DNA of 64,000 nt, taken from assembly GCA_012845835.1 (NCBI GenBank), contig JABAKD010000011.1, positions 11,408,381 to 11,472,380 on the forward strand. The letters run 5' to 3'. Shown here piece after piece: positions 1 to 64,000 of this stretch. The notes under the pieces were generated by a model. The model did no database searches and was not told where the DNA came from. It was given only the letters and a program-made list of their open reading frames with translations. The position numbers were made by a program, and so were the translations under genes. This DNA is from Undaria pinnatifida. Lineage: Eukaryota > Sar > Phaeophyceae > Laminariales > Alariaceae. Each line of letters starts with the position of its first letter. Positions within the stretch are counted from its first letter, which is position 1.

Positions 1-2017
1 GGTGACTGGTGTGACGCGGACACCTGTGATTCACCTTCGATCGGTGTCCCTAACGAAGGAGCTGAGAGCTTGACGAAACGTGAGTTTCATTTCTTCGTGT
101 TGTTGGAATTTGATGTTTGCTGTCAGCTACTATACTACTGATGATGTTGAGAGTTGTGTGCTGCAAGTTGTGCGCAATAGACTACCAGTATGTGGTTTTG
201 GGTGTTGGTGAACTCAAGCGAATCCTGTTTCCAATAATGATGCACATTGAAATTTACATTGTTTGACCTTGTGTGCCTGTCTGCAACGTCTGCTGTAGCA
301 TGTGTGTGCTACACCAGCGTGGTCGAACTACCACACGGTGTGGAAGCTGTGCTTGGGGACGCGTAGCCTGAACAAACTCAAGTTCGCCTTGGTGGTCACG
401 GAGGGCAGTCCCGTCGTCGGGGTAAGCATGTTGTACTAGTTGTCTACGCAGTTGTGTGCTGTGATTTCTTTTTCATGCATACAAACACACTTTTGCATGC
501 ACGAGTACGTGTACGGGGCAGTCATGTCATCGAGGTATAAGCGGGAATTGTACAAGTACTCAGGTCTACGAGTAGACCTATGCAGTGACGCTGTGTGATG
601 CGATTTCTTTTTTCATACGTACAGCCAAACACACTTCATGTATGTACGACTACGAGTACGGGGCAGTCCCGTCATCGGGGTAAGCGGGGGTTGGACAAGT
701 GGTCCATGCAGTGACGCTTTGTGCTGTGATATAAACAACGTTTTGGATGTAAGACTACGACTACGTGGTATCTATACATGTAAGACGCAATGAAAACGGG
801 CAAGTCTCATCACGGGGGTCAGCCAGGGTTGTAAAAATGGTCCATGCAGTGATGAATAACACAGCAGCATGATACCTCAGCACCAGTCGCAGTACACACT
901 GGAGGTTGATATATAGCAGTAAACAGAAGCTGAAGTTAACCTGGGTGATGCTGGAGAGCAGTCCCGTGATTGGGGTTAGCGAGTTGTTCATGTAGTGACG
1001 CGGTGCACTACTACTGTTACTCATTTTTCATACAACCACATGAACTCTTTGTATTAACGAGTACAAGTAGGGTGCGCAACCTCTTCAGGAATCGCAGTAC
1101 ACGTCGGTCGTAATAGTGTTGATAGCAGCAGTAATAGAGTAGTACCGAACAATATATACAGCAGGTACTGTCTCTTACCCTTCGTTGTCGGTATTCCGCC
1201 GGTAGGCCTTATATAGCAGTATACCGGGGCTTACGCTTACCAGTTGCGACTGTGAATCCCGTTCGTTCCTGTCCCAGTGGTGGTTTCATAGGTGTTAGCA
1301 ACGTTGTGGTACCAGGCAGGGCTTTGCCCATAAACGACCGCCTTCATTACAACAGCAGTGTTAAATTGTACGACTTCCTTTCAAACTTTGGAAATCGACG
1401 ACAGCTACGTGGCCTTACTATTTTGAACATTCACTGAACGCAAGGTATTCCCATCCGTTGTTGTCGTTTGCAGAAGCCCTCCGAAGCAGCCGCCGAGGGC
1501 CGCCAAGTCGGCGAGGACATAAACACGAAGTGCACCGGCGACATCAAGGTCGGTGACCTCCTGAAGAAGGCAGGCGACCACTTGCTCGATATACATCCCG
1601 CATTCCATTCCCACGGTGCCACGAGGGCGTTCGACATCGAGGTACGTTCTACTCTTATCTTGCGTCCTATGTGTCACGAGTCGAAACATCCATGTCTCTT
1701 GCTCAAGACTAGGGGATGGCGTGCGGATATAGTTTATGAAGTGCGGCTCTTTTTCCGAGTACCAAGAGCAAGTACAACAATACCACAACAATTACTAACA
1801 ACGAAAGGAGCTCCAATAATTTGGATGGTTACGACGTCTGCTGGAGAGAAGTACGAATACTTTTTTACACATACTTATCGACGTCCTCCCGTCATGCTTC
1901 AACGTTTGTGGACAGATCCACAAGATCATCGACAAAAAACAAGAGTGCAAGGTGCTGGGTACCTCCGCTGAGGAGGAAGAGTCCAAGCAAGCCTTGCTCC
2001 TTCGGAAGCCATGTTGA
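1..2017 (+). CDS. Unrecognised gene, 3' part: exons 1-79, 318-421, 1474-1641, 1916-2017
   Basis: Four exons are read on the + strand; the gene starts before the window. Exon 1-79 ends at donor GTGAGT in phase 1. Exon 318-421 follows an ACACCAG acceptor, supplies the two missing bases and ends at GTAAGC in phase 0. Exon 1474-1641 follows a pyrimidine-rich ...TTTGCAG and ends at GTACGT in phase 0. Exon 1916-2017 starts in phase 0 and ends with TGA at 2015-2017. The matching phases are the main support. The protein is hydrophilic and soluble-looking, with no membrane segment. Visible pieces are VWKLCLGTRSLNKLKFALVV, a Gly/Asp/Lys-rich stretch with GDIKVGDLLKKAGDHLLDIH, and an acidic-basic end EEEESKQALLLRKPC. 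I do not recognise the family. Confidence 0.7.
412..1095 (+). repeat. Five degenerate tandem copies of an exon end plus splice donor
   Basis: The 3' end of the exon at 318-421 (GGGCAGTCCCGTCGTCGG followed by GTAAGC) and the start of its intron recur near 516, 660, 800 and 955. The unit is ~110-160 bp and also carries TGTGCTGTGATTTCTTTT and a CGAGTACG motif. Later copies drift (GTCATGTCATCGAGGTATAAG, GTCTCATCACGGGGGTCAG). All lie inside the third intron of the gene. Confidence 0.75.
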
Positions 2018-2449
2018 CAGCACGTTCTTTATAGAACGTTGAGTTGTGGTTTATTATACCAGCATCGTTTTTTAAGAACTATGCCTAAATTTAAATGCGT
2101 GCTCTTCGTCTTTCAGGAATACAAATGTACTTCACATGTTTGCGGTGTGTGCGTTCGAGTTTCTGCTTCCAGCATGTTTTTTTTGGCACTGCGCTCCTTT
2201 ACATCTTAAGTTGTAGTTTTCCTGTCTCTATCCTCGACAAGCGCGTGCCTGGTGTTTATGCACTGCGATAATTTATTATTGATGATCGACTTAGAAAGAG
2301 CTATTAATGAGTTTACAGGTGCTACCTGAGAGGTGGAAGGATATGCCAAGCAAGTCCTCCGACGTGTCCATCATGGACTGGGCGAATGGATAATAATAAC
2401 AAACTCATAATCATAATCGTCTCCATCCTGTACCGTTGAACTATATATT

Positions 2450-2590
2450 GACCTCTTGGCATTATCAAGTCGCCAGTTGCGCCATTTGTGCTTCTTTTCC
2501 GCCTTCCTACTGAATGTCCATTCCTCCTTCCGCAAGCGTAGCGGGCGGCGCCCAGCCGCCCGCGAGCGAAGCCCTTGTATGTCTCTAATA
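2450..2590. repeat. Dispersed repeat ending in a GC-rich palindrome (copy 1)
   Basis: It runs from GGCATTATCAAGTCGC to a palindrome, GCGTAGCGGGCGGC / GCCGCCCGCGAGC, followed by GAAGCCCTTGTAT. A second copy lies at 15143-15290. Between 2018 and 2450 I see only AT-rich intergenic sequence. Confidence 0.6.
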
Positions 2591-2609
2591 AGTTGAAGGT
2601 GCTGTGCAG

Positions 2610-3503
2610 GAGACAGGAATACTAGAGGAATACCTCATGCATCGTCGTTGTATCGTACACAAAACTCACCGCTTTTGCGGAATACGATGCTTGACCCTTG
2701 CTATCCTCTCGTCGACATCGAGCGTTAGCCCTGTGCCCGGCACCGTTTCCGTGGACACCCATCTCCGGCAATCCAGCTCCTGCGAGGCTGTTGGCCCCCA
2801 TCTACCTTCCCTTGTTGCTCCGACTGCCATGGCCACCCCCCCAGAGTGCATTCTTGATACGCCATTCGCGCTAAGCTCGACCGCAAGTTTTCTCTGTGCC
2901 GTCCTTGCCATTTTCTCGCGGCATCCCGCTATCCTCGGCGCCAATCGCAGCGCAGAATTGCAAAGCATCCTGAGATACGTGTGGCAACCGAGTGCCTGCA
3001 CGCCTGGTGAGCAGTTTCCGGTTGTCTACGCTCCCAATATGGACGGTGCGGCGATGTCTTCTCAAGTTAGGGGAGAAATACAAGTGTCTACCTAATACAA
3101 AAAGCCTCCGAATTCATGTGAAAGTAAAACATATCTCTGTGTGACTTTTTGTGACTTTGTGACTTTGTGAGCAGTATATGATGGAAGAAGGGACCACAAT
3201 TGTACCTCTCGCAAGGAGGACTATTTCGACGTTTGCCCTCGCTCGTTGCATCAGGCCGCGGTGACGAGCCTTTAACCCGCGGAGCAGCGGTTGCAAAGTG
3301 CAGCGGGACAAGGCGCGATGCCTCGGGCAGAGACTGATGGCCCGCTCTACCGCCGCTGGTGGAAGGTAGGCTGGCTCGTTTTCCATGTCTCCCAGCAGTT
3401 TGAGCACGAAGCCTGCTCTCAGCTCCTCCTGTTCTATTGCTGTTCCTCCGCCTGTTTGGGAGAGACCCTGGCTTCTTTGGTAGATCAGAGCTTGCAAGGT
3501 TGA
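2610..3503 (+). CDS. Candidate gene, exons about 2610-3006 and 3304-3503; function unknown
   Basis: The first exon is open from a GCTGTGCAG acceptor at 2609 and ends at a strong donor (CCTG|GTGAGC, 3006, phase 1). The second follows TGCAAAGTGCAG, supplies the two missing bases and runs to TGA at 3501-3503. The sequence is helix-rich, for example SSTASFLCAVLAIFSRHPAI and SQLLLFYCCSSACLGETLAS. It has no motif I recognise. The opposite strand is also open over much of it (2666-3001, 3114-3554, 3672-4040). I prefer the + strand because of its two good splice sites and matching phase. The first-exon start is a guess. Confidence 0.4.
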
Positions 3504-3742
3504 ACATCTCCCTATCCGATCACCAGCCACAAGTGACAGCACGCAGAAGCTCATTCACGGTGACCCTGTGCGGTTGTTGCCCCTGTTTCTCTCGATTGAT
3601 GACAGCACTTTTGTGGCTGTTTCCCGTTTGCTTCCTCCAAGAGACTGACAGATGACTTGGCTTGGTCCTCATTAATTCATTAATTCCGCTCTCTTTCTTG
3701 ATTGACTCTCATGTGGATGCCCTAGGTATGGCCCTTCCCCAG

Positions 3743-3818
3743 GTGCTGCTTGCCTTGCAATGCAGTCCTGCATCCATGCCGGGCGAGCGTCTCTCAGAAC
3801 AAAACAAGATTCCGACAG
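3743..3818 (+). CDS. Candidate internal exon
   Basis: A 76-bp block is framed by a good acceptor (GGCCCTTCCCCAG) and a good donor (GACAG|GTGAGC). It could follow an alternative donor at 3498 (CAAG|GTTGAA, phase 1) if the preceding gene does not end at 3503. No family was recognised. Confidence 0.35.
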
Positions 3819-3925
3819 GTGAGCTTCCGCATGCTCCTCCTCATGCAACCAGATTGCTGTGTTCAGAGCAGCAGCAATGCCACCTATCATCCGTCGTAGT
3901 TGCGCTGCCTGAATCCTTAATATAG

Positions 3926-5400
3926 GCTCTTCCATTTTGTTTTGGGGTCTCTGGTCTCTGATGATGACATTTGAGAGGCGCGGATGGTTGTTTGTTGCCT
4001 CTTTCATTCCCGGAAGCAACACCACCTTTCTGCTAACCACCTTTCTGCTTTGCGGTTCGGTTTGTGAGCATACTCAACATATCAAAGCATCCGGAATATC
4101 CAAATCACAAATCCCGTTGACATCGCGATGTCGTGATGGGTGATGCTTGGGAGCGTGAGGGGGAGTCCGTGAATATGTTCAGGGAGACAGGTAAACGGTT
4201 GTTATCACATACCGCCATTCAATACCATGCATTCGTGTATTCGCTATATATTTCAATAATTGTTTTAGAGCTTCGGTTGTACATGTATCAATCAATGGGG
4301 ATGTTGGGTTGTTTCATGGGGATGTTGGGTTGTTTCACAGGGGTAGGGCTGGTTCCGATGCAAATGCGGAGCGGGCGGGTCGACGTCGCTAGCACGCAAG
4401 CACCTCCAACGCATTAATGAAAACATCCAGCACATAGACAAGCGGACTCCCCGCGGACCGCGGATCGGCAACAGCGGTATCATGGCGGCCGCGATGGTAT
4501 TTTAGTCTTGTTTTTTTCTGTTTGACTCTCCTCCAGTGATCGGCACGTGTCATGCACTCGCTTCCTTGACTTATGACACGTATTATTTTGTGCAACCTGG
4601 TACAGCAGTACAGCAGTACAGCAGCAGTGCCAAGCAGAGCAAGAGTAGTATCAGACAGCAAGCTGTACAAAAGTGTATAATAGCAACAACGCAACACACA
4701 ACTTGGAAGTGTCGTGATTTTGGTATGAATCTCCAGAACGGTGGCAGGTTGATAAAGGAAGCACTGTTCGTGCTATTATAGTGCCCCCCCGCGGTGCCTT
4801 GCCAAGCCACGGCACCCTGCTCCTCTCTGTGTTTACGTCTACCGTGCGCTTCGCACAGCACTGCAGGCAGCCCTCCAGACAGCAACCGCCGTAGTCAGCA
4901 GTCACGAGTTGGTAGGATGGGAGATTGGGGGTTGGGAGGTTGGAACTGTTGTACCAGGTATGCTTTAGTTGAGGAGATACCCGCGGTCACAATGTTAGTT
5001 CAGTTTGCGCACTGATATAGTGTCGCTTGTGTGCCTTCGTCTCTCGTGTTTTTAGGTGGAAAAGCGCTGTGTTTTCCTGGCCGAATTTTGATTTCATTAC
5101 TTTGTATTGCAGCTGTGTGTGCTGCTGTGTACCTGGCATGGTTTTTCGTATCTTCCTGCGATAGGGCTCCAGCACCTTTGTGTGACCACGGTCGCTAGAT
5201 TTTTTACAAGAGTTTATGTGAGATCAACAACACGTACTCAAAGTCGGACACCGCACTATCCCGTTGTTGTTGTTGTTCTCACAATAACTCGCATAATCAA
5301 GTCCGGGGTCACAGGACAGGCTTGCTGTCACTCTGGAGTCTGGAGTGGAAGAATACCCAGAGGAAGAAATAAAACAAACCAAAAGTGGTACCTTGGTATA
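3926..5400. other. No gene seen; short tandem duplication
   Basis: No frame shows a credible gene. Around 4294-4340 a GGGGATGTTGGGTTGTTTCA unit occurs twice in tandem. Near 4600-4640 there is a GTACAGCA microsatellite. Confidence 0.5.
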
Positions 5401-5403
5401 TAA

Positions 5404-5575
5404 TGACCCTGATAGCTACACTGTAGCTGTAAGGGGAGTCGCCGACCTATATCCTTAATGAGGACACACAACTCGTAATGCGCGCGATCGGAGTATCACA
5501 CACAGCTTGCAAAGATGAGTTTCGACGAAATCTTCGATCTCACAGCTGGAGTGTATTTTAATTTTTATAATAATA
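5404..5575 (+). repeat. Repeat A, copy 1
   Basis: Starts TGACCCTGATAGCTACACTG and ends TTTTTATAATA. It holds the conserved block CACACAGCTTGCAAAGATGAG followed by the micro-ORF. Other copies: 7897-8037, 19514-19690, 19712-19882 (-), 21982-22108, 24126-24311, 26163-26284 (-), 42768-42937 (-), 55520-55695, 58857-59035 (-). Confidence 0.9.
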
Positions 5576-5691
5576 TCCTAGCTGAAGAAAGTCGTACACC
5601 CGCCAAAAAGGCACTGCAGCAGTTGTACCCGATACTCTACATGCATAGGACGAGCAGATCGCGACAACCAATTATCACCTCACTAAACTAG
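5515..5691 (+). CDS. Micro-ORF of repeat A (58 codons), possible
   Basis: The ATG sits directly after the conserved GCTTGCAAAG of repeat A. The first 19 codons read MSFDEIFDLTAGVYFNFYN, and the frame stays open past the repeat to TAG at 5689-5691. The same start and frame recur in other copies as MGSDNIFDLTAGVYF (19625), MSFDNILDLTAGVYF (22047) and MSFDKIFFLTAEVYF (7975). The related repeat B gives MSIEPKFVELTAYVLELF. Conservation of the frame suggests a coding exon of a mobile element; the downstream part differs in every copy. Confidence 0.3.
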   Translation: MSFDEIFDLTAGVYFNFYNNILAEESRTPAKKALQQLYPILYMHRTSRSRQPIITSLN

Positions 5692-5699
5692 GCACTGCA

Positions 5700-6720
5700 C
5701 CAAAAGCTGCTTACGCGCGGCCTCGGCTGTTCAACAATCAGTACGAGTTCCGGTATCTTGCTACAGCCGCAGTGTAATGTAGTTTATTGACCGTGTACCC
5801 GTGCCTGTGGTCGGTGGTCTGAATTACCAATAGCATCTTGGTGCACTTGTTGTATACCCTGATTTAACATTGCGGGCGATCCGGAAATTAGCCCGGAGTT
5901 GGTTGAGAATGCGTCTTCACACGGTTGATGTTATGAGCTATTTATGTAGATGTTATACCTTTTTCATATTTGTACCCCGAGTACATTTCTACGCGGGCGT
6001 ACTGCGTGTTGCTGTTTGGTGTGCTGTTTGCTGTCAAGGCTCGTTGTTTTGGGGGTCAACTATTAACATTACTACCAGTAGTTAGACAACGCGCTCCTTT
6101 TCTTTCTTCACTCGCCCTGTTTCCCTAATTTCGTGTGTACTGCTGTCATTAGGGCTTTGAGTCGATTGGCTATTCGTACCCATAGCCAATAGTAAGCTGA
6201 CGTCTAGTTATATCACATACCAGGTACGTATTAGCAGTTGCCTGCAGTAAATTGCAGTTTTGCGGAGTTATGCGTCTTTGCATACGACAGGAGGCGCGTT
6301 TGTTTGTTGCTCAAGGTGGTGTGTTTACGTAATCGAGACTAATCCGGTGAATTGACTTTTATTCCGCGACCATTTATGATACCATACTAATAATGATGAA
6401 ATACTATAAATGACCCTGGTACAAGCTAGTTCTAAGGGTTGCGTTTGCCATGTCCCTGGCGCGCACGCACGCACGAACAAGCAGTAGTATACCTGGTATA
6501 TGATACCGGTACAGGTATGACGCGCACGACTGCATGAACTCCTTGCACTTGCAACAGCATTCTGGATACTGCTGTACCTATTGTACTGGTAAGATATCTT
6601 GAGCAATTATCACTCGTACAGTATAACAATTGAAGCGTACTGCTCTACACCTGTTATATGATATTCAGTACGTCGCTGGACGTGTCTGGCCTATGCCAGG
6701 TATGGTACGTCTCTTTTTTT
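5700..6720. other. No gene seen
   Basis: Unannotated intergenic sequence. It carries two TACCAGGTA-type motifs (6218-6226 and near 6488) but no exon with credible splice sites. Confidence 0.5.
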
Positions 6721-6724
6721 GTAG

Positions 6725-7265
6725 TATCACTTTTGCTCTCTAGCTCAGCCCTTGAGAGGTTTTTACCCTCAGCGACGTTCTGGACAAGCCGTGGTCGCAG
6801 GTGTCTTCCTTCCTCCACGAAACATGCCTTCATTTTTATCTCGCACGCAATTTGGCGCGAGTCGACGAGGGAAGGAAATGCCTAATTCTTGTCGCGACAA
6901 CGACGAAGGCGCGTGTCGTAGTGGGGATAGGGAAAAGGGCCCGCTATGTGACCCCGGATCTGAGTTACTACTGGGAGGGAGCGCGAGAGAGTGCGAGGAT
7001 AATAAATGGGATGAAGAAAACGAAATAAAAATTGGGTTCAGCACTCCCACTCCTCACCTTTTTTTTGCTCGTCGGTTTCCATCAATTTTTGCTAACTCAC
7101 GCTCTCTCGCTTTCCGATCGCCATTTTTTACGCGAGAAAAAATCCCTGCGAGCACGAGTATGCACTGGGGAGGATTCGAACCCGCATTTGAGTTCATTAA
7201 TAGTAGCACTAGGAACGAGATTATAACCTATTCGCCTACTACACCTCTACACCACAGGGGATGTG
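6725..7265 (-). mobile_element. tRNA-derived SINE (type 1) interrupted by a type 2 fragment
   Basis: On the minus strand the tRNA-like head is at ~7170-7260, with a B-box-like GGATTCGAACC read on the plus strand at 7173. The body reads GCAAAAATTGATGGAAACCG. The tail half lies at 6740-6850 (GGACAAGCCGTGGTCGCAGG on +). Between them, ~6850-7020 matches, in the other orientation, the body of the SINE at 21170-21590 (GTAGTGGGGATAGGGAAAAGG). This is a nested insertion. Confidence 0.6.
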
Positions 7266-7637
7266 CCTGATTTACTCTTCGTGTACGTATAGTACACAGA
7301 AGGTATTCTATACTGCACTCAGAATATATAGAATGTATCGGGACATCGGGACGATGATAATAATGATAATAATGCAGTGGGACTGGCTGGCTGCAGCCAT
7401 GTTAGCGATGTAACGCTGTACAACGCCGGACACCGCATGTACACCATCACACACCACACACCGTCCGTAGTCCGTGACGTACGGCGGTACCGGAAAAGGA
7501 CCAAACCGCGCTTTACGTCGTATTACGGATAATCCGGGGATGAAAACGCAACGTTCCCGCGTTCGAAAAGCCGTCCCATATTTGCGGGTTTTTCGGTTTG
7601 CGAAGGAAGTATACGCGGGCGGTTTGGAAGCGAATGC

Positions 7638-8516
7638 TAAGGCCAATTCTTATTCAGTCGGATATATCAGTCGAAAACGACCCTTTTCGACTTGGCCCCA
7701 AATCTGACTTTCTCACACGGTCGAAAAAGCGCTTTTTCGGCGCAGTTTTTGTCGACTGAACGATTCGACTGGCAGATCCAGTTGAAAAAGTCTGGATTTA
7801 CCAGTCGAAAAAAATATTGAAGCCATCTCGTGGCTCCTCCCGCCACAAAAACAGACACGCCCAAACACCTATACCAGGTACCACACAGCAGTATCATATA
7901 TACGACCTATATCCTTAATGAGGACACACAACCCGTAATACGCGCGATGGGAGTATCACACACAGCTTGCAAATATGAGTTTCGACAAAATCTTTTTTCT
8001 CACAGCTGAAGTATATTTTTATTTGTATAATATACAACAGCGCCGACGTTGGCTTGGCTGCCATCACTGCTAGTGCGTCTCGCCGCAAGTGAGCGTGGCG
8101 CATCCCTAGCTTCTCCCGCCGGCAGTGTATCACACGATGGCAGCAGCGCGGTGTCGACGTCATTTTGCCAACAACGGCTACGCCTGCTGTAGCTTTGGCG
8201 GCTCTCGGCTGAGTGCAACGCCACGAACTTGGCTGTGGCGGCTTTCTGCTAAGTCCAACGCCACCAACCCGCTTGGACGAGGGTTCGTCGCGCGCGAAGC
8301 ACGCGTTGCTCGCGGAGAACGTACGAAGCTAGAGCTTCCAACTAGCTTCCAACCGGTTTTCGACTGCCATAGAGCAGTACCCCCTCACAGCGACCTCCTC
8401 CAGAAAGAGCACAAAAAATATAAAATCGACTCGACTGACGATAAGAACGCCCTGCAGAATCCAGTCGAAAAGGGCCGTTATTCGACTGACGGAATCTGAC
8501 TGCCTGAGAATTGGCC
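7638..8516. mobile_element. Non-autonomous TIR transposon, ~0.88 kb
   Basis: The left end GGCCAATTCTTATTCAGTCG (7641) and the right end ...GAGAATTGGCC (8513) are imperfect inverted repeats of ~50 bp; both contain ACCCTTTTCGAC or its complement. Internal CAGTCGAAAA motifs repeat. No transposase is visible. A copy of repeat A is nested at 7897-8037, and a ~35-bp unit (GCGGCTnTCnGCTnAGTnCA) is duplicated near 8200-8265. The target duplication is unclear. Confidence 0.6.
7897..8037 (+). repeat. Repeat A, copy 2 (nested in a TIR element)
   Basis: Begins ACGACCTATATCCTTAATGA and ends TTTGTATAATATA. ATG at 7975 opens the micro-ORF variant MSFDKIFFLTAEVYFYLYN. Confidence 0.85.
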
Positions 8517-8683
8517 TAGCGCAACGATTGACAAGCGCTTGTACATCATATTAAAGTCCAGGGTTTCCCAAAGGTGGGGATTGCGTTTCTTATAGGGGAC
8601 AGAGGACACCATCACATGGCGGCAAAATACCTCGCGAACACTCGTGTTGCTCTGCCCCCCCCCTAGAAGAAAAAAAAAGCGTA

Positions 8684-9090
8684 GAGAGTAGGACTCACGT
8701 AGTAGGAGAATGTGAAATATACAAAGAGGAACGGGATGTGTTAGAGGAGATGAAGAAATCAGACAGATGTGAGATGGAAAAGTTTGTTAGACTAGAGAGT
8801 AGCGAGAAAGCGATCGCTATCCTAGGAGATAGAGGGTGGCCACAGACGGCAAAACAGGACGGGGATAAGATAAACGAACAGTTTTCATGTAATATATGGA
8901 AAAAACATAATTAGCGCCCACGTGTTGGAGGTGAAAAAACGTAATTGGCGCCCGAATGTTGGAGGTGTCTCTATCAGGAGTAGGAACGGCGCTCCGTCTC
9001 GAGAGGGATGCGTGGTCAATGGTCAAATGACTAACGCAAGCAACAAATGAGTACGCCCCCCCCCCAAAAGAAAAAAACAATACGATAAAA
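8684..9090 (+). pseudogene. 3' end of a LINE-type retrotransposon (C-terminal region after RT)
   Basis: An open stretch at 8684-8911 reads ESRTHVVGECEIYKEERDVL through SSEKAIAILGDRGWPQTAKQ to NIWKKHN and then TAG. It looks like the C-terminal end of a non-LTR retrotransposon polyprotein, with an H-x-x-x-x-C zinc-knuckle-like remnant (HVVGEC). A 33-bp block (CATAATTAGCGCCC / CGTAATTGGCGCCC) is then duplicated. A shifted frame at 8940-9050 continues as NVGGVSIRSRNGAPSREGCV to NASNK and TGA, followed by an A-rich tail. The reverse transcriptase is missing, so this is a 5'-truncated, broken copy. The family is inferred from overall character. Confidence 0.6.
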
Positions 9091-10190
9091 AACATACACA
9101 CTTGGAAGTACCTTTACCATTGTTTTTTGTGGTGTACCAGAGTTGTAATTCTGCCGTAAGTCCAGCGTTACATCTCATCGAAAAGTGCGCCACCGTGCGA
9201 TGGAATCTTAAGTGCTCCCGCTACCGTGTGGCAAAGCGGCAGCAGTTTGGTGCCTTGTCAGCACCGCGACACTGTCGCCAAAGTTTGAAAAAGTGGTTCC
9301 AGGTCATTGGATTTTCTCCTTACACTGTTGCCAAGTCTTGTTACTGCTGCAGCCATGATCAGTGCCAATGCATATACATGGGGCAGCATTTTTGTTTTCT
9401 ACGTTTTTTGCTATGATCTAGTGCTACCATACACACTACAACGCAGTGTTTTTTGTCCGCTTTTGGTTGTTTTGTTAGGCACGTCTCCAGCCGATTGCGG
9501 TGTCGGTGACATTAATCAAACATTAAGCAAAACAACAACAAAAAAGTCCCCCGCACTGGAATGCCTTCTCTGCCTGTATGCACGAGCACACGGCGAATCT
9601 TAGGCGATTCATCAACATTTACCACGGCGACAGCAGAATAATGACCGTGAAAATTGCCTAAACTAGCGGCGTGATTGCTGGGAGCATTCGTGGCAACTGC
9701 GCAAACGATACACTACGTGGCCGCTCTGCACCGGATTTTTCCTATTCCAGGAAGACAAAGGCCAAACCAACTATAGATCAAGACTAAATAATGACGGGCG
9801 TTTTGTGTCATCTGAAGGCTTGGGTGGGGAGCACGGCGCCGGTGAAAAGGCACGGAGCTCCGAGTGGCCAAAAGCAGTTGTGCGGGGCTGTTTTTGACAA
9901 AACCCCGTTTCATTAGTATTGGACGTTAAAGGTTGTACCATTTTTTTTGTCTTGTTTGGCCAAATCAACGCAGGTCAACGTACCGGCGTCGTGGACCGTT
10001 GTCTGTGACATATGACCGTCATCAGGCGTCTCTGCCTACCGCCGTCATGCCTGATGCCTGGAGCTCCGTGCAGACTTCAGTTGTTCTGCAAGCTGCTGAG
10101 AACACTGCAATTCTGATTCTGAACGTAGAGCCGCGGAACTGCGAGTACTGAGGTCGATTTCGTGAGCCAAATCCCGCGACTGCTTCTTCT
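9091..10190. other. No gene seen
   Basis: Short open frames exist on both strands (9102-9416, 9307-9603, 9933-10151), but none shows a recognisable domain or convincing splice sites. Confidence 0.45.
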
Positions 10191-10194
10191 AGAA

Positions 10195-10310
10195 ATGACT
10201 ATGCCGAAAGTGCGAGGGCGCTCTTTTGTCACATTCGATGCAAATCGACGAGCATTGGGGGTGTTGAACCCTGAGCGCGATATGATCGAGGGCACGTACC
10301 GGTGGCACTT
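10195..10310 (+). mobile_element. SINE fragment
   Basis: GATGCAAATCGACGAGCATT, TTGAACCCTGAGCGCGA and the preceding GAAAGTGCGAGGGCGC match the body of the full SINEs nearby. The tRNA-like head and the tail are missing. Confidence 0.6.
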
Positions 10311-10448
10311 GTGACTACGACTTGTCGCGAAGGTCGTTAAACCTCCGAGGAGTTGAGCTGGAAATTCAGAGGTTTATAATAAAATGAAATTAATTGGACG
10401 TTCTGGGAAAAAGGTGTGTGTTTGGGATTCCCTATGTGATAACACTAA

Positions 10449-10761
10449 GCCGGTCGCCCCGGTGGCGTATCAGGTTATCCTCGAGCCTTGTATAGGTCAG
10501 TTTCGTGAGTTCGTATCCCCCCGAGTGCACACTCGTATAAATTCGTGGGGACTTTTTTTTGCGCACAAATTGACTTGCGGAAAGCGCGAGAGCTTGAGTT
10601 ATCAACACTCGATGAAAAATCGACGAGCAGTGGGATTGCTGAACCCTATGCGCGAGAAAAATTAAAGGCAAGAACCGGGGGAAGAAGGGACGACACCTGT
10701 GACCACGGCGTGTCCAGAAGCTGGAAAGTAGAAGTGTGCGGGAAGAAAAAAAAAAAAAAAA
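10449..10761 (+). mobile_element. tRNA-derived SINE type 1, near full length
   Basis: The head (GCCGGTCGCCCCGGTGGCGT) carries an A-box-like GGTGGCGTATCAGG and a B-box-like GAGTTCGTATCC, as in a tRNA with a long variable arm. The body holds AAATTGACTTGCGGAAAGCG and GGGACGACACCTGTGACCAC. The tail is GGAAGAAA followed by a long A run. It matches 18330-18640 and the reverse complement of 41275-41575 along its length. Confidence 0.85.
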
Positions 10762-11029
10762 ACATGTTCGGACGCATCTTCCAGGAGACGGGCTGTTCAT
10801 TTAATAGCGCGATCAAGATACGCCGTGGACCCAACCCAACCCCTAACCTATGAACCCTATCCCTTACGCCAGCCCGCAGCCAAAACAGGCTAAAACTGGC
10901 CAGAAACGCGGCTGCGCCGCTTTCGCTTCAAGCGAGAAGATTCCGAGTTGCGGACCACGATTTGCCCACACATCCGACAGATGACGATATAGATCATCGA
11001 GATCATATGCCAGGTATCTGTCATATGGT

Positions 11030-11160
11030 ACGTTATGCAGGATCTGTGTAGTACAGATCCAACCCAGGAAATAAATACCTGCTAGATTATTCAGATAATT
11101 CGGCTTTGACCCGACACCATGATCTACAGGCCGTAAGAGATCATATAGACCAACGTTGTG
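11030..11160. repeat. Dispersed repeat, pair with 34820-34935
   Basis: Both copies carry CAGATCC(A/G)ACCCAG, then about 65 bp later CATGATCT(A/G)(C/T)AGGCC, AGATC(A/G)(C/T)AT and AGACCA. They are unlike the other repeat families here. Confidence 0.55.
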
Positions 11161-11179
11161 GCTGGCTTTATGTTGTTGT

Positions 11180-11620
11180 GCAGGACTCACTTTTACTTTT
11201 CAGCTCAACTCGTAAGAGGTTTCATTTACCCTCAGCGAGCTTCTGGACAAGCCTTGGTAACAGGTGTCTTCCCTGGGAAGTGATAATGACGAGATCACTA
11301 CTACACCACTACTAGCTGCGGGGCTTCGCTGTCGTTGCAAGTTGGCCTCTGGAAGTTAGCTGGTGCGCTGGAGAGGACGGATGCGGCAGAAACATGCAAA
11401 ATACAAGGCCTGAAACCCGGGGACGGCTCCTAAAACACCTCGCAGTCGTGATTTAAATCACGACTATGTAGTCGTGATTATCAGTCCCCGTCTCCACCCC
11501 CCCCCCCCCCCAGTACGTGCCTTCATTTTTATCCCGCATAGGGTTCAGCGTTCCCAATTTCACCTTTTTATCCTTGTCGATTGGTATTGAATGTTGCCAA
11601 CTCGCGCTATCTCACTTTTG
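11180..11620 (-). mobile_element. SINE type 1 split by a ~240-bp insertion
   Basis: The tail part at 11185-11272 (CAGCGAGCTTCTGGACAAGC) and the body at 11517-11620 (TGCCTTCATTTTTATCCCGC) are adjacent in other copies. Here they are separated by unrelated sequence ending in a C16 run at ~11498-11512. The head is missing. Confidence 0.6.
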
Positions 11621-11937
11621 GTCTATTGATTTGGAAATGGAACCTTTGACATCGAGCTCAATAGTTTCACGGCTTGCAGTTGAACCACCGGGGACGCTCA
11701 AAGGCATATCGTTCATGAGAATCTGGTCTGTCTGATATGTGCAATCGATTCCGAAGTGCTGAACACGATTTGCTTTCCAGTCCAATAAGAGGGAGTATCT
11801 ATTGCAGGAGATTTTCCGTCCGGAGACAATGTTAGAACTGGTCTTTAACTGTTGGCGGCCAACAACAGTGGTACCCACTTCGTGACCACCCCGTGACAAG
11901 CCAATTCAGGCGGTCTTATCTCTATTTATAGCAGGGC

Positions 11938-12260
11938 TTGTCATGGGCCGACCCTGATGGGGCGGGCCGGGGTTGGGTCGGGCCGGCCCGGGCAGCCCGT
12001 CCCGACCCATCATTTTTTTCATGTGGCGGGCCGCGGGCGAGCCCGGCCCATCAATTTTTCAGTTGGTGGGCAGCGGCCCGGCCCATAAATTTTTCAATTG
12101 GTTGGCCGCGGCCCGGCTCGGCCATCAATTTTTCATTTGGTGGGCCGCGGCCCGGCCCGGCCCGGCCCAATCAAATTTCCATCTGATGGGCCGCGAGGCC
12201 CATGAGACACTGGCACACTTTATGGGCCGGCCCGCCATCTCTGTCGGCCGGCCTGTGGAT
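11938..12260. repeat. GC-palindromic minisatellite
   Basis: About five units of 35-45 bp alternate an AT-rich core (ATCAATTTTTCATTTGGTGG) with a self-complementary GC block (GGGCCGCGGCCCGGCCC). Length and number of GGCCC repeats vary between units. Confidence 0.8.
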
Positions 12261-12361
12261 TTTGAGGACCGGCCCATGTGTTGCCCCGTGATAGAAAGGT
12301 GCACGCTGGCGGTTTTAAAGTACCTTGTACGTATTAGGTACCAAGTATTAATTACGGTCGT

Positions 12362-12840
12362 TTCCCTTACTTTTCCCTATATATTCACTCCACCTTGACT
12401 AAAAACTGGATCATGAAATGGTAACCACCTGTTGCAGAAAATTCTCAGCCTTTCGTTTCTTAACTCGTAGAGTTTTTCTGTCCTATACTGAAACCAATTA
12501 AGAGCTGTTTTTTTTTATGCTGGTCATCGTTGTTTTCGAATGTTTTGTTTTTTGGAAATAAATTATATTTATGATTCAATGCCCTTACTGTGTCCTGTAT
12601 TTAACTCCACTTTGAATATAACCTTGATCATTAAATGAAGGCCACCTGCTGCAGAGAATGATCAGCTTTCCGTTTCTTAACTGGAGTTTTTGTCCCGTAC
12701 TTGAACCAAGTAAGAGTTGTTTGGTTGGATGCTGTCATCTTTATTTTCGTTTTTGTTTGTTTTTGGGGGATACATTCGATTTAATTAATACCCTTACGTT
12801 CTTCTATATTATCTCCTCCTTAAATAATGTCTTCCCTGCT
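12362..12840. repeat. About 2.5 direct copies of a ~220-bp unit
   Basis: CCACCTG(T/C)TGCAGA, TTTC(C/G)GTTTCTTAACT and TTGAACCAA recur near 12428 and 12648. The unit start (CCCTTAC...ACTCCAC(C/T)TTGA) recurs near 12364 and 12579 and partially near 12791. Confidence 0.75.
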
Positions 12841-12849
12841 GTGTGTACG

Positions 12850-13655
12850 TGTATACACACATGTACACGCTACATCTGCACTTGCTTCAACTCCTGATGC
12901 TATGTACCCTGGTACCTGTTCTGGAAGTTATCTTTTTTTGTTCGTTTGTACGTATCCTACGGCAGAGGGGTAATGACGTACGTTCACTCATTATAATTGC
13001 GCGCGTGTTTTGGGATAAACGAATGCCCGCTGTACGAGTAGTATCAGTATGCGGAGTAGTGCGGGTTGTCGCTAGAGTGCTGGTTTCTCCAACCGGACTT
13101 GGCACATACCGCCGCTATAGAGCGACCACTGCTGCTGTAATTGGACCTAGAGTGGAGTTTTTTGCAGTAGACCATGCTTCCGCGTCTGTGTCGTGTCAAT
13201 TGTAAGCATTACGTCGGTTGTGGAAGACACTATTAATATTAATAGTAATACTAGTACTAGTACTAACGGTGCTATGATACCATGGCAACGACAGCGGCAG
13301 AAGTGAAGAGGAGCAAATGGATAGGTTCTGCCCGTTGAATTACGTTGATTTCCAGTTGTACTACGTATCATATTGCTGTACTGCTGTTTCTACTATTTGG
13401 TAATTGTTTGATATGCTCGTACGGTGTACGCATGATATAGCATGGACCTGGTTTGCGCGGTGTAACTACGAAGCAAAAGCAAGCGGTCAAAGTAGTGTTG
13501 GCGCTCGTAAATTTGTTTATTCGTATGTATGTTCCTCGTCATCTTTCCACTTGCTATTTTCTAAACACAGGAGAAGTTACTATAATAATACCAATAATAG
13601 CTTTTGTGTTCACCAGAGTGCAAAAATGAAGAAGCTGTTCGTGCTACGAGTAAAT
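12850..13655. other. No gene seen
   Basis: Several short open frames but no recognisable protein. Near 13230 is a short palindromic AT stretch (ATTAATATTAAT, then ACTAGTACTAGTACT). Confidence 0.45.
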
Positions 13656-14785
13656 ACGAAAGCAGCTTGCAAAGATGAGTATCGAACCGAAATTCGTCGA
13701 ACTCACGGCTTACGTCCTTGAACTATTTTTATAAAATACCAACACCAACCATTATAGTGGAGAGAAACAATATATATACATACATATTTGAACAAAAGAA
13801 TGGGACCCCTCCCATGAAGAAAAAAACTCACCCACATAGTATATAGACTTACTTATGAACATCTTTGTGCTGAAAGCACTCGGTTGGTGCTTCCCTGGCA
13901 TCTCCGAGGTCGGACGGTCCAGCTTATTTCTTGCAAAACGGTTCAGCTTTTCTTTGCTTTCTTGCTCCACCTGATTTATTTTTGTTACTGATAGACTTGT
14001 ATTTCGATTTCTTTTTTGGGAATCACTTTTTTTTTCCGATGACAGGATCACTTTTTTTTTCCCGATGGCACCCAAATTCGAACCACCGAAGACCAAGCTT
14101 GTAAGCAGACAGCAGTCTATCTACTAGACCACAGCAGCGTCACATTGATATCTATTTTATTTTGACAAATAAAATTGATCAATAAATATCAAAATTCCCC
14201 ACCTAAAGTATAAATACCAACACTTACCATTATAGTGGACAAAAAATAGGACCCCTCCCAATAAAAACTCACCCATATAGTATATTATAAGTACCAACAA
14301 CGCAGCTTGCAAAGATGAGTATTGACCTGAAATTCGTCGAACTCACGGCTGACGTCCTTGAAATATTTTTTATACAATACCAAGTATCGATTTTTCATGA
14401 GGATCCTTTTTTTTTCCGATGACACCCGGATTCGAACCAGCGAAGGGCAGGATTATAAACGGACAGAGTCTATCTTCTAGACCACAATGTCACAGCCGCA
14501 GTGGTATCTACCAGCACTATTTTTTTATGTGCAACTACTACAACTGTATATTAGCGAAACATAGATGTACCACGCAGCTTGCAAAGTTGAGTTTCAACCA
14601 TTCAATCGGTCGTACTCACAGCTGACGGTTTTCAATTTTTATATAAAATATATATATATATATCGATTTTTTCAAGAGGATCAATTTTTTTCCCGATGAC
14701 ACCGGGATTCGAACCAACGAGAAGACCTTGAGGCTTATGGTACATACCCGTACTACGACTACACCAGGTTTGTACATACTACGCT
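13655..14785 (+). repeat. Three direct units: repeat B plus tRNA-like segment
   Basis: Each unit starts CGCAGCTTGCAAAG(A)TGAGT (13664, 14300, 14573), a relative of repeat A. Then come an AT-rich ATATAAAATA stretch, a T-rich run, CCGATG(A/G)CACCC and a tRNA-like B-box on the minus strand (ATTCGAACCA at 14078, 14429, 14707). Two of the three have TCTAGACCACA beyond it. The tRNA-like segments lack a full cloverleaf I can fold by eye, so they are read as SINE heads rather than tRNA genes. Confidence 0.7.
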
Positions 14786-15142
14786 GTTAATTCACAATGC
14801 ACGCCCAGCTCAGATCAGTCCGGCTACATATAGCCCAGCAGCGCAGCGTAGCGCCGTGCGGAGCCGTGCGGTGCGGTGCCGTGCCCTTCGCTGCGGTGCT
14901 ATGTCGTGCTGCGCTGTGTGCTTTCTTTCGCACATAGAGCAGTACCGGGTATAATAATACGTGTTGTTGTGTACTACTTTTCTTTTTTTTCTTTTTCTAC
15001 ATGTATTTGATCTTTCACGGCCCCCTGTTTCTTCCCCCGCGCAAATTACCCCCGTACTGCCGATAAGAACGTAATACCGGTAACAAAAGCACACAGCACA
15101 GCTGAGCACAACCGCTGCAGGGCAATTTGCTCTAAGCAGCTC

Positions 15143-15290
15143 TTGGCATTATCAAATCGCTGTTCGCACCAAGTCAAGGGCCTCTTCTTTCTGCCCCCGT
15201 TACATGTTTTTAGTTGCATTCTTCGTTGCCTTGCGCGAGCGTAGCGGGCGGCGTCAGCCGCCCGCGGAGCGGAGCCCTTGTATATATTAC
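15143..15290. repeat. Dispersed repeat ending in a GC-rich palindrome (copy 2)
   Basis: GGCATTATCAAATCGC... to GCGTAGCGGGCGGC / GCCGCCCGCGGAGC and GGAGCCCTTGTATA. It matches 2458-2580. Directly downstream is a repeat B copy. Confidence 0.65.
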
Positions 15291-15296
15291 AAGTAC

Positions 15297-15388
15297 CAAC
15301 AACGCGGCTTGCAAAGATGAGTATAGAGCTGAAATTCGTCGAACTCACGGCTGACGTCCTTTAACATATTTTTACGAAATACGAGTAG
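15297..15388 (+). repeat. Repeat B copy
   Basis: GTACCAACAACGCGGCTTGC, then ATG (15317) opening MSIELKFVELTADVL and a stop. It differs from repeat A by one extra in-frame codon and several replacements. Confidence 0.75.
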
Positions 15389-15911
15389 TCTAAAATAGTT
15401 TTTTATATACCAAAATATCTACTGAGTATATTTTTGTAATTTTATTAGTGTGTAAATGTTAAAATGTAAAATATGTTCGAAGATCCTGAAATTGTAGAGT
15501 CGTCGCCTTGTACAGCAGTATTCATACTTCACACACAAGGCATACCAAGTACCTGGTATCATATCCTTATTATATCCTTGTATAATACGCTAACGTCGTG
15601 GTAGTGGCGTTTTTTTGGATCTTTGAAAATATCTTGGTTATAATACCTGCACAAAAAGCTGCGACTCCCGAGCTCCACTCGGCCTCCGGCGACCTCGCGG
15701 TGCCGTCACGTTCCATCCGCACAGCAGCACTACGACGTGCCGGCGAAAAAACGGCCGTCGGTGCCCCATCTCGGCGAGGGGAGAGCGTGGAAATCGCCCT
15801 CCCGGGGACGGCTCGCTTGCCCCCCCCCGCTTTTTCTTCGTCGCTGCCCGCTTTTTTTTTTCGAACTCCAACTATATTAAACTTTCGAATTGCTTTTTGG
15901 CCACTTGAGCC

Positions 15912-16061
15912 ATGGATACGAGACGACAAGCGCGCCTGCGTCAACAGCAAGCACAACAACACCAAGATCAATCACAGCAGCGTCCAGCCGTCGCCGCTCG
16001 CCGTGCGCAGAATCGGCAACGCGAGCGCTTTTCGCTTGGCCCCCGGCGTGGCGGGGAATAG
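15912..16061 (+). CDS. Gln/Arg-rich 49-codon ORF, possible 5' exon
   Basis: An ATG in a favourable context (GAGCCATGG) opens MDTRRQARLRQQQAQQHQDQ and ends at TAG 16059-16061. It lies next to a GC-rich block (15650-15880) that could be a promoter. It is upstream of the PTEN gene and on the same strand, but I found no donor whose phase joins it to 17046. It may be a separate short gene, an upstream exon or chance. Confidence 0.25.
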   Translation: MDTRRQARLRQQQAQQHQDQSQQRPAVAARRAQNRQRERFSLGPRRGGE

Positions 16062-16139
16062 TAAACAATTGCAAATCCCGCCCAGCCCGAGAGCATTGTA
16101 ACCAACGAATCGGCTGCTGCTCGCCTGTCAGGTGTATTT

Positions 16140-16760
16140 GCTCTTCGTAATGCTGCATTGCTGTACTGCTGTACTGGGTAGGTCCGTGGGTGGATGGTGG
16201 GTGGTGGGTAGGTGGTGCATGGCGGCTCGCTCGCTCCCCGAGATGGCCGAGTATCGTAAAAAAATGGAACTCCCCCCGTCTGTTTCCTGTTTTATACAAG
16301 GTCCTCAAGAACCAACCAACTAACTGCTCCCCGCATACCAGGTGTACTGCTGTACGTACTGCTGCACTGCTGTACTGCTGTATGTAGTAAAGGTTGGTCG
16401 GTGGGTGGGTGGAGGGTGCATTGCGTCGTCTGTGGTGGGTGGGTGGGCCGTTCCGTAAGTGGGAGTCTTTTTTCGTCCTGTGGGACATGAACCTTTTTTT
16501 TTGCTTTCTAAAATACCGGCCAGCCACTGGTGCTTGGGAGTACCACCGGCCCCACTGCTGCACTCCTCTGTCCTTTACAACCGTACGTACTGCTGCCCTG
16601 CCGTACTGCTTCCCTGTTATTATTTTGTTTTTTTAGTACTTACGTACAGAGGATGAACCCTTTACTACCGCCGTATGTACTGCTGCACTGCTGTCGTACT
16701 GCTCTGTTTTATTTTGTTATGTTAGTAATTACATACAGAGGATGATACAGCAGCACTTTG
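16140..16760. repeat. GTACTGCTG-rich repeats with a ~90-bp direct duplication
   Basis: GTACTGCTG and CACTGCTGTACTGCTGTA recur through the stretch. Around 16585-16672 and 16673-16760 a ~90-bp unit is repeated (TACTGCTGC...TTTTGTT...TAGTA(C/A)TTAC(G/A)TACAGAGGATGA). Long minus-strand frames here (15877-16563) follow from the low-complexity DNA. Confidence 0.65.
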
Positions 16761-17045
16761 TGTTTCTCCGCCATACCGGCCGGCAACAGGCATACTTCGG
16801 GAGTACCACTATTAATAGTAAATATAAAGTACCAGGTATACCATTTATAATTTGATAAGTTATAAAATATAAAATGTAAAATAGGTTTCTTGGTTGATGC
16901 GTTGGCGTTGCTGTCGTTCACTTTTTTACTCCCCGAACGGGGCATTTGATCATTTGATCTTTTGATCTGGTGTCACATCGTGTTGGCATCTCCCACTGCT
17001 CTACTTGTACTGGTAGACTATTAACAGCGACTACTGTACCTGTTA

Positions 17046-17187
17046 ATGATGATGGTGTTAGAGCCTGACCGTGATCACCGCTACCATGGCCGTGACCGTG
17101 ATGCCTTGCGCTGCACTCAGGATGGCTTCGACCTGGACCTGACGTACGTGACGGGTCGGATTATCGTGCACGGCTTTCCTGCTACTG
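17046..17187 (+). CDS. PTEN: PTEN exon 1 (N-terminal phosphatase start)
   Basis: The frame is open from 17025; three ATGs stand at 17046-17054. It codes for TQDGFDLDLTYVTGRIIVHG and FPAT, matching human QEDGFDLDLTYI...GFPA. It ends ACT G|GTGTAG in phase 1. With the first ATG, 25 residues precede DGFD, against 22 in human PTEN, so the start is plausible. The PIP2-binding NKRRY-type motif is not evident. An acceptor at 17027 (TTAACAG) could mean an extra 5' exon. Confidence 0.8.
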
Positions 17188-20100
17188 GTGTAGGTCAGTT
17201 AACACTATTATAGGTGTAGGTCAGTGATAGCAAGTCAGTGAGTCGTGCGGCGCGGGGGCATGGGCAGAAGTGCCAATTCGAGCGGTTTTCGAGTAACATC
17301 AACGGAGTGTCTGACATATCCCCTGCAGCGTGTATTGTAAAACATTCGTGCTATTCTTTTTCATTTTTGTTGATGCTTTATGTAGAAGTACTTGTACTCG
17401 TGCTTAGTGGTGTTCACTGCCTGGCAGCCATGCCGCCTTCTACGCGCGCAGCGCAGCACCAACAGCCGGAGGTCTTGATCGCTATGATCCGACAGTTGGC
17501 GTTGTTGGGAGGGATAGAGGTTGGGGCATCGAAAGATGTGAACATGGTCCCACTGCTTTGTCTTCTTTGCGGTACTGGCCGTACTCGTTTTGTCTCGATG
17601 CTTGCCTTGCGAATTATTTGTACGTCGTGTGCGTAGCGAACATCATGGCAGAGAAACTTGGGTGAGATTATAACACTTTTGGCGATGCAACGACCGCCGG
17701 CCGCTCTTTGCTCAACACGATGCGACCGACCTCGCAAATTGAGCTCTCTAATACTTTTGGGCCTCAATAGAGCTCTAATACCTCTTGTATCTGGTACGCA
17801 CAAGAGCAGCACCGGTACTGTGTCGCATGATCGGCCAGCGGCAAGTGGCGAGGGCGTTATGCAACATGCACAGTTAAAGATGCGTGCTTGGGGGGTTCCT
17901 GCGCGAAACATCAAGAAAAGCCCAAGAGCTCACGAGTCGTGAATCAATTGTAACCATTCTCCGTGCTGTGCCCGATGTTGTCTATTTGCCTCGCTCATGA
18001 TTTTTGGGCATCTTGCACGTGGAATCTTGTCCCAGAACACATATATAGAAACCCTCGGACGGAGGTGCAGAGGCTGTTGGACAAGTATCACGAGAACCGC
18101 TACAAGGTTTACAACTTCGCCAGCGAACCGGGGAGGACGTACCCTGAGCAGCTCTTCCATGGCCGCTGCGAGAGGCAAGTAATTAGCTCAGTATAAGTAG
18201 GGTCTTCGTGCCTTTACGTTCCTCGCGTATAGAACTACCAGGTATAGAACACGAGTGCGATAAAACCCTTCAAACCCTTCGTACTTGGTACCAACTATAA
18301 TCCGCTCTCTGCGACAGGTATTGTTACCGGCCGGTCGCCCCGGTGGCGTATCAGGTTATCCTCGAGCCTGGTATAGATCAGCTTCGTGAGTTCGAGCCCC
18401 ACCGAGTGCATACTCGTACAAAATTCGTTGGGACTTTTTCTTGTGCACAAATTGACTTGCGGAAAGCGCGAGAGCGTGAGTCAGCAACATTCGATGAATA
18501 AACGAGCAGTGGGATTGCTGAACCCTATGCGCGTTAAAAATTGAAGGCAAGAACCGGGGGGAAGAAGGGACGACACCTGTGACCAAGGCTTTTGTCCAGA
18601 AGCTGGAAAGTAAAAGTGTGGGAAAAAAAACACACACACACATACACCAGTACCATGTACAGTAGGGTACCCGGTATAGGAGCACCCATAAGAGCATCCA
18701 TGCTACTAACTGTAAGAGAAAACGGACCTAAGGTCGGTCAAACCCGCTTGTCGCGTCTTGTGACGCCCATTGTGAACCTCTATTATTCCTAATCTGAGAA
18801 GATCGACACGGAGATGATAACGGTAACACTGGCATGTTCCGACGGGCTCTTAAATCGGGTGCCCACTCTACTATTTTATTATCGTATTATTATGCAGGCT
18901 CGGATCACCAGAGATCTTTGTAGCCGGCGTCCCCGCTGATCCAATGGTAAGCCGCGTGACTATTGCGGTCGTAGGTTCTATTCTCACAAAGGACTCTATC
19001 TTACAAATCGACAGGCCGAAAGCGCGCGAGCGTGAGTTGGCGAAAATCGATGCAAACCGACGAGCATAAAAAAAATGGAAATGCTGAACCCCATGCGCAA
19101 ATAATATAAAGGCAAGTACCGGGGGGAGAAGGGAAGACACCTGTGACCACGGTTTGTCCAGAAGGTCGCTGAGGGTCTTACGAGTTCAGGTGGAGAGTAA
19201 AAGTGATGGTCAACACGAAAAAAAAACGTTTTTTTTTTTACTTTTTGTTGTTTGCGGTAGCAATAGAGTGTGCGGTAGACATAATGTGTGAAGTGTGAAG
19301 ATATCCCGCGTCGACCATGCTCGCGACATGCATCATTAGAAAAAAAGTGTCGAATTGTAAAGTTGTAAATTGTAAATTTGACGAATGGCGCACTTGCTAT
19401 CGAGCCTCGGCGCAACATATCGTACAGAGGGGTAGAGGAGAGATGTACTACTCTAGCTCTGCAAAAGCTATCAATCATACATATTACATATATAACGACT
19501 AAAATCACCCTGTTGACCCTGATAGCTACACTGTAGTTGTAAGGGGAGTCGCCGACCTATATCCTTAATGAGGACACATAACCCGTAATACGCGCGATCG
19601 GAGTATCACACACAGCTTGCAAAGATGGGTTCGGACAACATATTCGATCTCACAGCTGGAGTGTATTTTCATTTTTTATAATATATAACATATGTACAGC
19701 AAGTGCATACCATGCACAATATTTTATAAAAATTAAAATACACTCCAGCTGTGAGATCGAATGTGTTGTCCGAACCCATCTTTGCAAGCTGTGTGTGATA
19801 CCCCGATCGCGCGTATTACGGGTTATGTGTCCTCATTAAGGATATAGGTCGGCGACTCCCCTTGCAACTACAGTGTATATAGCAATACTGCACTGAAGGT
19901 TGGGTCGTGGGCGTCGCCGTTGAGAGTATGAGAGTAACGAGAGCAGAATCCTGTGCTTGTGTGCGGTCCGTTATTTCATTATTTCAAGTTTGAAGAGTTT
20001 GCGCGGGAGACCGGCGAAAGTACCCCCACCTAAATTATCGGAAACGGGATGGAGATGGTAACTTTCAGAGTCGAGGTGATACGCCTTGCCGTCTGCTAGA

Positions 20101-23100
20101 GGTATCTCTACTGCTGCTGGCCTTTCTAACTATAGAAATGTTAACATATCCTCTCAATTGAACATGTGTTGAGTGAATGCGCGCCCGATCGTCGCGTCTC
20201 TCCCGAACGCTGCGACAGCAGCGGTATAATAGTTGGCATTGTTCTTTGTTCTGTTTGCCGGTTCAGAGGAGTTCCCGTTTGCCGGTGACGCTTTGACCAC
20301 TGCTGTGGTAAACTTACCCAAATATTTTGGAGTTCCAAGTGGTTTGCCCCACAGCGTGGGTGCAACAGCCGAACAGCAGTAGCAGGCAGTACGTTCGGTA
20401 TGTACCGTAGTTGTAAAATACAGAATTTGCTCTGTCGAACTCGGCAACCGGTTTTTCCACTCGAACGGCAACGATTCCGCCATTACCTTACACCACTGCC
20501 GAAATGTTCTACTCTACATTCCAAGCCGCGTTTCCCCCAAAAAAGGGCGCTGCAGATTTGACCTGTTAATAGCATTAATAACCTTATACTACTTATAATA
20601 CTACCGTACAATATGTGCCGGCAGTTTGTGGGAATATGATACTCGAAGTTTTTGCCTGGACCACGCTGGGCTTTCTTGTTACCATCAGATACTACCGTAA
20701 TTTATTTTGTCTTTGTAGTCATCGCTTTTACTCTCCAGCTCCACCCGTACATATCATGAAGTTTTACCCTCTGCGACCTTCTAGACAAGCGGTGGTCGCA
20801 GGTGTCTTCTCTTCTTCCCCCTGGTACACAGCTATATGCCTTCGTTTTTATGACGCATAAGGTTCAGCATTCCCACTTTTCAGCTTTTTTTTTTTTTTTT
20901 TTTATCCTCCTGGGGATCCGGGTAAAAAAAGCTCAAGCTCCATACACTTTCGTTTGTGTACCAGTTTTCGTTTTTCAGCTTTTCGTGCGTGTCGAGAGAA
21001 TTTTTGCAAACTCACGCTCTCGCGCTTTCTGCCTGTTTTTTTTAACGCAAGAAAAAGTCCCTACGAGAACGATTGTGCACTTGGTGAGACTTGAAACCAC
21101 AACCTTCACGTTAGTAGGGACGGGATTCACCCACTGTTTGCTCCATCGAGGACGCCGACCAGTGTAGGCCTTGGTAAAACCCTCCACCTATCTTTCATGT
21201 TTTTCGTGCTCTTCCCATCTACTATCTCGGCAGTTTCTGTTTCTCTTTTCTCCCTCTCTAGACGTAAGTCAGATGTAGCGTCACTAAGCAGGCCCTTATC
21301 CCCCCTTCCCACTACCGCACGTGCCTTCATGTTCATCGCCAGAAGACTTCAGCCGTTTCTTCCCTCGTCGACTCGCGTCGAATTGCGCCTCTACCCACGC
21401 TGCTAGGCGCCCTCAGCAGTTTTTTGTTTTCGTTTTTGCGAGTAGACTCAATGGTCCTACCACGCTGCTAGGCGCTCACAGCGTTTGTTTGTTTTTTTCG
21501 AGTAGGCTCAATCGTCCGACCCACGCAAGATTCGAACCCCAGAACTAACGAACCAACTCTACTAATAGACCACCGGCGAGACCAGTGTAAATTGTATAAT
21601 TAGCAAAATAGATATACAACCTTCGTATCATATGACTTACCTGGTACTCTACAGTAGCTTACACGCGATAGTGCATACCAGGTAGATCCCAACCTCAAGC
21701 CAGTAACGCGGGAGGTCGGCGATACCGCATTTTTTTTGCCCTTGTAGATCAGAAACTCTGCTGCGCACTGACTGCAGGATCGTACTATTAATACGAGTAA
21801 TACAAGCGCTCCAACAGTATGAATTGTTTTGGTACAACAGTATACTCGTAGGCATCGGCATGGACAAAATAGTTGTGCTGGACGACGATGGATGGAAATA
21901 ACAGGTTAACGTAAAGAGCACACACATATACAATGTTGACTTATATGTGCATGCATTTGCATAGATCCTACCTGGAATAATGTATACCTTAATGTGGACA
22001 CACCTTGTATTACGCGCGATCGGAGTATCACACACAGGTTGCAAAGATGAGTTTCGACAACATACTCGATCTCACAGCTGGAGTGTATTTTCATTTTTAT
22101 AATATATATCCGTATATACCCAGTCGGTAGTCGGTAGTACACCGGGATAGGTTATTACTCTGCTTGTTGCGTTATGTTGACATAATTTCCTGATATTTCT
22201 CCATGTCATTGAATCCCTCTAGGAGTCTACGATGGGGTGTCTTATTGGTTGCTTGCTTTGGTCTGACACGACTTTGGATTGCTGAGATGTCGTGGCGCAC
22301 ATCTATCTGGTACTGGGTATTTTTCATGTTTTTTCACGGTGTGGAACCGAGCCGCGGTGCTGTTTTATTTTCGAAGTCACAGGGTGCGGTTTCTATATAT
22401 TGGGAATGCTACGTTGCAGTCCGGTGCGGTTTTCATTTTTGAATAATCGTGTAATACGGTGCGGTGCCGTGCGGTTTGCAATTTGACATGGTACGGTGCG
22501 GTGCGGCGGGGGTACCGGCCAAAATCGCACCGCACTGTACCTGCACTGTAGCAAATTACTTAGGTTTTTCAGGTCTCGGAGCTTTTTCACAGTTTTGTGG
22601 GAGTCGAACGGTGCGGTCCGGTGCGGATTTTTATCTTCGATAAGTTCTACGGTGTGGTTCGATGCGGTATTGTAAAAAGAGGCAAAGTGGTACGGTGCGG
22701 TGGCGTTCGGTAAGACCTCACCGAACCTCACCGCACCGCACCGTAAGGGAAAAAAAACACCGTGAGAAACGTTGGTATTTTTCGAATTGGATACGAAGTA
22801 AGTACATGATATACCTCTGTTGTAACGCTGTGTTGTGGCAGCACAAATCACGACAATAAAGCACGGGAGTATTATTCAGTCGTATACAAGTACACTGCCT
22901 GCTGCGATGTTTGCTTACGTGGCGTTTTTTTTCTGCTTGAAGGAAGCGCGTGCGCATGCATATGGGACGTAGGCATTGCAAGTTGCAATAACGGAGAAGG
23001 GGTCGGCCGTTTGGGTGTTGGTCTTCGCAGATAGTGTGCAAAACGCCATATTATCTATTGTACCGCAGAACGGCGCGACGCGCAGTACCCCAAAAGAGCA

Positions 23101-26100
23101 ATTACTTCGATCACAAATCGTGCGCCCATGTCGCTGGGGGACCTGTCCACCGAGCCACCGAGGCGTTCAAGCTGTCATGCTGTCGTATTCTGTATTTGGT
23201 GTATTGCTTGACGTTGTTTTCAAACGTGCGCGTACACGCTGCGTTATGAGTGCGATCTGAATACAACTTTCCGCATGCACGCAACATGCAGCAAGCCCGG
23301 TCGAGTACAGCGGTATACCTGGTGGCCACGAGGAGCACAGCACGCTTGAGTTGGAGGCTTCGGAATCAGTGGTGGCGCTGCTGTTATATATATAGTGTAT
23401 TTGAATATTATTTGTGACCTAAACCTCCTAAAAAATCTCCCCCCCCCACCCCCCCTCTTGCTCTCCCTTACTCAAACGCCCCACCAAATATCGAAATCCG
23501 CCACATTAATAAACACTTCACGCACAGGATATCACCTCATTATCTTTCGAGAGCCATCCATGCCGCTGTGTCCCCCCCCCCCCGCCTCGAACGCCCCCTT
23601 CTTCCCCATCACCCGCACCTTCGCCTAGACCTAGCACCACACGTATAACAAACCCCTCAACTAAAGCCCTTCCCCCCCCCCCCCCCCCCCGCCCCCCACC
23701 CCCGCCCCCACCCCCCACCCCAACCCATCCCAACCCCACCCCCTCGAACACTCCACCCTCTCTTTACTCACTGATTGTACGACTTACCCCAGGATATACA
23801 CGATAAACTGATGTATTATTTCCAAAAATGTCACATTTATCCCCTCGAAATAATGTATAGTTTCCAGGCACATATCGAGCTGCCCCCCCCCCCCCCCCCC
23901 CCCCCGCCCGCCCCCAATAATATACTGGTGCCAAAACCGTCAGATTTATCCCCTCGAAAGGATTTATAGCTTACATGCACAAATTGCCCCTTTCCCCCCC
24001 CCCCCCCCCCCCCCGCCCCCCTCCAAACCCGCTCGCTTTTGATCAAAACCAGGCCCCCCCTTTCCCTTCACAGCTGTCAGATTTTGTCCCCCTCAGAAAC
24101 GGGTTTTATAGTTTCCGCGCACAGACTGACTAAAATCATCCTGTTGACCCTGATAGCTACACTGTAGCTGTAAGGGGAGTCGCCGACCTATATCCTTAAT
24201 GAGGACACACAACTCGTAATGCGCGCGATCGGAGTATCACACACAGCTTGCAAAGATGAGTTTCGACGAAATCTTCGATCTCACAGCTGGAGTGTATTTT
24301 AATTTTTATAATAGAGTGTTTGCGAAAATACGTTTCTAAAAATTTACTTGCCTTCCGCTAAAAAAAGTGAATTGCCTTCCCACCGAGTTTTTGGTGTGTT
24401 TGCGCTAGCGGTAAACAAAATCCTGCAGGCGACGCCTCCGAAATTTAGTAGGGAAACGGGGATGTGCGCGATTGTAACATACGTACGAGTACAGCAGCAG
24501 CAGTACGAGTACTCGTAGTATTATACGATATACGAGTACTCGTTGTACGTACTCCAGTCTGGAGCCTCTCGTTTCAGGTGCAGCAGTACCTGGAACACGG
24601 TACATGCAAGCACCCAACAGACTACAAATCAGAGGTATGGCGGTCTGTCTCGCGCGTAAAAAACTCCTTGTGAGCAGAGACTACCTCATTACACGTGCTA
24701 CAAGCAGAGCAACGCCTTCCTCATGCGACGGAAGGGAAGGCGAAGCGCAGTTTCCCCATGGAACGTGGACCTGTTATTGCGAAGCACCACCCTGCGAAGA
24801 ATCCGCAGTGAACGCAGCGGTTTAGGGCAGAGGAGTTTCCGCTCCTCTGCCCTAAACCGAAAGTCATGTCACGCTTCAGTCGCGGTGATGTTGGAGAAGC
24901 GCGGTGGCTGCTGTCGCACAGATGGACCGATACGAATCCTATCTTGCCAGATGCGGCACACGATAGCCGCAATCAAGGCGCGTGGTGTCGCTCTCTTCGT
25001 TGAGGCTCCTCTCCGCGTGCGTGCGTTCGACTCCGCCAGCTGCGAGAAGTTCACCACAGCTTGCAGCAAGCGCTGAATCCTTGGTCACGGACGCAGAGGG
25101 CAGCAACAGACGGTTCATCACCGGCCTGCTGCATATCTCTGATGTTACGCCTGCGCGTCGTGCTCAGGGTACTACCCTCTCAATCCTCCGTGCGTTCGTA
25201 TTAGTAGCTTGTGTTGTGTCGTGACAACAGCGTGGTGCTTCAAACTGGTCCTGCTTAGGGCGCTATAGACCCTTGCAGAGGCGTTCTGCCTCGGACAAAT
25301 GCTCGGTGTGTTGTAGGCCAATGAAACAGAGAGACAAAATTTACCGTAACTTTTGATCAAAACCTACCTTCGACAAAGTACATTTTTGCCTTTTTTTCAA
25401 ATATTTACCGCAAATATTGCTTCGGGACAATTTTTGAAGAAGTAAATTTCTAAAAACGTACTTTCGCAAACACTCTAATATATACCAGTACATACATAAC
25501 GTACCAGGTTTATGTTATACAAAATACTAGTATTATCTGGAAAATAACAGCGGCATAACAATACATCGTGCGTCGTGGGTCGTGGCGGAAGCGCCGTGTC
25601 CCAAGGGGCATATAGATATAATACGAGACAAGCCGTTTTTGGATTTTGGATATCGCAGTGAAAGGTGTAAATATGAAATATGATGCAATGCATGCAACGG
25701 CATATCTACTATTAATACTGTATCAGGTACAGTAGGATACGGCAGTAGTATGCTATACAGCAGTGTACGATATACATCTGTTCGAGTACGCGTTTCCGGA
25801 GACGGTGGACTTTCCCCCCTGTGCTCCACATGTCGTGGGCATGGATCATGGGCCGAAAAACCGAAAAAAAAAAACAATTGTCGAGACTCCAGGCACGAGA
25901 GACGAGCAGAAACCTCAACCTCCAACCTCACCACTACTGTTAATAGTATATTTAGAAGAATGAAAAATACACTTGAGCTGTGAGATCGACCAAAAAGGAT
26001 ATTAGTATATGCAGATATGATATGATATCATACCGGCTCGTACCAGTTGCTACATGTATTTTCGTAACGTGTTTTTTTCTTTACGAGCTGGTGGCATTAT

Positions 26101-29100
26101 TTTATCATATAATAAAGAAAAAAAACGAAAAAAAGCTTCAGCTGTGAGGTCGACCAAAAAGGTTTATTATAAAAATAAAAATACACTGCAGCTGTGAGAT
26201 CAAAGGTTTCGTCGGACCTTATATATGCAAGCTGTGTGTGATATTCCATCGCGCGTATTGCTCGGTGTGTGTCCTCATATGATATAGGGCTGGGCACTGG
26301 CTGACTCAGTCAGCATCGATTATGCTGTGGTAAAAACCAATCAGTATACTGGACTGCAGCAGTATACTGGCCGAGCAATAGCCCCCCCCCGGCTCGTGAG
26401 GGGGGCCCCCGCTGGGGGCCCCGACGCAGGCCCCACAAATACGCATTTATCGCTTCATTTCCCATCACAATCGGGGCTCAAAACTGTGTTGGCCAAGGGT
26501 GGTTGCGGTCACGTACACAGAAAAAATCAAGAAAAAGTCAAGAATAACACATGCAACATGGAGCAATGATGTGACGTTCTTCATGTTGGTGTTCGCGCAA
26601 GTGCATTATAAATCGTTCTGACGTATCATATTTAATATTCAGTACTTACTGCTGTTACTCCATCGCTCCTACCCTTCAAGGCTTGGGGCACCGGGTACTA
26701 GGCTCTCACCAGCAAACAAAACACAGGGAAGCTCTGACGAATAAAATACAAAAACGAAACGAAAAACAAAAACAAAAAAACGAAGGACCGCTACGAGTAG
26801 TCGGTCACGTAACCGGTATCAGGTATCACGTACTCAACGCCGAGAAAGACCCAACCATGAAAAACATGGAAGGAAGGAACGCGTGAAGAATCTCAACGGC
26901 CGCGGGGTGGCGGAGATCTTCTAGCGTACAAACAGGGAAATAGGCGAAAGGAAGGAACGCGTGAAAAGGAGCAACAGCCGGGGGGGTGGCGGAGATCTTT
27001 CAGCGAACACAAAAAAAAATACCCCCAAAAAGTGTCGAGTGAACCACAAAGAAAGAAGGAAATACAACAGGGTTGACAAAAAGACAACATAGCAACACAG
27101 ACGAGCAGCTAAAGGATATACCGCAACTCCGTATCATATACCAGATATGTTCAACGATAAAAATACACGAAATTCTATAAAACAAGAGGTGAACAACACC
27201 CAGAGCGGGGGGGAAAGGGGAGGAAGGGGGGGGGGGGTCGGAGAAGTACTGTAACTCATTGGCCAGCATTGGGTGGATTTCCGTACTATAATATGGCATG
27301 TTCATTGGACGTACGTCAAATAAAAACTACTGGTGAACATACTGGTCGGGTCATTCAGTAGATTATTACTGCCAGTAGATTACTACTGCCAGTACATACT
27401 GAGTCAGTGCCCAGCCCTACATATGCTTGAGCGATATACAGTGGGTACCCCCGTTAAGACCACCCCGTGACAACACCAACTTATATGGTCTTATCCACGT
27501 TTCTGTCTTATTCCGCTTTTGAGACCGCGATGGTCTTATCCTGGGATATGACCGAACGCGGTCTTAGATCGGCTAAAACTGTCACGCACACGATTGCTTG
27601 TAACCGCTTCGCTCGACCTATTTAACTCGAAAGTCACCTGCCGTCGGTCCCGTCCCTGAGAGGCATACAGCATAACGGTAAGAGCAATTCGGAACTTCTA
27701 TATTGTGTGCAGACGTTATCGTCCCGAATTAAGACCGGGTTGGGGGGACAGGAGGCAAAACGGTTTTCGCCGGTTTTTTTTCGTGACAAGCCGGTTTACC
27801 TGGTCTTCGGCCTGTGCTAATGGAGGCCAAAAGTTTAAAATTCCTGAAGATCCCAACCAAACCTTTGCGTGGACGGTCGCCTATGAACCCAATTTTGTAG
27901 ATTTTGTTTTTGGAACTTTCCAGTTTTGCGGAAAAAAACGATTTCTCGCGGCGATCTCGGCCAACATCTGGTTGAGAAATTGTCAAGCAGATCTTGGATT
28001 AGACGCGGCGTAATTTCTCGTGCTCCACACACTTCGTTCGACGAAGTCAACGGCAGCGTCGTGAAATCTGAACGTGGCGAGCTCGTTTGGAGCTCCGACC
28101 CTCCCTTGGTGTAGAGTGCTCACTCTATGGTCGGTGATGTGTGGCGGGCGTCCATCAGGCTTCGGTTTAAAACATACTTGGCGGCTGGTGTGAAAAAAAT
28201 TGAGACAAAACCTCTATCGGCTCCCAACGGACGAAAAAGGTAAATTTGAGCGGCTTGGACGAAAGACCAGAGGACAACATAAGCAATCTCTCACGCCATA
28301 GGTCAAGGATCAACATGAACTCTTCAGCGCTGTCACCTACACTCATGTGGCCTTGTCCGGAACGAAGAGGAGTGATCGTGTGTTATCTCTAACTCGAGCT
28401 CCAAGACCAATCGTATGTGGTGGACACTGTTGATCGAGGCTTGCTGAAAGTTGACCAATTGGGCCGCATGATGAAAAAACAGCCCAACAAAAAAGAAGAA
28501 CGTTTTTGCCCCGTAGCGAAGGTGCTGGACATCTTCCAGCAAATGTTTCCAAAAACAAGTTTAGAAACTTTTTGGTCAAACTATCGGCTTTCCATTGGCA
28601 CTGGCCTCATATCTCCCGAAAAGTCTAAAACCGGATGGTCTTGAAGGGGGCACCCACCTCACTGCACCAGGTATCACGTGTATTGTTGTAGGGCACCTAC
28701 CTCACTGCACGACGTATCGCGTGTATTGTTGTAGGAATGTGTGCTTACCAAGACTATGTATGAGCGGCTGAGGATCATTTCTAACGGATAAAATGTCGCG
28801 AACCGTGACGAAAAACTTTACATTTTCGCGGATTGTAAAAATAAAACGTGCATTTTTCGCGAATCGTGATATTTGTCACGAACCATGACAAGAAAAAAAA
28901 AATGAAAATTTGTACATAAACAATTCATGACAAGAAAACGTGATTTTGTCCTGCGAACGTGACATGACGCCAAAATTACAATATCCTGAATCGTGATTTT
29001 TGTCACGAATCGTGTTTCTTGCGTGCTGTACCTAAAAATGATATGAAGATGTGGAATTTAGTAGTCCGAAAAACGAAACAAAACGAAACAAGAGAGCAGG

Positions 29101-32100
29101 AGCTGAAGATGGAAAGCACCAACGTGCTATCAGTCGTTTTGCGTCTCGCACTGCGCTTTTTCAATGCTTTTGATTATTTATTATTTTATGTTTTGATCGT
29201 GTGATGGAGTTTTCGTCTCAGAGCCCCTCTCGCCCACGCCATTCAGCCAATAAAGTTATATCTGGTATGTCGATGTCGGGTAACGTGTAGGTAACGCGTA
29301 ACGACGTGTAACGTGTTCCGTCAAAACTGTACGATACCAGACATGACGTTTCGACGTCACGCTCGTACCGATCACCTGGCATCGCTGGTGTGGATGATTG
29401 CATTTGAGTAACGATTCATTGGTGTCTGACGTCGTGTGTTTTTATGTGTAGGATAACAGACACGCGGTGTGTCGATTCGTCGTCGGTTCTAATCGTATGC
29501 ACACGGTGTGTACTTCAGAGTGGTCGTTTCACTTGAGAGTCGTCGTTTCCCTACTTGCCTTATAGTGCCGGTATATGTCGGCCAATACCGGCAATACAAC
29601 GGACACCGGCATTATTGGGTATAATACCGATACTTGGTACTACGATAGTACAACGGGTTCCAGTCGTTTCAAGCGATTTCACCGGTATTACACCGGAAGT
29701 AGGCACTAGTCAACCGGCACTGCAACGGCAATAGGCAATAATCAACCGGCACTATTCCGGAAACAGGCGCTGATCAACCGGCACTATCGGGAGACCCTCA
29801 CTGTATACAAGTGCTATGTATTGTACAAATCTCGGCTCCTTCGAAGATCAGGAAACCCCAACCGTCGAAGCTCGCAAGAACCCTCCCAAACCGAGGGCGG
29901 CTTCGTGGTGGGGCGTATGTCGTGTGATGTGCCGTCTTCCCGACGTCCGATACGGTGCGGTACCCGATGCTGCTGGCACATGCACCCATTCGCCTCATGA
30001 ACATTACGACAGACAGTTATAAAAAGTGTTGTCTCACACATCCCAGGCACCCTGGTATCTATTTATAGCCAAGATGCAGCGGCATTGTATACTAGGGTGT
30101 ATGTATGATACGAGTAACATGTTTTGTGTGGTCGTTTCTGCGTTTCTGGCCGTCTCGCGCCCGCTTACGTACTCCGTTTTGCTGTGATATGTTTGTGGTT
30201 TGCTTGTGCTCGACAACCAACCGGTCCCAGGTTTCCGTTTGCCGACCATACCTGCCCCACCCTGGAGTCCGTGGTGGACTTTTGCGAGAGCGCGAAGGCC
30301 TGGCTAGACATGCATGAGGATAACGTAGTGTCTCTCCACTGCAAGGCGGGCAAGGGAAGAGCGGGGATCATGGCGGCGTGCCTCATGGTCCGCTTGGGGG
30401 AGACTGCCAGCGCGTCGGTCTCGAAGTTTGATGAGGTGAAATGGCTTTTGACATCTTGGCATGCTGGCACAGGTTTCTGTGCGCACGTGAAGAATATATT
30501 GCGCGCCTCGACTGTCTTGTACCTGGTGCAGTGGGATACCCGATTTAACAACGTCCAGAATGAGAGAAAGTGGACTAAAGCGCGATCTGATCGGCGGGTC
30601 ACCCCTTCTGACGCCTATATGATACCCAATCTGAGGTAACAGCGGCACCGATGACAACGGTAACACTGGCCTGTTGTATGGGGCTCTTAACCCATTTGCA
30701 ACTCCTAATATAATATTCCTAGTCCAACTCCAAGTGTTTCGTCCCCATGTCGGGACTACGGTGCTAAAAGGGTTGAGGGTTACATCGGGTTCCCCTTTAT
30801 CATACTACTATTTACAGTAGTTTGGTGAGGCGAAATGGCTTGGGATGGGTTCCCATGCTGACGCCGGTTGCTGTGTGAAGTATGAAGGTTGGATTGCGCT
30901 CCTCTATTCTGCATTTCGTACAGTTCGACGAGGTGATATGGCTTGAAACGTCTTGGCATGCTGGCACGGGTTGCTGTGTGGAATGTGAGGGTTGTAGATT
31001 GCGCGCCTCGCCTGTCTTGGGTTTGGCGTGTGTGCGCGCGCCGACGGTAAGTGCGACGTCGTGGTGTGCATTTGCTGCTGGTCTAGACATGGTGCTGCAC
31101 CCACGTTTGACTTGCCACAGCAGCATAAGCCCCTATAGAACCGCACCTTTGTTTTTGTCGACAAGATACTTGGAATTGGTTTAGGCTTATGTGTGCTGCT
31201 GTATAGACTAAACGATAGCCTCGTTTGGGCTGGTCGGTCGGTGTTGCTTGCGCGGTTAGCCCTGGATGAGCCTCTATTTGATTTTTATTTAGTTTCCAAA
31301 GAACTTTTTTATGTTATACCTGGTATGTAGCTCATAGAAACGCCTGTACATGTAGCTCATAGGAACGCCTGTGTCGCCCTATTTCAACTTACGACATTCC
31401 CCTGGGGGTTTTAAGCCAAGCACATCCCGAAGGGGACGCTTGTAAGAGTTAATACTTTTTTTTTGCTCTTGTCTTATATTATCTGCGCATTCTTCTTTCT
31501 CTTTCTCCCTCCCTCGACGTAACTCAGATCGGGGGTCACTGAGAAGGGCTCTTCTCCCCCTCCGCACTACGGTACGCGCCTTCGTTTTTATCGCCAGAAG
31601 ACCTCAGCTATTTTCTTCCCTCGTCAACTCGCAACGAATTGCGCTTACCCACACTGCTCCGTAGGCTCTCAGCAGTCGTTTTCATTTTATTTTTTATTTT
31701 TGCAGATATACTCAAAACTCCGACCCACGTGGGATTCAAACCCCTGAACAAACTCTAGTAGCAAACGAGTTTAACCACTAGACCACCGGGGCGACCGGCT
31801 AATACTGTGTGAATGCAATATTACGGAAGCAAGGCCCTGTCATTGTCACGAGAGTCGCTCGCACGTTCACCCTGCCGCGGTACGCAAGCAACTTTGAATG
31901 CTCAGGTCGGTGCCACGCCCGTTTGCCCCTAACGCTATTGCTGAGCAGACGAGGGTCTCTGACTTGAAAGGACTGACCGTGGTCAATCAACGGAAGTGGC
32001 CGTTTTTATACGAGAGACTCGTCAAGGAGGTGAGGCTCGCTTTAGTGACTGAATTTGGTATTACCAGGCTTTTGAAGATTCATACAGTGGTAACGATGTT

Positions 32101-35100
32101 CAAGGATTTGGATATAGTGGTAAATACTCGAGGGATACCCGGGTAGGTACCCGAGTACAACCAGAACAAGCAGGTTTGATACCCATGTACCCCGGAGTAT
32201 GCACCCTACGAAACACACCCTTGTTTGGCGCTTGTTTACCCCTCAATTGACAATATACCGTTTTTGAAAAGAAATGTAGCAACCACGACGGCCTTGAAAC
32301 ATACCTTGCCTCGTCCTTGGTATCTGGTGTGTACCATGCTGCGATACAAGGCTTCCCTTCGGGATGGGATTGACCTGATATCCCGGGTGCGTCGCAAGTC
32401 GAAAAGGGGAAACACCGGCGTTTCAATGATGTGTATGAGCTGCTACTGTTTTTGCTGCTGCTGTATGCTTCGTGCACCTTTTATGAGGTCCGACGATGTG
32501 TGTTTGATTGTTGATCGCACGTGAAGATGTTGTGGTGTTTCGATCTCCTGCTGTGCACCAACCACACACATACGCCGTGATTACTGGCACAAACGCAAGA
32601 TCTGAAACTCGGCTGCCGTTGTACTCGTTGCTGCTGTGCTGTCGCTTTATACTGATTTCGTGACTGCGAGGCTGGGCGACTGCTTTTAAAAAATCACCGC
32701 TCGTCCTGGTCGTTTTGTGTGCTTTGACAGCACGCACTCCACTCACACATGCCAGTCCATACATACGCGCACACACATGCATACAGAATCACTTTCCGTG
32801 GCTGTCACAGAGGAGTGCTGCTGCTGTTGCTGCTTTGATCGTAGCAGACAGCAGAGAGGGTGGATATAAATGGACTGATAATGTTGTATAGCAGGCGGGA
32901 GGGCGAAGCGGGTATACAAAAGTGTGAGAGCGGAACTGGCTATTTAAAAAGAGCAAACAAAATGTGGGGTTTGCCATGGCCCTGCTCGGCTCAGCAAGGC
33001 GGAACGCAACCTCTTGACAAAAGAGCCAGCTCAGCGACTTTAGATGCTCAGAGCACGCGCCACTGAGCTCGGCCGGGATCCAGACGTGCGTCGTAACGTA
33101 CCAACGAACTCCTTGCTTGCCCCGGGCCGAAAGCGCGAGAAAAAAAACTCGGCCGCTGGAGAACAGCATGCCCAAAAGAAAGGTGCATAATATATCACAT
33201 ACAAACCTGGTATCTAATACACAAACGAACTGCTTTATGCGAAGAGAACCCAAAATAACGCACATCTGGTATTGGAACAGCATGCCCAATAGAAAAGTGC
33301 ATAAAAAAATTACAGATACAAAACTAATAAACAAACGATCTGCTTTATGCGAAGAGAACACACTATAATTACGCACAACTGGTATATATGGCATGTCCTC
33401 GAAAATTAAATAATGGTGTTTATGGGCGTGCCCGCTGTTGGTTATTTTCGTCCTCTGCCGAAAACACACCTCGGATCGATAACGATCTATACTATTAGCT
33501 TCATCTTATACTTATATTACAAGGTTCCCCTTCGGGATGCGGATAACGTGAAACCCCGGGGGCGTCGCAAGGCGAAAAGGGAGACACCGGTAATACACGT
33601 ATAAATATGTTTCCACCTATAATGGTGTTACGCGTATTCACATAGATGAACCCCACTGCTCTTCTTAAAGGAAACGTGTGGCATGAGCTAGCGCATTGCT
33701 CCAAAAAAAAGTAGTACTCAGCGGGAAGAGTTTGATAGCGGTGGGTGCACGTTGTACTCATGTACGCACAAACGAGTTATTAGCGGACAGGGGCTGCTGT
33801 GCACCGTACGTGGAATAGTGCTCGTTGCTATATATAGTACGTCACACGCGCTTGGTGGTAATGGATAGGGTTGACCAGCCAATGTCGGTCGCTCTTGGAT
33901 GTTGTACAATAATTAATTGGTTGGCGGCAACAACTTCGGTATGTGTGGCGTACGTGGTAGGATTTTCCAGGAGTTGGAAGAAGTGTTCAACGCTTTGGTA
34001 CTGTGTTTGAGGGGAACCGAAACCTTGATGTAGTGATATCGTTTATCCCCGTAGAAAGTAGAGCTAGGCTGATAGTGTTCCCGCCTGAACCCGCCACTGC
34101 TTGATGCATGTGGTCAGAAATGTATATGTGTATGATATGTGTACGATAATAGCAACCGACCTAGAACCGATCCACCCAGCCAATCAGATGGCGTCCTGGG
34201 CGCGTGGCGAACGTTGAAATAGAACTGTACCCGATTTTGGCCACAGCAGCACCATGTATATACCTGAGTTTGGCTCTCGCTAATAAGGAGGTATATATCC
34301 TTGATCCCTACCCATGGTTCCACTCTGCCCCCAAAAAATATTTGGTCTGGTCGAGACTCGCGTGCATGCTGCGCTCGCGATGCATGCCACCCTCGCCTCG
34401 CTCGGCGCCATCTTCCAAGCTTTCCCCGCTCTATGTCCCTGTGAGCCCCGCCTCCAGCGCGGAGAGATGCAAGCCGTGCCCTGTGGCGCTCGTTCCAACA
34501 CTCGGCTGCTCCCGGCCTCTACCTCCCACCCTCTACCTCCCAGCCTCCTCCTGCTGGCATCCGCTCTGTCCGGAAATATAATACCGGGATATGTATTTTT
34601 GTTCAAGTAAAAACCGTCCTTATATTCGGACACGTCTAGTTACCCCGCAAGAGAAAAATAAACACACCGCGTCAACCACGCCCACAGACGCTTTCGCTCC
34701 TGCCACGACGAGCGGCCGCCCGCGCGGCGGGAGAGCGCAGGCCGGTTTACCCTTGCCTGCACCCCTGCCCACGCACCCACGTCGAGATCCGGGGCCGAAA
34801 TTATATGTTGTGTCGGGTCTGGCAGACAGATCCGACCCAGAAATTATGCGTTAGATCATACCAATTTTACGATTCCCATCCAGCAACATGATCTGTAGGC
34901 CATGCAGATCGCATAGACCAGGAGTATGTCTTCCCTGAATAGCATAGACCATGAATGGGGGCTGGTCTGTTAGACAGGTGAAACATTACGATCGCCCTTT
35001 TCTGCTTGATCATCCTCGCCACGAACGTCGTGCCCGAACGTCCTTGCATTGCTGCAATGTCTTTTCGGGGGGGGGTTGTGGAGCAGTTGTGGGGTGTGCA

Positions 35101-38100
35101 GAACAGCATCGGATTGGTACCAGGCAAGGACCCAGACCTGACGGCGCCAGCTTCGAGAGTGGCGTGTGTTCGCGAGATTTCGATTCATCTCCAACCCAAG
35201 ACTAAGGGAGGCAAGAGGAACGACAAAATCCTGGTACGAATGGACGTTAGAGAGAGTTTTTATGTATACCTGGTACCTGCTATGTAATACATGTCCTGTA
35301 GAGGTATCGTTCACTTTAGTCTCCGGTTCAACTCGCAGGTGTTGTTAAAGCTGAGCGGCACTCTGAACGAGCTGGCTGCGATGAAAGTTGTCGTCTACCC
35401 CGTTCTCCCCTGTCGCTTGCTTTTTCTTTTAGACACAGTAGAGTATTCCAACACCTCGTCAGCTTTGGTCGATTTTTGCTTGTTCATGCTCTCGCGCTTC
35501 CCATTGCTGCTACATATTTCAAATCACCCGTTCGTCGCTACGAGTACTCGCGAGGGACAGTATGACAACGAGTTATCGCGAAGAACAGTATGGCAGGTCA
35601 CCAGAGCAATGTGGGTTTGTGTGTGGTGTATTGCTGGGTACGAAATGCCTGGTGTCCGGTACTCTGTAAACGGGACAGGAATGTTGCGCTTTCGTTTCGT
35701 AATGTTTATTTTGACCCCCATCGCTCAACACTTGCTGTGGAAAGTTATCCTGGGTACCGTTTCACGGGCTTGAAATAAATCCCTATTTAACGCTGCCCGA
35801 TCTCCCCTCGCTCTTCCGTCGTCGGCGTGTCTGCCCCAATGGGCGCACGTATGTGCATGTGCAGCCGAGTCTATCCTGCGCTGTCTTCCAGCAAGAGCCT
35901 ACGGGCAAAACTTTGGTCCACCGGGCTAAGATGGTGCTTTCGGAGCCGGAAGATGGTGACTCGGGATCGGTTTATGCGGCGGCTTTGCCTCGCAGCGCTG
36001 TGGTACAGGGCACGTTCCAGGTGACCACGCATAGCCGGAACGTCCCGGTGATGGTCACGGTGCTGAATCCCTCTGTCGCTTTTCTTGATTGCCTCGTCTC
36101 TGATGCACCCTGGTGTGACGCATTCGGCATGAGGTGGTACTGCGGGCGATCTAAATATGAAGATAAATCCTCAGTTAGTTTAAGTCGGCGGCTAAATGCT
36201 ATGCTTTAATGTTACGCACGGACTTGGATGCAGAGTATGTCAGTTGCGCTCCCATTTTGAGGGGAAATGCTCGAGTGGGCACCCAAGTACCGACATTGAT
36301 AGCATCTGTTGGGATCCGCGGACTTGCCGTGTAGCGGAAGGTGTAAGGTGTAAACAATGAGACGGTGATGCGGTGATGCCCTATGGGTACCTCGTAGCGC
36401 GCTGGGATATGGGTGGGGTGCGTCGAATACAGGAGTTCATTGGCGGGTCGCGCATACACCATACCTTTGCGGCACCGGCGCATGTTGTTCTTGTTGCATG
36501 AACCCATCACCATTATCTAGTTCGTGGTCACTAGACGGGCTCCAATTACGCTGGAGTGGAAGAAACACCTCGGGAAAAACTAGTGTACGCGTGCTTGACG
36601 AAGTTTCTTTGGTCGGCTTCTCCCTGCTGGAGACGCTATGTATGATACTGGTACGATGTACGATACCATGGATGATGTGATTCTCGTACCATGTATTATA
36701 CGATGCGATGTATAATACCCTGTGTGATACCACATGTGATGCCATGAAGGAGACCATGTACGGCACCATGTATGATACCGTGCATGATGTGATACAGGTG
36801 CTCATCGCTTCGGCTGTAGGGGCGGCGGCCACCCAGAAGCACGTGCTCGATCTCTGGTGGACCACCACGTTCCTCGCACCAGAGGGTAAGACAGGGCCAG
36901 TGCTAGTTTCACTCATGCACAGGCTTCGGTGAAGCAAGGCCTATGCTGTGTTAGACGTTGGTGCAACAGGACCTGTGGCAATTACAGGCGGTGGTAGGAC
37001 AGGGCCTTTGATATTGCCGACGTTGTTATGACAGGACCTGTGCTATTTGTACCAGGTAGGCGATGGTAAAGCATGGCCTGCGCTATTTACAGGCATTGAC
37101 TCTCGCAAGCAATGAAAAGCTGCGCTGGCCGCATTTAGGGTGTTTTTTTTTTACAATTTCACGACCAAACTATAGGTTTAGAAGGCAGCCCGATTGTGAC
37201 GGCATCCAGTGTCCAGTCTAGTCAGTCGTGGGGCCGCAGGGATCCCAAATTGTTCATTGTGTTCTGAAAGCCCGTTAGGTCGCGAGAGAGCGGTATTTTT
37301 GTTATGCGGGCCATTGGAATTGCTTTACCCTTATTAGAGCTGCACCGACGTTTTGAGGGCCACAATATTTGGAGTTTGTGTGGGATATTTCTTGCCGTTC
37401 TAAAGGTTTAATAGCGTCTCCGTTTGCGCGTAATGCACGCTCTTTTTTCAGCGTGGTGCGTTGCATCATGGGTGTTCGCCCGGTGCGCGCACGCACATGC
37501 GTATCGACTCGATTCCTGCTGTATCCTTCCGCGCTGTTTACATCCGCGTGGTTGTGTATCCACCAATCAATGGTGACCAATGTAGACAAAGCATAGTAAA
37601 CTGTGTGCAGAAGGATTATCATGGGCTGACCGTTTTCGTGAAATGGTGCTGCTGACTCTGGTACTATGACGCAGGGGGGTCACCGACGGACATATCCTTC
37701 ACGAGGTCATACACCCTGCAGGACGCGTGATCGAAGTATGTAATACTGCCAGCTTGCAAAGATGGGTTTCGAAGAAACGCTTGATCTCGCAGCTAAGGCA
37801 GCTTTTTAGTCTTTACTCTTGATACCTGGTGTGAAACGTATGCAAATTGCAAATATGAGATTCAACGGAATTATCAGTCTCACAGCTGAGGTATGGTGAT
37901 ATACTTCGAGGTGTGCTGCCTAACAAAAAACGCGCTTTACATACGATATGATATGATATGATATGATGCAGGCGGCGACCACGCGTTCGGGCTAACGGAT
38001 ATGGACGTATTTTCCATGAAGCTGGCGACGCGACTGCAGGAAGCCGGCGCGCGCGTCGTCCTCCGCCACACGCACCCCCACGCGGAGAGCCCCCGACGCC

Positions 38101-41100
38101 GCTCTGCGTTGAAACGCCTTCCAGCCGGAAGCGAAACCACGGGTCCGGAGGAGGGGGGAGGGGCAGCGGCGGGGGAGGATTCTGCGCAAGGCGAAGAAAC
38201 GTCGGAGTCGTCGCAAGTTTTGCCAACGGCAGCAGCAGCAGCAGGAGCAGCACCAACACCCGACGGTAAGGCGAGCGGAGAGCCACGGCAAGATCCTTCA
38301 ACCGCCCAGGGCGCGGCAGAGAAGAACGACAACGCTACAACTACCGGTAAGGATGCCGGCGAGGGGGCCCGTGACCAGAAGGGGCCAGACGGCGGGGGGG
38401 TATCTACCGCTAAGGGAGGGTCCCAGATCGACAGTGCCGGGGCGAAGACGGACATCACCACGGCAAATGGCAGCGACGTCACGACGGGCGAGAAGTCGGC
38501 AAGAACCGCTCCCGTAATGAACAAGCAAAAACCCTCCATTAGCGGCCCCTCCCCAGCTTTCCCGGGCCCCTCCCCGGCGGGGCTAGCCTCTCCGGTGTGG
38601 ACGTTCGAGGGGCGCACGCCCTCAGTCAGGGATGACCCTGCGGGGAGAGCGATTGAGGACTCGAGGTGGACAAGGACCAAGATGTGGAACAGTAACCCTG
38701 GGGTGTCTTCCGGCGGCGCGTCTACTCCGACGGCCGCCGCGTCCCTGAAGCCGGCGGCCCCGGCGGCGGACAGAGGTACGGGTTTAAGGGCGAAGAGGCG
38801 GACGGCGCAGCGGCAGCGGTCCAGGTCGGACTCGATCGGGTCTAGCCAGTCGGGGATGCATTCTGCGTTGTCAGGCGGATCAGGGCCCGTGCGCGCGGGG
38901 AGCACTTGGAGTGCGGTGTATGGAGGCGATAGCGGCGGGGGTGAGAGCGGGGACAAGTCTGCGTCAGGGGAAGGGGAAAGGCAAGGGCAGGGTAGGCAAG
39001 GGAGGAAAGGTTTTCCGTTCCACCAGCACCACCGCGAGACCGACGACTCAGACTCGGATGACCAGCTGGCGGTCAGGGCGTCGGCGTTCGGGCGGCAGAG
39101 TACGACCAGCGGTGGCGGCGGCGTTGGCAGCGGGGGAGGAGGGCAAACAACGGAGGCGCAGTTTGCCCCGCATGGACCGCCGACCGGTACATCATCGACC
39201 CAGGGCGAGCAGTGGGTGATGGAAATGGAGATGTCGTTTGCTCAAGAGCGGAGCGGTTGGGAAGAGTGAGTGAAGTCTGGTGCTTTGGTGGTTTAGTGCT
39301 CGTGTGTGCGGTGGCCGACGTGGTGGCAGCACTATTGAGGCGGCGACTGTTTGCAGTATAGGTGTAGATGAGGGCGTTTTTTTGTGTGTGTCGTGACGAT
39401 AACTTTGCGAACGTGTACCTCCTGGAGGTGGTGATTGATGTGCATGTTTTTCGCACCCTCCAGACGGAACATAATTTGTTGTGGATGGGCGGCAGAGCCA
39501 GCGCGGCTCTGTGTACGCGCGCCCGATAAGTGATGAAATGCATCGTTACATCTCGCGATCGCACGCGTAGGTGGCCGATGGTGGCGGCACAACGTTGTCG
39601 CACGGTACCACCCATTTTTTATGGTACCTCCGTGTGCACCTCCGCGTTTCTGTCTGATTGCCGCCTATTGTGCGCTTGTGGTTTGCCCGTGCAGGCACCG
39701 CCACTGTCTGGAGACGGAGCTGGATTGGGCCTTGGCCGCCCGCGCCCGGGCGGAAGCGAGGAGCGAGGAGGTAAGGTGGAGACCTATTAACCCGTTTAGA
39801 GCTCTGTGCGCATTTTAGGGAACGCGATTACTGCAATTTTATGCGGGATAATGTTGGGAATAGAAAAAAGGGCTAAAAGGCGATGTTCGACATTCCCTTG
39901 TGGCGTTCGCAGGTGTTTTATTGCATACGTAGTGACTGGCCGTCATGGAGATCATGACGTAGAATTCGGGAGGTATATACACGAAAGCTTGTGTACGTTG
40001 ATTGTGGTTGAGGTGGTGGTGGTGTCGGGAATGTACGGGTGCGATGTTAGTTAACTCCGAGCGACGTGGCTCTCGGGGCCAAATACTCTAGAGGTGATAC
40101 CGCAACACCGGTATGTCACAAATCCAACCCACATGTGTCCCAGATTTACATGACTTCTGAGTCGTGCTACGATAACCACCAGCAGGCTATGGTTGGCCAC
40201 TCTTCATAGGTGCTGGCCTTTATGGCAACTTGGTGCACACGTAGAGGCGGGGGCTCCGTACGGAACCACGCGCGCCTGCCTACCCCAAGCTTAGTAGCCC
40301 GCTGAGCGCTCGCGACAGAGGAGACCTTGATCCACACCCGCTGTACTGTCGCAGCTCGCGACAGAAGAACCCCAACTTGCGGAGCGGGTGCAGCTGAGGC
40401 CTGCATCCGACGCTGAGGCCTGCATCCGACGCTGAGGCCTGCATCCGACGCTGAGGCCTGCATCCGACGCTGAGGCCTGCATCCGACGCTGAGGCCTGCA
40501 TCCGACGCTGAGGCCTGCATCCGACGCTGAGGCCTGCATCCGACGCTGAGGCCTGCATCCGACGCTGAGGCCTGCATCCGACGGGGGGGGTGCTCTCTTT
40601 CTCTCTCACCTCTCCCCCACAAGAAACCGGCTTGTTCAGATCGAGCGTAAAGTGCAGATTATGTTCGTTGCTCGACTTTCCCACCATAGAAGAGCGAAAC
40701 ACCCGTGCTTCGATGGAGGTGCTCTTTTTTTTTTTCGAATACTACCCCTCAATTTGGGAGCTCAAGACCTCTCCGAAAAACTGATTGGGATGAAAATAAA
40801 ACTTCTACCGGATGAAAAGTCCCATGGCCTAGGTGACCAAATGGAATCATGAAAAAAATTGTGTATTTCCGACAATTTTGGGTTAAGGAGTGTCTTGAGT
40901 CATTCAGAAATCATTTTGACACGAAAAGTGCTACCTCTATCGTAACACTGGTCGAAATCGAATCTGACATGTTTGTCTTTGTTCTCAAGGTTATCGTGCT
41001 GTTCATAGTCCCGCTTCCGAACAGGACATGACCGTGTTCAAGCACCCCCCCCCCATGGTCTTACAGATTACGGCCATGCATGGTAATGATTACCCCCCCC

Positions 41101-44100
41101 CCTCCCCCCAACCCCCCCGCTCGTTTTGCCCGCTCGTTTTGTTGGTCGCTCTCGATGTGGTCATGACGTGACGTCTTTAGGACAGCGCAAGGGTGGAGGT
41201 TCTGGAGAACAGGCTCTCGGCGTGGCGCAGTGAGGTGAGTGCTTTGTTTGTTTGTTTGTTTGTTTTGTTTTTTTTTCAGCACACTTTCACTTTCCAGCTT
41301 CTGGACAAGCCGTGGTCACAGGTGTCATCCCTTCTCCTCCCCGGTTCTTGCCTTCAATTTTTATCGCGCATAGGGTTCAGCAATCCCACTGCTCGTCGAT
41401 TGTACATCGAATGTTGCTAACTCACGCTCTCGCGCTTTCCGCAAGTCAATTTGTCCACAAGAAAAAGTCCCAACGAATTTATACGAGTATGCACTCGGCG
41501 GGGCTCGAACTCACGAAACTGACCTATACCAGGCTCGAGGATAACCTGATACGCCACCGGGGCGACCGGCTATATTGTTTGGAACCGACGAGATAAATCG
41601 CTGTGAGACCTTTCTTTGCCTCGGGCCCGTGGTAACTTCGAGGATGCTATACATACCTCTTTACCGCTAGCATATTCGTGCATTTTACGAGTAGTATCGA
41701 TCAGGCCTGTCGCGGTGCGATGCGAAACGTGTGCTCGATTTTTTTGTGGTAGACGCGAAGATCGAGTACAGATGTGAGAGTACGTGACGCGACCTTGAGT
41801 TGGAGTATGGATGGGCCGCAGGATGGTTAGCGTGGAATTAAGGGCCCCAGCACTACCCTACTGCGCAGGTCGCGATCGCGTCGCTCCTCGAGGGTCGACT
41901 CACCGGCAGGCTCCACAGCTACAGTCTTCGTCGGTATTTTCCTCTTAACCATCGAAAAAGTCTTGCTTGCTTGCGTTCCTGCCTGTCCGCCTGCCTGCCT
42001 GCCTGCTTCTCTGCCTGCCTGCCGTGCAGCCGTGCTTGCCGTGCTTGCGGCATTTTAGAGTATCTGACACCATGGTAAAAGGAGCATGCTTTGCACTTGT
42101 CACCTATCTATGCCCACCCCCGCTCTCCTTGCTTCTGTCCCCATCTCGTTTGATTTTCGGCTTGGTTGTTGTCTTGTTATTAGTACTCGATGATTGAGCG
42201 CGACGTAAAGCAGGCGGTCAAGCTTCTGGAGATGAGCCTGTCTGGTCTCATGTCGGCGGAGAGCGCCCTGAAAAGGTGGAAGGCGCACATCCCACAGAAG
42301 GTCGGTCGATCTCAGGTTGCTTATTCCTCGTGTCCTGGCGTGATGATATTTTTGTGTATTTTTTACCAGAATAACAATGTTTTACCGGGTATGTTTTCAA
42401 GCGGTCATGTTTAAGATGTCAACCTTTTAAAGACACGGTTGTAGCATACGCTAGCATACTGTAGCTCTCGCTATTGATAGGAACTCGCGCTGGTGGATGT
42501 GTGCACCGATCGTCAACGGTGAGCGTTGGTGGGAAGAAGGAAAGGCTCCTCGTAAATCCTGTGACGCCCTGGGCACTGTTGACGACATGAACGCCGTGCC
42601 CAATTTCCCCCCCCCACTGGTGTACTACCATACGTGTGTCTACGTATTATACGATTACAGCCGTACTCTGATATATATTTGGTATCATACCAATTCGGGT
42701 AAAACAATTCTACACTACGTTTGGTATATTTGTAGGGCTGTGTATCGGTAGCATTTAACGATACTATATTATAAAAATTAAAATACACTCCAGCTGTGAG
42801 ATCGAAGATTTCGTCGAAACTCATCTTTGCAAGCTGTGTGTGATACTCCGATCGCGCGCATTACGAGTTGTGTGTCCTCATTAAGGATATAGGTCGGCGA
42901 CTCCCCTTACAGCTACAGTGTAGCTATCAGGGTCAACAGGATGATTTTAGTCAGTCTGTGCGCGGAAACTATAAAACCCGTTTCTGAGGGGGACAAAATC
43001 TGACAGCTGTGAAGGGAAAGGGGGGGCCTGGTTTTGATCAAAAGCGAGCGGGTTTGGAGGGGGGCGGGGGGGGGGGGGGGGGGGGGGAAGGGGCAATTTG
43101 TGCATGTAAGCTATAAATCCTTTCGAGGGGATAAATCTGACGGTTTTGGCACCAGTATATTATTGGGGGCGGGGGGGGGGGGGGGCAGCTCGACATGTGC
43201 CTGGAAACTATACATTATTGCGAGGGGATAAATGTGACATTTTTGGAAATAATACATCAGTTTATCGTGTATATCCTGGGGGTAAGTCGTACAATCAGTG
43301 AGTAAAGAGAGATATAGTAGATCGGCGCAGCCGATGTATCGATACATTTTCGACATATCGGCTTAGAACTTTCGCTTTATTTGCCATCAAAATTGGTCAC
43401 AAATGCGCCATCGAAATTGGTCTTGTTCAGCCAACAAAACTGAGCGAAAACTTCTACAAACGTGTTTTCATTTCATTGTTTTGTTGGGCATTTTCATGCA
43501 GAAAACTAAATGGAAACCAGCACTGGCCAGCACATGTACTACAACGTACAACGTGCCAAATGTTCTTAAAACGATGTAGATGACGAAAAAAAACTAACCT
43601 CATAGCCACACAGTAGCCGGTAAGTGGCAACCAACATGCAAGTACTTGAACGGTACCCTACTAATTGTTCTGCCCAGCAAAGTCAACCTACTTCAACAAC
43701 AGTAAAGCAAGTAGCTCCAAAGTTAGGGCAAAGAGACACACCTACAGGCATCGTCGTTTTGCCGATTGTATGTACTCGTAGCACGTGCTACTTTTGCGCT
43801 TATTTTTCAACAGTACGCTGCGTACCTTAAAAATCCGTGTTGACACCCTCATTTTTTACCAGCAGACGTCCTTCACTTTTCTGCCACGCTCTGCCCACCA
43901 TCCACGGTAGCTGGTAGGGGTGCACAGCATCATTAGTCCCTGAGGTCCTCACATGAGCTCAATACCTCACCCGGAAAAATGATTTCGAAGGTATTCGTTC
44001 GCAAAAACCGACCAAGCTTCTATGCCTTAGTCCTAAAAAAATGTGTACTCGTGAAATTACTGGACTAATGACTAACCGGTAGTTCCTAACATGAGGAGCT

Positions 44101-45551
44101 CAATCGCCCTGGGACTTTTTGTCCCAATCATACATACACTGCAACTCCCTACCGTGGGACGAACACACGAACATACCTTACGGAGGTACACGGTACACGG
44201 TACACCGTACACCGTACACGGTGATTTCTTACAACTGACGTGCGTGTGCCTGTTGTCTGCCACTGCTGCTGTTGCAGGACGTTGTGTGTGATGTAGCTGG
44301 TTGAGACGAGGTGTACATCCCCTATTTTCCTGCTTTTATGTATGCCTTCCTACTCTGTAAAAAACCCATACGCTAAAATATCGGCAAACATATCGGCTCG
44401 ACTTCCCGATATAATATATATATAGGATCGTCCGATATATCGAAAAACATCGGTACCGATACACAGCCGTATGTATTTGAGTTTTCGGACTGGATATGCA
44501 CCAGCCATGAAAAATCGGGCGCGCGAGCCTGGAAATGGCACCCTATTTTTTGCCGCCGTCGGAAATTAGAAATTCGCTTCGCTCGTAGTAGATTACCACC
44601 TTTTTGAGGGACATACTACACGGGAGTACGTAGTGTTGATTTTTTTTTCATGTTGTAAAGGGGTTAAATAATACTCGGAGTACTTTCCGCGATCCCAGGG
44701 GGGGTTTGGTAGATTCGATAGCACGCAACACATGGCATTGCAAAAGTTGACGCGGGTGTGTGCATCACCGCGCGCTGTGGTTTCATCCCCGCGTTCATGA
44801 CAAAATCCGGCCTCAAGAACCATAGACTACTACTTGATTAAAGTATTTCAAGGACGTCAGCCGTGAGTTCGACGAATTTCGGGTCAATACTCACCTTGGC
44901 AAGCTGCGTAATTGGTACTTGTAATATACTAAGTTGGTGAGTTTTTTCTTAATGGGAGGGGTCATGATATTTTGTTAAAAAAAACTATTTGCGTGGCGTG
45001 ATATGTGTTTATGGGATACACAGATTGTTGTGTGATTCGCTGTGCTTGCTACTGCAGCAGTATTATGAAAAATGTATATAAAAAATGTATTACGTCGGCT
45101 GTCGGGGTGGTTGAGACCGCCATTCGCCGTTCAGTGTTTACTAGCGGCATGGTCGGCTCCTATCTGTGAGAGCCGGCGTTGGTGCGTACGTACTTACGCA
45201 CGCCTCTAGTACCGTTGTCGTTTGTGCTGATTTCTCTTTCGCTAGTTGTTTCGTGTTTCGCCGCATGCGGTGCCGTCCGGTGGGCTGTCATGTTAATATG
45301 CGACCTGTAGTTGTGTCGCGCTTGGACGACTGACGATGGCCGTGTCTCGTTGTGTTGCATTGTCCACTTATCGTGGTGTTGCATTGACCACTTCTCGTGG
45401 TGTTGCATTGCGTTGACCACTTCTCGTTGTGTTGCATTGACCACGTCCCTTGGTGTTGCGCTGACCAACTTGACAGGCCTACGAAGACATCATGGCCTGC
45501 TTGACCAAGGGGGAAATGGCGCACAGGCCCGCGGCTTCTGAGCAGGAATGA
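17046..45551 (+). CDS. PTEN: PTEN-family phosphoinositide 3-phosphatase with long disordered and coiled-coil tail (12+ exons)
   Basis: PTEN dephosphorylates PtdIns(3,4,5)P3 at the inner plasma membrane and opposes PI3K signalling. Proposed exons: 17046-17187, 18036-18174, 30231-30435, 31949-32119, 35102-35233, 35865-36020, 36798-36885, 37972-39265, 39695-39770, 41181-41234, 42184-42300, 45477-45551. They sum to 2649 bases (882 residues), and every junction is in phase. The first ~380 residues align along human PTEN: GFDLDLTY start, YRN...YKVYNF, PFADH general-acid loop, [10 protein letters not shown] P-loop, then C2 strands including LWWTTTFLAPEG. The catalytic Cys (30340) and Arg are kept; Thr after the Arg is Ala. 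About 390 disordered residues and coiled-coil exons follow. Usual PTEN is ~400 residues, so the tail is unusual. The N-terminal start (ATGATGATG) and the 3' end are the least certain parts. Confidence 0.85.
17188..18035 (+). other. PTEN intron 1
   Basis: GTGTAG...TTGTCCCAG, 848 bp. It contains overlapping open frames on both strands (+ 17238-17636, - 17414-17914) with no recognised domain; one may be a mobile-element remnant. Confidence 0.7.
18036..18174 (+). CDS. PTEN: PTEN exon 2
   Basis: Supplies AA to complete Glu, then HIYRNPRTEVQRLLDKYHEN, RYKVYNFASE and HGRCER. This matches human [29 protein letters not shown] and FNCRVAQ. Ends GAG AG| in phase 2 before GCAAGT. Confidence 0.9.
18330..18640 (+). 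mobile_element. tRNA-derived SINE type 1 in PTEN intron 2
   Basis: Head GGCCGGTCGCCCCGGTGGCG with a B-box-like GAGTTCGAGCCCC, body and GGGACGACACCTGTGACCAA; ends in an A8 run and a CA microsatellite. Confidence 0.85.
18905..19235 (+). mobile_element. SINE with a different tRNA-like head
   Basis: The head reads GCCGGCGTCCCCGCTGATCC, then CAATGGTAAGCCG and GTAGGTTCTATTCTC. The body and tail match type 1 (GACAGGCCGAAAGCGCGCGA; GACACCTGTGACCACGGTTT) and end in an A run. The head was probably swapped. Confidence 0.7.
19514..19882. repeat. Inverted pair of repeat A (palindrome, ~170-bp arms)
   Basis: Copy 19514-19690 (+) and copy 19712-19882 (-) face each other across ~25 bp. They share variants absent from the other copies (GGGTTCGGACAACA), so one arm was copied from the other. 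A transcript, including PTEN pre-mRNA, would fold into a long hairpin. Confidence 0.85.
19890..20720. other. Intron sequence, nothing recognised
   Basis: Overlapping minus-strand frames 20141-20365 and 20154-20483 have no recognisable domain. Confidence 0.4.
20735..21150 (-). mobile_element. SINE type 1, long variant
   Basis: On the minus strand: head around 21075-21145, body CGAGAGCGTGAGTTTGCAAA, tail complement at 20735-20830. A T20 run and extra ~80 bp lie inside (20880-20990). Confidence 0.65.
21170..21590 (-). mobile_element. tRNA-derived SINE type 2
   Basis: Read on the minus strand, the head carries an A-box-like TGGTCTATTAGTAG and a B-box GGTTCGAATCTTG. The body holds a ~55-bp duplicated piece (ACGCTGCTAGGCGC twice at 21398 and 21460). 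The tail half matches 31440-31600 (TCTCCCTCTCTAGACGTAA on +). Confidence 0.8.
21982..22108 (+). repeat. Repeat A, copy 5 (5'-truncated)
   Basis: Starts at TACCTTAATGTGGACACACC and ends TTTTTATAATATA; micro-ORF start ATG at 22047, MSFDNILDLTAGVYFHFYN. Confidence 0.85.
22330..22745. repeat. GGTGCGGTGC-rich degenerate minisatellite
   Basis: The motif CGGTGCGGT or its complement recurs about a dozen times, and the two orientations face each other around 22500-22530 and 22690-22742. Confidence 0.7.
23395..24311 (+). mobile_element. Composite C-tract element ending in repeat A
   Basis: Long C runs (up to ~25) separate units carrying TTTATCCCCTCGAAA and TTTATAG(T/C)TT(C/A)C(A/G). These lead into CTGACTAAAATCATCCTG and repeat A at 24126. 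The same order, inverted, is seen at 42768-43310 and 58857-60190; a shorter + copy is at 55310-55695. Blocks such as CGCCTAGACCTAGCACCAC (23622) recur complemented at 59450. No protein is coded. Confidence 0.8.
24312..25477. mobile_element. Mariner-like non-autonomous TIR element flanked by TA
   Basis: Left end TA|GAGTGTTTGCGAAAATACG (24314) and right end ...CGCAAACACTC|TA (25475) form ~38-bp inverted repeats; TA flanks both ends. Inside are mixed short frames (24603-25224) but no DDE motif that I can see, and a perfect hairpin at 24818-24859. It sits directly against the end of repeat A. Confidence 0.75.
24818..24859. repeat. Perfect 18-bp inverted repeat (hairpin)
   Basis: CGGTTTAGGGCAGAGGAG, a 6-base loop (TTTCCG), then its exact complement. 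Confidence 0.9.
26163..26284 (-). repeat. Repeat A, copy 7, cut by a hAT-like element
   Basis: On the minus strand it reads ...RSDETFDLTAAVYFYFYN in the micro-ORF frame but has lost the usual ATG. The repeat stops abruptly at CCTCATATGAT where the next element begins. Two partial ends of the same repeat lie at 25970-25995 and ~26138-26160. Confidence 0.75.
26284..27419. mobile_element. hAT-like non-autonomous element
   Basis: TIRs TAGGGCTGGGCACTG... (26285) and ...TCAGTGCCCAGCCCTA (27419). Flanks CATATGAT and CATATGCT match at 7 of 8 positions, as in an 8-bp hAT target duplication. The interior has a ~75-bp tandem duplication (AAGGAAGGAACGCGTGAA at 26869 and 26949; GGTGGCGGAGATCTT twice) and an A-rich stretch. 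No transposase is recognisable. Confidence 0.7.
27439..28664. mobile_element. pogo/Tc1-like TIR element, degenerate
   Basis: Left end CAGTGGGTACCCCCGTTAAG-ACCACC. The right end GGATGGTCTTGAAGGGGGCA-CCCACCTCACTG is its imperfect complement. Open pieces at 27705-28013 and 28417-28641 (KVLDIFQQMFPKTSLETFWS) may be transposase remnants; I cannot place them. A solo end of the same kind (CAGTGGTACCCACTTCGTGA) lies near 11866. No clear target duplication. Confidence 0.5.
28649..28737. repeat. 44-bp tandem duplication
   Basis: GGCACC(C/T)ACCTCACTGCAC followed by GTAT(C)(A/G)CGTGTATTGTTGTA occurs twice, directly at the right end of the TIR element. Confidence 0.8.
28790..29015. repeat. Degenerate repeats of the palindrome CACGAATCGTG
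   Basis: TTTGTCACGAATCGTGATTT-like units recur at about eight points in both orientations, mixed with A and T runs. Confidence 0.65.
29570..29812. repeat. AACCGGCACT repeats
   Basis: A ~35-40-bp unit (TCAACCGGCACTATTCCGGAAACAGGC-like) occurs about four times and ends GGGAGACCCTCACTG. A related end (AACCGGCACTACGGGGAGACC) lies at 50412-50432, suggesting the terminus of a mobile element. Confidence 0.6.
30231..30435 (+). CDS. PTEN: PTEN exon 3: catalytic P-loop
   Basis: G completes Arg, then [58 protein letters not shown] and SKFDE|. This matches human [40 protein letters not shown]. Asp of the PFADH loop, the nucleophilic Cys (codon 30340-30342), both P-loop lysines and Arg (30358-30360) are present. 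The residue after Arg is Ala (GCG) instead of Thr. Donor GAG|GTGAAA, phase 0. Confidence 0.95.
30421..31020. repeat. Three copies of a ~95-bp unit that begins in PTEN exon 3
   Basis: TTTGATGAGGTGAAATGGCT...TCTTGGCATGCTGGCACAGG starts at the end of exon 3 (30427) and recurs at ~30824 and ~30925, with GATTGCGCGCCTCG-type ends. The exon end and splice donor were thus duplicated within the intron, as in the gene at 1-2017. Confidence 0.75.
31440..31800 (-). mobile_element. tRNA-derived SINE type 2
   Basis: Minus-strand head CCGGTCGCCCCGGTGGTCTA with A-box TGGTCTAGTGG and B-box GGTTTGAATCCC. Body and tail match 21170-21590. It ends ~95 bp before the region of PTEN exon 4. Confidence 0.85.
31949..32119 (+). 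CDS. PTEN: PTEN exon 4: end of phosphatase domain
   Basis: After GCTGAGCAG it reads TRVSDLKGLTVVNQRKWPFL and YERLVKEVRLALVTEFGITR, LLKIHTVVTMF. This matches human [20 protein letters not shown], then the FETIPMF linker to C2. I end it at GTG|GTAAAT (32119) because the linker is included. An earlier donor, GAG|GTGAGG after 32029, also keeps phase and would drop the linker. Confidence 0.75.
32335..33600. repeat. Intron 4 repeats: dispersed pair and 114-bp tandem
   Basis: A ~80-bp block (TACAAGG(C)TTCCC(C)TTCGGGATG to GGCGAAAAGGGAGACACCGG) occurs at ~32344-32421 and 33519-33596. A 114-bp unit (GAACAGCATGCCCAAAAGAA) is in tandem at 33161 and 33275. The unit length is a multiple of three, so the 226-codon minus-strand frame over it (32789-33469) stays open by duplication. 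Confidence 0.7.
34200..34630. other. GC-rich intron stretch with open frames on both strands
   Basis: Frames 34204-34581 and 34314-34610 (+) and 34280-34633 (-) overlap. There is no recognisable domain and phases do not fit the PTEN chain. Possibly a mobile-element remnant. Confidence 0.35.
35102..35233 (+). CDS. PTEN: PTEN exon 5: first C2 strands
   Basis: GGTGTGCAG| then NSIGLVPGKDPDLTAPASRV and ACVREISIHLQPKTKGGKRN, DKIL|GTACGA. It aligns with human [24 protein letters not shown]. Phase 0 at both ends. A possible extra in-phase piece from 35339 (VLLKLSGTLNELAAMK) lacks a good donor and is left out. Confidence 0.8.
35865..36020 (+). CDS. PTEN: PTEN exon 6: C2 with insertion
   Basis: GCATGTGCAG| to CCAG|GTGACC, 52 codons, phase 0 both ends. 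Its end, YAAALPRSAVVQGTFQ, joined to VLIASA of the next exon, aligns with human [20 protein letters not shown]. The ~35 residues before it have no counterpart in human PTEN. Confidence 0.7.
36640..36797. repeat. ATG/GATACC microsatellite against a splice acceptor
   Basis: ACCATGTATGATACC-like units (about 15-20 bp, GATGTGATAC, GTATGATACC, CCATGTA) fill 36640-36790 and end in the acceptor GTGATACAG of exon 7. Confidence 0.75.
36798..36885 (+). CDS. PTEN: PTEN exon 7: C2 core
   Basis: VLIASAVGAAATQKHVLDLW and WTTTFLAPE G|GTAAGA. Human counterpart [27 protein letters not shown]. Ends in phase 1. Confidence 0.88.
37670..37900 (+). repeat. Degenerate repeat A, two pieces
   Basis: Conserved GCTTGCAAAGATGGGTTTCG (37751) opens MGFEETLDLAAKAAF-stop. 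A second piece with GCAAATTGCAAATATGAG opens MRFNGIISLTAEVW-stop. Both keep the frame of the micro-ORF. Confidence 0.65.
37941..37971. repeat. (GATAT)n microsatellite as acceptor tract of PTEN exon 8
   Basis: ACGATATGATATGATATGAT... runs straight into ATGATGCAG|GC; there is no pyrimidine tract. Confidence 0.8.
37972..39265 (+). CDS. PTEN: PTEN exon 8: last C2 strand and ~390-residue disordered tail
   Basis: GC completes the Gly left by exon 7, giving APEGGDHAFGLTDMDVFSMK, then ARVVLRHTHP for the last C2 strand. Next comes Ala/Gly/Ser/Thr/Pro-rich sequence with acidic (ETDDSDSDDQ) and basic (LRAKRRTAQRQRSRSDS) patches and runs of Ala and Gly. The end, EMEMSFAQERSGWEE, looks like the start of a coiled coil. 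Donor GAAGA|GTGAGT, phase 2. The 339-codon minus-strand frame over it is a shadow. Known PTENs have a ~50-residue acidic tail here. Confidence 0.85.
39695..39770 (+). CDS. PTEN: PTEN-gene exon 9 (coiled coil)
   Basis: CCCGTGCAG|G completes Glu, then HRHCLETELDWALAARARAE and ARSEE|GTAAGG. Heptad-like Leu/Ala spacing. Phase 2 in, 0 out. Confidence 0.8.
40392..40583. repeat. 19-bp minisatellite, ten copies
   Basis: CGCTGAGGCCTGCATCCGA repeated ten times without visible variation, in intron 9. 19 is not a multiple of three, so the same repeat reads in three frames on the minus strand. Confidence 0.95.
41181..41234 (+). CDS. PTEN: PTEN-gene exon 10 (coiled coil)
   Basis: GTCTTTAG|DSARVEVLENRLSAWRSE|GTGAGT, 18 codons, phase 0 both ends. 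Confidence 0.8.
41275..41575 (-). mobile_element. tRNA-derived SINE type 1 in intron 10
   Basis: Reverse complement of the elements at 10449 and 18330 along the whole length, including head (GCCGGTCGCCCCGGTGGCGT on -) and GACACCTGTGACCACGGCTT. The T-rich stretch before 41278 is its A tail. Confidence 0.88.
42184..42300 (+). CDS. PTEN: PTEN-gene exon 11 (coiled coil)
   Basis: TTGTTATTAG|YSMIERDVKQAVKLLEMSLS and GLMSAESALKRWKAHIPQK|GTCGGT. Phase 0 both ends. A later in-phase donor (CAG|GTTGCT, 42315) would add VGRSQ. Confidence 0.78.
42768..43310 (-). mobile_element. C-tract composite element, inverted copy
   Basis: Near-identical reverse complement of ~23765-24311, including repeat A (micro-ORF ATG on - near 42824, MSFDEIFDLTAGVYFNFYN), spacers and G/C runs of different length. 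It lies inside the hAT-like element. Confidence 0.9.
44186..44222. repeat. Palindromic GTACACCG/CGGTGTAC cluster
   Basis: CGGTACACGGTACACCGTAC and its continuation are built from one 8-bp unit in both orientations. Confidence 0.8.
44845..44935 (-). repeat. Repeat B copy, inverted
   Basis: GGACGTCAGCCGTGAGTTCG to GGCAAGCTGCG is the complement of the repeat B core at 14298-14385. Confidence 0.75.
45345..45476. repeat. 24-29-bp tandem repeat against a splice acceptor
   Basis: CGTGGTGTTGCATTGACCAC-TTCT-like units occur five times and end in GACCAACTTGACAG, the acceptor of exon 12. Confidence 0.85.
45477..45551 (+). CDS. PTEN: PTEN-gene exon 12, possible end (frame break at 45545)
   Basis: Phase 0: AYEDIMACLTKGEMAHRPAA-SEQE, then TGA at 45549-45551. 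In the +1 frame the sequence continues smoothly after SEQ as NERRLVGRANEKMADAAARQ-FSRR to ~45630. One extra G in CAGGAATG would explain this. Either the protein ends here or a base is in error. Confidence 0.5.
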   Translation, partial: AYEDIMACLTKGEMAHRPAASEQE

Positions 45552-45787
45552 GCGACGCTTGGTGGGCCGGGCGAATGAAAAAATGGCCGATGCTGCAGCT
45601 CGTCAGTTTTCCCGACGCCCCCTGCCGCAGATGGCCATCGCCTTGCTCCTGAGTTGGTGGTGTTATATTATACTTGAGACTGGTGTTAATTTTCGCTCAA
45701 ATGGCGTGTTCTTTAATTTTGAGTTCAACCTCTTTGTTGGTGGTTAACGAAAGTAGTGCAGTGTGTGTGAATTTGGGCTTGGTGCAG

Positions 45788-45813
45788 GAAGACCTCGAGC
45801 GCAGGATTGGCAG
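45788..45813 (+). CDS. Candidate 26-bp exon
   Basis: TTGGTGCAG|EDLERRIG AG|GTGCGG. Phase 0 in, 2 out. It would continue a coiled coil. Confidence 0.35.
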
Positions 45814-46356
45814 GTGCGGTTTAAGAGTCTCGTAAGAAATCACGCTTGGCCAGGAATTGGAAGCTTGTGGTCAGCGTACATTAGGGAAAAGTGCAAGAGA
45901 TGGTGTGGATTCGGATGGTGCTCTCTCTCCGTTGACCAAGGGGGTGCTGTGACTATAAGCGTTGTTCCTTGGCGTTGTGAAGCGCGGCGCTTTGTCAAGG
46001 GTTCAAGAATAACGGGAAACCGTGACGGGTATGTTGAATAGATGTACCATATACGGTGATAGATTTCAGAACGTGGAGTTCACGTGCCCGATAAATTGCT
46101 TAACTTAAGACACGACGGGCGGCCTTGCAGTGCTTTTCAGTCGGGAGGTCCCGCTAATAATGTAACCCACCTCCGTGGTATTAATAGTCCCCTCTTTCGT
46201 ACCAGTAGTGTCTTTTTGAAGTGTCGTGTCCGCTCTCTTGTTGAAGACGTTTTACGGTTATTATGTAGGTGTTGTTCTCTTCCCGCCCCCTTTTCTCGCG
46301 CCTAACATGCGCTGTATACTAATTTTCTATTGCCGATTATTACTGTTTTGCTTCAG

Positions 46357-46422
46357 GCTTTTCATGGAGCTAGCTAGCTTCCTATGCGAGTTGTTTGGTC
46401 GGCTCAGGGGCACGTGCTTGCG
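46357..46422 (+). CDS. Candidate exon
   Basis: TTTTGCTTCAG|G then LFMELASFLCELFGRLRGTC-L and CG|GTGGGT. It starts in the phase the 26-bp exon leaves and ends in phase 2, which also fits the exon at 54600. Confidence 0.35.
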
Positions 46423-46635
46423 GTGGGTGCCTGGGGGGTAAATTGAATGCACGAGGCCCGCCTCTGTAATGACGTTCTCTCCCGTGTGCTCGAACGTTCG
46501 GATGGATAGCTTTAGGCGTAATTGTTTTGTACTTTGTCCGTTCCAATCGAGTAGCACCGCTACTGACCTCTGCGCCATGTAGGCTCGATCGGAGCGCGAT
46601 CCCAATCACGATTATTACCATAGGGTGGAGTTTTT

Positions 46636-48600
46636 GTGAGTGAGTGAGTGAGTGAGAGAGCGTGCGTGCGTGCCTACAGCAGTAAGCCTTCTCGCGGCGC
46701 CCCCCGGACGTGTGGCGCATGGTGAGGCTTTTTTTTTCTAGATTTGTCAAGAGTTTGGGGTAAGTGGGAGTGCTTGTTTATCGCACATTCGGGCGGTGCG
46801 AACGGCGCAAGCTGTGTGTGGTGGGGGGCCTTGCCTGTGGCTGCGTCCCGCGTTTGTGACTATAAGTTCCTGTGCGCCACATTTCCGTTGTGGGCGGGAA
46901 GGGGGAGGGGCGCGATGCGTTATTGTGTGATTTACATGTCTTTCATATTTGCAACCGGGTGTTGGGGGTTTGGAGACGGCCGACGAGTGGGGACGGAAAG
47001 ACGTCAGGAATAATAGGAAGGAGATCACCACTGCCTGTAGTTATGTTTTGGCGTTGTGTTGGCACCGTCGGAAAGGCGGGTGGGATCACGACGTCGCCTT
47101 GAGTCTACGTCGCCTCGCGGTTAGATCGTAAAATATGTCGTCGTCGTCGCGTGACCGGTGCCCAGCACTACCAGGTATTACTTTTAATAGCAACAACAGG
47201 GAGAGAAAAAGACATTTCCTGCCCGCTTTTTTCTGATTTGTCATTTTTTTTGTTGGAATTTTGGTTGGTGGAAAGTCCTTGGTCGACATGAGTCGACATC
47301 CGGGATCGTGATGGTGACGTCACTTTTCGGGGAAATAGTAAATTGGAAAACTGGCCGTGGATGATGACGTCAGCCTTATTTCTTACTGCATTTTACACTA
47401 AAAACAATTAGGAGGCGTTTTTTTAGATTTGTTTTCTGAAAAAAATGGGGTAGCACTTTTGTGGCCGACACATTTCTGGCTTTCAGGGCTCCTCGGCTAT
47501 GATGAAATTGCTCAAGATCACCGGTAGAATACGAGTGCAGTTTGTGTTTTACACAGCAGTTATTCGTGCATATCGTGATATGGGATTGCTCATCGGGTTG
47601 AAACTTACCTGGTATTTTTTTCTCCAAGTCGAGATATAGCTCAAGTGAGGAACCCTCATAAACGTTACGTGCACCGTGCTATGTACACCGTGTAGCATGC
47701 CTCCTCCAATCTTCTAAGGTCTCTTATCAATAGTGATCTGCGACAACGTTGTTAAAAACAAATTCGACCTACAGTATCGTAGTAGGAATCAAACGAGATG
47801 GAACTGTAGCGTAACCCGGTTGACGGCGCTGTAACTCATCGCAGTAGCAGTGTCGACACATTCTTTGGGTGCGAGCTATAGATGCTGCTGTTGTTGTAGC
47901 CTTTGAGGTATGCCAGACATACGAAAGGGAGCTTTGCGCTCGTTTGGGTTTGAGTTGGATGTCGTACATGGTACATGGTATATTTACTACTGTTCATAGT
48001 ATAGATGTGACGCATGCTGCGGTCTAGGAGCACCTATGTGTTGTCTGAGGATCCTCGCTTGCGGAGCTGTATGCAATGTATGTACTAAAGTATGCAAACA
48101 GCAAAGGTTAAGGTTAAGGTTAAGGTTTGGACAAAAGGAAACTGCAACCCGATGAACCAGCCTCTCTATCTATGGCGCCTTGCTTGGCGTAAAACAAATC
48201 ATGTTGCAAAACATGGGGCTCATCATTTGGGGAGCTCTATACCTCACCCACACGCAAAAAAAGGCTCAGACAAAATTATAGTGATTATGTGTTGAACTCA
48301 ACTCCATGGTCTAGGAGGTGTAAAACAAAATATATTGCCATAGATATTATGTACACGAACGACATCCCGACGATTGTGTTAATAGTGTAAATGGGTTACG
48401 GAGCCCCGTCATTCCAAAAATATTTTAGCCAAAATGTGCTGCCTCTGTCGTAGCACGCGTCCTTTTGTGTTCGAGTTTCTGTGTAATTGTTTAGTATTTG
48501 GTGTGTGCTTCGGTATCTGTTGCATTGATTGATTGCCCGCTGTACACACCTATACCCACCATGCAGACCTGCACTCCATACTGTTTCTGGGCACAGTAGA
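46636..48600. other. No secure gene; microsatellites
   Basis: GAGT and GCGT repeats at ~46636-46672; (GGTTAA)4-like at 48105-48128. A possible small exon at 47488-47521 (TTTCAG|...ACCG|GTAGAA) cannot be placed in frame. Confidence 0.4.
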
Positions 48601-48606
48601 CTACAG

Positions 48607-48714
48607 TGGTGGCTGGAAGCCCTCAACCGCAGCGTTGTTTTGACTCTGCGACATGCCGCAGATGGCCCAACCGCACTATTATTATCCGTTCTGACCTCCA
48701 AAATTGTTTCAACG
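48607..48714 (+). CDS. Candidate exon
   Basis: GACTACAG|WWLEALNRSVVLTLRHAADG and PTALLLSVLTSKIVST|GTATGT; 36 codons, phase 0 both ends, helix-like. Family unknown. Confidence 0.35.
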
Positions 48715-48959
48715 GTATGTTGATTGTGTGCTGCTGCACCCGAGGAGCGTACTGCCGGTGTGTGATGAGCTGTTGTCGGTGTTCTGAACGCCAGGAAACG
48801 GTGATATCAAGATTCTAGCAATCATTCGGCGAAATATGCGGGCTACTAATAATAGGAGGTATATTATATAGCGCTTTTTCGCCAAAAAAAATGAATGACC
48901 CCGGGCCTCCTCAATTAAGGAGCTACCTTCCCTCCATGAATGTGGCATGTTTTACAAGA

Positions 48960-50500
48960 TGTTAAACTAGACTCTAAATATATGCGTTGCATACCTGGTG
49001 TACCTAATAGATAGATTAATAGGAACCATAGGATTGTTCATCGAGTTGCACTTTCATTTTTCTCAAAATCACTGTTGAGTGCGATAGGGGAGCTCAGCTT
49101 CTCCTGTGATTTTCCTCAGAAATAAAAAGTGCCACCCCGTATCTATCGTAGCATGCATGCGCCGAGAAGAGACCAACTTCATTCAGCAGACAGGGGCCGG
49201 TGTACCGTAAGGTTTGTGTCCAGACCACGATACAGCGGTGCCTCGGATGAACGCTCTGCCGATACAATGTATGTGCTATTTTTGTCGGATTTTCCGTATA
49301 CCTTCTAGTCTAGTCAGGGGCGCGAAACATCCCTGGATTGTCGTTTTCTGTCCAAGGCTATCTGTCTGATTCGGCGCGTATGCTCATACCCCCCCCCCCC
49401 CCCCCCACATATTCAATCCTCCTGCTGAGTACAGCGGAATCCATGTAGGTAGCGGTTTATCATTTTTTCGGAAAGCACGTGTTTCTCTGCGCATCTCCTG
49501 GGACACCTTGCGCGCTCGGGGTGTGTACCCACAAGCACCATAATAACTGTGCATTGCACCCCATGCGTCCACAGTATGTGGTTTGTGGTCGCAACTTTGG
49601 CGTGTAGAGACGCGGGAAGGGTGCCGAGGGGGCCGCGGCTGTACCGGAGATGGCAAATCACCCCACCCACTGGTCACCTATTATTTCTAGTTTTTGAGTT
49701 TCATTCACATTAAACCGTGTTGTATTACCCACATCGACACCCAGAACACCCAGTCAGTGCCCGTGCCGATTCTTCGCGCTAGTAGGGAGTTTCAAGCTCC
49801 GTGGTCACAGACAACCTGAGAGACAGCGATACGCATCGCCAATACCGTAAGTATGAGTGGATACATATGTGCGACGTAGCATGCCTCTTTCCTAACAACG
49901 AAAAAGAGACGCAAGCAAGAGGGGGGAAGAGAAGGCACTCAGAACAACACTCTACTACCAATAAATATTTGGGAAACGAAACGAAACCCAACACACAAGA
50001 CAGAAGCAAATAAATTGTGGGCAATATTACCGACAGAAGGGAGCAAGAAGCCTGAGCCGGTACAACATGTTGAAGCCGGATCACCCGCCGCCATTGCAGC
50101 TGGTGCCACCGGCAGCTCACACCCTGCGGTTTTAGCGCTGTCAAGACTGCTGCCCGCCGTTGTTTCCGCAGCACGTCTTTGTTCGCTCCCATCTACATCG
50201 ATCGGCACAATATTCACTCATTCCTCATCAGAACTGCACTCCACCAACCAGCGTTTTTGGAGATGCAAAACTACATTTACGTAGCGGCAACCAGCACTAT
50301 AATACTCCGATTCCGCCACACCACAGTTGTACTACTGGTTGCTCCCATCAAGATATCAGGATGTGTGTAAGTCAAGCGACTTCACTCGCACTCACTGCTG
50401 TAACGGCAACCGGCACTACGGGGAGACCCCAACTGTGCTCGTGTAGGTGCTGTTGTGTCGATATCGTTTAAGTTTGGTCCAATTGGAAGAGCTCGCAATA
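48960..50500. other. No gene seen
   Basis: C19-type run at ~49390-49407. Frames around 49780-50470 on both strands have no recognised domain; the stretch ends in a CCGGCACTACGGGGAGACC block like that at 29790. Confidence 0.4.
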
Positions 50501-50519
50501 GACATGGAACAGTGCTGCA

Positions 50520-50735
50520 ATATTAGCCGCAAGAACTGGGAAAAAATCTGCCGTTGGGTTTTTTACGACTCTTGTTTTTTTGTCAAATTTTCTGTCCAAC
50601 TTGGAAGATAGATAGATAGATGTCAATATCCACATACGTAGCAAATTTGGCGGAAAATTGGAAACAAATCGGCCGTTCGTTGGGTATTTTACGACTCAAA
50701 CTTTCTCAAATTGCCTCATTTTTTTTGTTTTCGAT
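50520..50735. repeat. Direct duplication, unit ~125 bp
   Basis: AACTGGGAAAAAATCTGCCG...TTTTACGACTC at ~50535 and AATTGGAAACAAATCGGCCG...TTTTACGACTC at ~50656, each followed by a T run and TCAAATT. Confidence 0.7.
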
Positions 50736-52189
50736 CTTAATCGCACTTTTTCTGCGTCCATGCGATGATCTCTTGCATCACCACAGTCACCATCTGCCTC
50801 TGACACACACAGAGAAAGAGAGCGAGCGCCAGCGACGTGACGACAGAGGAACTCGCAAAACGACAGACAGCCGAGAGGCACAATTCATCCATCATCAGCA
50901 CCCCCATCATGTTACAGTCCAACTAACTGCAAGCGCACTATTAATTAGACTATAATACCACTGGTGCTAGGCGAGCTTCGACGAGTCCTGGCACCACAAG
51001 GAAGCTACGGCAGCACCACCAGCACCACCTGTACGGGCAGAACGACGAGGAGACGGCACCCCCCTCTCTTCGTGGCGAGCTGGTGAGCGCGCAGAGAGGG
51101 GCTGATCGAGCACGAAGAGATGTCACGGTGATCGAGTCCGCTTAGCTTAGGCCCCTTGCCTTGCGTGCTCGTCGATGCTATCATGCTGTAAATATACTCG
51201 TAGCGCCGCTGTGTAAACGACAAACGGTTCAAAGGCTAGGGGAGCGTCTCTTGCACAACGCTATGCACACTACGGATCGGCCATGAAAAATAAGTATTGC
51301 CTCTCAGACTTGCTTCGTGGTTGGTTGCAGGCTGCTGCTCCTCCTCCTACTCCTCCTGTCTGTGCACGATGGATGGCGTTCTGTCATGTGCCAGGAAGGC
51401 CTATGATATAAAAATCAAAAAAAGACATGGGGGAAATAAATCCAGAAAACCTATGCCTTGATTTTTGTTGCATTGTGGATAAATACGAGTCAACAAGAAG
51501 ATTTCTCTCCCGCACATACATGTAGCCTCTGGTGTGCTGCCGTGCTTTTGTGCCGCTTTCGTAATCACTGCGGTTGGCATTGCATGGCCAAATACCCTTG
51601 CTGTACTATTTGCAACGTATCTCTGTCTTGTAGTTTGTGACCACAGCAGAGTATGTTTCTGTAGGAAGCTCTGGGCGCTGCAGGAGGAGGCACCGGCACG
51701 GACGCTGGTTTATGTGCTGGGTGGAAATATATGGGTGTACATACCAGTTTAATTGTGAAGAACACACACATTATTTTACTTTTTTATGGGCGTTCATATT
51801 CATGGGGTTTCACGAGGCGCTCCATAGCCTATTCCATGAAAAGCTCCAATGGCATTGCCATGGCAATGTTATCAGGCTGTCATTTCCGTACTATGGCGCG
51901 GTCAGAGCCGTAGCCCTAACCCTAGCCCCAACCTTAACCCCTTTAGAGTAGTACTGCATCAACGTGCTGGGGGATAAAATACTTGGAAATAGTGTGGGAG
52001 GCTTCTTTTTCAGAAGAACTGTCACGAATCGTGCCCTAGCGCAGTGAGGTCTAGAGTCAGGGCGAGACAGACGAGTATATCTAATAAGGCGAACCATACG
52101 AGGATATCTAGTCTACTAACATCGCAGGATTCCCATGTGGGTTATGTCTGTAACACGCCTCAGATATTCATGATGACTGACCTCCCAAG

Positions 52190-52258
52190 GGCCGATACGA
52201 CCGAGTTCAGAAGGCGCTTGTGCGTTCCTCGGAGAAAAAGAGCAAGTCCCCTGTGCAG
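52190..52258 (+). CDS. Candidate exon
   Basis: ACCTCCCAAG|GRYDRVQKALVRSSEKKSKS-PVQ|GTGCTC, phase 0 both ends. Alternative: an exon from 52128 in another frame (DSHVGYVCNTPQIFMMTDLP). A perfect branch-site CTACTAAC lies at 52113-52120. Confidence 0.35.
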
Positions 52259-52293
52259 GTGCTCAAGATGTGAAGCCTCCCAAGAAAGTAGTG

Positions 52294-52484
52294 TGTAAAT
52301 GGTAACTTGATTGCTTATTCGAAGGGTTTATAAACGTGAACCCAAGGATTTGTTTGGTTGATTGGTTGCGTCCGGGTGGGGCAGCCACACCCGACTTAGG
52401 GAGGGGGCGTAAATAGCGCGGCCCCTACTATCACGAAAACGCCTCTGTCATAGTAACTCTTGAAAATGTCACGGAACCGTAACA
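52294..52484 (-). mobile_element. LTR-like end of a retrotransposon
   Basis: On the minus strand a polypurine tract TAGGGGGGA (52485-52493) is directly followed by TGTTACGGTTCCGTGACATT and, after ~130 bp, by a TATA-like TTTATAAACCC. The sequence reaches ...CCATTTACA. TG...CA ends after a polypurine tract are typical of a 3' LTR. A second LTR was not found, so the element is partial or the call is wrong. Confidence 0.45.
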
Positions 52485-52492
52485 TCCCCCCT

Positions 52493-53865
52493 AGCATAAT
52501 GCGATGACAAGCGCAATATGCTATAGCAATACTGTGACTGTATAGCCAAGGGTAAAGAGCCGCAAAGCTCTTTACAGAAATAATGACCTCGAGGATAGGT
52601 TAACAAACCGAAAACACAGGGGCCATAAGAGGGAAATCCTCGATAACCCCCCCCCCCCTGCCTTTTCACTGCGTATTTGATCGCCTGACCACCATTCAAT
52701 GGCTAAAAGTCCGTATGTGAACGAAAATGACGTGCATGAAAGCAGCACGCAACTCCACGGGACTGACCCGTCTACTCCTTTTTGAGTCTGCCCACATACA
52801 ATATAATCCTCCACCAAAATGCAACGTCGGTAGCTCAATAACATACCGCAAAAAAGAAGAAAAGCTCGACGGGAAAAGAAATCCTGAACCTTTGCCAAAC
52901 GCGGAACTCCAATGCCAGGTACCAAAGCACAAAAAGGAAGCATATGACACAATAAACCGCGAACAAAATAAACGGCTGAAGGTCAAGGATAAGTATGTAG
53001 CCCTCACCAAACAACCACTATATAGTCCATTCAACTTCAACTCATACCCAAATAGTAAACACGACACCGTCACTTCTCAAGGGATTGTACCAACAGTCTA
53101 TCCGACTCTTCACGAAGTAGTGCCGATCCTAGAAACAGGGCATACCCCCCGTGAGCTGTGAAATAGGATCAACGCAGATGCCCAGGGGAAACCCATACAA
53201 CGAGCAACAAACCCGATGAAATCCCATTGGTAACTCCGAAACAAAGCCATTACAATCGCACAAAGATGTTAGCAACAGTTGAGCCTCCAAAGTAAAAACT
53301 GAGTCGGAAAAGAGGCAAAAAGCAAAACGAAACAACACGGCCAACAACAACCAACACAAAAATAAAACATAGCAGCCAACACGGCTATCGAAATAAAAAA
53401 ACGAAAAAAAACAAAACAGCCAAAACCGACACAAAAAAAATGAAGAATTCAGACTGGCAAACCAAGACCGGCCAAGAAGACACATTACTATGACCAAACA
53501 CGTGAACATACGCCTCGCACACCAGAGTCATTTCCTAGATACAGATATCCACACATAGCAATCACCCCGCTATCGCAACATAGCATCATAACATTTTTCG
53601 ACCGAACTACCCCACTCCAAATCGAACAGCTGCCACCAACTGGATGCACCATCCTTCCCCCAAGAACTTCTCAACAGGACTCGTGGTCAAAGTGTAACTC
53701 AACAACTAATACGAGAAGCAGAAACAGGGTAAGGAACTCTTCGCCTTGTCGGCGGACCCAGTTATGGTCGCTCAAGCGCAGTCTCCAGTAGCCAGTGTTG
53801 TAGTCCGGCACGTGACTCTTGCAGTCTGAACAAGTAACCCAGGTCCTTACACATGGCGCAGACAC
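52493..53865 (-). other. Possible interior of the LTR element; compositionally distinct
   Basis: A-rich on the + strand (long CAAAAC/AACAAC stretches at 53290-53450). Overlapping frames are open on both strands (52727-53161 +; 52572-52952, 53129-53509, 53671-53865 -), with no clear RT, integrase or gag signature. A Cys pattern (CSDCKSHVPDYNTGYWRLR) is near 53810. Confidence 0.3.
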
Positions 53866-53884
53866 CTATTTGGCGGACAGAGGC

Positions 53885-54185
53885 GAGGCGTCGCGACGAG
53901 AAGGAGGCACGGGCAAGGGCTCGGAGCAAAGGAAAGGCGTAACAGCGCACGGGCAAGGGTTCGGAGCGAAGGAACGGCGGAACAGCGCACGGGTCAGACT
54001 TCAGAGCGAGCGATCGGTGCACGGGCAAGGCTTCGGAACGAAGGAGCATCGCGCGGGCAAAGCTTCGGGGCGAGGGAACAGCGCACAGACAGGGGTTCGG
54101 AACGGGAGAGTGCGCACACAAGTCAGGGTTCGACGCGAGGGAACGGCGCGCGGGGAAGGGAACGGCGCGCTGGAAAGGCTGGTCT
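53885..54185. repeat. ~40-bp minisatellite
   Basis: GCACGGGCAAGGGTTCGGAG-CGAAGGAACGGCG-like units, about seven, diverged. They produce long open frames on both strands (53819-54187 +, 53762-54238 -) that are not genes. Confidence 0.8.
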
Positions 54186-54424
54186 AGATGGGTGTTCTTC
54201 CATCGCCTTCGCGTTAGAGATGCAGGCTTGGTACCCATCGTTTGGTGTCCGGTGATTCCGTGCCGTGGCAGGCTTCTGACGAAGGCGGCACCTCCCCCCC
54301 TTGACGAGTTGAAAATTCATGGAAAGAAAGGAACAGAGGAACAATTGTAAAAATTGTGGGCACGGACGTTAACGGGACGCCGCGGTAAATAATGATGAAC
54401 CTACGCAGCCGAACAGGGGCCTGG

Positions 54425-54455
54425 TTGCCGTCTCCTTTAGAATTTGAGACGGCAA
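54425..54455. repeat. Perfect 10-bp inverted repeat
   Basis: TTGCCGTCTC, 11-base loop, GAGACGGCAA. Confidence 0.85.
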
Positions 54456-54599
54456 CAAAGGTCCCAACAATAAGTGCGGAGCCAACGTCAAAATACATTC
54501 CTGTTGCCTGCTGCTTTCTGACCCGTGATCCTATGTTGCCCGCCCTCCGTCCTCCTCTCCCTCCCTGTTCGACCCTCGTTTTCCATCCGCGTCACTCAG

Positions 54600-57500
54600 A
54601 ACTCGTCTACAAACGGCGTGGACAGCGACAACAACAGCGGCAACAGCAACATCAACAACAGCACCAGCAGCGAGAACAGCAGCAACGACAGAAATAAACG
54701 CTGTCGACACGACGAGCACGCCGACTGCCTCCGATACCGCCGTTTCCCCGACCGATTTCGCGGAGGGGTCAGCATCCTCCGCCTCATCTGAGAGTAGCGG
54801 TAGCGACGGGGACATCAGTCCGATCCTTAAGGTGTGGTCCGAAATGGAGCAGGAAGACAAGAAAAAGGACCGGAAGGAGGAGGAGGAGGCAGGGGGAAAG
54901 AAGAAGGAGCGGGGGCGGGGACAGATGGAGGTCGGGCGGAAGGAGACATCAGACGAAGAGCATTACGACCACGACGACGGTGCTGATGGACGCATGGCTA
55001 ACTTCGCCCAGATGCTTATGGGAGCGCTAGACCTCGAGTACGAGAGCATTCTCTCGTCCGAGGAGCAGCAGCAGCAGCAGCAGCAGCGGGAAAAGGGGGA
55101 GGACGACGACGGCAAGGAGAGGGGGAAAATCCGGAGGAGGAGAGGGCCGTTCGACAGACGTTATTCGAAGGTCAATCGGAGGCTGCCACGGCGGTGACAA
55201 ACGAGTCCGCACAGAAAACAAGGGATGTCCTCGATCGGGCATGCAAAGAAGTGGCTCAACACCAGGTGTACACAACGTAAGATACATGTTCTCCAGTCAT
55301 TTGTTACCTATCGCATAATACCCCCTCCCCCCGCCCGTCGCCGTCCCCCCTTCCCGCCCCCCCCCCCCCCACCCCCCGCATAAACACCCAGCTCTGCCCC
55401 CACCGGTTCTACGACTTACAGGATATACATGATACACTGATGCATTCCACAGCCGTCATATTTTGTCGCCCTAAAAAAGGGTTTTATAGTTTCCGTGCAC
55501 AGATTGATTAACATCACCCTGTTGACCCTTGGTACAATCCGGTTCTAAGCGGAGACGCCGACCAATATTCGTTGATGAGACACACACCCAGTAATACGCG
55601 CGATCGGAGTAACACACACAGCTTGCAAATATGAGTTTCTCGACGAAATCTTCCATCTCACAGCTGGAGTGTGTTTTACTTTTTTGTAATATCTGCGACA
55701 TTATTCGTTTGGTACTCGTATCAAGATCAAAATCGTACCAAACTGCATCATAAAGCATCACCATAATACGAATGGCAGAGATATCTTCCTTCTTGGTGTT
55801 CCTCCTTGCGTGCAGCGTCATTACGTTACCTAGTATTTTCATGAGCGAAGCGAGTTTCTACTTTCCGACGACGCCAAAATATAGGCCCTCATTTCCGGCC
55901 TCGCGCGCCCGATTGCCATGTACCGTGTCCCACCCGATGGCCGAATCTCCCCCAAAAAAACAGTTAACCCTATCTCGGGACGCACACACCGAAGCGCAGT
56001 GACAGCAAAGCCATCTTGTTTCAAGAGGTCGATTGGCTTTGATTGGATTGGATGGGTTGGGTTGGGTTGGGTCGGAACTTTCCTGATTCCCACCAACGCA
56101 CACAGTTGACGATAGTTACAAATATCCACCAGCGCGAGATCCTAGCGAGAGTACAGCTAGCAGTATACCTGGTATCTCAAGTGTATTTACCAGGTACCTT
56201 GTGTAGATGAATGGTGACGGTGCAACATTGTACACCATCCCACCCTCCCGTTCCGTTCGTTTTTGCTGCTCATCCCTCTACAAACTTTATTATTTATTTT
56301 ACGAACGCACGCAGAATTCAGCCCCCGCCTTCTTCTCTAACACACTCATAATTGTTGTTTTGTCGGGCGTTCGTGGTCGCTCGCTCACCCACCAGGTCAA
56401 TGTCGCGCGGGAGTGGCAAAAGGTTGCCACCATCCTGCACAGCAACCTTATGCAGGCGACGGCCGACAAGGCGAAGCTGCAAGACTCCAACTACACACTC
56501 TTGCTGGAAAACCGCCTGATGGAGGGCGAGGTTTCTCACCTCCACCAGCTCCACGGAATCGGCGTTGAGGATCCAGTCGAAACTGCCGGCAAGGTCGACG
56601 CCAGCACCAACACCGACACCGACAACGACATCGACAGCAACGCCAACGGCAACGCGAGGCCTAACGATCCTTCGCCTACGAAAAAGGTCGAATCTCCGAG
56701 CGGTGCCGGCCGGCTGGGCTCGACCTAGCCGATGACGATAATGACCACACCTTCGACCGCCCCGATGATCGCAGCTATGGGCAAGACCACGGAGCCAGTG
56801 CCCATGGCGGCGACAATGATGACGACCGCGACGACCAATGTGCAAGTCAAGGGTGTTTCCACGCCGTCGGCCATCGCTGTCCTCGCGTCAATGTCAACCA
56901 GCACCAAGGCAATGTCCGCGGCGGCGGCGGCGACGACGACAATGACGAGGGCGACGTCTGCGGAGCCGAAAGCCGTAGGTCTCTCCGGGCCATCTGCCCT
57001 GTCCTTGTTCGCGGCGTTCGCGGCGATATTTGAGCCGTTGCCGTTGGAGGGGACCACGACCACGACCACGACCGCGACCCCAGTGATCCCGAAACCCGAC
57101 GACCCCCGCTCGCCAGCTGTCCCCGCTGCCCCCGCCGCATCTGCTGCCGCCCCCACCGCTGCCGTCACCTCCACCCCCACCACCTCCACCGCCGTCGCCG
57201 TCCCCACAAGATTCCTGTTTTCGGACGAAAATCAGACTCCGCAGCACAGCCGCGGTGGGAAGCCATCGACCGGCGCGACCGTGGGACGCCGGCCTTGGGT
57301 CGGGGCCGGGGTCGGAGGCGCGGTAGTTAGCAGCCCGAGGCGCAGCCTTGCGTCCATTGGATCCCCACTCACTCCGGTGCCGATCAGCACCACGCCGAGA
57401 GTGGCTTTGGCGGACAAGACCAGGGCTCAAAAGTCCGCGCCACGCGGCATCGTGTCCGTCGTGGATAGCCCGGTCAAGGGGGGCAACAAGAAGACCGGAA

Positions 57501-58644
57501 TCTCCTCGCGCGGCGGCGGCGGCGGAGGCAGCGGCGGCAGCGGTGGCGGCAGCTTGTCGAGGGTGTCAGTGTCCCAGCATAGTGACGGAGCACGTGCACC
57601 GATTGAGGCGGTCAGCCGTCGGGAGAAGGAGGCAAGGCGCTCATCTGCACCAAGGTACAGCACTTTCATTTTTCGCTCACAAGTTAACGAGACATTAGCC
57701 GACGTGTTTTCAGCATCCACGAGTGATGCCCGTTGTGCGATGTGAAATAATAGGTGTGCTGTAGAGAGTGCTCCCTCTTGCCGTTGTTTGCGATATGTTC
57801 TATTATTTTTTATGGTGCCGGTAGTACCTCGCACCCCCAACCCCGCCGAGCTTGTTCTCCTTTACCGTCCGCTTGACAACTGCACATGCGCGATTTGGGG
57901 ACAAACTACTTGGAATTAGTGCGGTATATTTTTCGCAGTGGTAGAAGGGTTATCTTTGATGATCATCAGAAACGGTTGTTGAAAAAAACTAGCTTGCTCC
58001 TCCCCCGGCCACACCCTTTTGGCGTTCTGTTTTTACGTTGATTTTGGCCATTTCAGGCCGACCGCGAGCAGAAAGGCGGCGGCGAGACCGTGGGCGGCGG
58101 TGACTACCGCGAACGGCGTGCTCCATCAGAGGGCTTCTACCCGCAGCCAGCTGGTCAACAGCGAGAAGGCGGACAGCATGACCAAGAGGCTCAGGTATGA
58201 GGTGGACTCACTTAGATTGTGTGCTTACTTAATAGTTGCCTATGCTTGTAATAGTGGTTGTGCCTTGGAATACGCACGTTTTCAACAAGCATTAATCAGT
58301 CTTGCCTCACTATAGATAACTACAGTGTATAGTCAGAGTCAACGCGCCAGCCAGCTGTATCACCCAAAGCGCGGTTATCTCAATCAAATGTGCTTGTCTT
58401 CCCCATCCGCCGCCCCCCGTTCCTGACCGCTTCACGGAATAGGAGCGCCGGCCGGGCCAAGAAAGACGGCCTCATCGCCGCTGCTGGAGGTCAGAAGGCG
58501 CTCGCGGGAGCAGCGGTGTCATCGCGTACAAGGCAGGCCAAAGCCACCAACAAGGCCACGCCGGCGGCGGGGCGGGGGGGGCGGCGGGGGGCAAGGCATG
58601 AGCAGTGCGGAAGCGGTGGGTTTGGGGAGAGAGGGTGTTGGTGA
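54600..58644 (+). CDS. Coiled-coil, low-complexity protein: exons 54600-55265, 56396-57654, 58057-58194, 58443-58644
   Basis: Acceptor CGTCACTCAG, with 1 base completing a codon. The exon reads Thr/Ala-rich, then SESSGSDGDISPILKVWSEM and acidic/Lys-rich sequence with Q7. After ~55125 the frame must shift by one for RAVRQTLFEGQSEAATAVTN...KEVAQHQ|GTGTAC. Next, VNVAREWQKVATILHSNLMQ (coiled coil), a Thr/Ala/Pro-rich region with an in-frame TAG at 56726, and SDENQTPQHSRGGK...RRSSAPR. Then PTASRKAAARPWAA...MTKRL, and SAGRAKKDGLIAAAGGQKAL to TGA at 58644. All junction phases match. It may be the 3' end of the PTEN gene (same strand, fitting phase with 46422) or a neighbour. Family not recognised. 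Confidence 0.65.
55310..55695 (+). mobile_element. C-tract composite element, short copy
   Basis: C runs at 55321-55378, GGGTTTTATAGTTTCCGTGC, ATCACCCTGTTGACCC and repeat A to 55695. The micro-ORF frame is shifted here (GAGTTTCTCGACG). Confidence 0.8.
55700..56395. other. Intron sequence
   Basis: Contains (GGGTT)3 at 56056-56072 and TACCTGGTA/TACCAGGTA at 56165-56196. No exon seen before the acceptor at 56395. Confidence 0.5.
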
Positions 58645-58856
58645 ATTTGGTTTTGTTTTTTCTACTAATACGTACTTGGTACAGTGATCAGTAGCGCGTA
58701 CGCACCTGGTGTGCATGCGTACTTTGTTTCAGAAAAAAACAAAACGTGTGAATGGCAGAGTGGGCGATAAGATCCAACCAGTTTTTGTTTTCACTGCTTT
58801 ATTTACCAGGGGCACACATATAATTTTGTCGTGTACCAGGTCCTGGTATATTGTAT

Positions 58857-60190
58857 AATATTATAAAAATAGAAACACACTTTTACAGCTGTGAGATCGA
58901 ACATTTTGTCGAAACCCTTATTTGCAATCTGTGTGTGATACTCCGATCGCGCGTATTACGGGTTGTGTGTCCTCATTAAGGATATAGGTCGGCGACTCCC
59001 CTTGGAACTACAGTGTAGCTATCAGGGTCAACAGGGTGATGCTAGCCAGTCTGTGCGCGGAAACTATGAAACCCGTGTTTGAGGGAGGCAAAATCTGACA
59101 GCTGTGGAAGGAAACGCATCAGTTTATCAAGTGTATCCTGTAAGTCGTATAACCGGTGAGGGGAGGGCGGAGTTTTTACGGGCGTGGGGGCATGGGTTTA
59201 AACAAGAGGGAGCGGGGGGGGGGGGGAGATGGGCGGGGAAACTCAATCTGTGCGTGAAAGCTATAAATCCTAAGGGGATAAATCTGACGGTTTTGGAAGG
59301 AATGCACCACTTTATTATGTATATCCTGTAAGTCGTAAGACCAGTGAGGAGAGGGCGGAGTGTTCGAGGGTGGGGGTGGGGGGGGGTTTGGGGCAAAAGG
59401 GTTTTTAAGCGCTTTAGATCGCATAGATGTAGGGGTTTGCTATACGCGTGGTGCTAGCTCTAGGCGATGGTGAGGGTGGCGGGGAAGGGGGGGGCGTTGG
59501 GGGGGGGGGGGGATATTAATTGGAGCAGCGTCATGGATGGCTCTAGAAAGATAATGAGATGATTTTGATGTTAGGTGGGGCGTTTGAGCAAGAGGGAGCG
59601 GGGGAAAAAAAAAAGAAAAAAAGGGGGGGGGGGGGGGGAAGGAGGGGGGGTTGTTCTTTTTGGGAGGGGGAGGGTTTTTAACAGTTTTAAGTCGTATATA
59701 TGTAGGGGCTTGCTGTACGCGTGGTGCTAGGTCTAGGCGATCGTGCGGGTGGTGGGGAAGGAGGGGGTGTTGGAGGGGGGGGGGGGCGTTGGGGGGGGGG
59801 GGGTGAATTAAAGCTACGTCATGGATGGCTAGAAAGATAATGACGTGATATCAATTGCGTAGAGGTGTTCATTACTCTGGCCGATTTCGATTTTCGGTGG
59901 GGCGTTTGAATAAGAGGGAACGGGAAAAAAAAGGCGGGAGGGGCGGAAATGAATTGGAGCTACGGCATGGATGGCTAGAAAGAGAATGAGGTGATATCAG
60001 CTGGCTGGTAGTGTTTACTACTTTGCCAGGTCTTGATTTTAGGTGGGGCGTTTGAACAAGAGGGGTCGGGGGGGGGCGGGGGGCGGGGCGCGGGCGGGAC
60101 ATTTCAATATGTGCGCGGAAATTATAAATCCTTGAAGGGGACAAATCTGACGATTGTAGCATTAATACATGCCTTTATATCATTAGATGA
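58857..60190 (-). mobile_element. C-tract composite element, longest copy
   Basis: Repeat A complement (58857-59035), then G-run units with CTATAAATCCT and GGGGATAAATCTGACGGTTT. Further on are tandem ~300-bp blocks (GGTGCTAG(C/G)TCTAGGCGAT at 59450 and 59730; CATGGATGGCT at 59532, 59823, 59969). More internal units than the other copies. Confidence 0.8.
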
Positions 60191-60311
60191 TCTGCCTGGT
60201 ATTGTTTATTATTCTAGCAGATTTGATGTTATTATACAGTGTATCGCTTCATAACTTGTTACTGTACATGATGGATCGCAAGATAGAATATTTCAATCGA
60301 TAGGTACAACC

Positions 60312-60805
60312 ATGTGATTACCGTGATTTTACCGTGCCGGTGCGGGGCTCTGGCATCGTTAATTATAAGAAAGAGATACATGTTGCAAAATACAACAGGC
60401 GAGGTGATGTGGTCATGCAATGTCACCACCATTGAGCACGAGGGGGAGAAGTGCAAATCGTCAGTGCTTTGAAAGGAACGCTTGGTGTACCCGCGCTCAC
60501 ATACGTTACTTCGTTAGTCATACTTCAATTGGCATAAGTTGGGGGGCGATCGTGCAGACGGTAAGTACGAAATACCCTACGTAATAGGTTGGTTGTGTGG
60601 TCTACCGCAATTTCAACATATCTGTGCCTGTAATTCCTTTCCCCATTATTACTCATGTACGATTTTACGCCCATGATTTTTACCGTGCCGATGTGGGGCT
60701 CTAAGGTCGCCGGTTTTAAGACAGAGATACATATTAAAAATACAGCAAGCGAGGTGATGAGGTTATGCTATGTCACCACTATTGAACACGAGGGGGAGTG
60801 GTGCA
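60312..60805. repeat. Direct repeat pair, ~140 bp, 355 bp apart
   Basis: TTTTACCGTGCCG(G/A)TG(C/T)GGGGCTCT ... GCGAGGTGATG(T/A)GGT(C/T)ATGC and GAGCACGAGGGGGAG / GAACACGAGGGGGAG at both sites. Confidence 0.8.
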
Positions 60806-60859
60806 TATGTATCCTTCTGTCCGGGAATGCATGGACCATTTTTCAAGCCTGATGTGGTG

Positions 60860-63290
60860 AAAAATGGAAAATATCGGGAGTATTTTACGCCCGATTGAAG
60901 GGGGGCCTCGTCCTAACGCGCCCTCGCAAGCGCCGCCGTTGGGCTTGTTCCTCCGAGGTACATGTCTCTTCCACTTTTCTAGTAGTTTCTCCGACTTATA
61001 TTGCTGGAACAAATGGTGAAACCGTGGTTGTCCCCGCCTCAATGTCAGCGCTCCACGAACTCGGACGGCAACACATACTGTAACGACAAACGTTTCGGAC
61101 GAAATAAGTCGCTAAGTGCGCCCGAGTCTTTAGAAGGGCACGAGAGCTAATGGGAAAATCCACGCAAGCATATATCGTTTTGGAGTTTATTAAACATTGT
61201 CTTCGCTCGTATTTGTCGGGTGCTGCTGTGGCCGTTTACCGTATTAGTAGGAGCCCTTCGGCGTTCGTGTATCTCTCATCCCCCGCCATCGTCACCTCAC
61301 ATCGCCCCTTGGTACTCCACCCCACTACTGCTCTACTACTCTATACACCCTGCAGGTAACATGTATAGATGTATCGTCTGCGCTATCACCGCCACCGCCG
61401 TTACCTCCATCCAAGAAGAGTGTCGCGCCGACGCCAAGGGAAATATGTTAACCAATCCCACGAAAAGCCCCGACAGCCCCGTTCCCATCTAACAAAAAAA
61501 CAGAATCATGTAAACAAAAACAAAGGAAAAAACAGACAAGAAAGGTAGAAGGTCGTGGTTACTCCGTGTATGTAAGCAACCATCCCGCCGCGCGACACGA
61601 GAAGGCTCGTTACCAACACAGATACTGCTGTGTAGCACAAAATATAACACACAACACCTACGGGTAGGAGCTATACAAGAGTGTGTCGAGCACGGAGCGA
61701 CAGAAACCATCACCGAAATAACGCAATATTCAGCCTTACGACCTATCCGCCCTGGTACCGTGCAAAAATACAATATAGTACCATCATTACGACAACAACC
61801 ACCACCGCAACCACCATCCCTACACAAGTTCGCCTGAACCTGTGGGGGCAATACTCGTGTACTTAGATTTTCACCACGTTTTTCACTGTGTTTCAAAATC
61901 ACGTTCGGAGACGAAAAGACCATCACCCAGTTGTGAGGCGAGAACTTACGGTATGATAGGCACACACCTTCGCTCCCCTTCACCGCTAAGGGTGACTACT
62001 ATTAGAATCCATTCGCTCACGCACGGCTCTCTCCTCCCATGCCCTGCTATTGGGCTGCTCTCAGCTGGTCGGGCCTTGCTTTCGAACTGGCGCGATTTTG
62101 CCTGTCGCGCGGGAACAAAAACAGACACGCGAGGGACTTGAAGCAGGGGGGGAAGAATGTGCATCGCAAGAGAAAATAGGTGTTTCGCTAGCAAACGCCC
62201 ACATTCTATGTTCTGTGTTTGTCATCTGTTTATCGCGACGTTTTTTCATGTTGAAGTCCCAAAGGGGTCGATAGCGAGACTGAAGAGGTGGGCGTTAATT
62301 GCGTCCAAAGAAACCAGATAAAACGCAACAGCTCTCGACCTTGCTGCTGTATACGGCTGCATGCAGTGAGTGGTACACCGCACGCGAAACACGACACAAA
62401 AAACAGGGCAACACCCAAAAACAGGTGTACCCGGTCCGTTTTCTCTCCAATACGAGTATACTCTAAAATCAAGTGAAAACACGCGCATTCTGCAAGCGTT
62501 GGACGGACGTGCATCCCATGCCCTATTATTACAGCAATACACCGCAGCGCACACCCACAACATGCACTACGGCTAGAGCTGTTACTACTCTGAAATATGA
62601 TGAGCAGTGAGCACACACGTATCACCATCACTGCTGTTGCTGATGTTTCTTCTGCAGACAGCGTTGACGTCGTCGCCGGAGAATATGATCTGGACCCTTG
62701 GCTGGGCTCCACCACCGTAGCAACCATCCACGCCATCGTCTTCGTCCTGCGTCGCTGTTGCTGCTGCTGCCGGTGTTGAACTGCACCGCACGTTTTCGGA
62801 GACGAACTACAGAGTACTTGGAATTATGTGTTGGATATTTCTTGCAGCTCTCAAAAGCTTATCTTTCCCACTGGGACCTGGAAGAAAAGACGTCACACTC
62901 CAAGCAGAAGCCAGCGCCCTCGCCGTCGTTCCCATTCTCCTATTGCATCATATATATATACTACTGCGAATGCGTTGGTAGTGCGCCGCACGCACCGCAC
63001 ACAGAGCAGAACAAGGAGACCAGACAGAGCCCCAGCCCACATGCCCCGGATTCCTTCGATGAAAAAAGGAATCAGCGCCCCGGGTTGTAACGCCGCTGGG
63101 AACATTTGAACTCCTAACGGAGCACGCTAAAAAGACACCACACCGTCTTCAAACATGTCAGAGAGGTTCCCTGGTCATATACCCCAAGAGAGGCATACAT
63201 CTCGAGGTGAGCAGACCACTATGAGAGGGATCATTTAGAACAGGATGGCTCGCGGAGGTTAAGCTTTGCCTGTCGAGTCGCTCAGACCGA
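60860..63290. other. No secure gene
   Basis: Short frames on both strands only. 62805-62870 belongs to a small dispersed repeat (ACTTGGAATTA...GGATATTTCTTGC) also near 37352, 51967 and 57900. Confidence 0.45.
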
Positions 63291-63299
63291 GCCTGTCGT

Positions 63300-63640
63300 G
63301 GTTGCAGTCTGGCCGAAAAAATGAAAGTTGAAAGTTGAAATTCCAGGCTTGGCCCTGGCCGAGGTGCCATGTCCGGCCGCTGGCCAAACAAATCGCACCG
63401 CACCAGCACACCAACACAGCACCAGCACACCACTGGCGCCGGCGTCATTAAAGGTTACAAGCGCGAATGGCCGTCTGACTGCGCTTGCCGAGCCCCCAAG
63501 CCCGGGGTGTTGTTGTTCTTTCAGTCTTGCCGACAGAGTAAAAACTTGAAAAAAGGCAGGCTCGGCCAAACGAATACAAATCGCACGGCACGAGCACCCC
63601 AACCAGCTCACCAGCACATGAGTACCACACCAGCAGCTAC
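63300..63640. repeat. Degenerate direct duplication
   Basis: CAGTCT(G/T)GCCGA...AACTTGAAA...CAGGCT(T/C)GGCC...AAATCGCAC(C/G)GCAC(C/G)AGCAC at ~63305-63410 and ~63520-63595, followed by CACCAGCACA repeats. Confidence 0.6.
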
Positions 63641-64000
63641 AGAAGTACTATTAGTACTTGTATCTGTTTGTAGTATCATACCAGCGCCGACGCTCTCAGA
63701 GTACACGCGAACGCCCATCGGAATGTCGAAGACGCGTCCACCCTCTCTGCCCTGCGTTGGCTATTCGAGCATCTCGGTATCACTTATCTCTATCCCTCGA
63801 TAATATGGTAGGGATAGTCCGTAGTCCAGCCAATAGACGCCATGACAATACCAGGTACCTGGTAACACTCAGCGCGGAATTACTGCACTGTAAGGCCGCA
63901 TGCCTCAAACAGGTACCACACCTGACTGGCTGCTGCCGGTAGCTGTATGCTGAGAACCCACGCTGTTCCTTTGTGTAATTCCGTGCCCCAGACAGACCGT

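Follow-up and report, generated by a model that had tools for sequence, protein, structure and literature searches.

A PTEN-like gene of Undaria pinnatifida with a very long low-complexity tail and a conserved, putatively helical C terminus

PTEN is usually viewed as a core enzyme with a short regulatory tail, and in the human protein about 50 residues follow the C2 domain. The PRL phosphatases (PTP4A) carry a C-terminal CAAX box, and in tensin and in auxilin/GAK a PTEN-like core is joined to another module. The joining of such cores to further modules is also already known from formins, both plant class II and stramenopile ones; formin PTEN domains with damaged catalytic sites are described in the available part of PMC2386819, those of stramenopile formins having probably lost their activity. 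For human PTEN itself, the part of PMC4700475 at hand describes a phosphorylated disordered tail that touches the C2 and the phosphatase domain and reduces membrane binding, so that a regulatory tail has a precedent.

Here we analyze a locus of Undaria pinnatifida that looks, from its sequence, like one real gene for a PTEN relative with a very long tail. Among the titles and abstract beginnings looked at, we found no description of this gene, nor of a PTEN-type enzyme combining a long linker with an end module of this kind.

Results

The analyzed window is a stretch of 64,000 nucleotides (C13:11408381-11472380), and the genome searched comprises 511 Mb in 68 contigs. On the forward strand of the window, 12 exons spanning 17046-45551 join into a protein of 854 residues. 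As a sequence-only reading of the locus had proposed, the phase is kept at all 11 junctions (out-phases 1, 2, 0, 0, 0, 0, 1, 2, 0, 0, 0), including the one at which exon 7 is left in phase 1 and the two missing bases come from exon 8. Exon 1 (17046..17193) contains the start codon, an N-terminal basic stretch and the motif DGFDLDLTYV, and leaves in phase 1; exon 2 (18036..18174) is entered in phase 1, left in phase 2 and followed by a GC donor (gcaagt). The remaining 10 of the 11 introns are GT-AG. Intron 2 (18175-30230) with its donor GCAAGT extends over 12 kb (12,056 nt), and the matching exon of the paralog described below stops at a GT.

We scored the coding potential of the downstream exons with a codon-position model for which only exons 1-7 served as training set, and compared the scores with those of length-matched intron windows, restricted to stop-free windows for exons 9-12. 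The score of exon 8 was equalled by none of 5000 intron windows, and those of exons 9 and 11 by none of 1932 and 1140 stop-free windows, respectively; exons 10 and 12 were equalled by 0.12% of 2533 and 0.62% of 1932 stop-free windows. The frame used was the best of the three in all five exons (8-12). Exon 8, 1,294 nt long, has 0 stops in this frame vs. 9 and 13 in the other forward frames, but its openness alone is no proof, as an antisense frame, too, is interrupted by no more than 1 stop. The corresponding antisense open frame of 434 residues (37937-39241, minus strand) is probably a by-product of GC-rich codons. Between exon 8 and exon 12, 2604 AG..GT candidates with a length of 40-250 nt were ranked by score, and exon 9 came 1st, exon 10 25th and exon 11 41st; the latter two lose points because they have TAG acceptors and the model was trained on seven acceptors, all of them CAG. 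A start of exon 11 at a second acceptor, 42214, has a higher score and was dropped: the paralogous exon 11 is also 117 nt long and matches from IE.DVKQ onward.

Residues 18-191 match the phosphatase domain of human PTEN (E 2.8e-40 against 1d5r), and the best 13 of the 18 sequences matched in the PDB are PTEN, TPTE2 or VSP, PRL-1 following at 3.3e-4. Exon 3 (30231..30435) encodes a WPD-type loop, FPFADH (30232-30249), and the P-loop HCKAGKGRAG (30337-30366; human HCKAGKGRTG), which has the form HCxxGxxR with Lys at 125 and 128. Exon 4 (31949..32029) encodes the TI loop KGLTVVNQR with the equivalents of Thr167 and Gln171; D92 and H93 of the WPD loop and T167 and Q171 of the TI loop are all retained. 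The available text of PMC8956741 names eight active-site positions of PTEN (92, 93, 124-126, 129, 130 and 171); the protein equals the human one at all eight, and likewise at Lys128 and Thr167. In the N-terminal basic lipid-binding motif, R11 and R15 are retained and K13 and R14 are not.

One active-site change had gone unnoticed in the sequence-only reading: Thr131, the Ser/Thr that follows the P-loop arginine, is Ala. The same Ala is found in the paralog, making a sequencing error unlikely. In PRL phosphatases, a P-loop Ala keeps the phosphocysteine intermediate for >1 hour, and its replacement by Ser accelerates hydrolysis more than 15-fold, as far as the accessible portion of PMC12192612 reports; from the shared Ala, a slow enzyme would be predicted. 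Excerpts of PMC10625621 further indicate that human PTEN can be silenced by mutations at or near R130/T131. Judged by its active site, the protein is likely a PIP3 phosphatase, with the change of Thr131 to Ala as a caveat. We label it "PTEN-like" rather than PTEN in the strict sense, because Thr131 is absent and the assignment of the C2 domain is uncertain.

The putative C2 region begins, in strongly divergent form, in exon 5 (35102..35233) and continues through exon 6 (35865..36020) and exon 7 (36798..36885, with VLDLWWTTTFL) to a last strand encoded by exon 8. As a correction to the sequence-only reading, Pfam PTEN_C2 matches neither this protein nor its paralog (the human PTEN control matches at 3.3e-39). 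In a single-sequence hhalign comparison with an alignment of the PTEN, TPTE2, TPTE and VSP C2 domains, the region scored at shuffle level. Its global pairwise scores against PTEN, TPTE2, TPTE and VSP were reached by 0.3%, 0.2%, 6.3% and 34% of 1000 shuffles, respectively, and its local scores by 17.8%, 3.8%, 22.5% and 44%; for the local scores of the paralogous region, the corresponding figures were 0.1%, 0.2%, 7.1% and 46%. A two-sequence profile of both regions scored 24.0 against the same C2 alignment, colinear over 107 columns, with a maximum of 14.6 among 60 column-shuffled controls (E 0.0034, probability only 9.5%). This domain drifts fast, given that human PTEN C2 itself finds VSP by phmmer only at E 0.15, and we take the region after the phosphatase domain to be a C2 of PTEN type that has diverged strongly. 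The positions of CBR3 lysines 263, 266, 267 and 269 read A, T, Q and H in an alignment that is uncertain there, and the basic CBR3 lysines thus appear to be absent. The only Pfam PTEN_C2 match of the genome search, weighed as a possible third gene, lies at C24:8439129-8439272 (minus strand), in a 62-residue open frame (MFRAAFHTGYV...LRLTKQQLDGA); by eye, similar stretches recur nearby in the list of open frames, and the frame is perhaps a gene fragment trapped in a repeat.

After the last C2 strand, exon 8 (37972..39265, out-phase 2) continues from 38079 into a Gly/Ala/Ser-rich tail of ~395 low-complexity residues (~353-747), all within this exon. Residues 353-740 comprise 16.5% Gly, 13.4% Ala and 12.9% Ser; in residues 353-735, Gly, Pro, Ser and Gln make up 42%, and bulky hydrophobic residues or Cys 11%, compared with 35% in the phosphatase domain. 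Inspection by eye identified a basic run with an RxRxxS motif and an acidic run, TDDSDSDDQ; the two may resemble the phospho-tail of human PTEN.

A whole-genome search with the last 107 residues returned, besides the gene's own exons, one further place only, at C13:10253083-10253229 on the minus strand (45% identity over 49 residues, E 8.9e-5). From 80 kb around this match, we built a PTEN-like paralog (C13:10274416-10252574, minus strand), located 1.2 Mb from the window gene on the same contig and consisting of part of exon 1 and exons 2-9, 11 and 12. Exons 1-4, 6-8 and 11 are supported by protein similarity in tblastn. Exons 5, 9 and 12 were sought under a phase constraint and the other boundaries were set by eye, for which reason the agreement in phase follows in part from the method; independent support comes from the protein similarity and the equal lengths of exons 3, 4, 7 and 11 in the two genes (205, 81, 88 and 117 nt). 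Between the two proteins, identity amounts to 52% over 349 residues in the core (E 1e-108) and to 35% over 106 residues at the end (E 5e-14). The paralogous exon 9, also of 76 nt, is supported by its length, phase and splice sites only: it ranks 4th of 56 candidates by score, its similarity is that of shuffles (0.45), and another frame is better as coding. Exon 10 was not found in the 80-kb region. Exon 12 (AYNDVMCCL...) was the best of 215 candidates, scoring 38 vs. 22, and its coding score is below zero, yet the best of three frames.

As values of the pair, in which the constrained gene is not identifiable, dN/dS is 0.15 for the phosphatase domain, 0.23 for exon 11 (21 of 39 codons identical) and 0.30 for C2. 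The dS of about 1.7-2 is near synonymous saturation and points to an old duplication and a constrained end module. The tail of the paralog is, by contrast, unrelated in sequence and, at ~810 residues, twice as long, with a TPARxG-type repeat and poly-Gln runs; when the low-complexity bodies were aligned (368 and 810 residues as cut), 59% of 200 shuffles reached the score, which suggests that the linker sequence is free to change. What appears to be conserved is thus a core, a long low-complexity linker and a helical end. The order proposed by the sequence-only reading, with the last C2 strand and the tail in one exon and C-terminal exons (coiled-coil ones in that reading) after it, is supported above all by the paralog, which repeats this order with a conserved end module. 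This repetition of the core-linker-end layout makes an accident of splice-site picking unlikely as the origin of the exon chain, and it also suggests that the tail probably has a function in the protein instead of being a prediction error.

The active site of the paralog is altered, its P-loop reading HCKKEKGRAS and the changes comprising H93D, A126K, G127E, T131A, G132S and Q171H, and the paralog is possibly a pseudophosphatase. The colorectal-cancer hotspot list in the accessible part of PMC8956741 includes each of these six positions. This membership is weak evidence: departures from human PTEN occur at 10 of the 31 listed hotspots in the window protein, too, and at 17 of the 30 covered in the paralog.

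The C-terminal end is encoded by exon 9 (39695..39770; residues 748-773, Ala/Arg/Glu-rich and possibly helical), exon 10 (41181..41234; residues 774-791, a heptad repeat), exon 11 (42184..42300; residues 792-830, a conserved and apparently helical module with heptads until about residue 817) and exon 12 (45477..45551; residues 831-854 and the stop codon TGA). With a home-made heptad score, for which a GCN4 control was reached by 0 of 2000 shuffles, the best 28-residue stretch is 775-802, extending over exons 10 and 11 and reached by 0.35% of 2000 shuffles. A single heptad register spans about residues 755-817, although its part before 769 scores low. Of the "coiled-coil exons" named in the sequence-only reading, exons 10 and 11 therefore fit the description and exon 9 does so weakly; the description does not suit exon 12, whose AYxDxMxCL is nevertheless conserved, with a divergent end after it. 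In the paralog, the best heptads fall at the corresponding place but are borderline, being reached by 5.7% of shuffles. Between the two genes, ~48 residues of exons 11-12 are conserved, among them DVKQAV.LLE, SAE.AL.RW and P.KAY.D.M.CL. A Pfam scan of all 854 residues gave no match for the end module; in the PDB one search found none and another gave F-box only protein 22 as its best at E 0.62-0.63, and in NCBIfam the best E-values, 0.032 and 0.053, were far below the cut-offs and nothing was credible.

The window contains several other elements. Introns 2 and 11 share an element that is oppositely oriented in the two (23787-24317 and 42763-43281), 97-99% complementary, with arms of 117 and 423 nt and poly-C/poly-G runs. 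A repeat family with ACACTCCAGCTGTGAGATCGAA is present at 19497-19884, 21998-22107, 24128-24319, 26165-26247 and 42763-42952; one member forms an inverted repeat whose 157-nt arms are separated by 51 nt (19520-19676 / 19728-19884) and is MITE-like by its look. In intron 9, at 40393-40583, a 19-nt unit, GCTGAGGCCTGCATCCGAC, occurs in about ten identical copies. Farther downstream, long open frames at 54529-57745 (plus strand), Ala/Ser/Thr-rich and partly glutamine-rich, are perhaps exons of the next gene.

Discussion

By computation, the window yields one gene model with a near-complete PTEN active site, a paralog of the same layout and an end module under constraint. Our preferred reading, to which we give an even chance, is of one gene whose PTEN-type phosphatase-C2 core sits on a disordered linker of ~395 residues with a conserved C-terminal helical module, and whose product would be a slow, tail-recruited 3-phosphatase. 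Such an enzyme would remove the 3-phosphate from PIP3 or PI(3,4)P2 at membranes. Since the C2 seems to be without the basic CBR3 residues of human PTEN, membrane recruitment could be set by the tail, and the location of the enzyme would be decided by the C-terminal helix instead of the C2. The partner of the end helix would be a second copy of itself, the paralog or a scaffold. With Ala in place of Thr131, hydrolysis of the phosphocysteine would be slow, giving slow turnover, and a slow protein may additionally act by holding its substrate or partner.

The gene model itself would be wrong at its 3' end if exons 9-12 belonged to another transcript, or if the protein normally stopped, through a retained intron 8, at the in-frame TGA that lies just within this intron (39267-39269). 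The frame of exon 11, which by eye continues into intron 11, and the low ranks of exons 10 and 11 (25th and 41st of 2604) would fit such a reading; we nevertheless consider it very improbable, as exons 9-12 themselves carry coding signal and the paralog has exons 8, 11 and 12 in the identical order with the conserved module. The catalytic part of the preferred reading faces a stronger competitor, in which both proteins are phosphatase-like scaffolds that chiefly bind phosphoinositide or protein, the tail holding the complex and catalysis being marginal. Ala131 is common to both genes, further active-site positions are changed in the paralog, and PTEN can be silenced by mutations at or near R130/T131, according to the part of PMC10625621 available. 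The differences of the paralog at H93, A126, G127, T131, G132 and Q171 all fall on hotspots in the excerpted PMC8956741, an argument weakened by the 10 of 31 hotspots at which the window protein differs too. That the window protein keeps all eight listed active-site residues, that the two phosphatase domains show constraint (dN/dS 0.15, a pair value in which the constrained gene is not identifiable) and that PRLs with the same Ala still hydrolyze, if slowly (PMC12192612, in the portion available), lead us to regard a mere scaffold as unlikely.

The end module may form a dimer or a hetero-oligomer with the paralog, or it may dock to a partner. Oligomerization or scaffold anchoring through the coiled-coil end, as the sequence-only reading had suggested, is something we infer at most, because the heptads of the paralog are borderline and the conserved residues would suit a docking site, too. 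A monomeric docking peptide or a helical hairpin for some partner, in place of an oligomerizing coiled coil, would agree with these borderline heptads and with the conservation of AYxDxMxCL in exon 12, which lies after a Pro and outside any heptad; it agrees less well with the single register of about 755-817 in the window protein, albeit one with weak scores before 769, and we judge it rather unlikely. A bolder reading, which we hold to be doubtful and less probable than either the scaffold or the docking peptide, is that phosphatase and pseudophosphatase form a PTEN pair that hetero-oligomerizes through the shared helical module, the catalytic partner being PRL-like with a long-lived phosphocysteine and the pair acting as a slow or switchable phosphoinositide sensor.

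Across two long-diverged genes, the body of the tail is free to vary while ~48 residues near the end are held, which offers an independent lineage in which to test what PTEN tails do. The natural change of Thr131 to Ala would likewise test to what extent a PTEN can function without the P-loop hydroxyl.

Searches of viral contigs with the tail and an end-module alignment, and searches with the core, among others in prokaryote genome contigs, found no relatives, which says little, as these collections contain no eukaryote genomes. Compared with human PTEN (1d5r, 7jvx), the phosphatase domain is colinear from DGFDLDLTY to the TI loop at 41% identity, the WPD, P-loop and TI-loop residues are kept, and a putative C2-like region comes directly after it. 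Unlike in human PTEN, Thr131 is Ala, the C2 is strongly divergent, the CBR3 lysines are apparently gone, K13/R14 are not retained and about 500 residues extend past the C2. With the PRL (PTP4A) phosphatases, the protein shares the Ala that follows the P-loop arginine; in PRLs, this Ala slows the hydrolysis of phosphocysteine according to the available part of PMC12192612. The protein is nevertheless far nearer to PTEN in sequence (E 2.8e-40 vs. 3.3e-4 for PRL-1), has a C2-like region and a tail, and ends in ASEQE with no prenylation box. It is set apart from class II formins, tensin and auxilin by the absence of any FH2, SH2, PTB or J domain found by Pfam in the 854 residues. The degenerate active site of the paralog is similar to those of the formins with damaged PTEN domains, as portrayed in the portion of PMC2386819 at hand. 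The paralog shares with the window gene the exon order, the phases, the core, the low-complexity tail in exon 8 and exons 11-12.
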